A stretch of DNA of 64,000 nt from Amyelois transitella (lineage: Eukaryota; Arthropoda; Insecta; Lepidoptera; Pyralidae). Both the position numbers and the translations under genes were made by a program. Shown one piece after another: positions 1 through 64,000 of this stretch (positions are counted from its first letter, which is position 1; each line of letters starts with the position of its first letter). The DNA lies in contig NC_083526.1 of NCBI RefSeq assembly GCF_032362555.1, positions 2,128,001 to 2,192,000 on the forward strand, given 5' to 3'. The notes beneath the pieces were generated by a model. The model worked only from the letters and a program-made list of their open reading frames with translations. It made no database searches and was not told where the DNA came from.

Positions 1-1585
1 AACGATATCCAAATCATAATACATATCCCGTACGTCGAAATGTCGAGTGTATTCTCTTACAAAAAAAAAAAAAACAAATTTTTATATTCAAAATTTTAAA
101 CTAGTCGATAGCATCTTTCTCGTTCATTTCTCTGTGCATAATTTTTGACGTCTTTTTAGCATTTATTAAGAAAAAATCGTTCTATATTAAACGTTATGTG
201 CATTTATCTATACAATGTTTTTTACATTGTATTTATGGTGAAAATTGTGTCATGTTCACTACAGCCCCACCAGACCGCATTTCGAATCAAATCCGAGAGA
301 AAATTAAAATTAAATAACGAACAACATTTTTTCGAAAATACGTACACTAAATGTGTCGCGCCTGGCATTTGTTGATAGCTTAAAAACGGTTATTTTGTGT
401 AAGTTTGTACAGAATTATAGGATGGGACATTTTGCAAAGATAACCTAGATATTAATGAACATTCCGTTTAGAATGTTACTAGTTTTTTTTTTAATTATAA
501 TATGAAAAAATATTTTTTTCACATCGGGAACAAATTATGTTGTTTAATCTTATTTTGTAACGTTAGTTAATTTTAAGTGGCTTTATTTTAATAACCCTAT
601 ATTATGATTATAATATTATATTGAGATGTTAAACATGTCATTGTTTTTGTGCAAAGTGTTTGGGGTTCGAACCCGGTTTAAGAGAGATGTGACTGATATG
701 TAGTAGATAACGCCGAGTGGCAACAGGTCTGTACAAAGGTATACGCCGCCTTAACACTTAAAATGTTATTTCCATTGGTCTCATTTCGTTAAAATAATCG
801 CCTGCGCAATAAAAGTAGCTAATTTCTACGAGTTTACACTAATGCTGAATCCAAAGCAATTTCCGCGAAGCCGATTTATTTTTAATTTTAAAAAAGGCGT
901 GTTTTCATTACAAATACATACTTTAATATGTAGGTACTGCCTCAGATTAAATGAATACCTCATTATAAATAGAAGACATTGAGTGTTACAATTATACGAC
1001 AAAAACAAAATTTGTATTTTTCACAGATAAAAATAAATTCTGTCACAAAATTGAGAGTGACAACATTTGATACACATTTGAGCTTGACAGTACGAAAACA
1101 TGCTTTTTGATGAGACCATTGGGTTTATTAGTGAATCATTTTTATTGTATATTGTTCAATCATTTTTCCACATAGTTTAAGAATTTTAGTTAATACACTA
1201 GTGTAATTTTCAATTTATAGGTAGCAGGTAGTGATTCTTTCATATTTTGTTAATTTTTTTTCGTAAATGTAATAAATCTGCGTAAGGGTTAGGTTAGGAT
1301 CTTGAACGGTCTACGACGGTCCAGGAACAAAAAGACAATGAAGAGAAATTGCATTTTTAATTAAACATTAAGATTCCGCGAGATTTGTGAATGTGTTTCT
1401 TATGAGTGCAGACCAACTTTTCCTTTGGCAAAAACATTACGCCTATTTTTTTTAATTTTAATTGCAAAAAGAAATCATATAATTATATTTAAAAAAAAAA
1501 ATAGATTTGTTTTTCACTTATTATATTATGTTCTTATACATTAATTAAAATTATGAAAAACTGCGTGAGGTTTTCGCCATATGGA

Positions 1586-1625
1586 ATCTATAAAAGACAG
1601 CCAGCCGTTAACTCTAAGCATTCAA
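1586..1625 (+). promoter_or_regulatory. Possible TATA promoter
   Basis: CTATAAAAGACAGCC followed about 30 bp later by GCATTCAAA, an initiator-like site. No coding region follows within 1 kb, so it may drive a non-coding or repeat transcript. Confidence 0.25.
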
Positions 1626-1723
1626 ACTTAAAGATTGTCTAATACTTGTGACTTTGTACAATTTAGTACAATTTGAACTACTTAAGTGATTTGACTTTTG
1701 TTTTTTTCTTGAACTAACAATTG

Positions 1724-1817
1724 TACAGTCAAATGCACAAATACTATTTTATATCTATGTTTATGAAATATTTTATGTCTGAAACATTAAGATAGTGTTT
1801 ATGCATTTGGCTGTACA
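1724..1817. mobile_element. About 94-bp hairpin MITE
   Basis: TGTACAGTCAAATGCACAAA on the left and an inverted TTTATGCATTTGGCTGTACA on the right, with a few mismatches. TA dinucleotides at the edges suggest a Tc1/mariner derivative. Confidence 0.6.
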
Positions 1818-3269
1818 TCGGACATTTTCAAACATTCATTACAAAATATCTAGTAGACTTTATAATTAAACAATTATTTTCAATTTGAAATTGAAAAATT
1901 AACGTCTCTTTATGTAAGTTTCACTTGATTGTCACATGTTTTCTTTTTAAACCTGTATTTTCTAGACGGTTCATTTGACACATGAATTTTTGTATTATTA
2001 CCACAATTATTGTATTCTAATGTCAATCATCGTACGACTGCTACAATGATTGACTTATTATTATTGAACATTTAGAATTATCGTGGAATGAATACAATAT
2101 TGAGACAGAGATGTAACAAATCTCTTTACTTTTTGTAAAAAAAAATGTGTACAACAAAAGCATTTAATTTTAGACATATTAAATGTAATGTTATCATTAT
2201 TAAAAGGTTAGTATAAATTCAACTTATACGGTATTTATAACAATATAAAAATAAACGCTTAATGAAGCACATCACATGCTGAGGAACTATTCTTCGTTTT
2301 GAGAAGGTTTCTTTGCACCGTTGTATGTTACTTGTGATTGGACTTAACATCTTAAATTCGGTAATGGACCAATGTATAAAGATAGGCGCTGTTACTTTAT
2401 AATGAAGGTCTTATGTTTTTTAATAATATATAAACAGCTAAAGGAGCTAACTGAGATCAAATTATAATATTGTTATTTAATTATTGAGTACAAGTTTTAA
2501 TGGAATATTTTTTTTTTCAATATACCTTACTCGCCTCTATTTTTTTGTTATTTTGTTCCTTTAGTTTTTATTATTATTGTTTAGTTTTCATAACAGATAA
2601 ATAGGCGATTGCGTTAATTTTAACAACTCATTTATAATTATTTTTTATTAATAAATTATGAATATTATATATTTTTCACTTCCTCAGTAAAAAGTGATGT
2701 TCATAGGTTTATTATTGTTCTTCCCGCTGGAGGCGGTCATGTTTTTAAAAAAGACAATTGGCTTAAAACGTGATTGGCAATTTTTATAAATCTAGTCAAA
2801 TTAAGAGAGGGGAATTTTGGAAAGCTCAGCTTAAGCGGCGATTTGACTGACTTTTTCATGAGAGTTAAAAAAAATAACGTCCAAAATTGTCGCATGGCGA
2901 CAAAAAAAGATTTGAACTGTGGAATTGTAGACAATTTGTAAAAAAAAAGAAACTGTTTCTTACGTATACTATTAACTAAGATTCATTTGAGGTGAATTTT
3001 TTCATGTAATGTCCTGTATCTATAAGAACTTTATTCTTACGTTAACTTCGTGGCTGGTAGGCAGGTAACAATGTGCAAGGATATTTAAAACCTGTATACA
3101 ATAAATTTCTTTCATTTGTTGAGTTTTTTTGTTTCATTTCTCACATATCTTAAACCAAATTGACATAACATCCTTCTATTGCGAATAGGAGGGAAGGCAA
3201 TAGTTATTCACCAACTGACTTTCACTAGAACTTTGTGAAAAAAAATTAAAAGAAAGTTAAATAAATCAG

Positions 3270-3405
3270 TTTATTATTACATACATATGGTCACGTCTAT
3301 ATATATACCTTGCGGAATATACAGAGCCAACAGTCTTGAAAAGGCTGAATGGCCTCGTTCAGCTATTGGGCTTACTTAATGATAGAATTGAGATTATTTA
3401 TTAAG
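3270..3405 (-). mobile_element. SINE-A fragment
   Basis: 3' half only (ATATGGTCACGTCTATA through ATTGAGAT); a second short piece of the same family follows at 3535-3620. Confidence 0.7.
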
Positions 3406-3639
3406 CGATTTAAATTTATTCTTATTTGAAAGGCAGCATAGAGGTTTTCTCAGGCAACCACTGAAAAGAGCTTTTAAAAATTCCCACGAAAGGGAAACAA
3501 GCAAAAGCTAGTTTAAGTTTACACATGTGGCTTACAAATCACGTCTTTTCCCCTTACGGGGTAGACGGAGCCAACAGTATCGCAAAGATTGAAAGGCCAT
3601 GCCTAAATCTTAGTCGCTTTTACTATAAAATGAATGAGA

Positions 3640-6600
3640 ATTTACAATAAAATAATAAGATGTTTAAAACAAGCTGTCAGTCCTTATAAATGAATCTATT
3701 ATCTTGTCTGTCGGTATTTTTGGCTAACCTCAATATCTCTTGCTTCTTCGTCTTCTTCTGCCAGGCTGAGTGGCTTTTTACATTGTATTCTGCCAACGAC
3801 ACCACAGGAAGTAAGTATGTGGTATTAAAAAGGACACTAATTTAGAAAATTACGTAAGTACAAAGAACCCTTACATATGACAAATTAACAGTTGGTAAGT
3901 ATAAATACCTACTAATAATTCATAAAACTCGATCAATATAAAAATATGGCATCATTATTATACTGTGTCCTTTATCTGAAAATATCCGTAATTTGACGGT
4001 TGGCATCAACCAAATGTTTTTACAAAAAACACAATAGCTATCTCAAAATGGGAACAGTGGGACAAAATACTAACCACAAGTAACATATTGCTTTAATTTA
4101 TTTCGGTTTTGCAAAGTTTTTCGAGCATTTAGCCCGAGGCGTAGACACTTGGTTTCAAGGTCGGAGGTTTTAAAATTAAATAAAAAAAAGTTAAAAACTA
4201 AGATGGCGGCTGATGCGCGCCAAAATGAAAAGTTAAACCAGTTTGGTTGGAGCGGCTCCAATTTGGTGGATATTTTCGTGCTGTCCGTTATGTATACTAG
4301 GGAATACTTACTAATATTTTGCCTTTAGAAATAAAAGGAGATGTAAGTATGTTTTTAGGTTTATTACAGTGTGTTTGAGTTTTTAGTTAATAGCGCCTTT
4401 TTATCAGTTACTAGGTAAAACTTTACAGAGATCTTGAAACGTAGATATAAAATAATTATTGATATTTCATAAGAATAATTATATTTTTTGTAACGAAGAC
4501 ATAAGCTTATCTGGTCAAATACCGCAAGACGAATGCCGATATTAGATATATCGTATTATACGGTATAGCCCATAATAACCATGACACAAGCACAAAGAGT
4601 TTAAATACTTAAACCCTTTTTAAAACAGCTTGAAAGTGCAAGTACCCAAAGCACACGTAAAAAAAAAAACAAAAACGCAAAACGAGTTCCGCGTTCGAAA
4701 CCGAAATCAAGTAATGCATGTCAAACTCTTTAAGCTGCCTATTCACCGGTTTATTTTCAAATTTTTGTATTAAATTGCTTATATATTTTTGGTAAATTTA
4801 CATAGAATAAATTCAATACACCATTTGTGTTTTTAAAATTCTTGAAAATCTTTTTTTTTACAATAAGCAAACCATTTGATAGAAGTTATTACCTAAAACA
4901 AAATGTAGGTTTGAAAATTTATTTATCTATTTCTTTTTAATGACTTTTCCACACAAGACAAAGCGACACGAATCTTAAAAATGTATGTTTTAAAAACAAT
5001 AAAGTCATCAAAATAAATTTAACAATGAATGGCTTATAACGCCCATGACCTTCCTCTCAGAGACTCGCTCCAAACTGTGTGTATGTGTGTGTGTGTATAC
5101 GCATGTGTGAGTATAATTCGGGTAGATTATGTACCCGCCACATTTTTTTTTTACTTTTTTCTACCATCGGCAAAGACCGGGATTGGTAGAGTCATGTATA
5201 AGTTTTTTTTTGTTTAATATTAGTTCTAAGTTGGGTGTGGTTACATTTTGAATGGCTGGTTGAACCTGTCGTAAAAATGTTTCGAAAATTTTTTGGTTAG
5301 TACTTTGTTGAATGGTCGGAATGATGCGTTTGTATGTAAAATTATATTGGCGATAAATAACCGAACTGATTTAATAATTCATTATTATTCTTGATTTTCT
5401 GACTGATACCACGACTACTACCTAGGTACTACTAACTATATCTGTGCCTTACGTTTAATTTTTTTAAGATTGCACTGTTTATGGAAATTTTTAAATAGTT
5501 TATTTTTTAAAGAAGGAAAAGTTTTATCATTATACCAGACGTATAAAATAAAATAACTTTTTATTTTTAATCTACTAAATTCGGCCCTTATAATTTATTT
5601 TAAATACCCATATATTTTTTAAATTTGGAATCATTGTGATCCAAATTTAAAAAAATATATACGAAATATTAAGCACTGGTAGGATCTACACCAGTCAAGT
5701 CTCTGGCCCGCAATTCGGCTTTTTCGTCGGCGCGCGCACACCAGCGCCTGCGCATGTGTGTTGTGCGCGTATTTTTCGCGTGCAGTCTTTGGGCAATGCA
5801 CTCGCTCGATGCCCCTGACCTTGCACCGCTGCAGCTGCGTTGGGGGACCATTACGTTCGGCAATTCGGTTTGGCCGACTTAAAAAAAAGTTAATTCGATT
5901 CTGGTATGGTTTATGTAACTATTTTTGGAAGAAAAGTAGTTGGAAATCATAAATGTTCTTAAATAATGTCACAGTAGTTATTAAAAATGTTATTTTTACG
6001 ACAAAATATTTTTCCTTTTTTTTTATGCGTATATACATTATTTTTTCATTGTTTAACCTCGGCGTAATTATCTTGGGGTTTCTAGATAAATACCACATTA
6101 AAATATATTCTTTATTAAGTAGTGGAATATAGGCTAGTTTACAAAATATCATTTGTTTCGTAAATGTAGAATATTTTGCTTATGCGCCTTTGTAATAAAA
6201 TAAAAATATCACAGAAAAATATGAAATCTACGTAATATTTTTGTAAGTAAGTAATTATGTTTTCCATAATTATAGAGAGAAGTGCGTTTATTAAGTTTAA
6301 CCTTTGCCATACAATTTTTTTCCAGATAAAGATAATATACCTATGACGCCTTTATCAGTTTGTGAGGATTTAACAGTTTTCCCTTTTCTTTTAAAAATAT
6401 CTTAACGTTTAAAATTTCTCGTCGAAGTTAAACTTACATGATACAAAACGCTTCGCTTCGCCTAATTGATAACTAAAGTCATATCTATGAATCTCTGATA
6501 TAAAAACCCCTCGATTAAAATAAAGTTGCAGCTGTCATTATTTACGAATATCGTTGCATGTGTGGACGTCATACAAAAATTTAAAAAAGTTAAACCTTTT

Positions 6601-6660
6601 TTTAGAAAAATTTAATCGGATTTCTTTCACACTTTTTATTTGTTTTTTATTGCAAATATT
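3640..6660. other. Gene-free stretch
   Basis: AT-rich. Contains a short (GT)n tract at about 5080-5110, the hairpin at 5611 and a CpG-richer patch at 5690-5870 with no convincing frame. Confidence 0.55.
5611..5659. repeat. AT-rich perfect hairpin
   Basis: Arms TATATTTTTTAAATTTGGA and its complement (one extra A) around an 10-11-base loop. Confidence 0.7.
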
Positions 6661-6667
6661 TACACAC

Positions 6668-6830
6668 AAACTCACGTCATAATCTCGTCGATATCTCTTG
6701 CGAGGTAGACAGAGCCGACAGGCTTAAAAAGACTAATAGGCCACGTTCGGCTGCTTGACTTAGTGACAGAATTGAGATTCAAATAGTGACAGGTTACTAG
6801 CCCATCGCCTAAAGAAAGAATCCTAATTGC
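6668..6830 (-). mobile_element. SINE-A fragment
   Basis: 3' two-thirds, from the AGGTAGACAGAGCC block to CCATCGCCTAAAGAAAG. Confidence 0.75.
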
Positions 6831-8014
6831 TAAGGCTATGCAAATATTTATAAGAAAATATTTTATTGTAAAGAAGGTAACAGTGATGAAATGCGTATCT
6901 AAGCAATGACTTGCTATAATACGCTACGAAATCGAAAGATTTTTTAATGAAAGAACATCTTTATAAATCACTGAAAAAATAAATAGTACATACAGTTTTT
7001 CTAGAAAAATACGTCTGACTGAAAATTTTCACTTAACCAGAAAAGGTGGGCTTTATCATAATATACTTACAATGACAACCCACCCCTTTGAAGTAAGTAA
7101 AACTAAATAATTTCTGCTTCACAGATTAACAAAAATGGTTTCACCTACAAGGTATTTGGCATAAAAACGAATTTAGAGTTTTCGTCGAAACAGTTTGCAT
7201 TCGGACTAATGCGGCGCGCACATGCGACTATTTTCGAAAGAACGCAATTTTAGGCAAAAGGAATGCCCTTCGTGAGCCTTTTTAAATGCATTGTTTTATA
7301 ATTGTGGCGGTAATTTTGTTTTTAATGGATAGCTGAAATGGCAGCATGGATATGACTATTACGTAGTTGTTCCCTTTTTCCCTTTTGCAACAAAATATAT
7401 TTTTTTTTAACAAAGGAGGGAAATAATAATAAGTTGCCCTTACATTTAGCAAGATTGTCTTTGGTTTACCTACCTGTGTTTATATTTATTCATTCAAACA
7501 TAGTTACAAATGAAATTTAAACTGAGTGATTTGTATTTGGAATATATTGACAAAAAACCGATATTTTGTATTTCAATATAAAATCAACAGAAGACCAAAA
7601 CGTGATTTTTTGAATATCTATTTGTATACGGTATTTTTCTATTTTAAAGAGAAAGAAATAAAGAAAAATCTTTATTTGGCGCAAAAGTTACATTTTATAT
7701 CAGTCTTTCAAGATTGCTACCTCTGCCTACCCCGCAAGGGATATAGACGTGATCATATAAATGAACGATGTATTTGTGTATTTATACAAAACGTATAAAA
7801 TCGCGTGTAAAAGCTAGTTCAGCCATATCCCCTATATATTTCGTTAAGCACAAAATGTCGTATGGCATGACGACATATCATGGTGCCTACGTTCGTTTTT
7901 ACAAATCGCTACAATTATGGGGAATACGCATTCCGAATACTCGCGTTGTTTTGGAAAAATTACACTTTGCCTTTAAATTTGAACATCAAGGAATCTATAT
8001 CTTCTTAATACTAA

Positions 8015-8341
8015 TTTTACATACATATAGTCTCGTCTTTATCCCTTAAGGGGTAGACAGAGCCAACAGTCTTGAAAAGACTCCAGCTGAACAAAACAGC
8101 AATACAAAAAAGAATAGGACCACTCCATCTCTTTCCTATGGATGTCGTAAAAGGCGACTAAGAGATGGGCTTACAAACTTGGGTTTCTTTTTTAGGCGAT
8201 GGGTTAGCAAGCTATCACTATTTGAATCTCAATTCTATCAGTAAGCCAAATAGCTGAACGTGGCCATTCAGTCTATTCAAGACTGTTGGCTCTGTATACC
8301 CCACAAGGGATATAGACGTGACCATATATATGTATGTATGT
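8015..8341. mobile_element. SINE-A inverted pair
   Basis: A minus-strand 3' fragment (8015-8080) faces a plus-strand copy (8097-8341) lacking only the first 20 bp. The two could fold as a hairpin. Confidence 0.75.
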
Positions 8342-9336
8342 AATATTATTTATTTACTCTCTGTAGAGGAGTCCGGGGTGAGAGTCCATGACCTGAATCC
8401 TCGAGTGAGTAAGTCGGTAAGAACTTATAACAAAAACGCAATCTCTGAAAATAACATCTTATGAAAAATAAGTAATAAGTAAAACCGCACGGCGGAAATA
8501 TGATCTCCGTGAGAGGTTCGCGAAATAACAAAAGAAAAATGGACGAACGACACGCTTTTTTAGAGAAAAAAAAAACAACCTCATCTTGCATCGAACATAA
8601 TGAAGATTGTTCTTATTTGCCGGCTGCTACAAAAATGGCGGGCATTTTTTGCATTAAAACACTTTAGGAGACACTGGTTTTTATTAAAAGCTTTTATTTC
8701 AGCGTTCAAACGTTAACCGACGGTGAAAACGAGGTTCTCATTTTACCATTTCTGAAATCTCTCTCATCATTAAGAGTAGATTCCTAGTGGGATTTTATTA
8801 TGTCTGGAAATAACAGGATTTATAAGTATTATAAAATGATTTGGCAGTAAACTCAGCTTCTAGAGATTAAAAATACTGTCATTAGCATAATTTATAATTA
8901 TAGATACCTACCTAAGTATCATTTGTAAACCCTATTCTACTTATAAAAATTAAATGAAATATTTGAAAATGAGGTCTGTGCATATTTCTATCAATACAAA
9001 GCTGATATCGCATAAGAGCGGATATCTCATAAAACTACTTATAGGAAGATCGTTTGTTATTTGCATACACCTTTTACGAACAGTCGGATAGGTGTATGTA
9101 AGCACGCTAGCTAGCTAGCGCCATCTTGTGATAACACAAAAAACCTTTAAAGAAAGTTTCTTCGAGCAAGTTATGAAGTCCTGCAGTTCGCGTAGCTATA
9201 ATGTTACTAAGACTCGCTAGATGGCGCTTACTATAAAATTAAGGAAGTGTGTGTAGACCACACGAGTGCAGATTCAATAATAAATCTTGTCATATAAGTA
9301 CAAATATGTATATAATATATAAAAAATACTTTACAA

Positions 9337-12300
9337 TTATAGTTTTGGCGTCCAGTTGGGCTTAAAACCCGTGTCTTTGAAAAGCTGGTCTATATCTTCC
9401 TTGTCCAACTTGAGGGATGGCTGTAAAACAACCAAAAAAACTAAGTGATTGTCTTAGAACTATAACTAGGTATCGTTAATGCCTACCTACCCAACATGAC
9501 TGTAGGCACTTACGTTACATGCAAAAGTGCCATATCTTATAGATATAAAAAAATTTCGTGTCACAATGTTCGTTCCCGTACCTACTCCTCCGAAACGGCT
9601 TGACCGCTTCTCATGAAATTTTGTGAGCACATTGAGTTGGTCTGAGAATCGGTCAACTTCTATTTTTCATATCCCTTACTGATTAGGGTTGTCCACCCTT
9701 AACTTTTTTTTTAATTTTAAGTCATTTTTTTAATATCTTTATTTTTTTATATAAAACAAACCCTAAATTTTTTACCTTTTATCACCAATCCCTATTTTTT
9801 AATAGCCATTGTAGTAATACACCGGTCGATAACTGATCAATCGTCATTTAATATTATTTATATGGCAAAACAACGTTTATCGGGTCAGCTAGTAGAAATA
9901 TATAGATGATAACAGGTGCGACATATTAGATAAAACGTCCCAGTTAAGAGACAAGTTAAATTTTTTTTCTAATTATTTGGAACGAGAATAATATATTGAG
10001 TGCCCCTTTTCAATAATACAAAGCGATTTACCAAACCCCCTGTATAAGGTCCCCGGGCGGTGAAGAGGGAGGCAGGGCAGACCGTGGTGGAATGGAAAGA
10101 CGTCATGAAGGTAGGTACCAAATTTAACACAAAAACCTACTTGATAAGAAATGAGTACTTACTGCTAAAGGTCTTCGGACAGTATGGGTGACTTCTTTTT
10201 CACGCACTTCTGTTGGTCTGAAACTATTAAAATCGTTGTAAACATGTTTATTTTGCCTATCACATGTTGAGCATTGGGCGATTGGAGACCGGACAAAGTG
10301 GAAAGATAAATTGCAGGAAAACGGACCCTAGGCCCGGAAGCAATATAGTGGAGGGTGCAACTGGGAATGCACAAGAATGAGAGAGAAAGAGAGGGACATT
10401 TTGAGCATTGGGTCTTTTAGAACCCAAAGACAAGACTAAAGCGAAAGCGTAATGTAACATCTTAAAACTTGTTCGAAAAATGTCTGTGCAATAAAAATAT
10501 TACTACAAACAAACAAATGTGCCTATGTACTAAATAAAATTATGTAATAAATGTAGCAATGATATTTTATTTTTATGACATTTGGAATTATTTCATTGAC
10601 TATAACAAATTTATTATTATTATTATTTGACATTGAAATATTGACAAAATGATCATAATTAGACAGAGCCTTTATATGCTGCTTATTTTAAATATATGTA
10701 GATAATTCCGACGCCTTAAGGTAAGAAGGTAAGGTAAGTAGAATAAGGTAAGGTAGAATATGTGTTCACAGAAACTGTACCTAAATCCTAAAGACCTACA
10801 TTGTAACCATATTCAAGGAATAAATGTTTATGATTAAAAATAATTCTCCTTACCTCCTGTCTTGCTCGTAGTACTTGCGTCGGACTGATTGCAACACCTG
10901 CAATTATTATATCACTATTACTACATACTTAATAGTCCCATTATTTCTGTATGTATGTACGCGGTCATCTTGGAAAGTTGTAGATTAACTTTGTTCCTGT
11001 TTGAAATGTTGGAAACTACTGGTTCGAATTGAAAAATATTTTTTGCGTTGAATAGATCATTTATCGAGGAAGGCTTTGGGCTATATAACATCACGATGCA
11101 ACTATTAAGGAGCAAAGAAATAATGGAATATGTGAAAAAAACGGGTAAAATTATTCATCCTTGAGAGCTTCAATGATGCCCAAAATAATTATCCCACATA
11201 GACGAAGTCGCGGGCACAGCTACACATACATACATATAGTCTACATCTGACGGAGCCAACAGTTTTGAAAAGGCTGAAAGGCTACGTTCAGCTGTATAGT
11301 TTAAGATGGAATTGAGGTTCGAATGTGACAGGTTGTTAGCTCGACAGAGAGACATCGCGTCACCCTCCGCCCCCCTCGACCATACCACGCCGTGCCCAGC
11401 GCCCGCGCCGAGGACCGCCCGTGCGCCTCATTGAACAAGTCAGTCTTTAAACAACGCGCGGACCGGTGCGGTGTGCACTTCTTATTAGCGAGCGAGTTTT
11501 GTATTTCTTTTTATAAGTTACCGAAGTAAAGTTGTTATCCCGTAGTTGGCTTTTACTTTTCAATCTCGCCCCGCTATACGCTATATATATATATTTTTCT
11601 ATACTATTTTCCTCAGCTAGCAATGTGTTCGGTAAAAAAATATTGATGACTCACAATACTCGTCTCGTATTCAGGCAGGCCGGTGGTACTTGTTCTCCAA
11701 TACAATTTAGGCCTCCAGGGTGCTTCGTTAGGCTGCTCATGTTGGGGGTCCCGCAGGGGGATCACTGAATAATCATCACTGTAAATGGTAATCCATACTA
11801 AACAATTTATTTTTATATACTTATAACTGTTATAAAATATATGAACTATATGTAAAAATGTGCGCCACTTACAAAATAATACAAGATTTTCGCAAATCCC
11901 ACGAGAATTATAGATAGTTTTTTTACCGGAATGAAAAGTTCTAGATTTTTATTATATTGGTTCAGTAGATAACGTTTGAAGAGGCAATAACAACAGACAA
12001 ATAAACTTACTTTAGAATTTTTAACATTAGTATCCTGTACTTACTTTACACGTGGCCTCTTTTGTTGAAAATAGCCACCGGGTCTTTGGTCTACTTCAAC
12101 GTTTTTCCTTTTGATATAATCTGTGTCTGGTCTTCTGGTAGTGCTTCTTGGTGGCTGATAAGCTGAAAATCTTTCATGTTATCATCATTCAACTCACAAA
12201 AAAATTGCGCATTTAAAGCCACATTTATTATAGAATTATCATCTCTCCCCCATCGGTTTACACCCCCATAAGTTATGTACCCAGAGTGCCCCCTTCCGAA

Positions 12301-14076
12301 TTATCTTTACATACATACATATATATCCTTGCGAGGTAGACAGAGCTAACAATCAGTTTGGCTAACTGATAGAATTGAGATTCATATAAAGTGACAGGTT
12401 GCTAGCCCGTCGCCTAAAAGAAGAATCCCAAGTGTTTTAAACATATCGTCTTCTATGACATCCATGGGAAAGAGATGGAGTGGTCCTATTGGTGCCGGAA
12501 ACCACACGGCACTTATTTCTTCCGACTTTTCTCTTTCTACTTTTCCGGATTTAAGCGTCCTCAGTTTTCAGTGCTAAATTAGCTCGCATTATCATCTTTT
12601 GTGACGCCAGTATTTCTTCGGATGAGTAGAATCATCATCATCTGAATGAATTCCCAGAGCCCAGGGTCTACTGTTGGAGGAAATGTGGTAAAGGGTAAAA
12701 CCTACCTTCTAGGAAAATCTTGCAAGCGAATACTGTATGTGTTTTTAGTAGGTATACACTCTAAAATAAAATTTCTTAATCCATATTAACATAAAGAAAA
12801 AAGATACCTATATATTATATGTTCAAATAAATCATAAAATCTTCATGAGTAACATAAAATCCTGCGAAGCCTAGCACAAAAGGTTGTAGGTTATAAGATT
12901 GGCTTACTCACGACCATAAGCGATGTGAATTTGATTCCTCATTTTCATATCCCTGTCCAAAACTTCTTTCGCCTTGCTGTTTCTCTGCCCAAAGCCTTAA
13001 AGTTCAAAAACCATTCTTCTATAAAAATCGATTACAAACTTGACCCATTTTTGTTTTTAATTTGTATGAATAGTAGGTCATGTTATTGTAAGGCGAGTGT
13101 ACAGCCGAAACTACAGGGTGTAGAATAATGATATTAAAAAAGTTAATTTTGTAGTTGTGTCGTGTGGTTCCCGGCACCAATAGGAAAAAGAATAGGACTA
13201 CTCCATCTCTTTCCCACGGATGTCGTAAAAGGCGACTAAGGCAAAGCCTGAAAAACTTGGAATTCATCTTTTAGGCGATGGACTAGCAACTTGTCACTAT
13301 TTGAATCTCAATTCTATCTTAAAGCCAAATAGCTAAACGTGACCTATCAGTCTTTTGTGACCTCCGCAACCTTTGTATGGGAACCTAACCCGTATTGGAT
13401 CATATGGTATCTCACCCAGTTGCCTGAATGTGCAGGTTTCTTCACGACGTTATCCCTCACCGTAAGAGCATCAGTTAGTATTCAAACTAGTGTACATAAC
13501 TTCAACAAAAATCATTGTTCCATGGCCGAGGTGGGATTCGAACCTGTGCCTTTTTGCGCCATAGTTACGCATTTTACACGGCACATTACCGATGTGCCGT
13601 GTGGTTCCCGGCACCATTACAAAAAAGAATAGGACCACTCCATCTCTTTCGAACGGATGTCGTAAAAGGCGACTAAGGGATAGGCTAATAAACTTGGGAT
13701 TCGTCTTTTAGGCGATGGGCTAGCAACCTGTCACTATTTGAATCTCAATTCTATCATTAAGCCAAACAGCTGAGCGTGGCCTATCAGTCTTTTCAAGACT
13801 GGTGATTCTGTCTACCCCGCTAGGGATATAAACGTGATCATATGTATGTATGTATGTACATTACCGATACGACTACCTACGCTTTAAAATTAATTCTTCT
13901 TAATTCTTATCTGACTTACGCGTTAACTGCTCTTCTTCAACATCATAGTTCTTTGGTAATACATCCAGCTGTGTGGTAGACTTCTGATCATCTTCAGGAA
14001 TGGTTTCAGTCCTTTCATCTTCTTTTTCGTAGTCATACAACACTTCTAGATCTTGAGTCCTTAGTGGATATTTAAT
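9337..14076 (-). CDS. CAP gene exons 7-11: charged C-terminal extension
   Basis: Five small exons add about 150 residues after the CAP fold. Exon 7 is acidic (LPKNYDVEEEQLT). Exons 8-11 are basic and Pro-rich, joining as KRPR|VLQSVRRKYYEQDR|RPTEVREKEVTHTVRRPLA|PSL. The frame is kept only if exon 8 uses the donor CGT|GTAAAG at 12049. A second GT five bases downstream (AAA|GTAAGT) has better consensus and would shift the frame, giving an alternative end at a TAG inside exon 10. No known domain is recognised in the tail. Confidence 0.75.
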
Positions 14077-17000
14077 CTGTGAAATAGCTAAACATTTTAT
14101 CTTCAAAGGCTTCATAAAATCTAGTTCTTCTATGCCGTTAAAGTTACCAGTCTCAAAAAAAATATGAAAAACATATTCGAATTCTATCGACCATGTACTT
14201 ACCGCGACTCCATTCTGAATTACGTAAGTACATTAGTTGAATTAATAACGGCTGCTGATATGATAAATGGAAACGCAGATATTCAGAACTATGTACTATT
14301 ATATTTATGACTCATAGTTGGCAAATAAACGTTTGAATTTGAATTTGAACTATGACTAGATGTGTGTAAGATTCTGGCCCAATATGTTTGTGTAAAAGTC
14401 AAACACTAGAATCCAAAATCTATTAAACCATAGAGCAGAATTCAAAAAGAAATATCTTACCGTAGAGCATAACAAAGGGTACTGCGACCGTGGCCTCCGT
14501 ATCGTATGGAGCGGGCAGGTGGCGAGGGGTCCAGCTGAGATGGTCTTTTGGCCCAGCATGTTTGTATGAGAGTAATCGCACACCAGTAGCAGTCGGAGGT
14601 GGGGGGGACCGTGGTGGACGGCGCCGCAGCCCACGGCCCTGAGCTTCCAGATGGCGAGCTGGCTGAAATGACCCCAGGCTGTACCTCTGAAATGACAAGA
14701 ATATGGAAATCCGTATCAGTACTTAAATTAAAGTGGCCTTGATTTTAAGAAATTTGATTTTTGCTGAATAGACGAACGTATCTTGATCAAATTAAGAACG
14801 TCCTGGTCAGGTCAAAAGTACCCGAAACCGCCGAGCTTGTATGAAGAGAGTTATGAATGTGTATGAAGCGAAGGAAGTATGCAGAGATCGTGGCAAGTGG
14901 AAAGAGGTAGTCTCTGCCTACCCCTCCGGGAAAGAGGCGTGATTTTATGTATGTATGATTTCTACTGAAGCTAAAACCCAGTCGTAATGTCTCATTTTAC
15001 ACCTGGAATTTATCGCAGTTGAGTTCTCGATGTCAGAATGGGAAGTCAGATACATTATTGACTGAACTCAGCTTGAACAATAGTTGTTGCCCTAAATGAA
15101 AGCACATAATCCTTTTGAGCCGCCTCTAGCGACATCCATAAATAAATACATAGACAAGCCATAAACCGCCGAGCTTGTATGAAGAGAGTTATGAATGTGG
15201 ACGAAGCGAAAGAAGTATGCAGAGATCGTGGCAAGTGGAAAGAGGTAGTCTCTGCCTACCCCTCCGGGAAAGAGGCGTGATTTTATGTATGTATGTATGT
15301 ACAAGCCATAAACTTAACGTTATAATTAAACTAAATATTTTTATATTTATATTTAAATAAAAAAAAATTTATACGGGACAAATTACACAGATTGAATTAG
15401 CCTCGAAGTAAGTTCGAGACTTGTGTTACGAGATACTAACTCAACGATACTATATTTTATAATAAATACTTATATAGATAAACATCCAAGACCCAGGCCA
15501 ATCGGAAAAAGTTCTTTTCTCATCATGCCTTAGCCGGGATTCGAACCCGGGACCTCCGTTGTCACAGACAAGCGTACTACCGCTGCGCCACAGAGGCCAT
15601 AAACGCCGAAGATATCTTGATTTCAGAAAGAACCCATCATTCGTCAGCTACATCTCAAAGTAACTTAACTCACTTGGCAGTTACTTTGAAGGGGGTGGTC
15701 AGTTGTTGTGGTTGCACACGCCTCTTCTCCCCCCACCACGCGTCGAAGACCTTCTTGATCGCCCTCTGGGCTGTGATCTGGTCAGAATCTAGAGATTTCC
15801 GCCATCTTACTTCCCCCACAGTCTGCCCGGCGTAGGGATATCGTACTGAGAAATAAATGGGTTAAAATAGATACATACATACATAAAATCACGCCTCTTT
15901 TCCGGAGGAGTAGACTACATCTTTCCACTTGCCACGATCTCTGCATACTTCCTTCGCTTTATCCACATTCATAACTCTCTTCATGCAAGCTCGGCGGTTT
16001 CGGGTACTCTTGACCTGACCCTTTACCAGGACGTCCTTATTTTGATCAAGATACGTTCTTCTAAGCCTTACCACTCCGACCTTTCCCTCCACACTCTCCT
16101 TGTATATCTGCTTAGTCAACCTGCTTTCATTCATTCTCTCCACATGCCCAAAACATCTTAACACACCCTTTTCTATTCCTGTAACTACATCTTCTTTCAC
16201 ATCACAACATTCCCTTATCACGCTGTTCCTTATCCGGTCACTCAATTTCGCACCCATCATACTCCTTAATGCTCTCATTTCTACCACATTTATTATGATT
16301 TCGTGTTTCTTTTGCCACACCCAACTTTCACTTCCATAATTATATTAATGTCGGGACCAACATTACAACCATAAAGATAACTAATGAAAAAATATTTGAA
16401 ATATTTAGTTTAGGAGCTCGTGTTATGCGTTCGTTCTTCATGCGAGTTAAATTATTTTTTTACATTGGGCCTATACTTATATAAGAGTAGATATCCATAA
16501 TAAGATAATAATTTATACTCACGTATACGTCATAGGTACTCTATATAATTTATAATATTAAATAGAGTGCCTAAGACGTAAGTTTACCTGTAGCCCTGCA
16601 CTCGTCGTGCACGAATCTGCATTGGTCCGCGAGTCTTTGAGCCAAGTAAGCCAGTTCTCGATCCCACTCCTGTAATCGGAAGATCTGAGGCATTTCTTTA
16701 AAGATATAAAAGAAAATCACGTACCTATTACGTATTAAATCATGTATCAATATCATGTGCCGTGTGGTTCCCGGCACCATTACAAAAAAGAATAGGACCA
16801 CTCTTTCCCACTGATGTCGTAAAAGGCGACTAAGGGATAAGCCTTAAGCATTAAGCCATACAGCTCAACTATCAGTCTTTTCAAGATTGCTGGCTCTGTC
16901 TACCCCGCAACGGATATAGACGTGATTATGTATGTATGTATGAGGCGACCGATCTCAGTCACGTGCCACTCTCTAGTCGCTTGACATGCGAAAAATCATT

Positions 17001-18522
17001 ATAAAGGCTTAGTACTCACGACATACATCATAATGTCGGGTTTGGGTATCGGCAGTCCCCCACGCACTTTCTCGTGCCCAGCCGCGATTCTTTGTCGACG
17101 TCTGCAGAAATATATGTAGATTAAATCATCATCGGATTATAAAATCATCATTGGCGGCCTCCGTGGCGCAGCGGTACGCTTGTCTGTGACACCGGAGGTC
17201 CCGGGTTCGAATCCCGGCCAGGGCATGATGAGAAAAGAACTTTTTTTTATTGGCCTGGGTCTTGGATGTATATCTATATAAGTGTTTATTATAAAATATA
17301 GTATCGTTGAGTTAGTATCTCGTAACACAAGTCTCGAACTTACTTCGAGGCTAACTCAATCTGTGTAATTTGTCCTGTATTTATTTATATCTATCTGATG
17401 ACGATTATTGATTATTTATATTATACTAGCTTTAACCCGCAGATTCGATCAAATTCCACGGGAACTATCTATGGTTTTTACCGAAATGAAAAATACCCTA
17501 TGCACTTACTTCTGCAGAATTTCGACAAGATTGGTTTAGTAGATAACGCGAGAAGAGAAAACAAACAAATTTACTTTCGCATATTACATATATTTTGCCG
17601 TGTGGTTCCCGGCAGCAATACAAAAAAGAATAGGACTACTCCATCTCTTTCCCATGGATGTCGTAAAAGGCGACTAAGGGATAGGCTTATAAACTTGAGA
17701 TTCTTCTTTTAGGCGATGGGCTAGTAACCTGTTCCTATTTGAATCTCAATTCCATCATAAAAACAGCTAAGCTCTGTCTACCCCGCAAGGGTTATAGGCG
17801 TCACTATATGTGTATAATATAATCGTAATGCTGAGTGCATCACCTGTTTATGTAATTCAGGATAAAACTCTTCAGCTCCTCGGTGAATTCTATTTTAGTG
17901 TAATTCTCGCAAGACTCGCCTGGGCCCGCCTGAAAAGCAAGTTTATTTATGTCAGCCATTTGTATTGTCTGAAATGGTTATCCAAAATTGTATACTTTCA
18001 TCCCATTTTGTCCCGTTTATATTTATTTATTTACGAGTATCTATGACTTTCCATACTTGTATTAAGAAGTCGAAAGATTATTATTGTGAAAAAACATTTG
18101 TTATGCTATGCCGTGTGGTTTCCGGCACGAATAGAAAAAGAATAGGACCATCTCTTTCCCATGGATGTCGTTAACGGAGACTAAAGGATAGGCTTATAAA
18201 CTTGGGATTCTTCTTTCAGGATGGCAGCCTGTCATTATTTGAATCCCAATTGCATCATTAAACCAAACAGCTGAACATGACCTTCCAAGACAGCCGGCTG
18301 ACTACCCCGCAAGGCATATAGACGTGATTATAATGTGTGTATTGAGCCTCGCCTCGTTCTGTAGTAAGGAAATGGATTTTACCTACTTACGTCGGGATAC
18401 TGACATCCGACATGTTGCCCCTTGTCCTGGCACAGCCTGGAGTATCTCACTGCGCAGTACGCGCGGTCTTCTACAGCAGCCACCAAGGATAGGTACACCA
18501 TGAGGTAAAGAATTGGCATCAT
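9337..18522 (-). CDS. Secreted CAP (antigen 5/SCP-like) protein, 11 exons, 410 aa
   Basis: CAP-superfamily secreted protein of the insect antigen-5 type; molecular function unknown for most members. Exons, right to left: 18391-18522, 17844-17929, 17020-17101, 16588-16669, 15674-15845, 14461-14686, 13920-14076, 12050-12162, 10854-10897, 10163-10217, 9337-9420 (1,233 nt, phase kept throughout). Signal peptide MMPILYLMVYLSLVAA, then YCAVRYSRLCQDKGQHVGC. CAP motifs: EWDRELAYLAQRLADQC with RFVHDECR (residues 101-126), YAGQTVGEV, FDAWWGEKR, GHFSQLAIW (CAP1-like) and LLVCDYSHTNMLGQ (CAP2-like). The domain ends near residue 260. Residues 261-410 are a charged, low-complexity tail (DYEKEDERTETIPEDD; PPRSTTRRPDTDYIKRK) ending DQLFKDTGFKPNWTPKL, unlike a typical antigen-5 protein of 200-260 residues. 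Neighbour dsd is transcribed the same way, about 8.5 kb upstream. Start: the first of two adjacent ATGs. Confidence 0.88.
9535..9892 (+). mobile_element. Possible non-autonomous Helitron
   Basis: Begins TCTTATAGAT after an A and ends CGGGTCAGCTAG before a T, fitting Helitron ends (5' TC, 3' CTAG, insertion between A and T). In CAP intron 10. Confidence 0.55.
12305..12514 (-). mobile_element. SINE-A copy
   Basis: In CAP intron 7, beside exon 8; ends at GGAAACCACACGGCAC with an internal 3'-half deletion. Confidence 0.78.
13152..13350 (+). mobile_element. SINE-A copy, 3' truncated
   Basis: Starts GTGTGGTTCCCGGCACC and breaks off at CCTATCAGTCTTTT, where another repeat (family D) begins. Confidence 0.75.
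13596..13858 (+). mobile_element. SINE-like family A, reference copy
   Basis: Near full-length copy of the most abundant repeat in the window, about 250 bp. It starts GCCGTGTGGTTCCCGGCACC, contains ATAGGACCACTCCATCTC, GATGTCGTAAAAGGCGACTA and GGCGATGGGCTAGCAACCTG, and ends in a CTACCCCGC...ACGTGAT segment and a (TATG)n tail. I see no tRNA-like head. The 3' end resembles the end of the local LINE (see findings). Copies occur in both orientations in introns and between genes. Lepidopteran repeats of this kind are familiar to me, but I cannot give a verified name. Confidence 0.85.
14772..14957 (+). mobile_element. LINE 3' tail
   Basis: About 185 bp of the LINE 3' end (from GACGAACGTATCTTGATC to the TATG tail), with a small internal deletion after the GTCCTGGT block. 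Confidence 0.8.
15166..15302 (+). mobile_element. LINE 3' tail
   Basis: Shorter tail (from AACCGCCGAGCTTG) ending in ATGTATGTATGTATG, antisense within the CAP gene intron 5. Confidence 0.8.
15375..15602 (-). mobile_element. tRNA-derived SINE (family B)
   Basis: Reverse-oriented copy with GGGATTCGAACCCGGGACC (B box) and a CGCTGCGCCACAGAGGCC head at its right end. In CAP intron 5. Confidence 0.87.
15884..16362 (-). mobile_element. LINE 3' fragment (RT C-terminal region), about 480 bp
   Basis: Same family as the 40.6-43.3 kb LINE. An open frame of 143 codons (15889-16320) matches its C-terminal region (RALRSMMGAKLSDRIRNSVI; FGHVERMNESRLTKQIY) with several substitutions (RWFGH to RCFGH, GRPRR to VRLRR), so it is older. 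It lies in intron 4 of the CAP gene, right beside exon 5, in the gene's orientation. Confidence 0.85.
16758..16943 (+). mobile_element. SINE-A copy, internally deleted
   Basis: In CAP intron 3, next to exon 4; lacks the GGGCTAGCAACCTG block. Confidence 0.78.
17151..17392 (+). mobile_element. tRNA-derived SINE (family B)
   Basis: Starts GGCGGCCTCCGTGGCGCAGC (A-box region) with B box GGTTCGAATCC at about 17206. A LINE-like 3' body follows (TTGGCCTGGGTCTTGGATG; TATCGTTGAGTTAGTATCTC). Pol III internal promoter boxes are visible. In CAP intron 2. Confidence 0.88.
17599..17817 (+). mobile_element. SINE-A copy
   Basis: In CAP intron 2; lacks the block between AAAACAGCTAAG and CTCTGTCTACC. Confidence 0.78.
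18109..18345 (+). mobile_element. SINE-A copy
   Basis: Diverged copy in CAP intron 1, antisense to the gene, about 45 bp from exon 1. Confidence 0.75.
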
Positions 18523-18767
18523 GTCGTCTGAAAGTTGTCAGAGTTAATAGTGGGAGGAATTTGATGTGCAGTTTTTAGCATTTTAAAATAGGAACACATA
18601 CGAATTTATCCATGGCGGGGTAGACAGTAAGGTAGGTAACAGTAACCCTCCATCTCTTGTCTTTGGATATTTTAAGAGGTATATAACACTTATTATAACA
18701 AGCAGTTTTACCGAATGCAATAAAACGATTGTCTTTTGTCCAAGCAGGATGGGGTGCTCCAGTTAAC

Positions 18768-19175
18768 ATGTGGTTCGCGACACCAATAAGAAGAATAGGA
18801 CCATTCCACGTCTTTCCCATAGGTGTCGAAAAGGCGGCTAAGGGATAGGGTTATAAACTTGGGATTCATTTGTGGGCGATGGGCCAGCAATCACTATTTA
18901 AATCTCAATTCTATCATTAAGGACGTCCTGGTAAAGGGTCAGGTCAAAAGTACCCGAAACCGCCGAGCTTGTATGAAGAGAGTTATGAATGTGGACGAAG
19001 CGAAAGAAGTATGCAGAGATCGTGGCAAGTGGAAAGAGGTAGTCTCTGCCTACCCCTCCGGGAAAGAGGCGTGATTTTATGTATGTATGTATGTATTCTA
19101 TCATTAAGTCAAACAGCTGTAAATGACCTATTAAACTGTTGGCTCAGTCTACCCCGCAAGATATAATATATAGAG
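18768..19175 (+). mobile_element. SINE-A copy split by a LINE tail
   Basis: The 5' part (18768-18921) and 3' part (19095-19175) are separated by the 173-bp LINE tail with a 14-bp target duplication. It lies just upstream of the CAP gene. Confidence 0.85.
18922..19094 (+). mobile_element. LINE 3' tail with 14-bp target-site duplication
   Basis: A 173-bp tail inserted into a SINE-A copy; ATTCTATCATTAAG is present at both 18908-18921 and 19095-19108, exactly at the element edges. Confidence 0.92.
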
Positions 19176-22100
19176 TCAAGGTGGTTAAACGACAGTAGGT
19201 AGATCCTCAAATTACCTGACCTTTCTACTTTTATTGTGGTTTTGGCGGTTAAACATACCTACATGGCAGTAAATTTTTCCCAAATTGCACAGTAGGTATG
19301 TAAGCTTATATGCTGTCCATAGCTGGCTCCAAATTTTGAACAGAAAATGATACAGAATTTGGAGGAAAGAATATAACAAACAATATAAAAAGTAAATTTT
19401 TTAAATGCAAGATTTAGTGAAATACCTACTTACTTAATTTTGTCACTTACCCGCCCAAAAACAATGATGTAAATTATCACAAAATTACATTAGTTTCACA
19501 TGAAATAAGTTATAAAAATTCTTGGTAAAGGAGCGGCATTATTTACAAACTTGACTAAACGGAACTTTGATGTTTTGAGTCAAACTTAGCAATAGTGTCA
19601 CATTGTCACTCATGTCGCCACAGATGAAAACGATTCCAACTAATATTGTAAATGTAAAATTGAGTTTGTTTTTTTACCTCTTCACGGAATATCTATAGAA
19701 TTTAGTCTTGAAATATCACATGTATATAATTAAGAGTCTGGTGGAGGACATAGGGTACTTTTCATCCCAGTAAAAGCTAAAGTTTATGTGAGAATTGCGA
19801 AAAACCTGAATTCTTTTGTAGGTCGGCGCTAAATTTGTCGCTTTTCATGAGTGACGTTTTAGTCGATGCTTTTTGTAGGTGATGCTATTTGCATCACTTT
19901 TTTGCTAGATGGCGTGATATTTAAATTCGTCGTTTATTTTGTAGATGGCGCTAAATTCACGCAAGCGAAGATGCGGGTAAAAACAAGTTCTATATTATAG
20001 AACATATAGAATATTTTTTGTACTGTGCCCCGGATTTTTTGCGCGGATGGTTAAAACGTGTTTGTGTAAGTTTCCAATCCCAGTAGCGACTATTCGAATC
20101 GATTTATAAATTAATGAAGAAAACACAAAAACTGATCGATTATTTTATTATGAAATACAATAATTTATGTATCAGGATATTTACAACGCGTTACACTTAG
20201 GCTTACAATAAAAATATTACTTTAACGTCAACGATAGTTCACAGGACTATACAGAAAAAAAATGGAGGCATTCACTATTTTGAAAAACGAACAATATAAC
20301 GAGTAAAAATACTTTTGTAACTGTAAAATTGCATTCCATAAAATAAATTTTAGGTTTTTTTTAATTCATTTTGTTTTCTCAAAGAACAAAATGCGTGGAC
20401 AAAAAATATGTTTCAAAATGATAACTTGCAGAACAGGTCTCCGACATTTTTCGAAGATAGATAAACAAAAATATTTTGAGACAATTTTATTCTTTTACTC
20501 ATAATGAGTGTCGTTATAGGAAATGCCTTCTCAAATTTCTGATTTTACATAGATATATAATATTACAACAAGCCAGATGAAATATTAAAACATTATTTTA
20601 AAAACATAATGTTTTTAATATACAATAAATGAAATAATAAGGGGATAGGTAATAAGCCAACCATGTGTGTATAATATGAACAGATTTGTTTTAAGTTAAT
20701 AAATTAAGTTAAAAGCATTTCATTAGCAGATAAATTACACAGTAAATTTTACACTTCTTCATTTAAAACATTTGACAAATCTCATACCACAATTTAAATT
20801 TAAAAAATATAATTTGTGTGGCAAAACATCCTACACACGGTTTGTTCAAAATAAAAGTGTTTTGTTCAGAACATTGAAAAAAAATTAATAAATTCTTAAA
20901 CTGAAAACTCATAAAAATATTCATAAAATATCATTTAAGTTCAAAATTGAAAATGATCATGAAATTGTAAACCACAAATAATTGTTATTGACGATTAAAT
21001 TAAAATCAGTAATTTAAATTCATATTAATTTCATACAATTGTAATAAAGTTAAATATCTAAAAAAAATCATTTCAGTACTTACATTAAAATGGGACTGGT
21101 TATTTCCAAATAAATTGCGAAATTAAAATCACTATCATTTTGTTGCCATTTAAATCTATTGTTATTGGAGATTCTACATATTTTTTTCGTTTATCAAATA
21201 TAACTAATAACTGATTTCTCTCCCGAGTCTTTCAGCGGTCAACGATTATAATCATTGAATAATTATTCAATGTGTTGATGACTTCATATATCCAAAACAA
21301 ATGAGATCACACAATTTCATCTAACAATAATGTCTAGGTAGCATTGTTAGATAACGCAACATAAATAAAATTGCATGCCATTTTAAAACTCCCCTGTGCG
21401 AGTAAGTTTTTAGGCATATTCAAATGAATGATTTAAAATTGAGAAATCACAAAAATGTGACATCTCTTACTTGAAAAACCTCATCCAGATTAAATTTAAG
21501 AAATAAAAAATTAAGAACATTGTATGCTTAAAGTGTGCAGTGGTACCTACTTCATGAATGTCCGGCGTCCCCGGAAGACCAGCTGCCTCGGCACAAGCTG
21601 AGTGGACGTCGGATTAGTATTTCAATTTATGCAACTGTTTTTACTTTACTTTAACTAAGTACTTTAGTGTAAGATAGATATATTTGTGTGATGCTAATAA
21701 ACTTTTATTTTTTAATTCATTATCTTGTTTGCTTATACGCGTAAAGGTCTTAGAATATAATTTGATCTGAAACCTCCATCTTTCATCATAATGTATTCCA
21801 ATCATTATTAAAGTCATTGATCCAATTTCTTTGAAGTAAACTAACAATGCATTCGGGAATAAACTATGATAAAAGAAAGTTGTAGTATGACGTATAAGTT
21901 CATTATTACACTTTGAAATATCGTACAATGTTATCTGGGCATTAAATTTTGTGATGTTTCTGATTTAATAACTTAACTATATTGGTGTTTTTTTTCAATA
22001 CGCCTAATAATATTTTTAAACTAAGCAACATGTGTTTTAACTTCATTATTTGGATTCTAACTAAATATGTCACAACTAAATAAGGGTCTTTCACATCTTA

Positions 22101-25100
22101 TTATAGGTTTTATAATTTAGTTTTTTTTTTATTTGTCTATAAAGTAATTAATAGTGCCTCATATTTAAAAAAAATGACGCTGGCAGTTACACTATATTTT
22201 TAACTACATTTACAGATGAAAATACAAAATAACGTATGGAACTTACGTCCGAATAATTTATTATTAAACAATGTTTTCTCAACGGAGTAGCTACATCACT
22301 TGTACGGCTATCAATATGAATACTTATTAAATACGTTACGTAGATGTTGTCCAAATAAGTAAAAAAATTTTGGTTAAGTTTACCCCTCTCATTTATCAAA
22401 GCGTTTGACTCATCATAGCTCATTTAGTCAACCTATGGATTCATGAAAAGGCGACTAATAAAAACACAAACAGTTGTGATACAAGAATATGTAAAACCGA
22501 CCCAAAATACTTTGCAAAACATTCTCACATTTTATTTATTCCATGCTGGATTGCTATAGCGAAAAAAAATAATGTACTTATGTCAGCTGCCTCTCACAGC
22601 GCCCAAAAAAAAGGCGTTAGTTAGCCTCAAAGATGTATCTCGAGTTTACAAATAGGCTAGCATCCTGTTACTTACTTATTCCGCCAGTCTAGGATTTACT
22701 GTTTGCCTTCAAGTCTTATGACCACTGGCTCTGTCTATCTCGTAAAGGATAAAGACGTGATATGTGTCTATTTTATTGTATCTCGAGTTTTCAAGCTGAC
22801 AACTGTAAATATGAGAGTGAGAAAGAGAGGAAAAGCCACAACATCTACGCACGTAACTCGACTCTTACCACGAACGAAATTATTCTTCTATACAAGCATC
22901 AGTCATAAGAAAAATATCTATATATTAATTACGTGTTACAGTGAATTTTACGTACAAACCCTATTGTGATGATACAATATTATAATACATCGTTGTAAGC
23001 GTATGTTCCTAATTTATTCGACTTTGCTTTAATAGAAAAGAAAAATATAAGAATGATTCCTTATTGGTTAAGTAACTGGAGCTATGTTATTAAATAATGC
23101 TCGCAAATGCCGAATAAATTAGGACATTTAATGTGACAACCTTATACTATTAAAAAAGCTAAATATGAACATGTGTAATTAAACTTTACAGAGGAATTGT
23201 TACATAAAGCTGTACCTATTCAAAAATATACAAATTAAAAAAAAAACATGCTAGTTAATTTAAATTTCATCTTCTATGAATTATAAAAAAATGCGTTTAT
23301 GAAACAACCTCTGTGTGTAAATTTCCGAAGACTTTTTTTTTGATAAATACAAACTTTTTGAATTTGGGTATCTACAAATCGGAAAGTTTATGGAAAAAAA
23401 AGTGAGTAAAAATAAATAATGAAATTTTAACATATAACCGATACCAATTCATTTCAAATTGAGAACCAAGTATCATTCCATTATTAAATATAAAAAATCA
23501 AATGCATCCACTTAAAAAAATATAACGCAAACATTCATCGCGGATTTACAGTGCCCGGCGCGTGAGTTGAACTATGGACAGTGCGCGTTTACAGAATTCG
23601 CTAACAGACGAAATGTGTTGCCGGGAATATTCAATTTTATATAGTATTTATATCGTCATATCAATGTTCTGGAAGTTCATTCTATAAAAGTTACCTTAAT
23701 TTTTTTTTTAATGCCCCTCAGTCTAATTAAAAAGAGACTGTTCACGCACAATCTAAATTAAGTTTTATGAGTGTAATCGTTTGCTTACCCAAATAAATAA
23801 ATAAACCTGAAGAACGAAACGCAATGCCGGGAAAGTGACAAGAGGAGCGGGGGCGCGTCGGAGAAACTTCGTTCATTCCGGCCAAAGCGCCGATAGCGTA
23901 CGCACACGTTATATTTAATACAATCGTGCAATTACAGATACGTAACGGTTTGGACCGATATGGAATAGAAAAGACGTATTCTTATATTTCTGAATTGTTT
24001 ATTTAGAAATCATAATTTCTGTTATAAGGTTAATGTCTTAACATCTTTCTCGCTCTATTCATTCGTTTCTGACGACGAGTCGAAGATATTGTGACTATAG
24101 AGAGTGACTATAGCACCTGCGCATACCGCCATTTTAGTTCAATTTACGTGCCGGGTGTCGTAGTTAAATTAAAAAATAATGGACTAAATAAATAATCATT
24201 AAGAATAATACATTTCCATTTAAATAATTCTATAACCTAGACAAAAAAGCGGCCGATTATAATACCTTATAATTAAATTATACCAGGCATTTCATTAAAT
24301 GTCCAATTTCATTGATCACTCGCGACTTACTAGCAGTCTACAAAATGTGAATATGCTATAATTATATATATACAATTATATTTGGCAACTTCGTAAGCGG
24401 AAGTTTCATGTTTTCATATAAATACATTTTTTAATAACATACAATTTACGATTTCTCTCGAAGGATGACTAAAATGTTATTACAGCTAAGTATGTAAAAA
24501 ATAATGGCTGAAATTTACATTTTATTTATGATATCCCTATTATTATAATTATATTGGGAAAAACCAAGGGTACATACATTTATTTAAAGTTTATTTTAAG
24601 GTATAAGTAAATTTATTTTATTGCGAAATTTTAAGGTTTTTCATTCGGAAAAAAAAATCGACAAAGGTTCAAATGTATAATGTCATAACAGTGTTGGTAA
24701 GTCAAATGAACTTACATAGTATTTTATATCATATTTTAAAATCTAAATTGGCAGTCGGCCAATTATTTCGGCCTTTTATTAATCAGTCTGGTTGACTGAT
24801 GACAAGAAATATAAAAATAAAATAAAATTATAAAGAATTAATTCATTAATGTTAAAAGTTAGGTCCAAAAAGATCATAAAAAGCATTAAAATTAATTGAA
24901 ATAAATTACACGTTCATAAATTTGAAAAGACGCGAAGTTGCGGGTGAAAGTCATAAACAAACTGCCTCTTACTTTTAAATCTCGAAATAAATGCATGTAC
25001 TCCAAGCCTATGAAAATTGGATGGCAGTTGTCAGATGCTCTATAGATTCTATCGTTTGAAATTATAATACATTGTTTCACATGCATATCTCCTCACATGA

Positions 25101-25920
25101 TACAGCCACAAATACACTAGACTACGACTGAATAAGACAAGTCTTTCTTTTTCCGCTCATTTGTATCAAAACGAAAGAGACAGACGTTGAAATATTCCAT
25201 TCATGAAAACCGCAGTGAGTGGAGACGCTCTTGTATTTGAGACTAAAGTTTTCACAGTTCTTTTTTTTCAGTTTTGTTTACAAACGACAGAATCCGCAGC
25301 TAACGAACATAATTAATGTCTGTCTGTCTGTCTAACAGCTTGAGTATTATAAAACATCACGCGCACTTGAGCAACTATTATGTACAGAACTTACTTATAC
25401 GCACTTATGTACATTGGTGTTATCATCTGAAATGAAAAGAAAAAGCATGTTTTAATTACAATGTTTATAGGTGAACTACACGAGGCTATCTCTGTATTAA
25501 CCAGTGACATTAGTTATGTAAAACATTAAAAAAAAAGTTCATGTTGGGAACGTTAATGGATGTTTCTCATCTAAATATTGCTGTTTCTCACTTGTTTATA
25601 AATATCAATCTAGTTTCACAATGTGATCTTGAGCCTTTAAACTTACCTTCAGTATATTTCTCTATTTATTTTCAATAATTGAAGGCCCATAAATAAATAT
25701 CTTACAGACTAATATATATATAAATATATGGTCCATTGACCATCAAACGCTCATGTTAGACAAGGACACTTTTTTATTTAAAAATTGCTATGCATGTAAG
25801 TATGTTAGGGTGGAATTTAGAAAGTAGATATTTTCAACCGGTTCAACTGAAAATTAGCATACAAAATTCGTTTGGATGATGACATTATAAATGATATGGT
25901 GTGTGTCGTTATTCTAAATT
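19176..25920. other. Gene-poor desert between CAP and dsd genes
   Basis: Notably few SINE copies compared with the introns (one fragment at 22705-22765). There is a small GC island at 21555-21615 and a CpG-richer region at 23540-24140. No frame of coding quality. Part of it may be a long dsd 3' UTR, which the sequence alone cannot show. Confidence 0.5.
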
Positions 25921-26188
25921 CCAGATTCTTAGTCTAGTTTATTCAGACTCTTAGATTACCTAGTTTATTGAAATGGGTTATATCAGACTCTTAAATTCGG
26001 TTATTGGAACGGGTCATACCAGACTCTTAAGATATATAATCGAAATGCGTCATAGCAGACTCTTAAGATAAGTCAATTGAAATTTGTCATAGCAGACATT
26101 TAGCTGAGTTTATTGAAACGTGTTACACCAGACTCTCAAGATATATAATCGAAACGCGTCCTAGCAGACTGTGAGATAAGTGAATGAG
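25921..26188. repeat. Minisatellite, about 36-bp unit x 7
   Basis: Diverged units of the form CAGACTCTTAAGATATATAA TCGAAATGCGTCATAG, directly next to the GC-rich 140-bp array. Confidence 0.85.
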
Positions 26189-26189
26189 A

Positions 26190-27029
26190 AGACTGACTTG
26201 TGTCAGCGGTCGCGCGGGCGCTTGGCGAGCGGCGCGTGGTGGCCGAGCGTGACGAGCGCGGAGGCGAGCGCCAGCCCGCCCAGCGGCGGCGCGCGGCCCG
26301 TGCCGCCGTGGGCAGGCGCACCACCAGCGAGACTCACTTGTGTCAGCGGTCGCGCGGGCGCTTGGCGAGCGGCGCGTGGTGGCCGAGCGTGACGAGCGCG
26401 GAGGCGAGCGCCAGCCCGCCCAGCGGCGGCGCGCGGCCCGTGCCGCCGTGGGCAGGCGCACCACCAGCGAGACTCACTTGTGTCAGCGGTCGCGCGGGCG
26501 CTTGGCGAGCGGCGCGTGGTGGCCGAGCGTGACGAGCGCGGAGGCGAGCGCCAGCCCGCCCAGCGGCGGCGCGCGGCCCGTGCCGCCGTGGGCAGGCGCA
26601 CCACCAGCGAGACTCACTTGTGTCAGCGGTCGCGCGGGCGCTTGGCGAGCGGCGCGTGGTGGCCGAGCGTGACGAGCGCGGAGGCGAGCGCCAGCCCGCC
26701 CAGCGGCGGCGCGCGGCCCGTGCCGCCGTGGGCAGGCGCACCACCAGCGAGACTCACTTGTGTCAGCGGTCGCGCGGGCGCTTGGCGAGCGGCGCGTGGT
26801 GGCCGAGCGTGACGAGCGCGGAGGCGAGCGCCAGCCCGCCCAGCGGCGGCGCGCGGCCCGTGCCGCCGTGGGCAGGCGCACCACCAGCGAGACTCACTTG
26901 TGTCAGCGGTCGCGCGGGCGCTTGGCGAGCGGCGCGTGGTGGCCGAGCGTGACGAGCGCGGAGGCGAGCGCCAGCCCGCCCAGCGGCGGCGCGCGGCCCG
27001 TGCCGCCGTGGGCAGGCGCACCACCAGCG
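26190..27029 (-). repeat. Six 140-bp GC-rich tandem copies of the dsd terminal exon 3' end
   Basis: Each unit repeats the last part of exon 26 (CCCACGG...RPRDR-TGA) plus CACAAGTGAGTCTCGC. By eye the six units are identical to each other but lack one G of the genuine exon (CCGTGCCGCCGTGG versus CCGTGCCGCCCGTGG), so they are frameshifted. They lie in the presumed 3' UTR or downstream of dsd. Confidence 0.93.
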
Positions 27030-27042
27030 AGACTCACTTGTG

Positions 27043-28984
27043 TCAGCGGTCGCGCGGGCGCTTGGCGAGCGGCGCGTGGTGGCCGAGCGTGACGAGCGCG
27101 GAGGCGAGCGCCAGCCCGCCCAGCGGCGGCGCGCGGCCCGTGCCGCCCGTGGGCAGGCGCACCACCAGCGACAGCACGGCCGCGCGCCCGCCCGCGCACG
27201 GCTCCAGCGCCACCGGCGCCGGCGGCCCGCTGCCTGGGGTGGCATAACATGAAACACGTATAGTGGGAGTCTGATCTGGGGCGTGTACCGCAGGATGTGT
27301 TTACACAAATATGTACTTATATAGATATAATTCTATCAATAATATAATATTATCCATAATAGGCTATTTGACACTATTGAAAATATGCTACGAATTGTGG
27401 TAATCCTATTAGATAATAATATAACAGAACATGTTTTACTTTCATTTGTACTAAAATAAGCATATTTTTGACGATTTATCGTTTAAAAAATACAATAATT
27501 TTTAAATTCTTTTGAAAGACCGAAACGCTCTGTGATTGGTTACAACTCCGGTGACGTCACACGCAAGTAAACGTCAACTCCTCCTGTGTAGGTAGTTTGT
27601 GTGTTATTAATGTTTTATCCCAGATATTAAGCTATTTCGTGACATTGAACTATTTCAGCTTCATTTTATTACTTTAGTGAAATAAATTCCTGGTGTTTGT
27701 ATTCAAAATGGACAAAAATTTTGTGCGTGCCGACAACACAAACCTACCTGAGATTGATGCATTTATGGTTGCACTTTTCTTCAAAAACAACGCGGATTAT
27801 TATGGTGCAGAACTAAAGAATGTAAAAACAGCTGTGTAAGTATTTTAAAGAAATTATTTATTTAGAAATCTTTATGCCATTTCACGCAAAAATTTCGCAG
27901 AATTTTATTTTATAGGATATTTTTTATTGTTTGCTATAACTCAAATATTGCCAGCATACTTACATCAAAATGATCTTCACACATAAAAACATTTGAATGC
28001 GATAAAATACTCTTTGGATCTCTTCGAGCCAACTGCAACCACTTCTATGTCTTATTGGATTCGTTGGAACAGACACAAACACTTTTTGCGGAGTTTTTTA
28101 TTGAAGTATTTGTACATTGTGTTACTACACACCATTTATAAACAATTTTGTTTGATAAATTGAGAGAAATATAATCAAAATCATCAGTTTGCTTGCGTGT
28201 GACGTCACACAGCGTCCGCCATTACTATGAGAGCGTTTTTGGCGCGCTTTTTAAATTTCAACCTTTATAATTCATTTTTTATTATAAATACTGCGTATTT
28301 CTTGGAAATATAAATAAAGTGTGTTTATTATATCATAAAGAATAATTTTAAACCATTTCTAAAAAACAGTCAAATAGCCTATTATGTGATGTCCCAAAAA
28401 AAATTGTAAGGCACTTAAACTGGGATTTTTAGATAACACTAAAAATTCAAAATTCTTAAACAAAATATCTCCTACGTGTCGCTTACAATGTCGGCCTTTA
28501 GTTCGCAAGTTCAAATTATAGGACAAACAGCTTAAATATTTTTGCGCCATGAAAATTTTACTTCTAATTAAATGTAACAATATTTTCGCACCATAAATAT
28601 ATAGGACTAGAGACCGCCCGCGACTTCGGCCGCATGGAAACCCTATCAATCTGAAACTCTGGGCTAAAAAGTAGCATATGTGTTATTCTGGGTCTTTAGG
28701 TCTACCCACGTACCAAATTTCATCGTAATCGGTTCATTAGTTTTTGCGTGAAAGAGTAACAAACATCCATACTGACATCCTGACATACTCACAAACTTTC
28801 GCATTTATAATATTAGTAGGATAGATGTAGTAATACTGTAAGTATCAGTAAATCATTGGTCATCAAACTCACCTCCCCCCACCCAGCCCCGCTCCATCTC
28901 GACGCAGACCTGGCTGAAGGGCCGCGACGCCATTTGTTCCATTTCAACGAACAAACGCTGTCTTCTTCTGTATAAATCGTATTT
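27043..28984 (-). CDS. dsd: dsd exons 25-26: cytoplasmic tail
   Basis: Residues 1162-1261. Exon 25 (28873-28984) gives KYDLYRRRQRLFVEMEQMAS then RPFSQVCVEME; the MASRPF block is an attractin hallmark next to the membrane. Exon 26 (27043-27233) gives PVALEPCAGGRAAVLSLVVR, GLALASALVTLGHHAP and ends KRPRDR with TGA at 27043-27045, matching the conserved attractin C-terminus. Exon 26 is extremely GC-rich. A donor-like AAGTGAGT follows the stop by a few bases, so a 3'-UTR intron is possible. The tail ends about where other attractins do, so the protein looks complete. Confidence 0.9.
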
Positions 28985-31900
28985 CTGAAAAAAAAAATAT
29001 AACAATACATAAGTAGGTATAGTGCCGTGTGGTGCCGACACCAATGGAAAAAGTATAGGACAACTCTTTTGAGCCAAACAGCTGCACGTGGCCTAACAGC
29101 CTTTTCAAGACTGTTGGCTCTGCCTACCTTGCAAGGGATATAGACGTGATTATATTTATGTATGTATAACAAAACAATACGATTATGAGTGTCGGCGGAC
29201 GAGTATCTAAGGTAACTGACTCGTAATTTAAATAATTTTTTCATTCATTTGAGTGTGAAAGTTACATACATTTGTTTGAATGCCAACCAATATTCTTTCT
29301 TTTCGGTATGAGAATACAAAAGTCAACAACTAAAATGCAATCAGGAATAAGTTATGTTTCCAAAAGCGTAATAGCTTAACGAATTTTGTTGTATACGATT
29401 AAATATAATTTATTTTAAGGAAAATATGGTAAAGATAAGAGATATACCTGTTTTATTTTCCATAAAGCCGCCGCCACCAAAAGCAGCAGTAGAAAGCACG
29501 ACGAGAAAGTGATGAAGAATTGCTGCAGATTCAACTTCGGATACTGAAACAATAGGTTATTTTAAGGTTCTAATTCTATGTATGTATACCGTGTGGTTCC
29601 CGGCATTGAAGAATAGGGCCGCTCTATCTCTTTCCCATGGTCATAAAAGGTGATTAATGGATAGGCTAATAAACTTGGCGTTATTCTTGTAGACGATGGG
29701 CTAGCAACCTGTCACTATTTGAATCTCAATTCTTATCATTAAGTTATACACCTAACAAGAGAACGAACAGCTAACAGCCTAACAGGAAATACCTAGCATG
29801 GTAAAAATGAAGTTAGGTAAGGCCACTAACTTTGGTAATAGTTAGGGGTGACTAAGGGACTCTTTGGTGGTCAGGGGCATTACATACCTGTGAAAACGAG
29901 ATTTGTATCCACAGCGGTGGACGGAAATCGTACACGTATACGAAGAAAGTCGTCAGCGTAACGTTGTCTTCGACGCCGAAAGCGTGCTCCGATTTTGCGA
30001 ACCTGTAATGGAAAGTTCTGTAGGTCGTTATGTTGAATTTTAATTTTTAGATTGATAGTTGTTAAAAACTTGTTATATTGTTAGGATTTTAGATATGAGA
30101 GTGCCGTGTGGTTCCCGATACCAATATAAAAAGAATAGGATCCCTCCATCTCTTTCCCATGGATGTCATAAAAGGCGATTGGCTAGCAACCTGTCACTAT
30201 TTGAATCTCAATTCTATCATTAACCCAAATAGTTGGCCTTTCAGTCTTTTCAAGAGTGTTAACTCTATCTACCCCAGAAGGGAAACAAACGTGACCACAT
30301 GTATGTATGTATAAAAAACTCGCTTGTATCTGAAATTGGTACAGTTGACGTCACTGAATAGCGTCCTCTCCGCGGGATCGGCCCGGCTGCGTACAGTGAG
30401 GTTCATGCGAGCGTGTGCCGAGCATGTGATACTGAAGTCGGCATCTACATCGACATTATACCCTAACGACTCTGAAAGCACTTGTATCCATGGCCGTAAA
30501 CTTACAAGTGACACTTCAAAGACTTATATCCACGGCCGTAAAACTCACTTGTATCTGAAGTTGGTACAGTTGACGTCACTGAACAGCGTCCTCTCCGCGG
30601 GATCGGCCCGGCTGCGTACAGTGAGGTTCATGCGAGCGTGCGCCGAGCATGTGATACTGAAGTCGGCATCTACATCGACAGTATACCCTAACGACTCTGA
30701 TAGCACTTGTATCCATGGCCGTAAACTTACAAGTGACACTTCAAAGACTTATATCCACGGCCGTAAAACTCACTTGTATCTGAAATTGGTACAGTTGACG
30801 TCACTGAACAGCGTCCTCTCCGCGGGATCGGCCCGGCTGCGTACAGTGAGGTTCATGCGAGCGTGTGCCGAGCATGTGATACTGAAGTCGGCATCTACAT
30901 CGACAGTATACCCTAACAACTCTGATAGCACTTGTATCCATGGCCGTTAACCTACAAGTGACACTTCAAAGACTTATATCCACGGCCGTAAAACTCACTT
31001 GTATCTGAAATTGGTACAGTTGACGTCACTGAACAGCATCCTCTCCGCGGGATCGGCCCGGCTGCGTACAGTGAGGTTCATGCGAGCGTGTGCCGAGCAT
31101 GTGATACTGAAGTCGGCATCAACATCGACATTATACCCTATCGACTCTGAAAGCACTTGTATCTATGGCCGTAAACTTACAAGTGACACTTCAAAGACTT
31201 ATATCCATGGCCGTAAACTTACAAGTGACACTTCAAAGACTTTTATCCACGGCCGTAAAACTCACTTGTATCTGAAATTAGTACAGTTGACGTCACTGAA
31301 CAGCGTCCTCTCCGCGGGATCGGCCCGGCTGCGTACAGTGAGGTTCATGCGAGCGTGCGCCGAGCATGTGATACTGAAGTCGGCATCTACATCGACATTA
31401 TACCCTAACGACTCTGAAAGCACTTGTATCCGTAGCCGTAAACCTACCAGTGACACTTCAAAGACTTTTATCCACGGCCGTAAAACTCACTTGTATCTGA
31501 AATTGGTACAGTTGACGTCACTGAACAGCGTCCTCTCCGCGGGATCGGCCCGGCTGCGTACAGTGAGGTTCATGCGAGCGTGCGCCGAGCATGTGATACT
31601 GAAGTCGGCATCTACATCGACATTATACCCTAACGACTCTGAAAGCACTTGTATCCGTAGCCGTAAACCTACCAGTGACACTTCAAAGACTTTTATCCAC
31701 GGCCGTAAAACTCACTTGTATCTGAAATTGGTACAGTTGACGTCACTGAACAGCATCCTCTCCGCGGGATCGGCCCGGCTGCGTACAGTGAGGTTCATGC
31801 GAGCGTGTGCCGAGCATGTGATACTGAAGTCGGCATCAACATCGACATTATACCCTATCGACTCTGAAAGCACTTGTATCTATGGCCGTAAACTTACAAG

Positions 31901-34900
31901 TGACACTTCAAAGACTTATATCCATGGCCGTAAACTTACAAGTGACACTTCAAAGACTTTTATCCACGGCCGTAAAACTCACTTGTATCTGAAATTAGTA
32001 CAGTTGACGTCACTGAACAGCGTCCTCTCCGCGGGATCGGCCCGGCTGCGTACAGTGAGGTTCATGCGAGCGTGCGCCGAGCATGTGATACTGAAGTCGG
32101 CATCTACATCGACATTATACCCTAACGACTCTGAAAGCACTTGTATCCGTAGCCGTAAACCTACCAGTGACACTTCAAAGACTTTTATCCACGGCCGTAA
32201 AACTCACTTGTATCTGAAATTGGTACAGTTGACGTCACTGAACAGCGTCCTCTCCGCGGGATCGGCCCGGCTGCGTACAGTGAGGTTCATGCGAGCGTGT
32301 GCCGAGCATGTGATACTAAAGTCGGCATCGACGTCTGGCTTCACTGGCGCGTTCCGGAAATTAATGGCGGAAAGGTGGCGGTCTTCCTTCTTTGATAGGT
32401 TGAAGGTGAATTGGTAGTCTACAGCTAGGTCGTCTGTGAAAAAAAAAAAGTCATCTTAAGGGGATGAAACAATAGAAGTAAAAACCATAGTCACGTCTAT
32501 ATCCCTTGTGGGTTAGAGAGAGCCAACAGTCTCTGCGTACTTAACTACCGAATGTGCCGTGTGGTTCCCGGCACCAATGTAAAAAAAAGAATAAGACCGC
32601 CCCAAATCTTTCCCGTGGATGTCGAAATAGGCGACTAAGGGATAGGCTTGTAAACTTGCGATTGTTCTATTGGCTAACAACCTGTCACTATTTCCAAAAG
32701 TCTTTTCGAGATTGTTGGCTCTGTCTACGCCGCAAGGGACATGATCATTTGGACGGATGGATGGATTGCAGATGTCACCATTCGTACGAATCGTTAGCAT
32801 ATCACTCACAGTAACAAGCGCCCTTGTTGTACACGTCCGCGTGGTAGTGGTTGGTGTTGTCGCACTTGTCGCAGCGGTCGCCGGCCAGCCCTTTGGTGCT
32901 GCAGTAGCAGCGGCCGGTGTCCGGCGCGCACGCAACCGCTTGGGCGTTGCATTCGCATGCTGGAAAAAGAAAAATAATAACACATACATAGTTACATACA
33001 GTCAGTCAGAGAGACAGCAATCTCGAAAAGATTGAAAGGCCACGTTCAGATGTATGGTTTAATGTCTATACTAATATTATAAAGCTGAAGAGTTTGTTTG
33101 TTTGTATGCTTGTTTGAACGCGCTAATCTCAAGAACTAACTGGTTCGAATTGAAAAATTCATTTTGTGTTAAACAGACCATTTATCGAGGAAGGCTCTAG
33201 TTTATATAACATCATACGCTGCAACTATAAAGGAGCGAAGAAATAATGGAAAATGTTAAAAAAAACGGGCAAAATTATTCATCTTTGAGAGAACTCATTT
33301 GTTTTTTTCACATTCCTGATAAAAGCGCGTTCAAACAAACAAACAAACAAACTCTTCAGCTTTATAATATACATACATACATACATAAAATCACGCCTCT
33401 TTCCCGGAGGGGTAGGCAGTGACTACCTCTTTCCACTTGCCACGATCTCTGCATATTTCCTTCGCTTCATCCACATTCATAACTCTCTTCATGCAAGCTC
33501 GGCTAATAATATAAGTATAGATAATCCAAAGACACACTTACGAGTGCAAACTCCTCCGTTCAGCGGGTTGCCCCAGTGGCCCGGGGCGCAGGTCTCGCAG
33601 TGGTCGCCTATGGCGCGGCCGCTGCAAGGCTGGACACACCTCGCCTGCGAGTCGCAGTACGAGTGACCGTTGCATTGGCACGCTGGACAGCGGGTGAAGT
33701 GCCATCTGAAAATGAGAATATTTTTTTTAATCTAATGCGTAAAGAACAATCTATCTAATATATTTAAACGAGATATTCTTGTATATATATAATCAGGATC
33801 TCGGAAACGGCTCCGACGATTTTCATGAGAGTTACAGATAAGGGGCTTTTCGGCTCAAGGAATCGATTTATCAAGGTCCTAGGTTCGAGAAAAGCTCGGT
33901 TCCCAAGATATATATGCAAAGCTCGGTCAACCGGGTACTATGATTAATTTGGATAAAAATATAATAAATTGCGACTGGGTATCAAGGTACAGTTGCAACT
34001 GATCTGCGTACAAAGTTAAAACGTGATATGAAAGTTCTACCTGGCGTTTGTAAGTATGTAAAGGTCACGTACATAACCAAAGGGGGAATCATGACGAACG
34101 CTTGCTCAATAGCCCTGAATTAAAATCAAAGCAATTCCATATTAGCATACCCACTTAAATACCACAGGAATATAGTGCGTTCCATATATAAGCAGCGCAC
34201 ACGGCGAGAGCTGGCTGAAAACACAAGCACAAAACATTCAAAAAAAGAACACTAACCGATGTTGGGCGCAAACTCTGGGCGCGTGTGGGCGCCTGCTCCC
34301 CCCGGGCATGCACACCCCGCGCCCCCCGCCCGCGCCGTCGTCGCACCAGCCGCAGGCGGGCTCGGCGCGGCAGAGCGAGCACGACACGTGATAGATACTT
34401 AACTACCTAGATAGTCACCAAAGAAACAATAACGAAACATTTAAAATTAGAACACCATACCTGCATACCCACTTGAATACCACAGGAGCATAACGCGTTT
34501 CTTTTGTAAACGCACACGGCGAGAGCTGGCTGAAAACACAAAAACAAAAACACTAAAAACAGTTCAAAATAAGAACACTAACCGATGTTGAGCGCAAACT
34601 CTGGGCGCGTGCGGCCGCCTGCTCCCCCCGGGCATGCACACGCCGCGCCCCCCGCCCGCGCCGTCGTCGCACCAGCCGCAGGCGGGCTCGGCGCGGCAGT
34701 GCGAGCACGACACGTGATAGATACTCAACTATCTAGATAGTAACCAAAGAAAAATTAGAATACCATACCTGCATACCCACTTAAATACCACAGAAATATA
34801 GCGCGTTTCATATATAAGAGCTGGCTGGAAATTCAAACACAAAACAGTTCAAAAAAAGAACACTAACCGATGTTGAGCGCAGACTCTCGGAGCATGCGGC

Positions 34901-37900
34901 CGCCTGCTCCCCCCGGGCATGCACACCCCGCGCCCGCCGCCCGCGCCGTCGTCGCACCAGCCGCAGGCGGGCTCGGCGCGGCAGTGCGAGCACGACACGT
35001 GCGCGCCGCAGCCGTGCGCCGCGCCGCACGAGGCCGCGCCGCCGCCCGACGTGGACCACGCGCGGCACCCGCCCAGGGGGAACGAGGCGCCGTACGCGTT
35101 CTGGAATTTGTGTAAATATTATTATTATTATCTTTAGGACCAGCTCTTGCGTAGTGGTGTTAGTTACGTTTATCACTACATAGTATAAAACAAAGTCGCT
35201 ATTATAGTCTGTTTGTCTGTATGCTTAAATCTTTAAAATTACGCAACGGATTTTGATGCGGTTTTTTGTAACAGGTAGAGTGATTCAAGAGGAAGGTTTT
35301 TATGTATAATTTTTTCCGAATTTTGCACCCGTGCGAAGCCGGGGCGGGTCGCTAGTTTTCAGATAAGTGCCTTTATATGACCATGATCATCTAATCCGTA
35401 ATTGCCGGTTGCCGGCAACAATACAAAAGAGAATAGGACCACTCCATCTCTTTCCCATGGATGTCGTAAAAGGCGACTAAGGGATAGGCTCATGAAATTG
35501 CGATCCTTTTTTTTTAGGCGATGGGCTAGCAACCTAACACTATTTGGATCTCAATTCCACCATTAAGCCGAGCAGCTGAACGCGGCCATTCAGGCTTTTC
35601 GGGACTATTGGCTCTACCCCGTAAGGGATATAGACGTGGATATATGTATGTATGTATTATTTTCATGCAAGCTTTTTTTTGTAAATTATAATTTGAGTGC
35701 ACTTGCCTGGCGGTTAGCAAAATGAGGCCAAAGGTTGTGTTTCGCAAACTCAAATAATGCCTATTCTACTCTTGCTTTGAAAATTGAAACGCAAGGCTCT
35801 AGATGAAACACAACTCGGATGACCATGTTGTATAGTTTCGAGGCCGCCTAAGCCGAATGAATGGATAATGAAGAATTAAACATTTTGACGGCCTCTGTGG
35901 CGCAGCGGTAGTACGCTTGTCTGTGACACCGGAGGTCCCGGGTTCAAATCCCGGCCAGGGCATAATGAGAAAAGAACTTTTTCTGATTGGCCTGGGTCTT
36001 GGATGTTTATCTATATAAGTATTTGTTATAAAATATAGTATCGTTGAGTTAGTATCTCGTAGCACAAGTTTCGAACTTACTTCGGGGCTCACTCAAACAG
36101 TGTTTTTAAAAAAAAAAGTAAACGTCTTTAAACAGAAATCAAAAAATGTCAACGGTATAGCATAAGACTAAATATCAATTTCTCTTTTCTCCCATCAAAC
36201 AATTTATAAAATCACAAAAATTTTACTAATCAGGTCTATGAACATGAATCAAACTGACCTTATCAACACACCGAGCAGCCGAAGCGCACCAGATACATTC
36301 CTCGGCCGTGCAATTAGCGCATGTACGGTATGTCGAACATGCCGCGCTGCAACCGCCCGCGCTAGACACGCTCCTGAAAATTAAACATACGTAACTATAT
36401 AAATCACAATTTTTTATTTGTACAACCAAAAGGATTTTTAAACACTTATTTAAGTACATACATACATATGGCCACGTCTAAATCCCTTGCGGGGTAGACA
36501 GAGCCAACAGTCTTGAAAAGACTGATAGGACACGTTCAGCTGTTTGGCTTAATGATAGAATTGAGATTCAAATAGAGACAGGTTGCTAGCCCATCGCCTA
36601 AGAAAGAATCCCAAGTTTGTAAGCCTATCCCTTTTTCGCCTTTTACGACATCCATAGGAAAGAAATGGAGTGGTCCTATTCTTTTTTTGTATTGGTGCCG
36701 GTAACCACAAGGCACTTATATTGACTGAATTAAATTCGTTTCTCGCGATTTTTTAATAAGTTAAATTTAAAATAAAAGATACATCTGAATCCCATCAAAG
36801 CCATACAGTCTTATCAAGACTTTAAGATAAAAGCATGACCATACGTATTTCTGTACGCAAGGGATTTAGACGTGACTATATTTATGTATAAAAAAAATTA
36901 AATAATTACCTTATATCATCGGTGGAGTTAGCCGGCCTGCATTTAATACTGTCATAGTCCCAGTAACAAAGACGCGGACTGAGATCCTCCGTTGCCTGAC
37001 AAACGAAACGAACAATATACAGATAATTAGAACCGAAAAATAAAAAATATCTCTTTAATCAATATTAATTCGTATTAAGTAGTAACTACGTCTTCGTAAA
37101 AGGTAAAAATCTTTACACAAAAAATTAACTTTTATCCTTTGCTCCATTAAGACGCGACATTTGTAGCATTTAACTTTATTTAACCGATTAATTCCCACAA
37201 AATCAAACCCTGAAATAAATCTAAATGCATACATAAGAGTGATGCCTCTGATGGGCATAACAAGCTGCGCAGGAGTGGAATCGGCCGCACGCCTCCTTCG
37301 CAGTTTCTCCGCCGTTCGCGCCGCACTCTTCTATTGACAGCGCCATCTGTTGACAAAAGTATGGAATTTTGATAAAGATTACTCATGTATGTATGTCAAA
37401 TATATAATCACCCCTATATCACTTGCGGGGAAGACAGAGCCAACAGACTTGAAAAGACTGATGGGCCACGTTCAGCTGTTTGGCTTAATGATTCTCTTTC
37501 CCATGGATCTTGTAAAAGGCGACTAAGGGATAGGCTTACAAACTTGTGATTCTTTTCTAGGCGATGGGCTAGCAACCTGCCACTATTCGAATCTCAATTC
37601 TATCATTAAGCCAAACAGCTGAATGTGGCCATTCAGTCTTTTCAAGACTGTTGTCTCTGTCTACCCCGCAAGGGATATAGACGTGACCATATATATGTAA
37701 AAGAGGAAAAGGGAAAGAGGCGTGATTTTATGTATGTATGTGTATGTATGTATTTAACTGAAAATCAGCGTATTGCTCTACACCAATAAATTCGTTGAGT
37801 TGCGACCTTTTTGTATTGCTGCTACTCACACCCTATTAATTTGTATTTCATATGAAATTGTAAATCGTGTGTAGCAAATAAATGAATTATCTATCTATCT

Positions 37901-37953
37901 ATATGTATGTATGTATGTATATATATATGTATATATATGTATATGTATATGTG

Positions 37954-38005
<52 letters not shown>

Positions 38006-41000
38006 ATGTATGTATGTATGTGTGTATGTGACCTGGTGCGTGTGCCTGACGCAGTACTGGGGCTCGGTGAGGCAGGCGCCGCACCACGCGCAGCCCGCCG
38101 CCGTGCACGCCGCGCACGACTCGGCGGCGGCGCAGCGCAGCGGCTCTGCAATCAATACATTACATACTTTCTCTGATTGGCCTGGGCGGGTCTTGGATGT
38201 TTATCTATATACGTAGTTATTTATTATAAAATATAGTATCGTTGAGTTAGTATCTCGTAACACAAGTTTCGAACTTACATCGAGGCTAACTCAATCTGTG
38301 TAATTTGTCCCGTATATATTTATTTATTTATATGTATACTTATTAATTGTTTGTTTGGTTGGAAGAAAGGGAGTGACCAGTGAGATGGCAATTGACAGAA
38401 TTAATTGGAAAAAAACTAACATACCCACGTGGAAAGTGGGAAAAGGTAACGAAGAAGAAGATTGTTTGTATGTTTGTAATATCTTTATTGCATACAAATT
38501 AACACAGTAACAAGAAAATAGTAAATAGTTATAAAAGAAACAAATCACTTGCAATGGCGGACTTATCTCATGAAGGGATCTCTTATTATTATCAATAATC
38601 TATTGACAGAAAAGGCTAATATTCCTGTTTGACACTCCAACAAAAAATGCCGGATAGCGAGCGAGAGAAAAAATATCCATATTCGTATCTAAAGATGAGT
38701 TACGAACGTGGATTAAAGGTCAAGAGCACCCGAAACCGCCGAGCTTGCATGAAGAGAGTTATGAATGTGGAATGATGAAAATGAATGAAGCGAAGGAAGT
38801 ATGCAGTGATCGTGGCAAGCGGAAAATGTAGTCTTTCCTACCTCTCCAGAAAAAAGGGCGTGGTTTACGTACGAATCTATGTATTAAAGTGATTTTATTA
38901 GTATTCGACTTTTGGGTAATGTAAAACAAGTTTTTCAACGCAAGTTTACTCGCGAAAATTGTAGTAAATTTTTGACTCTTTATGTACATTGGTGCCGTGT
39001 GGTTCTACCGATAAAAAAAAGAGAATAGAACCACTCCATCTCGTTCCCATGGATGTCGTAAAAGGCTAAGGTATAGGGCTTATAAAGTTGGGATTCTTCT
39101 TTTAGGCGATGAGCTAGCAACCTGTCACTATTTGAATCTCAATTCTATCATGAAGCCAAACAGCTGAACGTACTTTCAAGACTATTGGCTATATCTGCCC
39201 CGCACTACCCCGCAAGGGATATAGACGTGATTTTATTTATTTATTTTTTATTGTTACAATTACAATTTGTATAGTAGCATTTACTTACAGCCTACCATTG
39301 GATTAAGCGGTTTATGTATGTATATATGAATTTACATTGTACATTTCGATCTGTAATCAAATTATGCAAATTGGAATTTCACCTTCTACTTAGTTGTACT
39401 GTTTCATTATTTTAATTGCATGATAAACATATAACTTCCTACTTATTTACAGAGTCGACGTATTTTATTATATCTATATTGCTTTATCTTTATTCTTCTA
39501 CATAGGTATATACATATATTGCTTACCAAATACAGGCTCATTCGTACACGCCTTGACGGTGCCATCAAATGACTCCTTCCAACCAACTTCTTCTAGCTGT
39601 TAACAAAGGAATTTCTTCAATTATCATCATCGTCCCATGTGGCTTCGATTGCAATACTGATGGCATTCCGTCGTATCCAAGTTTATTTCTGAATATTTTA
39701 TATCGAATCGGAATCGGAAATGCATTGATTAAGCACATACAGTTACGGTACGTATCGGTAAAATCGCATAACAACGCCATCTAACGCAAATCGGTGGAAC
39801 TACAACTCGGTCGATACATAGCACGTTGCATATCCACTCTAATAAGTTCTGAGAAATCAATTAGATGGCGCTATCGATGAACGACCTTAGCACTAGTTAT
39901 TATGTTATATTGATATGTGTGCAAAAAAGGGTTGTATCTATTTATCTATCACTCACTTTTGCGTGGAAACGGCTGGTTTCTAATGTTTCTTTCAAGCAAG
40001 CAACTATGGTCGACAATACGAAGACCATCAATCATACTTCCCTGTTTATTATATAAGACAATAAGTATATATAGGACATCAACCATTGTGCCGTGTGGTT
40101 CCCGGCACCAATACAAAAAAGAATAGGACCACTCCATCACTTACCCATGGATGTCGTAAAAGGCGACTAAGGGATAGGCTTATAAAATTAAATTGCGATC
40201 CTTTTTATAGGCGATGGGCTAGCAACCTGTCACTATTTGGATCTCAATTAGCCGCCATTAAGCCGAGCAGCTGAACGTGGCCATTCAGTCTTTTCGGAAC
40301 TATTGGCTCTGTCTACCCCGTAAGGGATATAGACGTGACTATATGTTATGTTAAGTTTTAGGTTAGGACATCAACATACCGACATACAGATCCTCTCGTG
40401 GGTCTTCCAAACGCAGGCCAAAGCGGCGTGATGCGAGGCCGACAAGCAGTTCACTTCAGTCTTATACGACGAACACTTTTCACCCGTTTCGAATAGTAAA
40501 GCGTCCGAACGGAGGCGGCCGTCGAAACTGTGGATTTTTTTATAGATATATATATATATATATATATGTAGATAGATAAAATGTTTATTCGACAGTGTAA
40601 AAGAAACAAAACAACATACATACATACATACATAAAATCACGCCTCTTTCCCGGAGGGGTAGGCAGAGACTACCTCTTTCCACTTGCCACGATCTCTGCA
40701 TACTTCTTTCGCTTCGTCCACATTCATAACTCTCTTCATACAAGCTCGGCGGTTTCGGGTACTTTTGACCTGACCCTTTACCAGGACGTCCTTAATTTGA
40801 TCAAGATACGTTCGTCTAGGCCTTCCCACTCCGACCTTTCCCTCCACACTCTCCTTGTATATCTGCTTAGTCAACCTGCTTTCATTCATCCTCTCCACAT
40901 GACCGAACCATCTTAACATACCCTTTTCTATTCCTGTAACTACATCTTCTTTCACATCACAACATTCCCTTATCACGCTGTTCCTTATCCTGTCACTCAA

Positions 41001-44000
41001 TTTCACACCCATCATACTCCTTAACGCTCTCATTTCCACTGCATTTATTCTGCTTTCATGCTTCTTTTGCCATACCCAACTTTCACTCCCATACATTAAT
41101 GTCGGGACCAACACGCCCCTGTGCACAGCCAGTCGAGCCTTTTTGGATAGTTTCTGACTGCTCATAAAGGCATGCAAAGCTCCATTCACCATGTTCCCCG
41201 CGTTCACTCTCCTTTCAATATCACTATCATACTTGCCATCTGATGTAAACTTTGATCCTAGATATACAAACTCTTTCACTTGCTCCACTTTTTCTCCTCC
41301 AATCAAAATATTACATGCTGTCATTTCTTTCTCCATTTCAAAAACCAGTGTTTTAGTTTTACTTACGTTCACTTTCATTCCTTTCTCTTTTAAAGCTTCA
41401 TGCATACAGTTTACCATCTCCTGTAACTCCTCCGCTGATGACGCCAGTATAACCTGATCGTCGGCATAGAGCAGACATTTGACGAGTAACTCATTCATCC
41501 TTAATCCACTTTTAGACTCTTTCAAATCTGTCAAACAGCTATCCATAAATAGGTTGAACAGCCACGGTGACGCAACACATCCTTGCCTAACGCCTTTCTC
41601 AATCTTAAACCACTCAGTGTGCGCTCCGTTTATCCTGACACAAGCACTCGAATCCTCATATAAGGATTTCAGTGCTCGTATTAAGAGACTGCTCACCCCA
41701 TGCATAGAAAGTGCTGACCACAATTCATTCCTCTCAACTCTGTCATAGGCCTTTTCCAGATCTACGAATGTGCAATAGACTTTTTGACTCTTGGCCAAAA
41801 ACTATTCGGCTATGCACCGCAAGGAAAAGACCTGATCAGTACATCCCATTCCCTTTCGAAATCCCGCTTGAGCATCCCATATTTTGTCATCAGTTTCATT
41901 CCTGACTCTATTAATCAATACCTTAGCATACAATTTGCCGACGACGCTAAGCAGGCTTATACCACGATAATTTTTGCAGTCCAGCTGTGACCCTTTTCCT
42001 TTGTAAAGTGGCACGATAACAGCCTTACACCAATCTTTTGGTACTCGGCCGCTTCTCCAACACAAATTGAAAAGGCAGTACAACTGACTAGCTACTACGC
42101 CTTTTCCTGCTTTAAGCATCTCGACCGACACTCTATCACACCCAGCAGCCTTTCCCGCTTTCATACTCTTAAGTGCTTCCACAATTTCGAACATTTCAAT
42201 TTCGCCTTCCATCTCATTCTCTTTTTCTTCGCTATAGCAGAAATCTTTCTTATTTCCTTCCTTTTTTTCAAATAAACTTTCAAAATAGTCCTTCCATATC
42301 TTTAGTACACATTCTTCTCCTTTCACAACGCTACCATCCTGGCATCTGATCCTAGTCAGCTCTCTGGTTATAGTATTTCCTCGGGCTGACCTTACGGATT
42401 TCCAGAATACTTTCAGATTTGACTGAAAGTCTTCTGATAGCCTTTTATCAAAATCCTCTTTATACTCTTCTTTCTTTCTAATCACAGCTTTCTTAACCAA
42501 ATCTTTCATTTTCTTATATTCCTTACGTGCTTCATTCACATCTTCATCTATAACCTCTTGCATTCTTAAGTTAGCTTTTGCTGCTAACAAATCCAGCCAT
42601 GCTTTCTTATTTAATCGCACAAGTTCTTGCACATCTTTACTCATCCACGCATTTTTGTGATTTTTTCCTTTCCTTCTTCTACTTACACCACACACTTCAA
42701 CAGCTACTTTCACAATTCTTTCTTTAAGTTCCTTCCATCCATCTTCAATATCGCTCATTTCATCTAAATCTTCAAATTCATCCTTCAGTCTATTAATATA
42801 CTTCTTACCTACATCCATATCTTGCAAATTTTCCACTTTTACTCTTTCCAAAGCGCTGGTTTGCTCCCTTACCCTGTGCCGCCAGCGATTGAAGATACCC
42901 CTTATCCGGGATATCACCAGTAAATGGTCCGAGTCAATGCCAGCACCGCGATATGCACGGGTATCCAGCACTTTGTTCTTCAATCTTTCATCTACAATCA
43001 CAAAGTCTATCATACTTTTTAAAATACCTTCCACTCTTGTGTAGGTGTGGATCTCTTTATGTTGAAACATTGAGTTCGACACAAAAAGATCCCACTCTAG
43101 ACAAATTTCTAATACACTTCTTCCATTATCATTCACCTTTTCGTCACCAAACGCACCAAGCACCTTTTCATATCCATCACGCTTTACACCCACCCATCCA
43201 TTAAAATCACCTAACATAATAATCTTCTCATTTGGCTTGGTAACTTTCAATACTTCTCTTACACTATTCCAGAACTCCTCGTTTTCGCTTACAAACAAAA
43301 CAAATATAACGATAACAAATCCTAAAACTATTTAAACTCGAATTAAAAGCCATAACGGCCAAATGCATTGCGGTACTTGAGAATAAAACCAATCCGCGTC
43401 TTTCCAATGAACTTCGTAAATGGCTACTGAGGGATAGGATTTTAGCCTCAGTAGCCTTTTACGACTTTTGATTCCTCTTTAACTTGGGATTCCTCTAGGC
43501 GATGGGCAAGAAACCTGTCACTATTTGAATCTCAATTCCACCACAAAACCATACAGCTGAACGCAACCTTTGAGTCTTTTCAAGAATGTGTACTCTTCTT
43601 TCTCTCTAGCTCTGTGTACATTTATTATTCATTCATTTACACAAAAACATACAGCAGCAGTAAACAAAGATGTCGACAATTTACTTACCCTCCTAAAATA
43701 ATGGCAGTGTGTCGCTTCTGCAGCGGTAATGATGCCGCAGATAAAGCGGCGCGAGAGGAGCCGGGCGGCGGAGATAGTGTACGCCAAATACCACATCTGT
43801 ATAGCAAAAATATATTACAAACTGTGTGTGTTTGGATTTATTTCAGTACTATTATCATTTATTTCCCAAAGACTAATCGTTATAACGATTCTATTCTGGC
43901 CATTCAAAATATAAATTATGGTTGGGTTATCGATAAAACAGTATCTATGTATGTTTCACCAATTCCAACGACATTTTATATTTTGAATACATTGCGTTCA

Positions 44001-47000
44001 GAACTAATTCCAATTTCCCAAACAAAATCTTGGCATATGTTGATCATAGTCCCCCAAATCGATTACTTGACCATATCTTTTAAGTACAGACATAAGTCAT
44101 AAGCATTCGTCCACGATTTAGATTTAAAAGGTCTATATATGAAAAAATTTTCACCATAGAAAATGTGCATTACCTACGTGTGTTATATTATTATAAAAAT
44201 ACTCATGCCGTGTGGTTCCCAGCACCAATACAAAAAAGAATAGGACCACTCCATTTCTTTCCCATGGATGTTGTAAAAGGGGACTAAGGCATATGCTTAC
44301 ATACTTGTGATTCTTTTTTTAGGCGATGGGCTAGCAACCCGTCACTATTTGGATCTCAATTCCATCATTAAGCTGAGCAGCTGAACGTGGCCATTCAGTC
44401 TTTTCGAGACTATTGGCTCTGTCTACCCCGTAAGGAATATAGACGTGACTATATGTATGTAATTTTTTGTACATCAATGACTGAGCATTCGTCCACAATT
44501 TAGATTTAAAAGGTCTATAAATGAAAAAAAATTCACCATTGAAAATGTGCATTATCTAGGTGTTATATTATTATAAAAAAACTCACCTAATTATATACAA
44601 CAGCGGCTGAGCGGAGTAACACTTGGCGTGGGCGGCGGCCGGCGCCGACAACGCCGCCGCGGCGCTGTCATTGTGCGCGTTACCGCCAAATATTAACATT
44701 ATACCTGCAAATATTACAAATAACAAATAGATAAATATATACGGGACAAATTACACAGATCGAGTTTGCCTCGATGTTAGTTTCGAGATACTAACTCAAC
44801 GATAATATTAACATTGTACCTGCAAATATTAAAAATAACAAATAAATAAATATATATTGGACAAATTACATAGATAGAGTTAGCCTCGAAGTTAGTTTCG
44901 AGATACTTACTCAACGATAATATTAACAACTAACTGTGCCCGCGACCTCGTCCGTGTGGAATAGTTATTTTGGGCATCATTGAAGCCCTCAAGGATGAAT
45001 AATTTTACCCGTTTTTTTTTCCTCACATTTTCCATTTCTTCTTCGCTCCTAATAGTTGCAGTGTGATGTTATATAGTCTAAAGCCTTCCTCGATAAATAG
45101 TCTATTCAATACAAAAATATTTATTCAATTTGAACCTGTAGTTCCTGAGATTAGCGCGTTCAAACAAACAAGCAAACTTTTCAGCTTTATAATATTTGTG
45201 TAGATATACCATTTAATTTAAAATACAAATAAATAAATATATACATACGGGACAAATTACACAGATCGAGTTAACCTCGAAGTAAGCTACGAGATACTAA
45301 CTCAACAAACTTGTCCACTTATGTCACATAATAATTGAATAAATAAATGTAATCACCTAAAATAATAAAAAGGCCTTACTTAAACAACAAGACCTCGTAA
45401 GTAAACCAAAGGCAAAGATAATAAACAACCTGTCACCTGTCAAGGGCTAGCAACCTGTCACTATTTGCATCTCTCAATTCCATCATTAAACCATACAGAA
45501 TAGAATAGAATAGAATAGATTTATTTTCAAAATTGGATACAAGGTATCACTTATTGACGTCACATCACTTAAATCTAATTATAACTACTACAGCTGAACG
45601 CGGCCTTTCAATTTCGTAATCGTTGGCCCTGTCTAACCTGTAAGTGATAAAAACGTGTCGATTAAATATATTACCTGGCGATACTAAGACAGCAGTGTGG
45701 AGATACCTCGGCGTAGGCGCCGAAGGTAACGGCTTCCAGACTCTTGTATCTACGTTGTACTCAAATAGGGCCGATGAGGGCGCCTGTAAAAAATTATAAT
45801 CTCTTATTTTATACTTAAAACTTACGTGAATTTCTGTCATTATCAGTTTGTCAATAGGATCGTTCATGTGCCGTGTGGTTACCGGCACCAATAGAAAAAA
45901 AAGAACGAGACCACTCCATCTTTTTCCCATGGATGTCGTAAAAGGCGACAAAGGGATAGGTTTACCAACTTGGGATTCTATTTTGGGCGATGGGCTAGCA
46001 ACCCGTCACTATTTGAATCTCAATTCTATCATTAAGCCAAATAGCTGAACGTGGCCAATTCAGTCTTCACTGACTGCTGGCTCTGTCTACCCCGCAAGGG
46101 ATATAGACGTGACCGTATGTATGTTGAAAATTGAAGCCTATGTTTATTCATAGAGACAACTATAGTATCTCACCTGGGCGGCCTCAGACTCGGACACCAG
46201 CCCGCCGTGCACGTACACCCGGCGAGACAGCGGGTCGTACAGAGCCGAGTGGCCGAAGCCCGCGCGCGCCGGCCAGCCAGTGGTGGGCGCCGACGCCCAC
46301 ACGCCTTCCTCTATGTAATACTCCTGCAAGATAATATTGTTAACATGTTTATTGTTCTCCATATCTATACTAATATTATAAAGCTGAAGAGTTTGTTTGT
46401 TTGTACGCGCTAATTTCAGGAACTACGCTTAAAGCCTTCCTCAATAAATGGTCTATTACTACTACTATACAGTAATTCCTGAGATTAGCGCGTTCAAACG
46501 AACAAACATGTATTAATATCTACTCTGCTTCCTTATTACTTTTCAGAGGAGTATGGTATGCCTTTGATCATGGATCCTGGATTGAGTGAATAAGGTTTTA
46601 ACACGAAGCGACTCCTATCTGACCTCCCCAATTTTTGCAGGTTAACCTGACCCATATTGGATCGATCATTGTTGTATTGGGAAGACCTAGACGAACGTAT
46701 CTTGATTAAATTAAGGACGCCCTGGTAAAGGGTCAGGTCAAGAGTACCCGAAATCGCCGAGCTTGCATGAAGAGAGTTATGAATGTGGATGAAGCGAAGG
46801 AAGTATGCAGAGATCGTGGCAAGTGGAAAGAGGTAGTCTCCGCCTAGCCTACCCTTCTGGGAAAGAGGCGTGATTTTATGTATGTATGATAATCTACTCT
46901 TCTTCGTCATCACTTTGCAGAGGAGCCCAGGGAATGCCTTTGATCATGGATCCTGGATTAGGTAAATCAGCTTTTTACATGAAGCTACTCCCGTCTGACC

Positions 47001-50000
47001 TCCGTAACCTTTGCAGGTAAACCTGACCCATATTGGATCGATCATGGTTACACATTCAGTCACCTGAATGTACAGGATACCTCACATTGTTTCCATATAC
47101 TGATTACAGATATAAATCATATAAATTGAGGTAGCCAAAAACTATCTATATCTTTATTATCTAGGTTAAAATTCGGTTATAAAAAAAGCCTCTGCAGGTA
47201 GTCTCTGCCTACCCCTCCGGGAAAGAGGCGTTATTTTATGTATGTATGTATGTATGTACAAAAAAAGCGTCACAAATCCACTGTGGGTTCGATCACGGAT
47301 ATCTCCTTAACACGGCACGCGCTACGCCGTTTATATCGCGCGAAAAACTATCGCCGTCCCGTTTTACGTCATAATAAAAAAGGGAAACAGCGATAGTTTA
47401 CTGCAGACGTGATTGTATGTATGTAATTCTCACCTGAACAGTATGTAAATATCCGTAATGGGGCGAATGTCCGAAGAACGCAAGCATTACTGGCTTCTTC
47501 GTGGCGTCGATGTACGCCAACACGGCCGTGTGACCCGACACGTGTAAACCACCTGCAATATGAATGAATAAATTAATTCAGATGAATAAGAGAGATGTTA
47601 GCTCTGCCTCCCCTCCGGGAAAAAGGCGTTTATTTATCTAAATTACATACATACATGTTCAGTTATTCGTCCTGGTAAAGGGTCAGGTCAAAAGTACCCG
47701 AAACCGCCGAGCTTGCATGAAGATAGTTATGAATGTGGATGAAGCGAAGGAAGTATGCAGTGTATCGTGGTGATCGTGGTAAGTGGAAAGAGGTAGTCTC
47801 TGCCTACCCCTCCGGGAAAGAGGCGTGATTTTATGTATGTATGTTCAGTTTTATTCTCCATAACTTATCGCACAACCCGTACATCCATCTCAGTTTAGTC
47901 CCTTTCGACTGGCAGAGAATTATTTGTGGCATTAAGTTCACATGTTGTACATTTTACGTGCAAAGTTTAAATAAATAAAAAAATAAAAATAACTTTTTCT
48001 TTTATGTTTTATTTATTTATTTATAAAAAAAAATGTCGAAATAAAAACAATAAAACATCACTACATAGTATAAAACAAAGTCGCTATTTTAGTCTGTTTG
48101 TCTGTATGCTTAAATCTTTAAAATTACGCAACGGATTTTGATGCGGTTTTTTGTAACAGGTAGAGTGATTCAAGAGGAAGGTTTTTATGTATAATTTTTT
48201 TCGAATTTTGCACCCGTGCGAAGCCGGGGCGGGTCGCTAGTGTTATATATTTACCACAATGTTTCAGAGGTGCCGGCCGATGCGGCGAGCACTCGGTTGG
48301 CGTCGCGTTCACCCACTGAGGCGGGTTCACATCCAGTCTTATTCTCCACAATTCATTCGTCACTTCACCTCCGCGACCTTCAAGGCCAGCAAGACCGCCC
48401 CTGTGACAAACAGTTATGAAAAATACATACATACATACACATAAAAGACAGACAGAAAAAAAAAAAACAGAAAAACTAAATAAATCATTCATATACAAAA
48501 AAAAACACGGTTACCGACACTTTGGAATAGGACAGGAATCCACGGGAAAGATATGGAATCTTTCCCGTGGATGTCGTAAAAGGCGATTTGGGGACTTGAT
48601 GGGCTAGCAACCTGTCACTACTAGAATCTCAATTCTATCATTATAGATTATTATGCGTAGACTAGTCTGGACAGCCTAACAGCTGAACGCAGCCTTTCAT
48701 CTTTCGAGACTGTTGGCTCTGTTTACCCCGCAAGGGGTACAGACATGATTACATACATACACCAGTTTTGAAAAGACTGATAGGCCACGCTCAGCTGTTT
48801 GGCTTTGTGATAGAATTGAGATTCAAATAGTGACAGGTTGCTAGCCCATCGCCTAAAAGAGGAATCCCAAGTTTATAAGCCTATCCCTTAGTCGCCTTTT
48901 ACGACATCCCTGGGAAAGAGATGGAATGGTCCTATTCTTTTTTCTATTGGTGCCGGGAACCACACGGCACTGACACACAGACATGATTATATGTATACAT
49001 TTAGAAAGATAACAAAGCTTTTAATAAGTAGATAAACCAATAAACAAATAGTCAAGTAATAGGGATGGGATAATTAAAAAAAAATACTAGTGTTGTATCT
49101 ACCCTCTCTCCGGGTCGTCTGAAGCCACGACCCCCCCATAGACTAGAAGCTCGTCGCCGTACAAAACCGCCGAATGTGCAAACCTCGGCGACGGAGCCAC
49201 GCCTTCTGTGACTATTGTCTGCCACGAACGCTCCAAAACTTTATACCTGAAAATATATATCATACATACATACATTATGGTCACGTCTATATCAAACAGA
49301 TAGACGGAGCCAACAGTCTTGAAAAGACTGAATGGCCACGTTCAGCTATTTGGCTTAATGATAGAATTGAGATTCAAATAGTGACAGGTTGACTATCTGA
49401 ATCTCAATTCCATCATTAAGCCATAAATCTAAACTTAGCCTTCCAATCTTCTCGAGATTGTGAGCTCTGTCTACCCCGTAGAGAAAAAACGTGATTTTAC
49501 GTATGTAACTCCAATAAATACCTATACAAAAACTCAGCCGGACCGAACGTCTCTCCGCCCACTCTCAGCAAATCCTCCCCGTGCTCCAATAGAACATGGC
49601 CGGCGGCGGCAGGGGGGTTGTTCAACGGCGGCTGCTCCGAGGGCCGGCCGTCCCCCCCCTCCCGCCAGCCCCACATAAAGCCGGCCGCGCCCGCGTCCCG
49701 CGTGCAGTCCGCGCCCGACCGCGACGGAGTGCACTCGCATCCCGCCGATGTGCAACTGCCCGCCCCGTATTCCGCGTTGCAATTGTCTGAAACAATTATT
49801 AGTAGTTTTAACATACATACATATGGTCAAGTGTATGTCCCTTGCGGGGTAGACATAGCCAACAGTCTTGAAAAGCTGAAGAAGAATGGCCACGTTCAGA
49901 TTTTAGGCTTAATGATAGTATAGAGATTCAAATAGCAACAGGTTGCTAGCCCATCACCTAAAAAAGAATCCCAAGTCTGTAAGCCTATCCCTTAGTCGCC

Positions 50001-53000
50001 TTTTACGCCATCCATGGAAAAGAGATGGAGTGGTCCTATTCTTTTTTGTATTGGTGCCGGGAACCACACGGCACATTGTAGTTTTAATCAGACACTTAAT
50101 CTATGCAGTATTACATCTATGTTAAAAAAATCTATCTAGATGAGGGTAAACTCAAACAAAAAATGACCGAACTTTTATACGTCGTTTACCATTCAAAAAT
50201 AGACCTTAATGCATTACAGTATAGCGCACAATGCTCAAATATTAAAATTTATTGTGTTTATTGTTGTACATCTATTTTCAAACTAACGGACGAATTTGTT
50301 GTGTTCTGATATTTTTTCAGCAGGGTTGTAGATCTATAAATATTACATCGGCGCCGAAAATTAATATGTAATACTAAAAGACTGCTTACCTGGACATAAT
50401 TTTTGATCACAGGCCACACCCACCCAGTCTGGTTCGCACTTACACGTGCCCTCTTCACATTCTCCATGACCTGAACCACAAATATTGACGTAATTATTGA
50501 ATTGAAGATATTTTAATACATATCTACTCAAAAGCTTCAAAAGATATTATTAGTCCACTAATTACCAACATTACAATAAAAGAAAGATTTTAATGATAGA
50601 AACAACCGTAATTTGACCATTAATTTCCTCACAAATCATTCGGTCCATTATAAATTCAATTCTTACAAATCACAACACGAAACTACCTACATACATATAT
50701 TGTAACATTTGCCTCTATAGCGGAGTTGCATCAGAGCCGATGTAGTCTGGCAAACCAGAACCAAGCCTAATATAGAAAGAAAAAAATACTAATTCCTAAT
50801 ATAGAAAGAAAAAATACTAGTTTTGACAAAACTTGAATAATTAAAACAATTAGAACACGCGTCATTAGACGGACACGAGTACGCCTCGTACGTCACGTTG
50901 AATTCCTCCATCGCGTACGCGTTCGTATGAGAAGCAGTGTAGATAGATACTCGTAGATAGATACTCGTAGATAGATACCTAAAACTCTTTATTGCACCAT
51001 AAGAGTAAAACACACAAAAAAGTGTAGTCTGTAAAGTGTAGCATGGCAGTGTTGGAACGACTACCCATTTCGACCTCAACAGAAGAACAATAACATAGAA
51101 ACTAACTTGAACAATTAGTACGCGCATCATTCGACGGACACGAGTACGCCGCGTACGTAACATTGAATCCTTCCATCGCGTACGCGTCGTCTGAGAAGAA
51201 GTGTAGCAAGGCAGTGCCGGAACGAGCGACGACTTGTCTCGTCCAGTCCGACTCTTCTCTGTCTAGGACTCCGCTGTAAAAGGGATTTTCTTTAGTAAAA
51301 TATAAATATTAATACTCGTACATTGCATATAATCACGTCTATATCCCCTGCGGGGTAGATAGAGCCAACAGCCTTAAAAAGACTGAAAGGCCACATTCAG
51401 CTGCTTGGCTTAATGATAGAATTGAGATTCAAATAGTGACAGGTTACTAGCCTGTCGCCTAAAGGAAGAATCTCAAGTTTAAAAGCCTATCCTTTAGTCG
51501 CCTTTTACGACATCCATAGGAAAGAGATAGAGTGGTCCTATTCTTTTTCCTTTTGGTGCCGGGAACTACAAAGAAAATATTGCTTTAAAGAAATTATTGC
51601 GTAGTTATTTACATACTAACAAAAAATACACACAAGCCAAACAAGAACTGAACAGTTACAATAAGGATGTTATAGTAACTCCATTATAATCACGTATATC
51701 AACAGGCCAAGAATCGTTACAGCAAACAAACCTTTCCATACCTTAATGACATCGGTTAGGGCTATTCACGAACTATAAAAGACTATGTCTTTGCTGTATA
51801 AGAAATATAAAATGAGGAAGAAAAAATGGTACATCACCTTCCGCCAATATACGCGCAGAATGTATAATTGGCTAGTGTACCAAGTGCTCTTAACAAAGAG
51901 GTTGGGGAGTAACAGTTATACCTTAGTGAAGATTTCTTTACTTTCTGTTGGCTCAAATGGTCTGATCAGGCGTAATTATTCTATCACCACTATTTATTTC
52001 GCCAAGCATGTATTTGAAGAAAGAAAAGCCAATTTTAAGGATACAAAACTACTATCTATTGGTCAGTTAAAACTAAATCAAATCCTATTGATCGAAATTA
52101 ATTCAAAATGTAACACACTCTATTATAATGCACAAGGCGTAACGATTAACGCCCTGTACATCCGTCATTGGCCGACATAGCTGTTGTGATTCAAATCAAC
52201 ACAAATCACCTCGCATTCAATATTTAACGCTTATGTGGACCGCGTGCAGTGTTAATCTTTTCATATACAGATGGTGTCAACATAATTATACTTTGGATAG
52301 ACAGAGCCCTGTTGGCTCTGTCTACCTTGCAAGGGATATAGACTACAAAATACTGATAGGCCACGTTTAGTTGCTTGGCTCACTGATAGAATTGAGATTC
52401 CTATAAAGTGACAGGTTGCTAGCCCGTCGCCTATAAGAAGAAACCCAAGTTCATAAACCTATCTTTTTTTCTAGGTGGGCAATGAAGGCGGTAAACCTTT
52501 TCGATGAAATTCTGCCACTTATACCTTACTTTCTATTCTGCATCTAACTAAAAGAGTCTGTATCAATATTCTTAACACAAAACTCATTAAAAAACTAACA
52601 AAAAAACTATTTTATCCACTTTCTGACCTAAGAAACAGCCAGTTACTGATTAGCCTTCACGCTATCCCCATCATACACATACAGATGGACCCACCCACCC
52701 CAATCGTGAAGCTCTGCAGCCTTATCCTGACGGTGGAAGCCGTGAGTCCAAACCTCAAACAAGATAAAGAAAAAAAAACTTAACTTTTTTTTCCATGCTC
52801 ACCTGTAAACAGCCAGTAACTTCTCCGCCCTCACGCTATCCCCATCGTACACATACAGATGGTCCCACCCACACTCAGTCGCGAAGCTCTCCAGCCTGAT
52901 CCTGATGGTGGGCGCCGTGGGGCCGAGCCACGGAGGCGCTAGCAGCCACGAGCATTGCGTTGAGACGCTATAATTTCCAGGGCCATCGGTTATTATGCCC

Positions 53001-55916
53001 GTGGGATCTGTCAACCTGGAATACGAAAGTTTATTTTTTACTCAATGGCAATTTGTTCTGAAATTTGACGTAGATTTTTTTTTTTCTATTTTACACAGAT
53101 TAAAACATAGTCCAACTTTTTGTGATTATAATTAATTATGAAGTTTTATTTAGATAAATAAATCTGACATAATAACTGAGAATTAAATTTGGAATAGTCT
53201 TTGAGAGAGGCAGAAGAATAAATTAAGCAAATGGATTTCAATCTTTAGTTAAACACCTAATGCAATACATAGAATCACGTCTTTATCTATATAGGGTAAA
53301 AAGAGGCAACAGTCTCGAAAATACTGAAGGGCCACACAGCTGTATGGCTTAATGACGGAATATGACATTCATATAGTGACAGGTAGCTAATCCATCGCCT
53401 CAAAGAAGAGTTTTGATCTGTATGGAAAGCTAGCACACACTATGTTTTTTTCTTAACATAGTAAACCAGCAAGGGAGCATCCATACTGTATGTAACTAAC
53501 TATTATAACTGTATGAACTAAATTTTGCTAAGTGGCAATGGAATGCAGGTTAATGTGCATTGTAATGTTTAGCAGACATTCATTTGAATGTTGTGTGTAT
53601 AATGCCCTGAATGTCACGAAGAGAACATATTTTTTTTTCTGCAACTGATAAATTTTAATTTATGCAACCGAACAAATATTACTAAGATATAGAAATGTGT
53701 AATTAGACATGTTTTATTCATTTTAAATTCTAATTACAATGTATGGAATGCATGTGCATACCTAACTTAGTTTTATCTATGACTAGTTTTTACTTGCGGC
53801 TTCGCGTTTTTAATGCCATCTACAAACAAAAACAGGTTTTTCGCAAATCCCACGGGAAATTTAGTTTTTGTGAGCCAGCTTCTTCGCAACGTTTTATCTC
53901 GCTTCCCTGACACTATCATAATTAAAACTAAAAACCATTCAAAATAGCATATGAAAAAGGTTTAAAGGTGACAAAAACATTGTTTTGTTGTTTAATTTAT
54001 AATTGTGAAATGTGTTAGCACAATGTGACGGAGATGAAATTACTGAGTCAATAAGTCAAGGACTTTTACAGAGAGTCTTAATGCTACTTAGAGTTTTTAA
54101 TTTACTACTTTGAATTTGGTTTGAAGTAATATTTCTAAATGAAAGTATGCCAAATTAGTTTTTGGAAAACATTGTTAAGAAACCTGCAAATTCAGGCAAG
54201 TTGTTGTGTAAATTCCCAAGCAAAGGTCAAGAAGGTCATTTGGGAATTGCTTCATGCAAGAACCTGACTCACCCAATCCAGGACAATAATCAAACATACA
54301 ACTTGGTCTCCTCTCCTGAAGTGAGGATGTGACCGGAAATAACAAGAAGAAGAGTTAAAACAGTTTTCTAACCAGTTATCCAGGCCACAGAAGGCTGCTG
54401 AAAATAACCCATTTGGCAAATACTAAGTATATTTAGAATGACTTTTTGGATGCAAAAAAATTGAAATAAAAAAGCTGGATAAGGTGACCTGCCACACCAT
54501 AAGAAACAAGTCTATATTATAAATGTGAAGATCAAAAGATTTTAATGGCGATGGGCTGGCACATAAAGGGCGAAGAAAAAACGGAGCAAGATAATCACTC
54601 AGTGGTAACCTAGAAAAGGAAAGATTAGTGAATTTTGCCGACTGACAAACAGATTATCTGAAAAATACGGCCAAACATAAATTATACCAATGAATTCAAT
54701 GAAGTTTTTAGTTTTACAAAAATCTGAATAAAGGTTTATTTATTTATTATTCATTTGAATAGTCTATGGTTGGTATTTTTAGTACTCAATAATGGACAAT
54801 TAAGTTTTCCTTATTATCGCTCTTTCAGTACCAATTATCACCAGACAAAATGTGAATCATAGTTGTAACCAGTGGCATAATATGCAATTAAAATTCCATC
54901 ATACATACAAATTCAAAACTTGTTAGGTTGTTTGCCCTGATTCATGGCTTGTAAAGGACGTAGGTACCTAATCTTTAAGATTGGACAAGAACAAACAAAC
55001 AAACAATTAATAAATTTTTCCTTTTTGAAAATTTGTATGCAGCATTGTATAGTGACTATTTTTATTAGGAAAGATATATAACAATTTCCTTAAAAAATAT
55101 AAAGCTAGTGTAATCAATTCAAATAACAAGAACCTAACTTATTGGATTGATCATTGTTTATCTTCCAGTTGCTTGAAGGTGTAGGTTTCTTCATGATGTT
55201 TCCCTTACCATAAGAACAATGAAGCTTATTTCAATAAAAGTATATGATAATTGATGGGTTAAGAATAAGGAAGATGTATATCTTGACTCAATTCTTAAAG
55301 GTTTTATCTCACCCTGGATTGGAGTAATGTAGGATTTTTAACAGGTGACCAAAAAATTTAAAGTCTAATAAGATGTTATTAGCCTTTAAATATTAGATAT
55401 AATGTTATGGGCAAACATCATATTAGAATAAATTTTTATAAACAAACTTATATTTGCCTTTGTCAATAAGTTTTTGCAATGAATGCCCATTTAAAACAAC
55501 CTTCGCGACAAGCTTAGGAGGAAACGAAGAAGCCAAAGAAGATAATTGGATAATCTTCTGCTTTCTCTCGAAAAATCGTGCTTGTTTTTCCTTACTTGTG
55601 TGTGACAAGGCGCGTTTGTCAAATAGGTCAGCGAACTATGTGGGCCTATACAAATTTTGGAAAACATGCTTTGTATCACTTACTTGACTTTCCCGCCGCA
55701 GTACTGGCACTCCGGGCCCTGCCAGCCCTCGTAACAAATACAAGTCTCATTTTTACATGCACCATTCAAACAGTTATGATCACTACACCTAGACAGAATA
55801 CCATTGCAAAACAATAACACTATAAGAACTGAACATAGAAACGGCGAGAACCACGACCATTTTCGTCTGTACTTAGATTTGAAGAGAAATAAGAACATTT
55901 GTAAGGATTCTACCAT
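27043..55916 (-). CDS. dsd: Attractin / distracted orthologue, 26 coding exons, 1,261 aa
   Basis: Single-pass transmembrane glycoprotein of the Attractin family; in Drosophila the orthologue is distracted, and vertebrate ATRN/ATRNL1 act in pigmentation, myelin and MGRN1-linked receptor turnover (family knowledge). Exons (window coordinates, read right to left): 55684-55916, 52803-53015, 51107-51273, 50390-50470, 49522-49786, 49103-49246, 48255-48400, 47434-47552, 46174-46323, 45675-45783, 44587-44704, 43689-43796, 40380-40527, 39527-39596, 38033-38145, 37233-37346, 36910-36995, 36259-36373, 34868-35100, 33542-33705, 32810-32959, 32208-32433, 29888-30002, 29448-29543, 28873-28984, 27043-27233. 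They sum to 3,786 nt with phase kept at every junction and AG/GT at every boundary. The start is the ATG at 55916 in the context CAAAATGG; an upstream in-frame TTG is ignored. Order: EGF, CUB, EGF, Kelch, PSI, laminin-EGF, TM, tail. I see no C-type lectin domain, which vertebrate attractins have. Confidence 0.93.
27355..28386 (+). mobile_element. 1,032-bp TIR transposon carrying its own coding exon
   Basis: Perfect 18-bp terminal inverted repeats, CATAATAGGCTATTTGAC (27355-27372 and 28369-28386). Inside, an ATG at 27708 (context AAAATGG) opens MDKNFVRADNTNLPEIDAFM and continues as FFKNNADYYGAELKNVKTA to a donor, GT|GTAAGT, near 27836. A CpG-rich promoter-like stretch with GTGACGTCACACGC precedes it and is mirrored near the right end (GCGTGTGACGTCACAC). 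The exon recalls the N-terminus of widespread insect proteins with a SWIM zinc finger and YqaJ-type nuclease; this is from memory and unverified. In dsd intron 25, antisense. Confidence 0.75.
27708..27836 (+). pseudogene. First-exon fragment of a transposon-borne gene
   Basis: About 43 codons from ATG to a phase-2 donor. No downstream exon is recognisable before the right TIR at 28369, so the copy is internally deleted or relies on an acceptor outside. If the donor is ignored, a stop (TAA) follows at once. Confidence 0.6.
28595..28826 (+). repeat. Interspersed repeat ending ATTATAATATTAGTAGGAT-type tail
   Basis: ACTAGAGACCGCCCGCGACTT to TTATAATATTAGTAGGATAG, a repeat style I know from Lepidoptera. 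Related GCAGCTTCGCCCGCG starts occur at 62755 and 53785. Confidence 0.65.
29448..32433 (-). CDS. dsd: dsd exons 22-24: membrane-proximal region and TM helix
   Basis: Residues 1016-1161. Exon 22 (32208-32433) begins DDLAVDYQFTFNLSKKEDRH and ends DVNCTNFRYK, the membrane-proximal beta-rich region of attractins. Exon 23 (29888-30002) gives FAKSEHAFGVEDNVTLTTFF followed by VYVYDFRPPLWIQISFSQ. Exon 24 (29448-29543) holds the transmembrane helix FITFSSCFLLLLLVAAALW, followed by KIKQ as the stop-transfer. Eight copies of the 3' 122 nt of exon 22 follow it in its own intron; only the exon at 32208-32433 has the 5' half. Confidence 0.92.
29587..29760 (+). mobile_element. SINE-A copy, truncated
   Basis: In dsd intron 23, close to exon 24; breaks off at ATCATTAAGTTATAC. 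A shorter copy is at 29024-29165 near exon 25. Confidence 0.75.
30102..30312 (+). mobile_element. SINE-A copy at the end of the exon 22 array
   Basis: Its TATG tail (ending about 30312) abuts the last unit of the exon 22 tandem array, so the insertion marks the array's left border. Confidence 0.8.
30317..32207 (-). repeat. Eight tandem copies of the dsd exon 22 3' end plus intron start
   Basis: Unit starts (AACTCACTT or variant) at 30317, 30542, 30767, 30992, 31259, 31484, 31709 and 31976, with the genuine exon at 32201. Spacing is 225,225,225,267,225,225,267,225. The 267-bp units hold an extra 42-bp internal duplication (CTTACAAGTGACACTTC block). About 122 bp are exon-derived and 103 bp intron-derived. 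The donor AA|GTGAGT is kept in all but the leftmost unit (changed to GCGAGT). Exon changes are mostly silent, with one Thr-to-Met in two copies. Confidence 0.95.
32485..32750. mobile_element. SINE-A inverted pair in dsd intron 21
   Basis: A short minus-strand piece (32485-32535) followed by a plus-strand copy (32555-32750). Confidence 0.75.
32810..33705 (-). CDS. dsd: dsd exons 20-21: laminin-type EGF pair
   Basis: Residues 911-1015. Exon 20 (33542-33705) reads CPACQCNGHSYCDSQARC and HCETCAPGHWGNPLNGGVC, a complete laminin-EGF. Exon 21 (32810-32959) reads CECNAQAVACAPDTGRCYCS, then GLAGDRCDKCDNTNHYH and GACYY, the second. The GHWGNPLNGG and TKGLAGDRC motifs correspond closely to the same positions in animal attractins (family knowledge). 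A MITE and a LINE tail sit in the intron between them. Confidence 0.93.
33074..33370. mobile_element. MITE with long TIRs
   Basis: About 45-50-bp inverted termini (ATATTATAAAGCTGAAGAG plus a GTTT run, then TGTTTGAACGCGCT). Related, partly deleted copies lie at 46372-46508, 44935-45195 and about 10925-11165. In dsd intron 20. Confidence 0.78.
33371..33506 (-). mobile_element. LINE 3' tail next to a MITE
   Basis: Starts directly at the edge of the 33074-33370 MITE. ATAATATA occurs on both sides (about 33365 and 33513), a likely 8-bp target duplication. Lies in dsd intron 20. Confidence 0.8.
34150..34780 (-). repeat. Two tandem copies of the dsd exon 19 3' end
   Basis: Exon-homologous parts at 34257-34390 and 34583-34716 (genuine 34868-35001); period about 315-325 bp. 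Both keep the frame (CRAEPACGWCDDGAGGGRG) and the donor CG|GTTAGT but have no good acceptor. Confidence 0.93.
34868..39596 (-). CDS. dsd: dsd exons 14-19: PSI/Cys-rich modules
   Basis: Residues 668-910. Repeated plexin-semaphorin-integrin-like cysteine modules: exon 15 (38033-38145) PLRCAAAESCAACTAAGCAW then CGACLTEPQYC; exon 16 (37233-37346) SIEECGANGGETAKEACGRF then CAACYAH; exon 17 (36910-36995) RLCYWDYDSIKCR; exon 18 (36259-36373) TCANCTAEECIWCASAARC; exon 19 (34868-35100) HVSCSHCRAEPACGWCDDGA. Exon 14 (39527-39596) is a 70-nt linker. In this region vertebrate attractins have a C-type lectin domain, but I cannot match one. Exon 15 ends at a weak donor (CAG|GTCACA) followed at once by a microsatellite. 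Confidence 0.87.
35173..35355 (+). mobile_element. Lep1-like non-autonomous Helitron
   Basis: 183 bp, 5' TCACTACATAG and 3' GCCGGGGCGGGTCGCTAG with a GC-rich 3' hairpin, inserted between A and T. Nearly identical to the element at 48058-48240. Confidence 0.82.
35407..35657 (+). mobile_element. SINE-A copy
   Basis: Near full length, in dsd intron 18, 50 bp beyond a Helitron. Confidence 0.8.
35887..36098 (+). mobile_element. tRNA-derived SINE (family B)
   Basis: GACGGCCTCTGTGGCGCAG head; the B box reads GGTTCAAATCC. In dsd intron 18. Confidence 0.87.
36462..36716 (-). mobile_element. SINE-A copy
   Basis: Near full length, sense to dsd in intron 17, about 90 bp from exon 18. A short plus-strand tail fragment follows at 36800-36890. 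Confidence 0.82.
37390..37700. mobile_element. SINE-A inverted pair in dsd intron 15
   Basis: The minus-strand 3' half (37390-37490) is joined directly to a plus-strand copy (37491-37700), so the shared ends are in inverted orientation. Confidence 0.8.
37895..38030. repeat. Compound (TATG)n/(TA)n microsatellite at the exon 15 donor
   Basis: Starts as (TCTA)n/(TGTA)n, becomes (TA)n with TG interruptions, and runs to within a few bases of the donor of dsd exon 15. Confidence 0.95.
38166..38325 (+). mobile_element. tRNA-derived SINE (family B), 5' truncated
   Basis: Begins at CTCTGATTGGCCTGGGCGGG, next to dsd exon 15; head and both boxes are missing. Confidence 0.8.
38705..38885 (+). mobile_element. 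LINE 3' tail, degenerate
   Basis: Contains the GAGCACCCGAAACCGCCG to AAGCGAAGGAAGTATGCAG segment with a short insertion (ATGATGAAAATGA) and a decayed end. Confidence 0.7.
38993..39235 (+). mobile_element. SINE-A copy
   Basis: In dsd intron 14; ends with a small duplication of the CTACCCCGCA block. Confidence 0.78.
40090..40350 (+). mobile_element. SINE-A copy
   Basis: Full-length copy in dsd intron 13, about 30 bp from the donor of exon 13. Confidence 0.82.
40380..49246 (-). CDS. dsd: dsd exons 6-13: Kelch beta-propeller and first PSI
   Basis: Residues 320-667. Kelch signatures are visible in each exon: SPRFAHSAVLYGDELLVYGG (exon 6), GGEVTNELWRIRLD (7), GHTAVLAYI and AFFGHSPHYGYLHTVQ (8), GFGHSALYDPLSRRVYVHGG (9), LFEYNVDTRVWKPLP with RYLHTAVLV (10), IMLIFGGNAHND (11), KRHTAIILGG (12) and FDGRLRSDALLFE (13). 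Exon 13 then runs into a PSI-type module (EKCSSYKTEVNCLSASHH, CVWK). Exon 12 (43689-43796) is short and easily missed; it is supported by phase (1+35 codons+2) and by the exact Kelch junction ILGG|FDGRL. The 2.7-kb LINE lies in intron 12. Confidence 0.9.
40545..40570. repeat. (TA)n microsatellite
   Basis: About 10 TA repeats, 20 bp from the acceptor of dsd exon 13. Confidence 0.85.
40614..43292 (-). mobile_element. 5'-truncated non-LTR retrotransposon (RTE-like LINE)
   Basis: Inserted in dsd intron 12 in the same orientation as the gene. The reading frame covers the C-terminal part of an AP endonuclease (IIMLGDFNGWVG; AGIDSDHLLV) and a full reverse transcriptase (CKNYRGISLLSVVGKLYAKV; AQAGFRKGMGCTDQV; TFVDLEKAYDRV; GVRQGCVASPWLFNL; LLYADDQVILAS). 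The C-terminal region ends SAYPSGKEA. A TAG at 41802-41804 splits the frame between CIAE and FLAKSQ; otherwise it is open from 43292 to 40638. The 3' end is a (TATG)n-type tail. A perfect 10-bp direct repeat, AAACAAAACA, flanks it at 40604-40613 and 43293-43302, so this is a single 5'-truncated insertion. RTE affinity is my judgement from motif style. Confidence 0.9.
44207..44462 (+). mobile_element. SINE-A copy
   Basis: Full-length copy in dsd intron 11. A roughly 60-bp stretch (CATTCGTCCACGATTTAGAT, 44105) recurs after it at 44488, consistent with a local duplication around the insertion. Confidence 0.8.
44683..44930 (-). repeat. About 120-bp tandem duplication including the exon 11 acceptor
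   Basis: The segment AATATTAACATT(A/G)TACCTGC plus a family-B SINE tail occurs twice. The second copy (from 44806) duplicates the acceptor and first about 15 bases of exon 11. Confidence 0.8.
45430..45660 (+). mobile_element. SINE-A copy split by another repeat
   Basis: The family-A body (45430-45498) is interrupted by an (AGAAT)n-headed repeat (about 45498-45590, with TTATTGACGTCACATCACTT), then resumes at AGCTGAACGCGGCC. The inserted piece looks like the 3' tail of another LINE read in reverse. Confidence 0.7.
45869..46127 (+). mobile_element. SINE-A copy
   Basis: Full-length copy in dsd intron 9. Confidence 0.82.
46690..46888 (+). mobile_element. LINE 3' tail
   Basis: About 200 bp from GACGAACGTATCTTGATTAA to the TATG tail, antisense in dsd intron 8. 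Confidence 0.82.
47195..47266 (+). mobile_element. LINE 3' tail, short
   Basis: Only the last 70 bp (GGTAGTCTCTGCCTACCCC to the TATG tail). Confidence 0.72.
47668..47844 (+). mobile_element. LINE 3' tail
   Basis: Starts at GTCCTGGTAAAGGGTCAGG. It has an internal local duplication around TGTATCGTGGTGATCGTGG. Confidence 0.82.
48058..48240 (+). mobile_element. Lep1-like non-autonomous Helitron
   Basis: Also 183 bp with the same ends; sits about 14 bp from the donor of dsd exon 7. Confidence 0.82.
48500..48974. mobile_element. SINE-A inverted pair in dsd intron 6
   Basis: A degenerate plus-strand copy (48500-48755) faces a well-preserved minus-strand copy (48756-48974) ending GGTGCCGGGAACCACACGGC. 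Confidence 0.8.
49263..49503. mobile_element. SINE-A inverted pair in dsd intron 5
   Basis: A minus-strand 3' part (49263-49390) joins a plus-strand 3' part (49391-49503), only a few bases from exon 6 on one side and 20 bp from exon 5 on the other. Confidence 0.75.
49522..50470 (-). CDS. dsd: dsd exons 4-5: EGF modules
   Basis: Residues 205-319. Exon 4 (50390-50470) carries SHGECEEGTCKCEPDWVGVA followed by CDQKLCP, a classic EGF. Exon 5 (49522-49786) begins DNCNAEYGAGSCTSAGCECT, a second Cys-rich module, then a Gly/Pro-rich linker (REGGDGRPSEQPPLNNPP), then GHVLLEHGEDLLRVGGETF, which starts the Kelch region. The linker is very GC-rich compared with neighbouring exons. Confidence 0.9.
49812..50075 (-). 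mobile_element. SINE-A copy
   Basis: Full-length copy in dsd intron 4, with a short internal duplication (GCTGAAGAAGAATGG). Confidence 0.82.
50845..51080 (-). pseudogene. Degenerate copy of dsd exon 3
   Basis: 50845-50945 matches the exon 3 3' half (AYAMEEFNVTYEAYSCPSND) and 51030-51075 matches its 5' half (AAGTGTAGCATGGCAGTG). They are separated by an insertion with three GATAGATACTCGTA repeats and a CTTTATTGCACCATAAGAG tail. The donor is altered (CAAGTTTTG), so it is unlikely to be spliced. Confidence 0.85.
51107..53015 (-). CDS. dsd: dsd exons 2-3: CUB domain
   Basis: Residues 78-204. Exon 2 (52803-53015) reads LTDPTGIITDGPGNYSVSTQ, then a CUB core with CSWLL, FATECGWDHLYVYDGDS and LLAVY. 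This is the attractin-type CUB with its calcium-site-like aspartates (YDGDS). Exon 3 (51107-51273) continues with SGVLDREESDW, LLHFFSDDAYAMEGFNVTY and the closing AAYSCPSNDARTNC, which passes into the next EGF. Both exons have a second, degenerate copy of their 3' parts immediately downstream (listed separately), so automatic annotation may pick the wrong exon here. Confidence 0.92.
51328..51570 (-). mobile_element. SINE-A copy
   Basis: Nearly complete copy in dsd intron 2, about 55 bp from exon 3. Fragments of the same family lie at 52285-52470 and 53265-53420. Confidence 0.8.
52625..52745 (-). pseudogene. Degenerate copy of the dsd exon 2 3' end
   Basis: Matches exon 2 at CACGCTATCCCCATC, ACACATACAGATGG and GAAGCTCT.CAGCC, with scattered substitutions and small deletions. 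Its donor position reads TTAG|GTCAGA. About 80% identical by eye, the oldest of the exon-tail copies. Confidence 0.85.
53421..55683. other. dsd intron 1
   Basis: No conserved exon seen; contains old repeat pieces (53785-53890, 54235-54310, 55135-55250). Confidence 0.6.
55684..55916 (-). CDS. dsd: dsd exon 1: signal/anchor segment and first EGF
   Basis: Residues 1-77. A short basic stretch (KSKYRRKW) is followed by a hydrophobic run (SWFSPFLCSVLIVLLFCNG, residues 21-39), so this is a late signal peptide or signal anchor. An EGF module follows, with cysteines in the pattern CSDHNCLNGACKNETCICYEG. The exon ends in phase 2 at AA|GTAAGT and joins exon 2 to give a lysine before LTDPTG. Intron 1, about 2.7 kb, is one of the longer ones. 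Confidence 0.9.
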
Positions 55917-58900
55917 TTTGATGTATTCATTTTTCAATAAATTTTAATAAACGCGGACGTAAAAGCGGTTCAACGTCGCGTAATTTTCGTACGGTACTAA
56001 TGTTGGTGTTGTCATTATAAATATAACGTACTCCCAAATAAATATTTACTTAAGTAAAAATCAAGTAAAAAATATTTCAAATTAAAGTTACTCTTCATTT
56101 CTGAAAAGGAAAGTAATTAATTGATTGAAAAACAAAGTACCTTTTAACCTGTGATGATTTTCATTAGGAGCTGCAGTGCAGCACAGCGCCACTAAATGTA
56201 ATTTTATAATTCGAAATAAATAAAAACGTATTCTGAAAATATCTACAATACGATGATATGAGTTTGTCTTTCAAACTACCTACATAAAAGTAAAACACGT
56301 GCAATTCTGTCTCTCCCCAACTAATGGTAAAATTTATAATTATGGCAGTACAATTTTGACATTACTTTATTTTTTTTTTGTCTTGCTACGTTGGCATTGA
56401 CATCTCATTGCGATTCTGCTAGGGAAACAAGACCCATGCACACCCTGGAGCTGGACGATGTTTAGTTACTCGCATGTTACTAACGAGTACGGAATAAAAA
56501 TGTTAAAAAACCCAAGTTGCTAAAAATATTTTAGTTTTGATTGGGTAATTTATTAATAAACCATTATTTAAAAAAATAGTATTTTCATATTCATTATTAA
56601 TTAAGAATAAGTATATTGGTACTTTTCGATCTAAACTATCACCTAGTATCTCTAAGTAAAAAAAATTAAGTGACGTTATTCGTCACGGTAATTGCCGAGG
56701 ATAATTTTTATTGACGATTAGGTACCGAAAATGATTAAGTAGATCCCTGATTTCAAATAATTTTATGTACATTTTAATTGTGAAACTATACTCAGAATAA
56801 ACATAATGCTTGGTCTTTATGCTTCTCCAGAAAGGTATAATTTCAAATCCCAATTTGAGGAAGAGTCACTGTTGTTCTAAGACTAAAGAGAAGTGTCAGA
56901 ATTTTTGGTACTGGTGCTACTGTAGTTTGTGCAGCAAGTGCTTATGTTGCACAGCTTTATTTTCATTTATTGGACATATATGCGGCTGTGACGTATTGTA
57001 TGGTGAACAACGAAATCAGTTATCGGATATTGTAACAGGTAATTAAACAAATAATGAAAGAAAAAAATACTTTTTTTTTTCATTATTAATTCCGTTAGGA
57101 CGGTTTAAAGATTACCAACGTTTCGAGAGCCAACAATTGTGCTTATATTCGTTAGTCCGGTATTTACCCGGCTTTATGTAAAATAGGTTCAAACATTTGC
57201 AATTTATTAGTGTCCAGCACGAAATTTGGACAAAATTCTACTCTATTGACGCTGTGCAGAAAATTTCTAATAAGTAAATTACTACTGCGTATCCCGGAAG
57301 TGTCAAATTGTAAGGTCTACTTTCTTCCGGGGAATCCCAGTAAAAACTAAAGTTACCGTGGAATTTACGAAAAGCCTGTATAGTAAGCTAGCAACGAAGC
57401 GAAAGATGTATGCAGAGATCGTGGCAAGTGGAATAATGTATCCCTGCCTACCCCTCTGGAAATGATTTTATATGTATGTATGTATTCTATAGATGGATGA
57501 CTAATGCAACATTTTTCTTTTAAGATGAGCAACAAGAATAATAAAGGTTTTGGTGCAAGTGCTATCGTTATCACGGTTTGCTGCTTTTTGTCGTCTCCAA
57601 CGGCACGGTTAAGTTAATATTGCACAGGAAAATGTAAGTCATACGTACATTAGAACGAAGTAGATAAATCTGAACCTGTTTTTAAGCCAATGCCATAGGA
57701 AATCAAGTTTATCTGGCCCCGATTTAATGAACTGCATATCTACCTTCCCAAATTCACTGCAGATTCGCCTCTACTAACGCGTCATAGTTCTAGTTCTAAG
57801 TTAACTTGACGAGGTTGACTGTACATTAGCAAGGTTGCCTACGGTTCACCTAAGAAATGAAAAACTAGACTTCGATTCTACGTTCGAAATCTTACTATTT
57901 TGTGATTCCAAATTTGATGGTCTTCAGTTGTCAAATAAAACCTACCCGTGATTAAGTCTAGTCTAGCTTTTTTGAAGATTCGTCATTAGAATGATAATTG
58001 AATTAAACTATAATCTCCCTTTTCCCGATATAAAAAAGTAGTCATTTTTAAATTAATTGGTTCTAAATTTTACAAAAATGGTGCTTAGTGGATATAGATA
58101 CAGTGAAATGGTACCAAAAAACATACTTTTGCGTTCCTTTTGAATTAATACCACGTCCACACGTGAGCTTGTCAGTCCTTGCCGTGGTCATTGGCATTAA
58201 TAAAACTTTTAATATTTATTCAAAGTGCTGGTGATTATTTCATAAATAAAATAAAATAAAATAATAATCGGACTAAGATTATTTAGTGCCTGTTTTCAAA
58301 ACAAAGCGGCCATGCAGCAACCTGCTACATCTTTGGTGCGTACACAATTAGTTGCTTGCAATTAGTGTGTCATGGCCTTAAGTAGATATTTACCCATAAA
58401 TGAGGCGTGTTTATTTGTTTTTTAATAGCTATCTTTACTTGATAACAGTATTTACGCAAAACTTAATGCAATAAACGACTTTCCTATCTTATGTATCTTC
58501 CGGCATAAGATACTAGAAACTATTCGCGATAAGACTTTGCCAGTTTAGAGTGCCGTAATCATAAAAAAAAAACCCTAGAATCATTAGCGTATCGTTTTGC
58601 GTTAGATATTTCATTGATGATTGAGATATAATTAATTGAATTTTTTAAATTAATTCATTCTACTAATAAAAATATTTGCATGTTCGTAACGAATAAACTC
58701 AAAAACTACTGAACTGATTTTTACAATATTTGGTACAATCATAGAAAAGACTCGGGAAAAGGCAATTTTTTTCTGGAATTTCCAAGCGAAGCCCCTCTTA
58801 GCTGTCGTGGGATATTCCAGAAAAAAAGCTAGTTTTAAATAAAACTTAGTGAGCACTTTTGGAAGGGTACCATAAAAAAAATATGGACCTACTCATAAAA

Positions 58901-59079
58901 TATAAAATATGAAATAAAATTTATCATATTTAAATATCCATGGATCGAGACAATGAAAATATAAAGAACCCTCACCATGCGCGTGGTTGCAAACTTGACC
59001 AGATTCTTAACTTAAATATACTTGTTTCAGCGTATTTATAAAGAGTTGTTTTTTGAAATTCGATTACAAAACCTAAGCG
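55917..59079. other. dsd upstream region
   Basis: Presumed dsd promoter and 5' UTR adjoin 55917 but no TATA box is evident. A 75-codon frame from ATG 56819 (with CYCSLCSKCLCC) is Cys-rich but uncertain. LINE tail at 57393. Confidence 0.5.
57393..57485 (+). mobile_element. LINE 3' tail, decayed
   Basis: AAGCGAAAGATGTATGCAGAG to a TATG tail; several changes from the other copies. Confidence 0.65.
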
Positions 59080-59217
59080 ATGTGTTGTTGTCTTTGTCCC
59101 AACTGCGGCGGTAGCTGTTGCCGAATATTGAAATGCATCTGCTGCATCACATTATGTGCTTTTTTGTGCCACATGTGTGGACTGTGTGAAGATTGGGATC
59201 CCAGCGACGACGATTGA
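59080..59217 (+). CDS. Possible 45-aa Cys-rich small protein
   Basis: The ATG at 59080 opens 45 codons: MCCCLCPNCGGSCCR, ILKCICCITLCAFLCHMCG, LCEDWDPSDDD, then TGA. Fifteen of 45 residues are Cys, followed by an acidic tail. This composition is far from random AT-rich DNA and recalls small palmitoylated or metal-binding peptides, but I recognise no family. The sequence just upstream (ACTTGTTTCAG at 59022-59032) could be a splice acceptor, so this may be the coding exon of a gene whose 5' UTR lies further left. There is no homology or expression evidence. Confidence 0.5.
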   Translation: MCCCLCPNCGGSCCRILKCICCITLCAFLCHMCGLCEDWDPSDDD

Positions 59218-60611
59218 CTATTGTGCTATAAAAGTAAATGATTTGTTCGTGATTTTTTTTTTGCTTATTTCCATTTCTTTTTTTAAATTGCAGAGAAAAG
59301 AATTGTTTTTTTATTGAATTATTAACCAGGATACAGTCATTGTAGATGAATCTGATCAGTAAAGATATGAACTGCGAATCCTTGATCCACCAATTGACCT
59401 GGGTCGTGGTCCACCTAGGACCACGGCCAATAACAATAGATTCTACGTCTCATTAAAAAGTCATAAATCAAGGTCAAGCAGTGGTATAGCAAATCAGCAG
59501 TGAACGTCTAAAATGATAATGATTAGCTGCTCTTGTAAACATCCTCTTAGCCTTTGTATCTTGTGACGTTTAGGTAAAACGTCGCAGATAGGAGAGATGA
59601 GAGATAATTTTAAAATTCATTAAAATGACTTCAACCTTTATTAAGGACTACTTAAGTATACAATTATAAGAGAGCATGGGTTTAGCTATAGACATGAGAT
59701 CTAGCAAAGAGCCGCCAGAGGAAAGCGAGCTACTTGATGAGCGCTAAAGTTGTTCAAAGGCGAAGGCCCGGGGCGAGCCTGCGCTTATATATGTTGCTCC
59801 CGGGCTGTAACAATAAGGGGCGCCGGGGAGATCGCAGCAGCACTACGACTTAACATGTTGCGTTCTTGCCACGGAAAATTGAGGAGAGGCATCTGACCCG
59901 AGTATCTTTTTATTCCATACATATATAAAACCACGCCTCTTTCCCAAAGGGATAGTGTACTGTATGTAGTTTTGATTACTCCTTATGTCAAGTCTTGCGG
60001 GTATCTATTCAGTAATAAACCAGCATTGAAGCAAAGCGGTTGTTTTATTAAGCTCCGATATATCAGATAGGCAGAGAGTACATCTTTCCACTTCCCACGA
60101 TCCTATCAATAATTGTACTAAAAATTATAATAAATGATTGTGCCTATCCCCTTAGTCGCATTTTACGATATACATGGGAATGAGATGACTATTCGAAAGT
60201 GCCGAGATCGGATGGCAACTTTCTTTACCTGGCGATAAGAAGTCCATTTATCTCCTTAGATCAATCCTCATATTAATCGGATTTGATGAGTTTTTATTGA
60301 AGGAGACTGCTATAATCCGACGTTTATTCGCAACCGCCGTAAAGTGGGTGATAGACGGGCGAGCAAGTACGCGTACTTATGGCTCGACGACCTTTTTCGC
60401 TCGTGTGTCACCGTAAGTACGCGTACTTTAAAACCGCCGAGTAAGTTCGTCGGCGATCCAACCGGTTTGAAATCTTACTCGTAGCTCGTCTTGGCTCGTA
60501 CGTGTGGCAGCACTGCCAGCCGCGAGCCGCCATTTTGTTTCGCCAGTCTGTGGACGCGCACGCTTGTTTAAATTGCAATTTTTGTTAATTTTGATTCAGA
60601 AATTTCTCAAA

Positions 60612-60770
60612 ATGTGTGATTTTCGAACTTATTCACATGAACTGCTAACCGAATTTATAGAAGCTTTCCGAAATAACCCTTGTCTTTGGAAAATTAGAAG
60701 CAGCGACTAAAAAGACAAAAATTTGAAGCTTCAAGCACGCAATAATTTATATTATAATATAATATAAATT
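60612..60770 (+). pseudogene. Broken MADF-domain exon
   Basis: ATG at 60612: MCDFRTYSHELLTEFIEAFR then NNPCLWKIRSSD, then TAA. After the stop the same frame continues KDKNLKLQARNNLYY, which fits the rest of a MADF start (LWxxxxxxYKDKxxK), so the stop probably replaced a Tyr. MADF proteins accompany Harbinger transposases as the second, DNA-binding ORF. The protein then dissolves into a TA repeat. Confidence 0.65.
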
Positions 60771-60830
60771 ATTGTGTGTATATAATATATAATATAATAT
60801 ATAATAACAATAATAACAATATATCAATGG
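60745..60830. repeat. TA-rich low-complexity tract
   Basis: (ATAATATA)n-type repeat then (AATAAC)n inside the Harbinger-like element. Confidence 0.8.
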
Positions 60831-61343
60831 AAGACATCGCGATACGGTATGAGTAAGTTGGCGCGTGTATCGCCGACGTCGAGCCAAGTAAGTTCGCGAT
60901 CTTTAAAACCGCAGACTTTAAGTTGGTACGTCTATCACCCCCTTAAGGGAACGCACTTACCTTGTCCCATCAGGAGTACCTCAAATAATTTTTTACCTGT
61001 AGTATTATTCCTTGATCTGTGTGGTTGCTAATATTTTTAAATCTGTGGTGGTTGAAGACACCTCGGAGTAAATCCAAAAAATATAAGGAACTAAACATAC
61101 GTCCTTGTGTTAGTCAGTGTAAATGAGGCATAGGTATGTTATGAAAATCATTACCTACAAATCAACATTTAGCAAATAAAAAAATATTAACTGTCAAATG
61201 TGACAGTGACAAGATATTTGTCATTGTCACTGTCACAGAATGTATGAATTATGAAATCAAAAATTTCGTCTTGAGATTTTTTGAGGTTAAAGTAGCTCTT
61301 TCATCGTTTTTATATTTAAAAAGCATAATTTAAATCAAATAAA

Positions 61344-61847
61344 ATGCCATTTATGAAAGGGAGAGCGCCTATTCGCCGTACACTCAATTATTTAAATGCT
61401 GGAAGATTAGTTCTAAAAGATAAAATCAAGATTTTCTCTGTGGCTTACAATATAGTAGGGGACAACAATAACGGCGCTAAAGATTTCGTTTTTTGGTTCC
61501 TGCCCCAAATACAGTACAAGAACCCAAATGTGCAAGTGGCTACGTTAAAGAACCTTACACCTTCGCCGTTTATCAAGTGTTATTTTGAAGATGGGAGGAA
61601 GATATTGGTGGATATAGATAACAAATCGAAAGAGGATATTTTGGAGCATTTGATAAGCACAGTGGGGAAATCTAAGGAGGTTTTGGCCGCGGAGGCGGTG
61701 GCAGCTGAGAAGAAGGATAATCCCGCCAATTTCGGCATTGGTTGCGAGAGACCGTGCATTTGTGAAGTATATGGGCAGGTGCCGTGTCCCGGCGTTGTGC
61801 CTTTGCCTAGGTTAATGAGAGGGAAATACAAGTACGCGACTGATTAA
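61344..61847 (+). CDS. mRpS25: Mitochondrial ribosomal protein S25 (mS25), 167 aa
   Basis: Small-subunit protein of the mitochondrial ribosome, nuclear encoded. Single exon. Family motifs in order: MPFMKGRAPIRRTLNYLNAG at the N-terminus, FWFLPQIQYKNPNVQV (residues 53-68), LKNLTPSPFIKCYF, VDIDNKSKEDILEHL and the C-terminal CICEVYGQVPCPGVVPLPR then MRGKYKYAT. Length 167 fits animal mS25 proteins (about 165-175). The start is the first ATG of the frame. An AATAAA signal at about 61926 lies 80 bp after the stop, a short 3' UTR. It is divergently arranged relative to dsd, with about 5.4 kb between the two starts. Confidence 0.96.
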   Translation: MPFMKGRAPIRRTLNYLNAGRLVLKDKIKIFSVAYNIVGDNNNGAKDFVFWFLPQIQYKNPNVQVATLKNLTPSPFIKCYFEDGRKILVDIDNKSKEDILEHLISTVGKSKEVLAAEAVAAEKKDNPANFGIGCERPCICEVYGQVPCPGVVPLPRLMRGKYKYATD

Positions 61848-61923
61848 ATGTTTTTGTAGTTGTAATTAAATTTAGTTAGTTTTATACCATAGTTAGAATG
61901 TACATAGTTTACATCTCCATTTC

Positions 61924-61931
61924 TCAATAAA
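61924..61931 (+). terminator. Poly(A) signal of mRpS25
   Basis: CAATAAAA about 80 bp after the stop codon, with T-rich sequence following. Confidence 0.7.
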
Positions 61932-62439
61932 ACAAACTTTCTTTTGTGTGTTTATCAAACTGCTTTACTTTAGTCTTAATTACTTTAAAAGTCTTATTTA
62001 CTTTAAAATAAACTTGTAAAATAAAGCTTTATAAAATGCATTTTGGCAAATAAGTTGTAATTTGTTACCATGGTCAAAGAATTTTAACATGGTATTGCAT
62101 TTTTTTCTTTTATATGAGCCTGGTGCTATTGTGATGTTTTAATTTTTAATCAAATTCATTCAAAACTGTTAACAACATAATTTAATTAAAAAACAAGCAC
62201 TGTAACAAGAAAAAAATTGTAGATAATGTAACATAGTAGAATAAATTGATAACATTACTAAATATGTTTCAATACAAACTTAATTTACAATATTCTCAAT
62301 TCACCATAAACATTATAAAAAGATGCTGAGTAACATTTGCATTTTTAAATAAAAATACAAAATACATCACATTAAAAAAATTGAGACCTTTGTTGACTGG
62401 CAAACTAGTTTTTAAGCAAACACTCTTTTTCCTCCTGGC

Positions 62440-62635
62440 TTTAGTCCAGTTGCATCCTCAACTAGACCCCAGGAGTCCAGGGTATCGCCTTTGACCATGA
62501 ATCATGGATTGGGTGAGTCAGGTTTTTACACGAAGCAACTCCCATCTGTACATGACCGAGGCGGGATTTGTACCTGTGCCTTTCTGCATATCACACATTT
62601 TAACCGGGCACCAGTTCAACCACTGATGATCAGCT
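62440..62635 (+). repeat. Interspersed repeat family D
   Basis: Recognised by GCCTTTGACCATGAATCATG, GGTTTTTACACGAAGCAACTC and GAGGCGGGATTTGTACCTGTG. Related pieces: 46530-46690, 46915-47110, 13355-13590, 55135-55250 and, inverted, 63640-63800. Confidence 0.7.
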
Positions 62636-63033
62636 TTTTAAGCAAACACTAATAAACTGTATGTGCAAAGTAGAATAAAGTTCTATCCCAGCACATCAGT
62701 AACAAGGACCTAAAAGAAAGCTATATTCTTCAATAGCTTATTTATTTAAAACTAGCTTTTACTCGCAGCTTCGCCCGCGATTAATTAGCGCCACCTACAA
62801 AATAAATCAGGGTTTTCGTAAATACCATGTGAACCAAAGTTTTTATCACAATGAAGTTATCCTTTGCCTTACTCCAGACTGAATTATATATACGCGAATT
62901 TTTTTTAAAGATTGGTTTAGAACCCTTGACGAGGTAAGAAACAAACAAACATACTTTCGCATTCATTAGTTGGAATATGTCTCTGCCCTCACCGCCAGGA
63001 AAGGGGCACAATTTTATGTGTAACATATAACAT

Positions 63034-63210
63034 TCAAAAGCGATAGTTCTTGATAGCATATGCCATTAATGCAGCGGATATGAAATGCATGTTCTCAAAC
63101 GCTGAGAAGGTTCGAGCATTGCAGTGGTTGAAGAGGAAGTCATCGACCTCCTTACCGCGAGGACACGTGTGGAAGTATATCCATTGGCAAAGAGTGTTCT
63201 GCATGATATC
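63034..63210 (-). CDS. Probable last exon of an unidentified gene
   Basis: Fifty-eight codons then TGA (63034-63036): DIMQNTLCQWIYFHTCPRGK, EVDDFLFNHCNARTFSAFEN, MHFISAALMAYAIKNYRF. A strong acceptor (pyrimidine tract ending TTTCTTTCAG, 63211-63220) precedes GATATC, in phase 0. The open frame also continues upstream to an ATG at 63243 (MADLQNFIFFQ), but that part reads through the pyrimidine tract, so a spliced last exon is more likely. Composition looks like real protein; the family is not recognised. Upstream exons would lie beyond the right edge. Confidence 0.45.
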   Translation of the reverse strand, partial: DIMQNTLCQWIYFHTCPRGKEVDDFLFNHCNARTFSAFENMHFISAALMAYAIKNYRF

Positions 63211-63300
63211 CTGAAAGAAAATAAAATTTTGTAAGTCCGCCATTGTACATACGAGTATTCTTCAATCCAATTCCAAATCCAAATTCCAATGATTGTTTTG

Positions 63301-63618
63301 TATATGTTAACGGAAATGTATAAAATTATATTTATTAATTTATTTATGCTGCCCTATTTCTAGCTGTTGTTCTTGCCGTGGAAACTTCTTCTATTTGTAA
63401 CGTTCATCTTCGATAAGCGGTATTCTTAGCGTTTGTTAACATTCTAAATGATGCCCCTCGCCCCGCTATCCCCGCGTACTACGGGTTTTACATTTCCGAT
63501 TGCTATTTAGGAATCTAATTTAATTTATATTACACATTTCCGGCCTATTTTAGGAATTACATACATTTCCTAGGAATTGTATACAATGACGGATTACATA
63601 CATTTCCGTTAACATATA
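63301..63618. mobile_element. Foldback/MITE with perfect 20-bp TIRs
   Basis: TATATGTTAACGGAAATGTA at 63301-63320 and its exact reverse complement at 63599-63618. The inner part has repeated ACATTTCC motifs near the right end (ACATTTCCGATTG, CACATTTCCGGCC, ACATTTCCTAGG). No clear target duplication. Confidence 0.72.
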
Positions 63619-64000
63619 TAAATACAGCTTTAGCACGATCCAATATGAAGGTTCCCCTGCAAAGGTTGAGGCCAGACTAGAGTCTGGTTACTTCATGTTA
63701 AAACCTAACTCTCCCGGTTCAGGATCATGGTTTAAAAGCGTTTCCTCGGCTCCTCTTCAGAGAGAACAGATAAGGGCCTATATCTAGCATTGCAGTGTGG
63801 GTTCCCGTACTCTTGGAATGAGGCATCTAAATGACTATTGTATGCCCGAAGTGGCGTCAGGATTTCCGAATCGTAAACCGTAGGCAAATGTGGAAGGTTA
63901 ATAGGAAATTGTTGAAAAGTGGACACATAATCTCTTTTGTACAAAGAGATCCACCTTCAATCAATATACTCCTTTTTTGAAGTCATTCAAATTTCTAAAC
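63619..64000. other. Right-end repeat-derived sequence
   Basis: The 70-codon minus frame at 63732-63944 overlaps inverted family-D repeat sequence, so I do not call it a gene. Confidence 0.45.

Follow-up and report, generated by a model that had tools for sequence, protein, structure and literature searches.

Introduction

The dsd locus of Amyelois transitella raises the question of why the 3' ends of several exons recur in the sequence that follows those exons, and whether such copies reflect a duplication mechanism biased to exon-intron boundaries, selection that tolerates only this type of copy (the two options of an earlier note on this DNA) or ordinary local duplication. Here we follow these copies from the gene model through their divergence, their predicted effect on splicing and their incidence in control genes.

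The dsd gene and its genomic setting

The window, a stretch of 64,000 nucleotides (positions 2128001-2192000 of contig 22; assembly of 327 Mb in 33 contigs), holds a complete attractin-type gene on the minus strand. We built its model by hand from the sequence, requiring AG/GT borders and compatible phases, and thereby joined 26 coding exons into a CDS of 1261 codons (1261 aa) with a single terminal TGA; all 25 introns are GT-AG and the reading frame is open across all 26 exons. The predicted protein matches the Pfam domains Beta-prop_ATRN-LZTR1 (1.3e-76), GBD_ATRN (2.1e-41), EGF_LMN_ATRN (3.5e-13), CUB (1.3e-8) and PSI (8.9e-6). This domain content identifies it as an attractin, a type that we take to be defined by the set of EGF, CUB, attractin beta-propeller, PSI, laminin-type EGF and GBD-like domains, and to which the Drosophila gene name dsd (distracted) presumably applies. 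Comparison of the protein with the genome, in which 37 of 60 candidates were scored, returned no second dsd locus; one of the 38 listed protein matches lay outside the dsd locus, at 26% identity.

Several other features share the window. Intron 12 of dsd has large, retroelement-like frames (40638-43331, minus), by appearance what we take to be a reverse-transcriptase retroelement. The coding pieces at 14.4-18.6 kb on the minus strand resemble those of a CAP/venom-allergen type gene; on the plus strand, a short gene of one exon (61329-61847) appears to be mitochondrial-ribosomal. Tandem-looking repeats at 13-19 kb were set aside as SINE and RTE-tail copies.

Partial copies of exon ends in dsd

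Each of the 26 exons was aligned to 1 kb of flanking sequence on either side, with exons masked and 50 shuffles per test. A clear downstream partial copy was recovered for exons 2, 3, 19, 22 and 26 (Table 1), with scores of 134-251 against shuffled maxima of 22-63 (best of 50 shuffles each). Partial exon duplication thus extends into introns at 4/26 exons and beyond the stop codon at 1/26. On the upstream side only exon 11 rose above its shuffles (16 nt; score 27 versus 24); the marginal downstream matches of exons 7 and 18 (26 versus 23 and 22 versus 20; 16-18 nt) are taken as chance.

These results bear out much of what the earlier note had described. Alignment and repeat analysis give the same copy numbers (1, 1, 2, 8 and 6, in exon order), and the claimed range of identity, from about 80% to apparently identical, corresponds to about 82-86% for exon 2 and 100% for exon 26 bar one shared 1-nt deletion. 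The intact upstream copy and unharmed coding that it reported agree with the open, GT-AG-bounded gene model. Its exon-intron reading has to be amended for exon 26, which ends the CDS and has no demonstrated exon-intron boundary at its copied end.

The affected exons (213, 167, 233, 226 and 191 nt, in exon order) are longer than the others (Mann-Whitney p=0.003). Long exons may be hit preferentially because a reach of about 100-134 nt would copy shorter exons whole; the long exons 1 and 5 are without a copy.

Table 1. Coding exons, their partial copies and related repeats. Positions are those of the window except in the last two rows, which lie in control loci.
Feature	Position	Strand	Basis or remark
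Exon 2 (CUB), coding copy	52803..53015	-	gene model, Pfam CUB
Exon 2 partial copy with donor region, decayed	52605..52744	-	exon positions 97-209/213
Exon 3, coding copy	51107..51273	-	gene model
Exon 3 partial copy	50845..50942	-	exon positions 68-164/167
Acceptor-side tandem repeat, 115 bp x2.1, including first 16 nt of exon 11	44689..44928	-	
Direct repeat of ~104 bp flanking a SINE	44102..44585 (44484-44585 and 44102-44205)	-	
Exon 19 (PSI-like region, by eye), coding copy	34868..35100	-	gene model
Exon 19 copy c2, 134 nt, donor GTTAGT	34583..34716	-	
Exon 19 copy c3, 134 nt, donor GTTAGT	34257..34390	-	
Exon 22 (attractin GBD-like region), coding copy	32208..32433	-	gene model, Pfam
Exon 22 array, 8 copies	30315..32207	-	last 128 nt of exon with 97 or 139 nt of intron
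Exon 26, last coding exon, TGA-terminated	27043..27233	-	gene model
Exon 26-end array, 6 further copies, unit 140 bp	26190..27030	-	all 3' of the stop codon
L040 donor-side array	offsets 2775-3189; C24 near 2891.8-2892.2 kb	-	large gene with fn3 matches
L042 acceptor-side partial copy, 65-194 bp upstream	predicted exon offsets 5325-5522	-	

From decayed single copies to arrays

The copies of exons 2 and 3 are the most diverged. That of exon 2 is identical to its exon at 96/112 positions and carries 4 synonymous and 12 nonsynonymous differences, a stop and a 1-nt gap, whereas that of exon 3 is identical at 86/97 positions, with 5 synonymous and 6 nonsynonymous differences and a 1-nt gap. By eye, the exon 3 copy appears to be interrupted by an insertion of ~100 bp, with further copy sequence upstream of it at about 51030-51065. 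Both copies are consistent with neutral decay.

The downstream copy of exon 19 covers exon positions 100-233/233 (128/134 identical) and that of exon 22 positions 99-226/226 (124/128 identical). The donor of the exon 22 copies is GTGAGT in 7/8 and GCGAGT in the last. Units of 225 and 267 bp, both lengths divisible by 3, are mixed in this array and form a 717-bp higher-order pattern. A genome search in which 40 of 4527 candidates were scored gave no further exon 22 array. On the plus strand (30315-32417), antisense to the array, two frames stay open for 211 and 488 aa.

The exon 26 copies are nearly uniform: the downstream copy matches exon positions 63-191/191 at 128/128 positions, and all copies are 100% identical except for a 1-nt deletion common to them. 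The TGA of exon 26 lies 5 nt ahead of a GTGAGT 'donor', which in the last copy reads GTCAGT. As this stop precedes all six copies, the array lies outside any demonstrated exon-intron boundary; judged from the sequence, the repeats would form a CDS-end/3'UTR array unless an unseen intron exists, and a 3'UTR intron is possible. At most about 1 nt of common sequence is seen at the junction (by eye), which would be in keeping with end joining or slippage. Beyond the array, at 26008-26170, is a 36-bp tandem repeat with AATAAA motifs close by, which is probably within the dsd 3'UTR.

A proposed model of recurrent local duplication

The copies, their polarity, their graded divergence and the intact coding exon upstream of each are the observed basis of the reading that we favour. 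We consider it likely that the dsd copies arose by recurrent, mostly neutral local tandem duplications that are silent to splicing, some of which were later amplified. In each duplication one breakpoint would have lain within a long exon, at a depth of about 100-134 nt, and the second in the intron that follows it or, for exon 26, in the 3'UTR. The first copy would retain the acceptor, the exon and the donor, and the same exon would still be defined, while the downstream copies would leave with the intron. The duplications of exons 19, 22 and 26 would then have grown by unequal exchange or slippage, and those of exons 2 and 3 would have remained single and decayed. Shorter exons would give whole-exon copies, which are probably counter-selected. 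Acceptor-side events would also arise and would probably be purged at a higher rate, since a second branch point, tract and AG placed before exon sequence could be used in splicing and alter the mRNA. Two observations stand against a neutral reading and are considered below: the preponderance of synonymous changes in the exon 19 and 22 copies, and an overlap of the duplications with exons above that of random placement (p=0.002-0.007).

Synonymous bias in the exon 19 and exon 22 copies

Copy c2 of exon 19 differs from the exon by 6 synonymous and no nonsynonymous changes, and c3 by 8 synonymous and 1 nonsynonymous. The copy-specific changes among these are one synonymous in c2 and three synonymous plus one nonsynonymous in c3 (4S and 1N in total), with five more synonymous changes private to the coding exon itself. 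Six exonic sites vary among the eight exon 22 copies, five of them synonymous (all at the third position) and one nonsynonymous; two additional synonymous sites separate the coding exon from all its copies. Thus, 9/11 copy-specific changes in exons 19 and 22 are synonymous. The expected synonymous share is 0.22-0.35, varying with the mutation model, and with shares of 0.25-0.35 the excess gives p=0.0001-0.002. This contrasts with the decayed copies of exons 2 and 3 and with an array in the control locus L040 (see below), where 1/4 of the among-copy changes are synonymous (1 synonymous, 3 nonsynonymous); pooled with L040 the count is 10/15 (p=0.0008-0.012). We regard the bias as suggestive, short of proof.

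Comparison of exonic and intronic parts of the units gives a mixed picture. In c2 the exonic part changed at 1/134 positions versus 10/90 in the intronic part (p=0.0006), whereas c3 shows no difference (4/134 versus 4/90, p=0.72), nor does the coding exon 19 (5/134 versus 4/90, p=1); pooling c2 and c3 gives p=0.003. For the exon 22 units, 6/128 exonic positions vary versus 11/91 intronic ones beyond the donor hexamer (p=0.07).

One account of the bias is that the exon 19 and 22 copies exchange sequence with the coding exon, through unequal crossing-over or conversion, or because new units keep arising at the position of the exon, with selection on the exon filtering an array whose copies are themselves functionless. 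This would explain why the bias appears in the multi-copy arrays and is absent from the single decayed copies, and the mixed units and higher-order pattern of exon 22 also speak for it. On the other hand, 11/97 columns vary between the exon 22 units in their intronic parts and sites private to the exon are present, both of which point to infrequent exchange; the changes number only 11 overall. We regard such exchange, which is compatible with mostly neutral duplication, as a possibility to be held tentatively. We would give a lower chance still, and call it rather unlikely, to the further proposal that these units form a coding-competent reservoir that exchanges with the coding exon or is occasionally spliced in, and hence bears a mark of protein-level selection, with nonsynonymous changes nearly absent and synonymous ones at about the intronic rate.

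Predicted splicing of the copies

Another explanation of the same bias would be that the exon 19 and 22 copies serve as alternative or added exons under coding selection. Donors are retained in 9/10 of these copies, and with splice-site matrices built from dsd itself they score 9.4 bits in exon 22 copies 2-8, 4.4 in the last copy and 7.2 in both exon 19 copies, against 3.2-11.0 bits for the real donors. The exon 19 copies have 0 gap columns in the exonic part versus 41-63 in the intronic part. On paper, exon 22 copies could add 108 nt in frame and exon 19 copies 141 nt, and a 190-nt exon could replace exon 22 in copies 2 and 9, whereas its frame is not open in copy 7. However, the in-frame acceptors are weak. 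We inspected those of both exon 19 copies and of 3/8 exon 22 copies (2, 7 and 9), and in these five copies the acceptors that would yield an in-frame copy exon score 0.3-3.5 bits; the 25 real dsd acceptors score 2.9-18.8 bits, with 24/25 at >=5.7. Stronger acceptors ahead of the exon 19 copies (6.2 and 9.9 bits) lead into closed frames, and a CAG|AG site in the exon 22 copies (7.0 bits; 4.2 in copy 7) would, if joined from exon 21, run into a TAG (phases read by hand). We therefore rejected the exon 19 and 22 copies as full tandem or mutually exclusive exons, the in-frame acceptors of the five copies inspected being weak and the stronger ones unproductive. Insertions of 36 or 47 aa would also probably disrupt such domains, and the L040 array is without the bias. 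Use as alternative exons thus seems improbable to us, with the synonymous bias leaving it a small chance.

None of the 25 modelled introns is bounded by copies, and the CDS is intact without a new intron. The ordinary mRNA is the product expected from these splice-site predictions, with inclusion of a copy via a weak site possible.

Exon 11 and other local repeats in dsd

The earlier note had listed exon 11 as the single comparable acceptor-side event. A tandem repeat is indeed present there, but only 16 nt of it are exonic, and dispersed repeats that match its unit occur in other parts of the window as well as in control loci. In intron 11, direct repeats of ~104 bp surround a SINE, one of them beginning at the exon 11 donor; they far exceed the 10-13 bp seen at several other SINE copies. 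A second pair, in intron 8, consists of 166/168-bp direct repeats (46508-46673/46882-47049; 83% identical) flanking an RTE-tail fragment. Either a long target duplication or a dispersed repeat that has diverged could account for it; a DNA comparison recovered that pair only. According to how this pair is counted, dsd has a total of 7 or 8 local duplications.

Long target-site duplications of SINE or RTE elements were considered as a general source of the repeats and rejected, as long flanking repeats occur at only 2/74 elements compared (76 found). Elements with repeats directly at both ends mostly have about 10-13 bp, and both of those with long flanking repeats sit in dsd introns (44206-44461 and 46751-46888).

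Donor and acceptor sides in dsd and control genes

When tandem duplications of the observed sizes are placed at random on the dsd geometry, 11.1% fall on the donor side, 10.6% on the acceptor side and 72.5% within introns, a donor:acceptor ratio of 1.04:1 from geometry alone. The side counts in dsd, tested two-sided, give p=0.22 for 5 versus 1, p=0.375 for 4 versus 1 and p=0.06 for 5 versus 0. Purely intronic duplications number 2/8 (p=0.007) or 1/7 (p=0.002) relative to random placement, leaving overlap with exons in excess; this excess may in part reflect detectability, copies of conserved exons being found more easily.

For comparison, we assembled 218 predicted control exons, of which 153 came from six ten-kb stretches and 14/30 fn3 loci (threshold 40; overlapping loci mostly, yet incompletely, removed) and 65 from 30 kinase loci (threshold 45; some loci overlapping). 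The sample is non-random, with one large gene supplying much of it. Training of the exon finder used dsd together with long ORFs from the fn3 loci. Recall was likewise scored on dsd, where the finder recovered 24/24 internal exons and made 12 extra calls: 3 retroelement frames, 7 exon 22 copies, 1 overlapping exon 26 and 1 unexplained. False exons among the 218 would lower the control rate.

No exon copies were found for the 65 predicted exons of the 30 kinase loci at threshold 45. Eight matches passed in the 153-exon part. The strongest (score 218) is a donor-side array in L040, whose 163-bp unit comprises the last 124 nt of a 198-nt exon, the donor and 39 nt of intron; two extra copies are complete and one is decayed. 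The second (71) is an acceptor-side copy in L042 that consists of an intron end and the first part of an fn3-matching exon, and is old and diverged, its acceptor AG apparently lost. The remaining six are weak (43-50), three upstream and three downstream, one of which (L039) resembles a neighbouring related domain. The rest of the window, outside the 218, adds 15 predicted exons with 1 weak match at threshold.

The L040 array and the copy of mirror type in L042 indicate that the pattern is neither one-sided nor specific to dsd. A rule of donor-side copies alone is not established by the dsd counts (5 versus 1, p=0.22) and is at odds with L042, as confinement to dsd is with L040. Of the two options in the earlier note, the idea that selection tolerates this type of copy is plausible as an inference. 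The other option, a mechanism aimed at exon-donor boundaries and tied, for example, to transcription or splicing, would draw on the five downstream copies in dsd against none or one upstream and on the excess overlap with exons. Yet the side bias is non-significant (two-sided p=0.06-0.38) and the counts are compatible with the geometry; both sides occur in the controls, where the weak matches are evenly split; exon 26 is without a demonstrated donor; and no motif is common to the breakpoints (by eye). Such a mechanism is thus not demonstrated, and we judge it quite improbable.

What does seem to set dsd apart is the frequency of these events. Affected exons number 5/26 in dsd versus 1/218 in the controls (Fisher 5e-5), or 4/25 versus 1/218 (4e-4), p-values that are post hoc in that dsd was picked for the pattern. 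Similarly, local duplications number 7 or 8 in 30 kb of dsd, compared with about 5 in about 165 kb of controls. The control figure was sorted by hand from 14 rows (172,017 bases, L039-L074, with some overlap), leaving aside SINE/RTE pairs, paralogous genes and loci that recurred, and includes the L042 copy in addition. Thus, dsd looks like a hotspot for exon-end duplications.

A false tandem expansion in the assembly would suit the near-identical, very GC-rich exon 26 array (exon GC 0.84), but it is highly unlikely as an account of the locus, as the copies of exons 2, 3, 19 and 22 have diverged from their exons, those of 19 and 22 differ in their intronic parts and 33 contigs per 327 Mb suggest long reads; the exon 26 copy number is the count in the assembly.

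Comparison with known systems

If recurrent, mostly neutral duplication is the whole account, dsd offers, within a single gene, a clean natural series of donor-side partial exon duplications of graded divergence. Such a series could help to explain why splicing takes the first of several identical donors and how exons give rise to repeats in introns. If selection instead acts jointly on the coding exon and the exon 19 and 22 copies, arrays in introns might at once safeguard and remodel the coding sequence, and the copies might lead gene annotation and the mapping of reads astray. A search of titles and abstract beginnings of the best-ranked results returned no account of donor-side partial exon arrays, and the attractin papers among the matches listed had nothing on exon-end copies.

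Minisatellites, or tandem arrays, are a recognised category of repeat, which the exon 22 (225/267-bp) and exon 26 (140-bp) arrays resemble; unlike minisatellites, the dsd arrays are seeded by coding sequence together with a donor or stop region. Copies that act as mutually exclusive exons comprise the entire exon, each with an acceptor and a donor, whereas the dsd copies hold only the 3' part of the exon and the donor. Local duplication of exons within a gene is what dsd shares with tandem exon duplication and mutually exclusive exons, as the latter are presented in the part of the account available (PMC9013439). The Rogers model, in the available part of its description (PMC4974935), likewise invokes a tandem duplication spanning an intron/exon boundary, but there the upstream intron-exon structure is copied and a new intron spliced; in dsd the copying involves the exon-donor side, and no added intron or exon is evident. 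The same portion of that source reports for potato RdRp that splicing can use a duplicated intron-exon border, altering gene structure (PMC4974935), and from the spliceability of such a border copy we infer why acceptor-side copies should be rarer. Closest are the partial, inter-boundary and intronic exon duplications classed by Exonize, where affected genes are reported to outnumber those with full-exon duplications (PMC12343006, as far as the available part of the account goes). As in the partial classes of that account, exon sequence in dsd is copied within the gene without full-exon structure; the same part of the account (PMC12343006) has nothing on donor-side polarity, tandem arrays or a hotspot gene. 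Partial exon duplication is known, and donor-side arrays in an apparent hotspot gene seem to be the new part.
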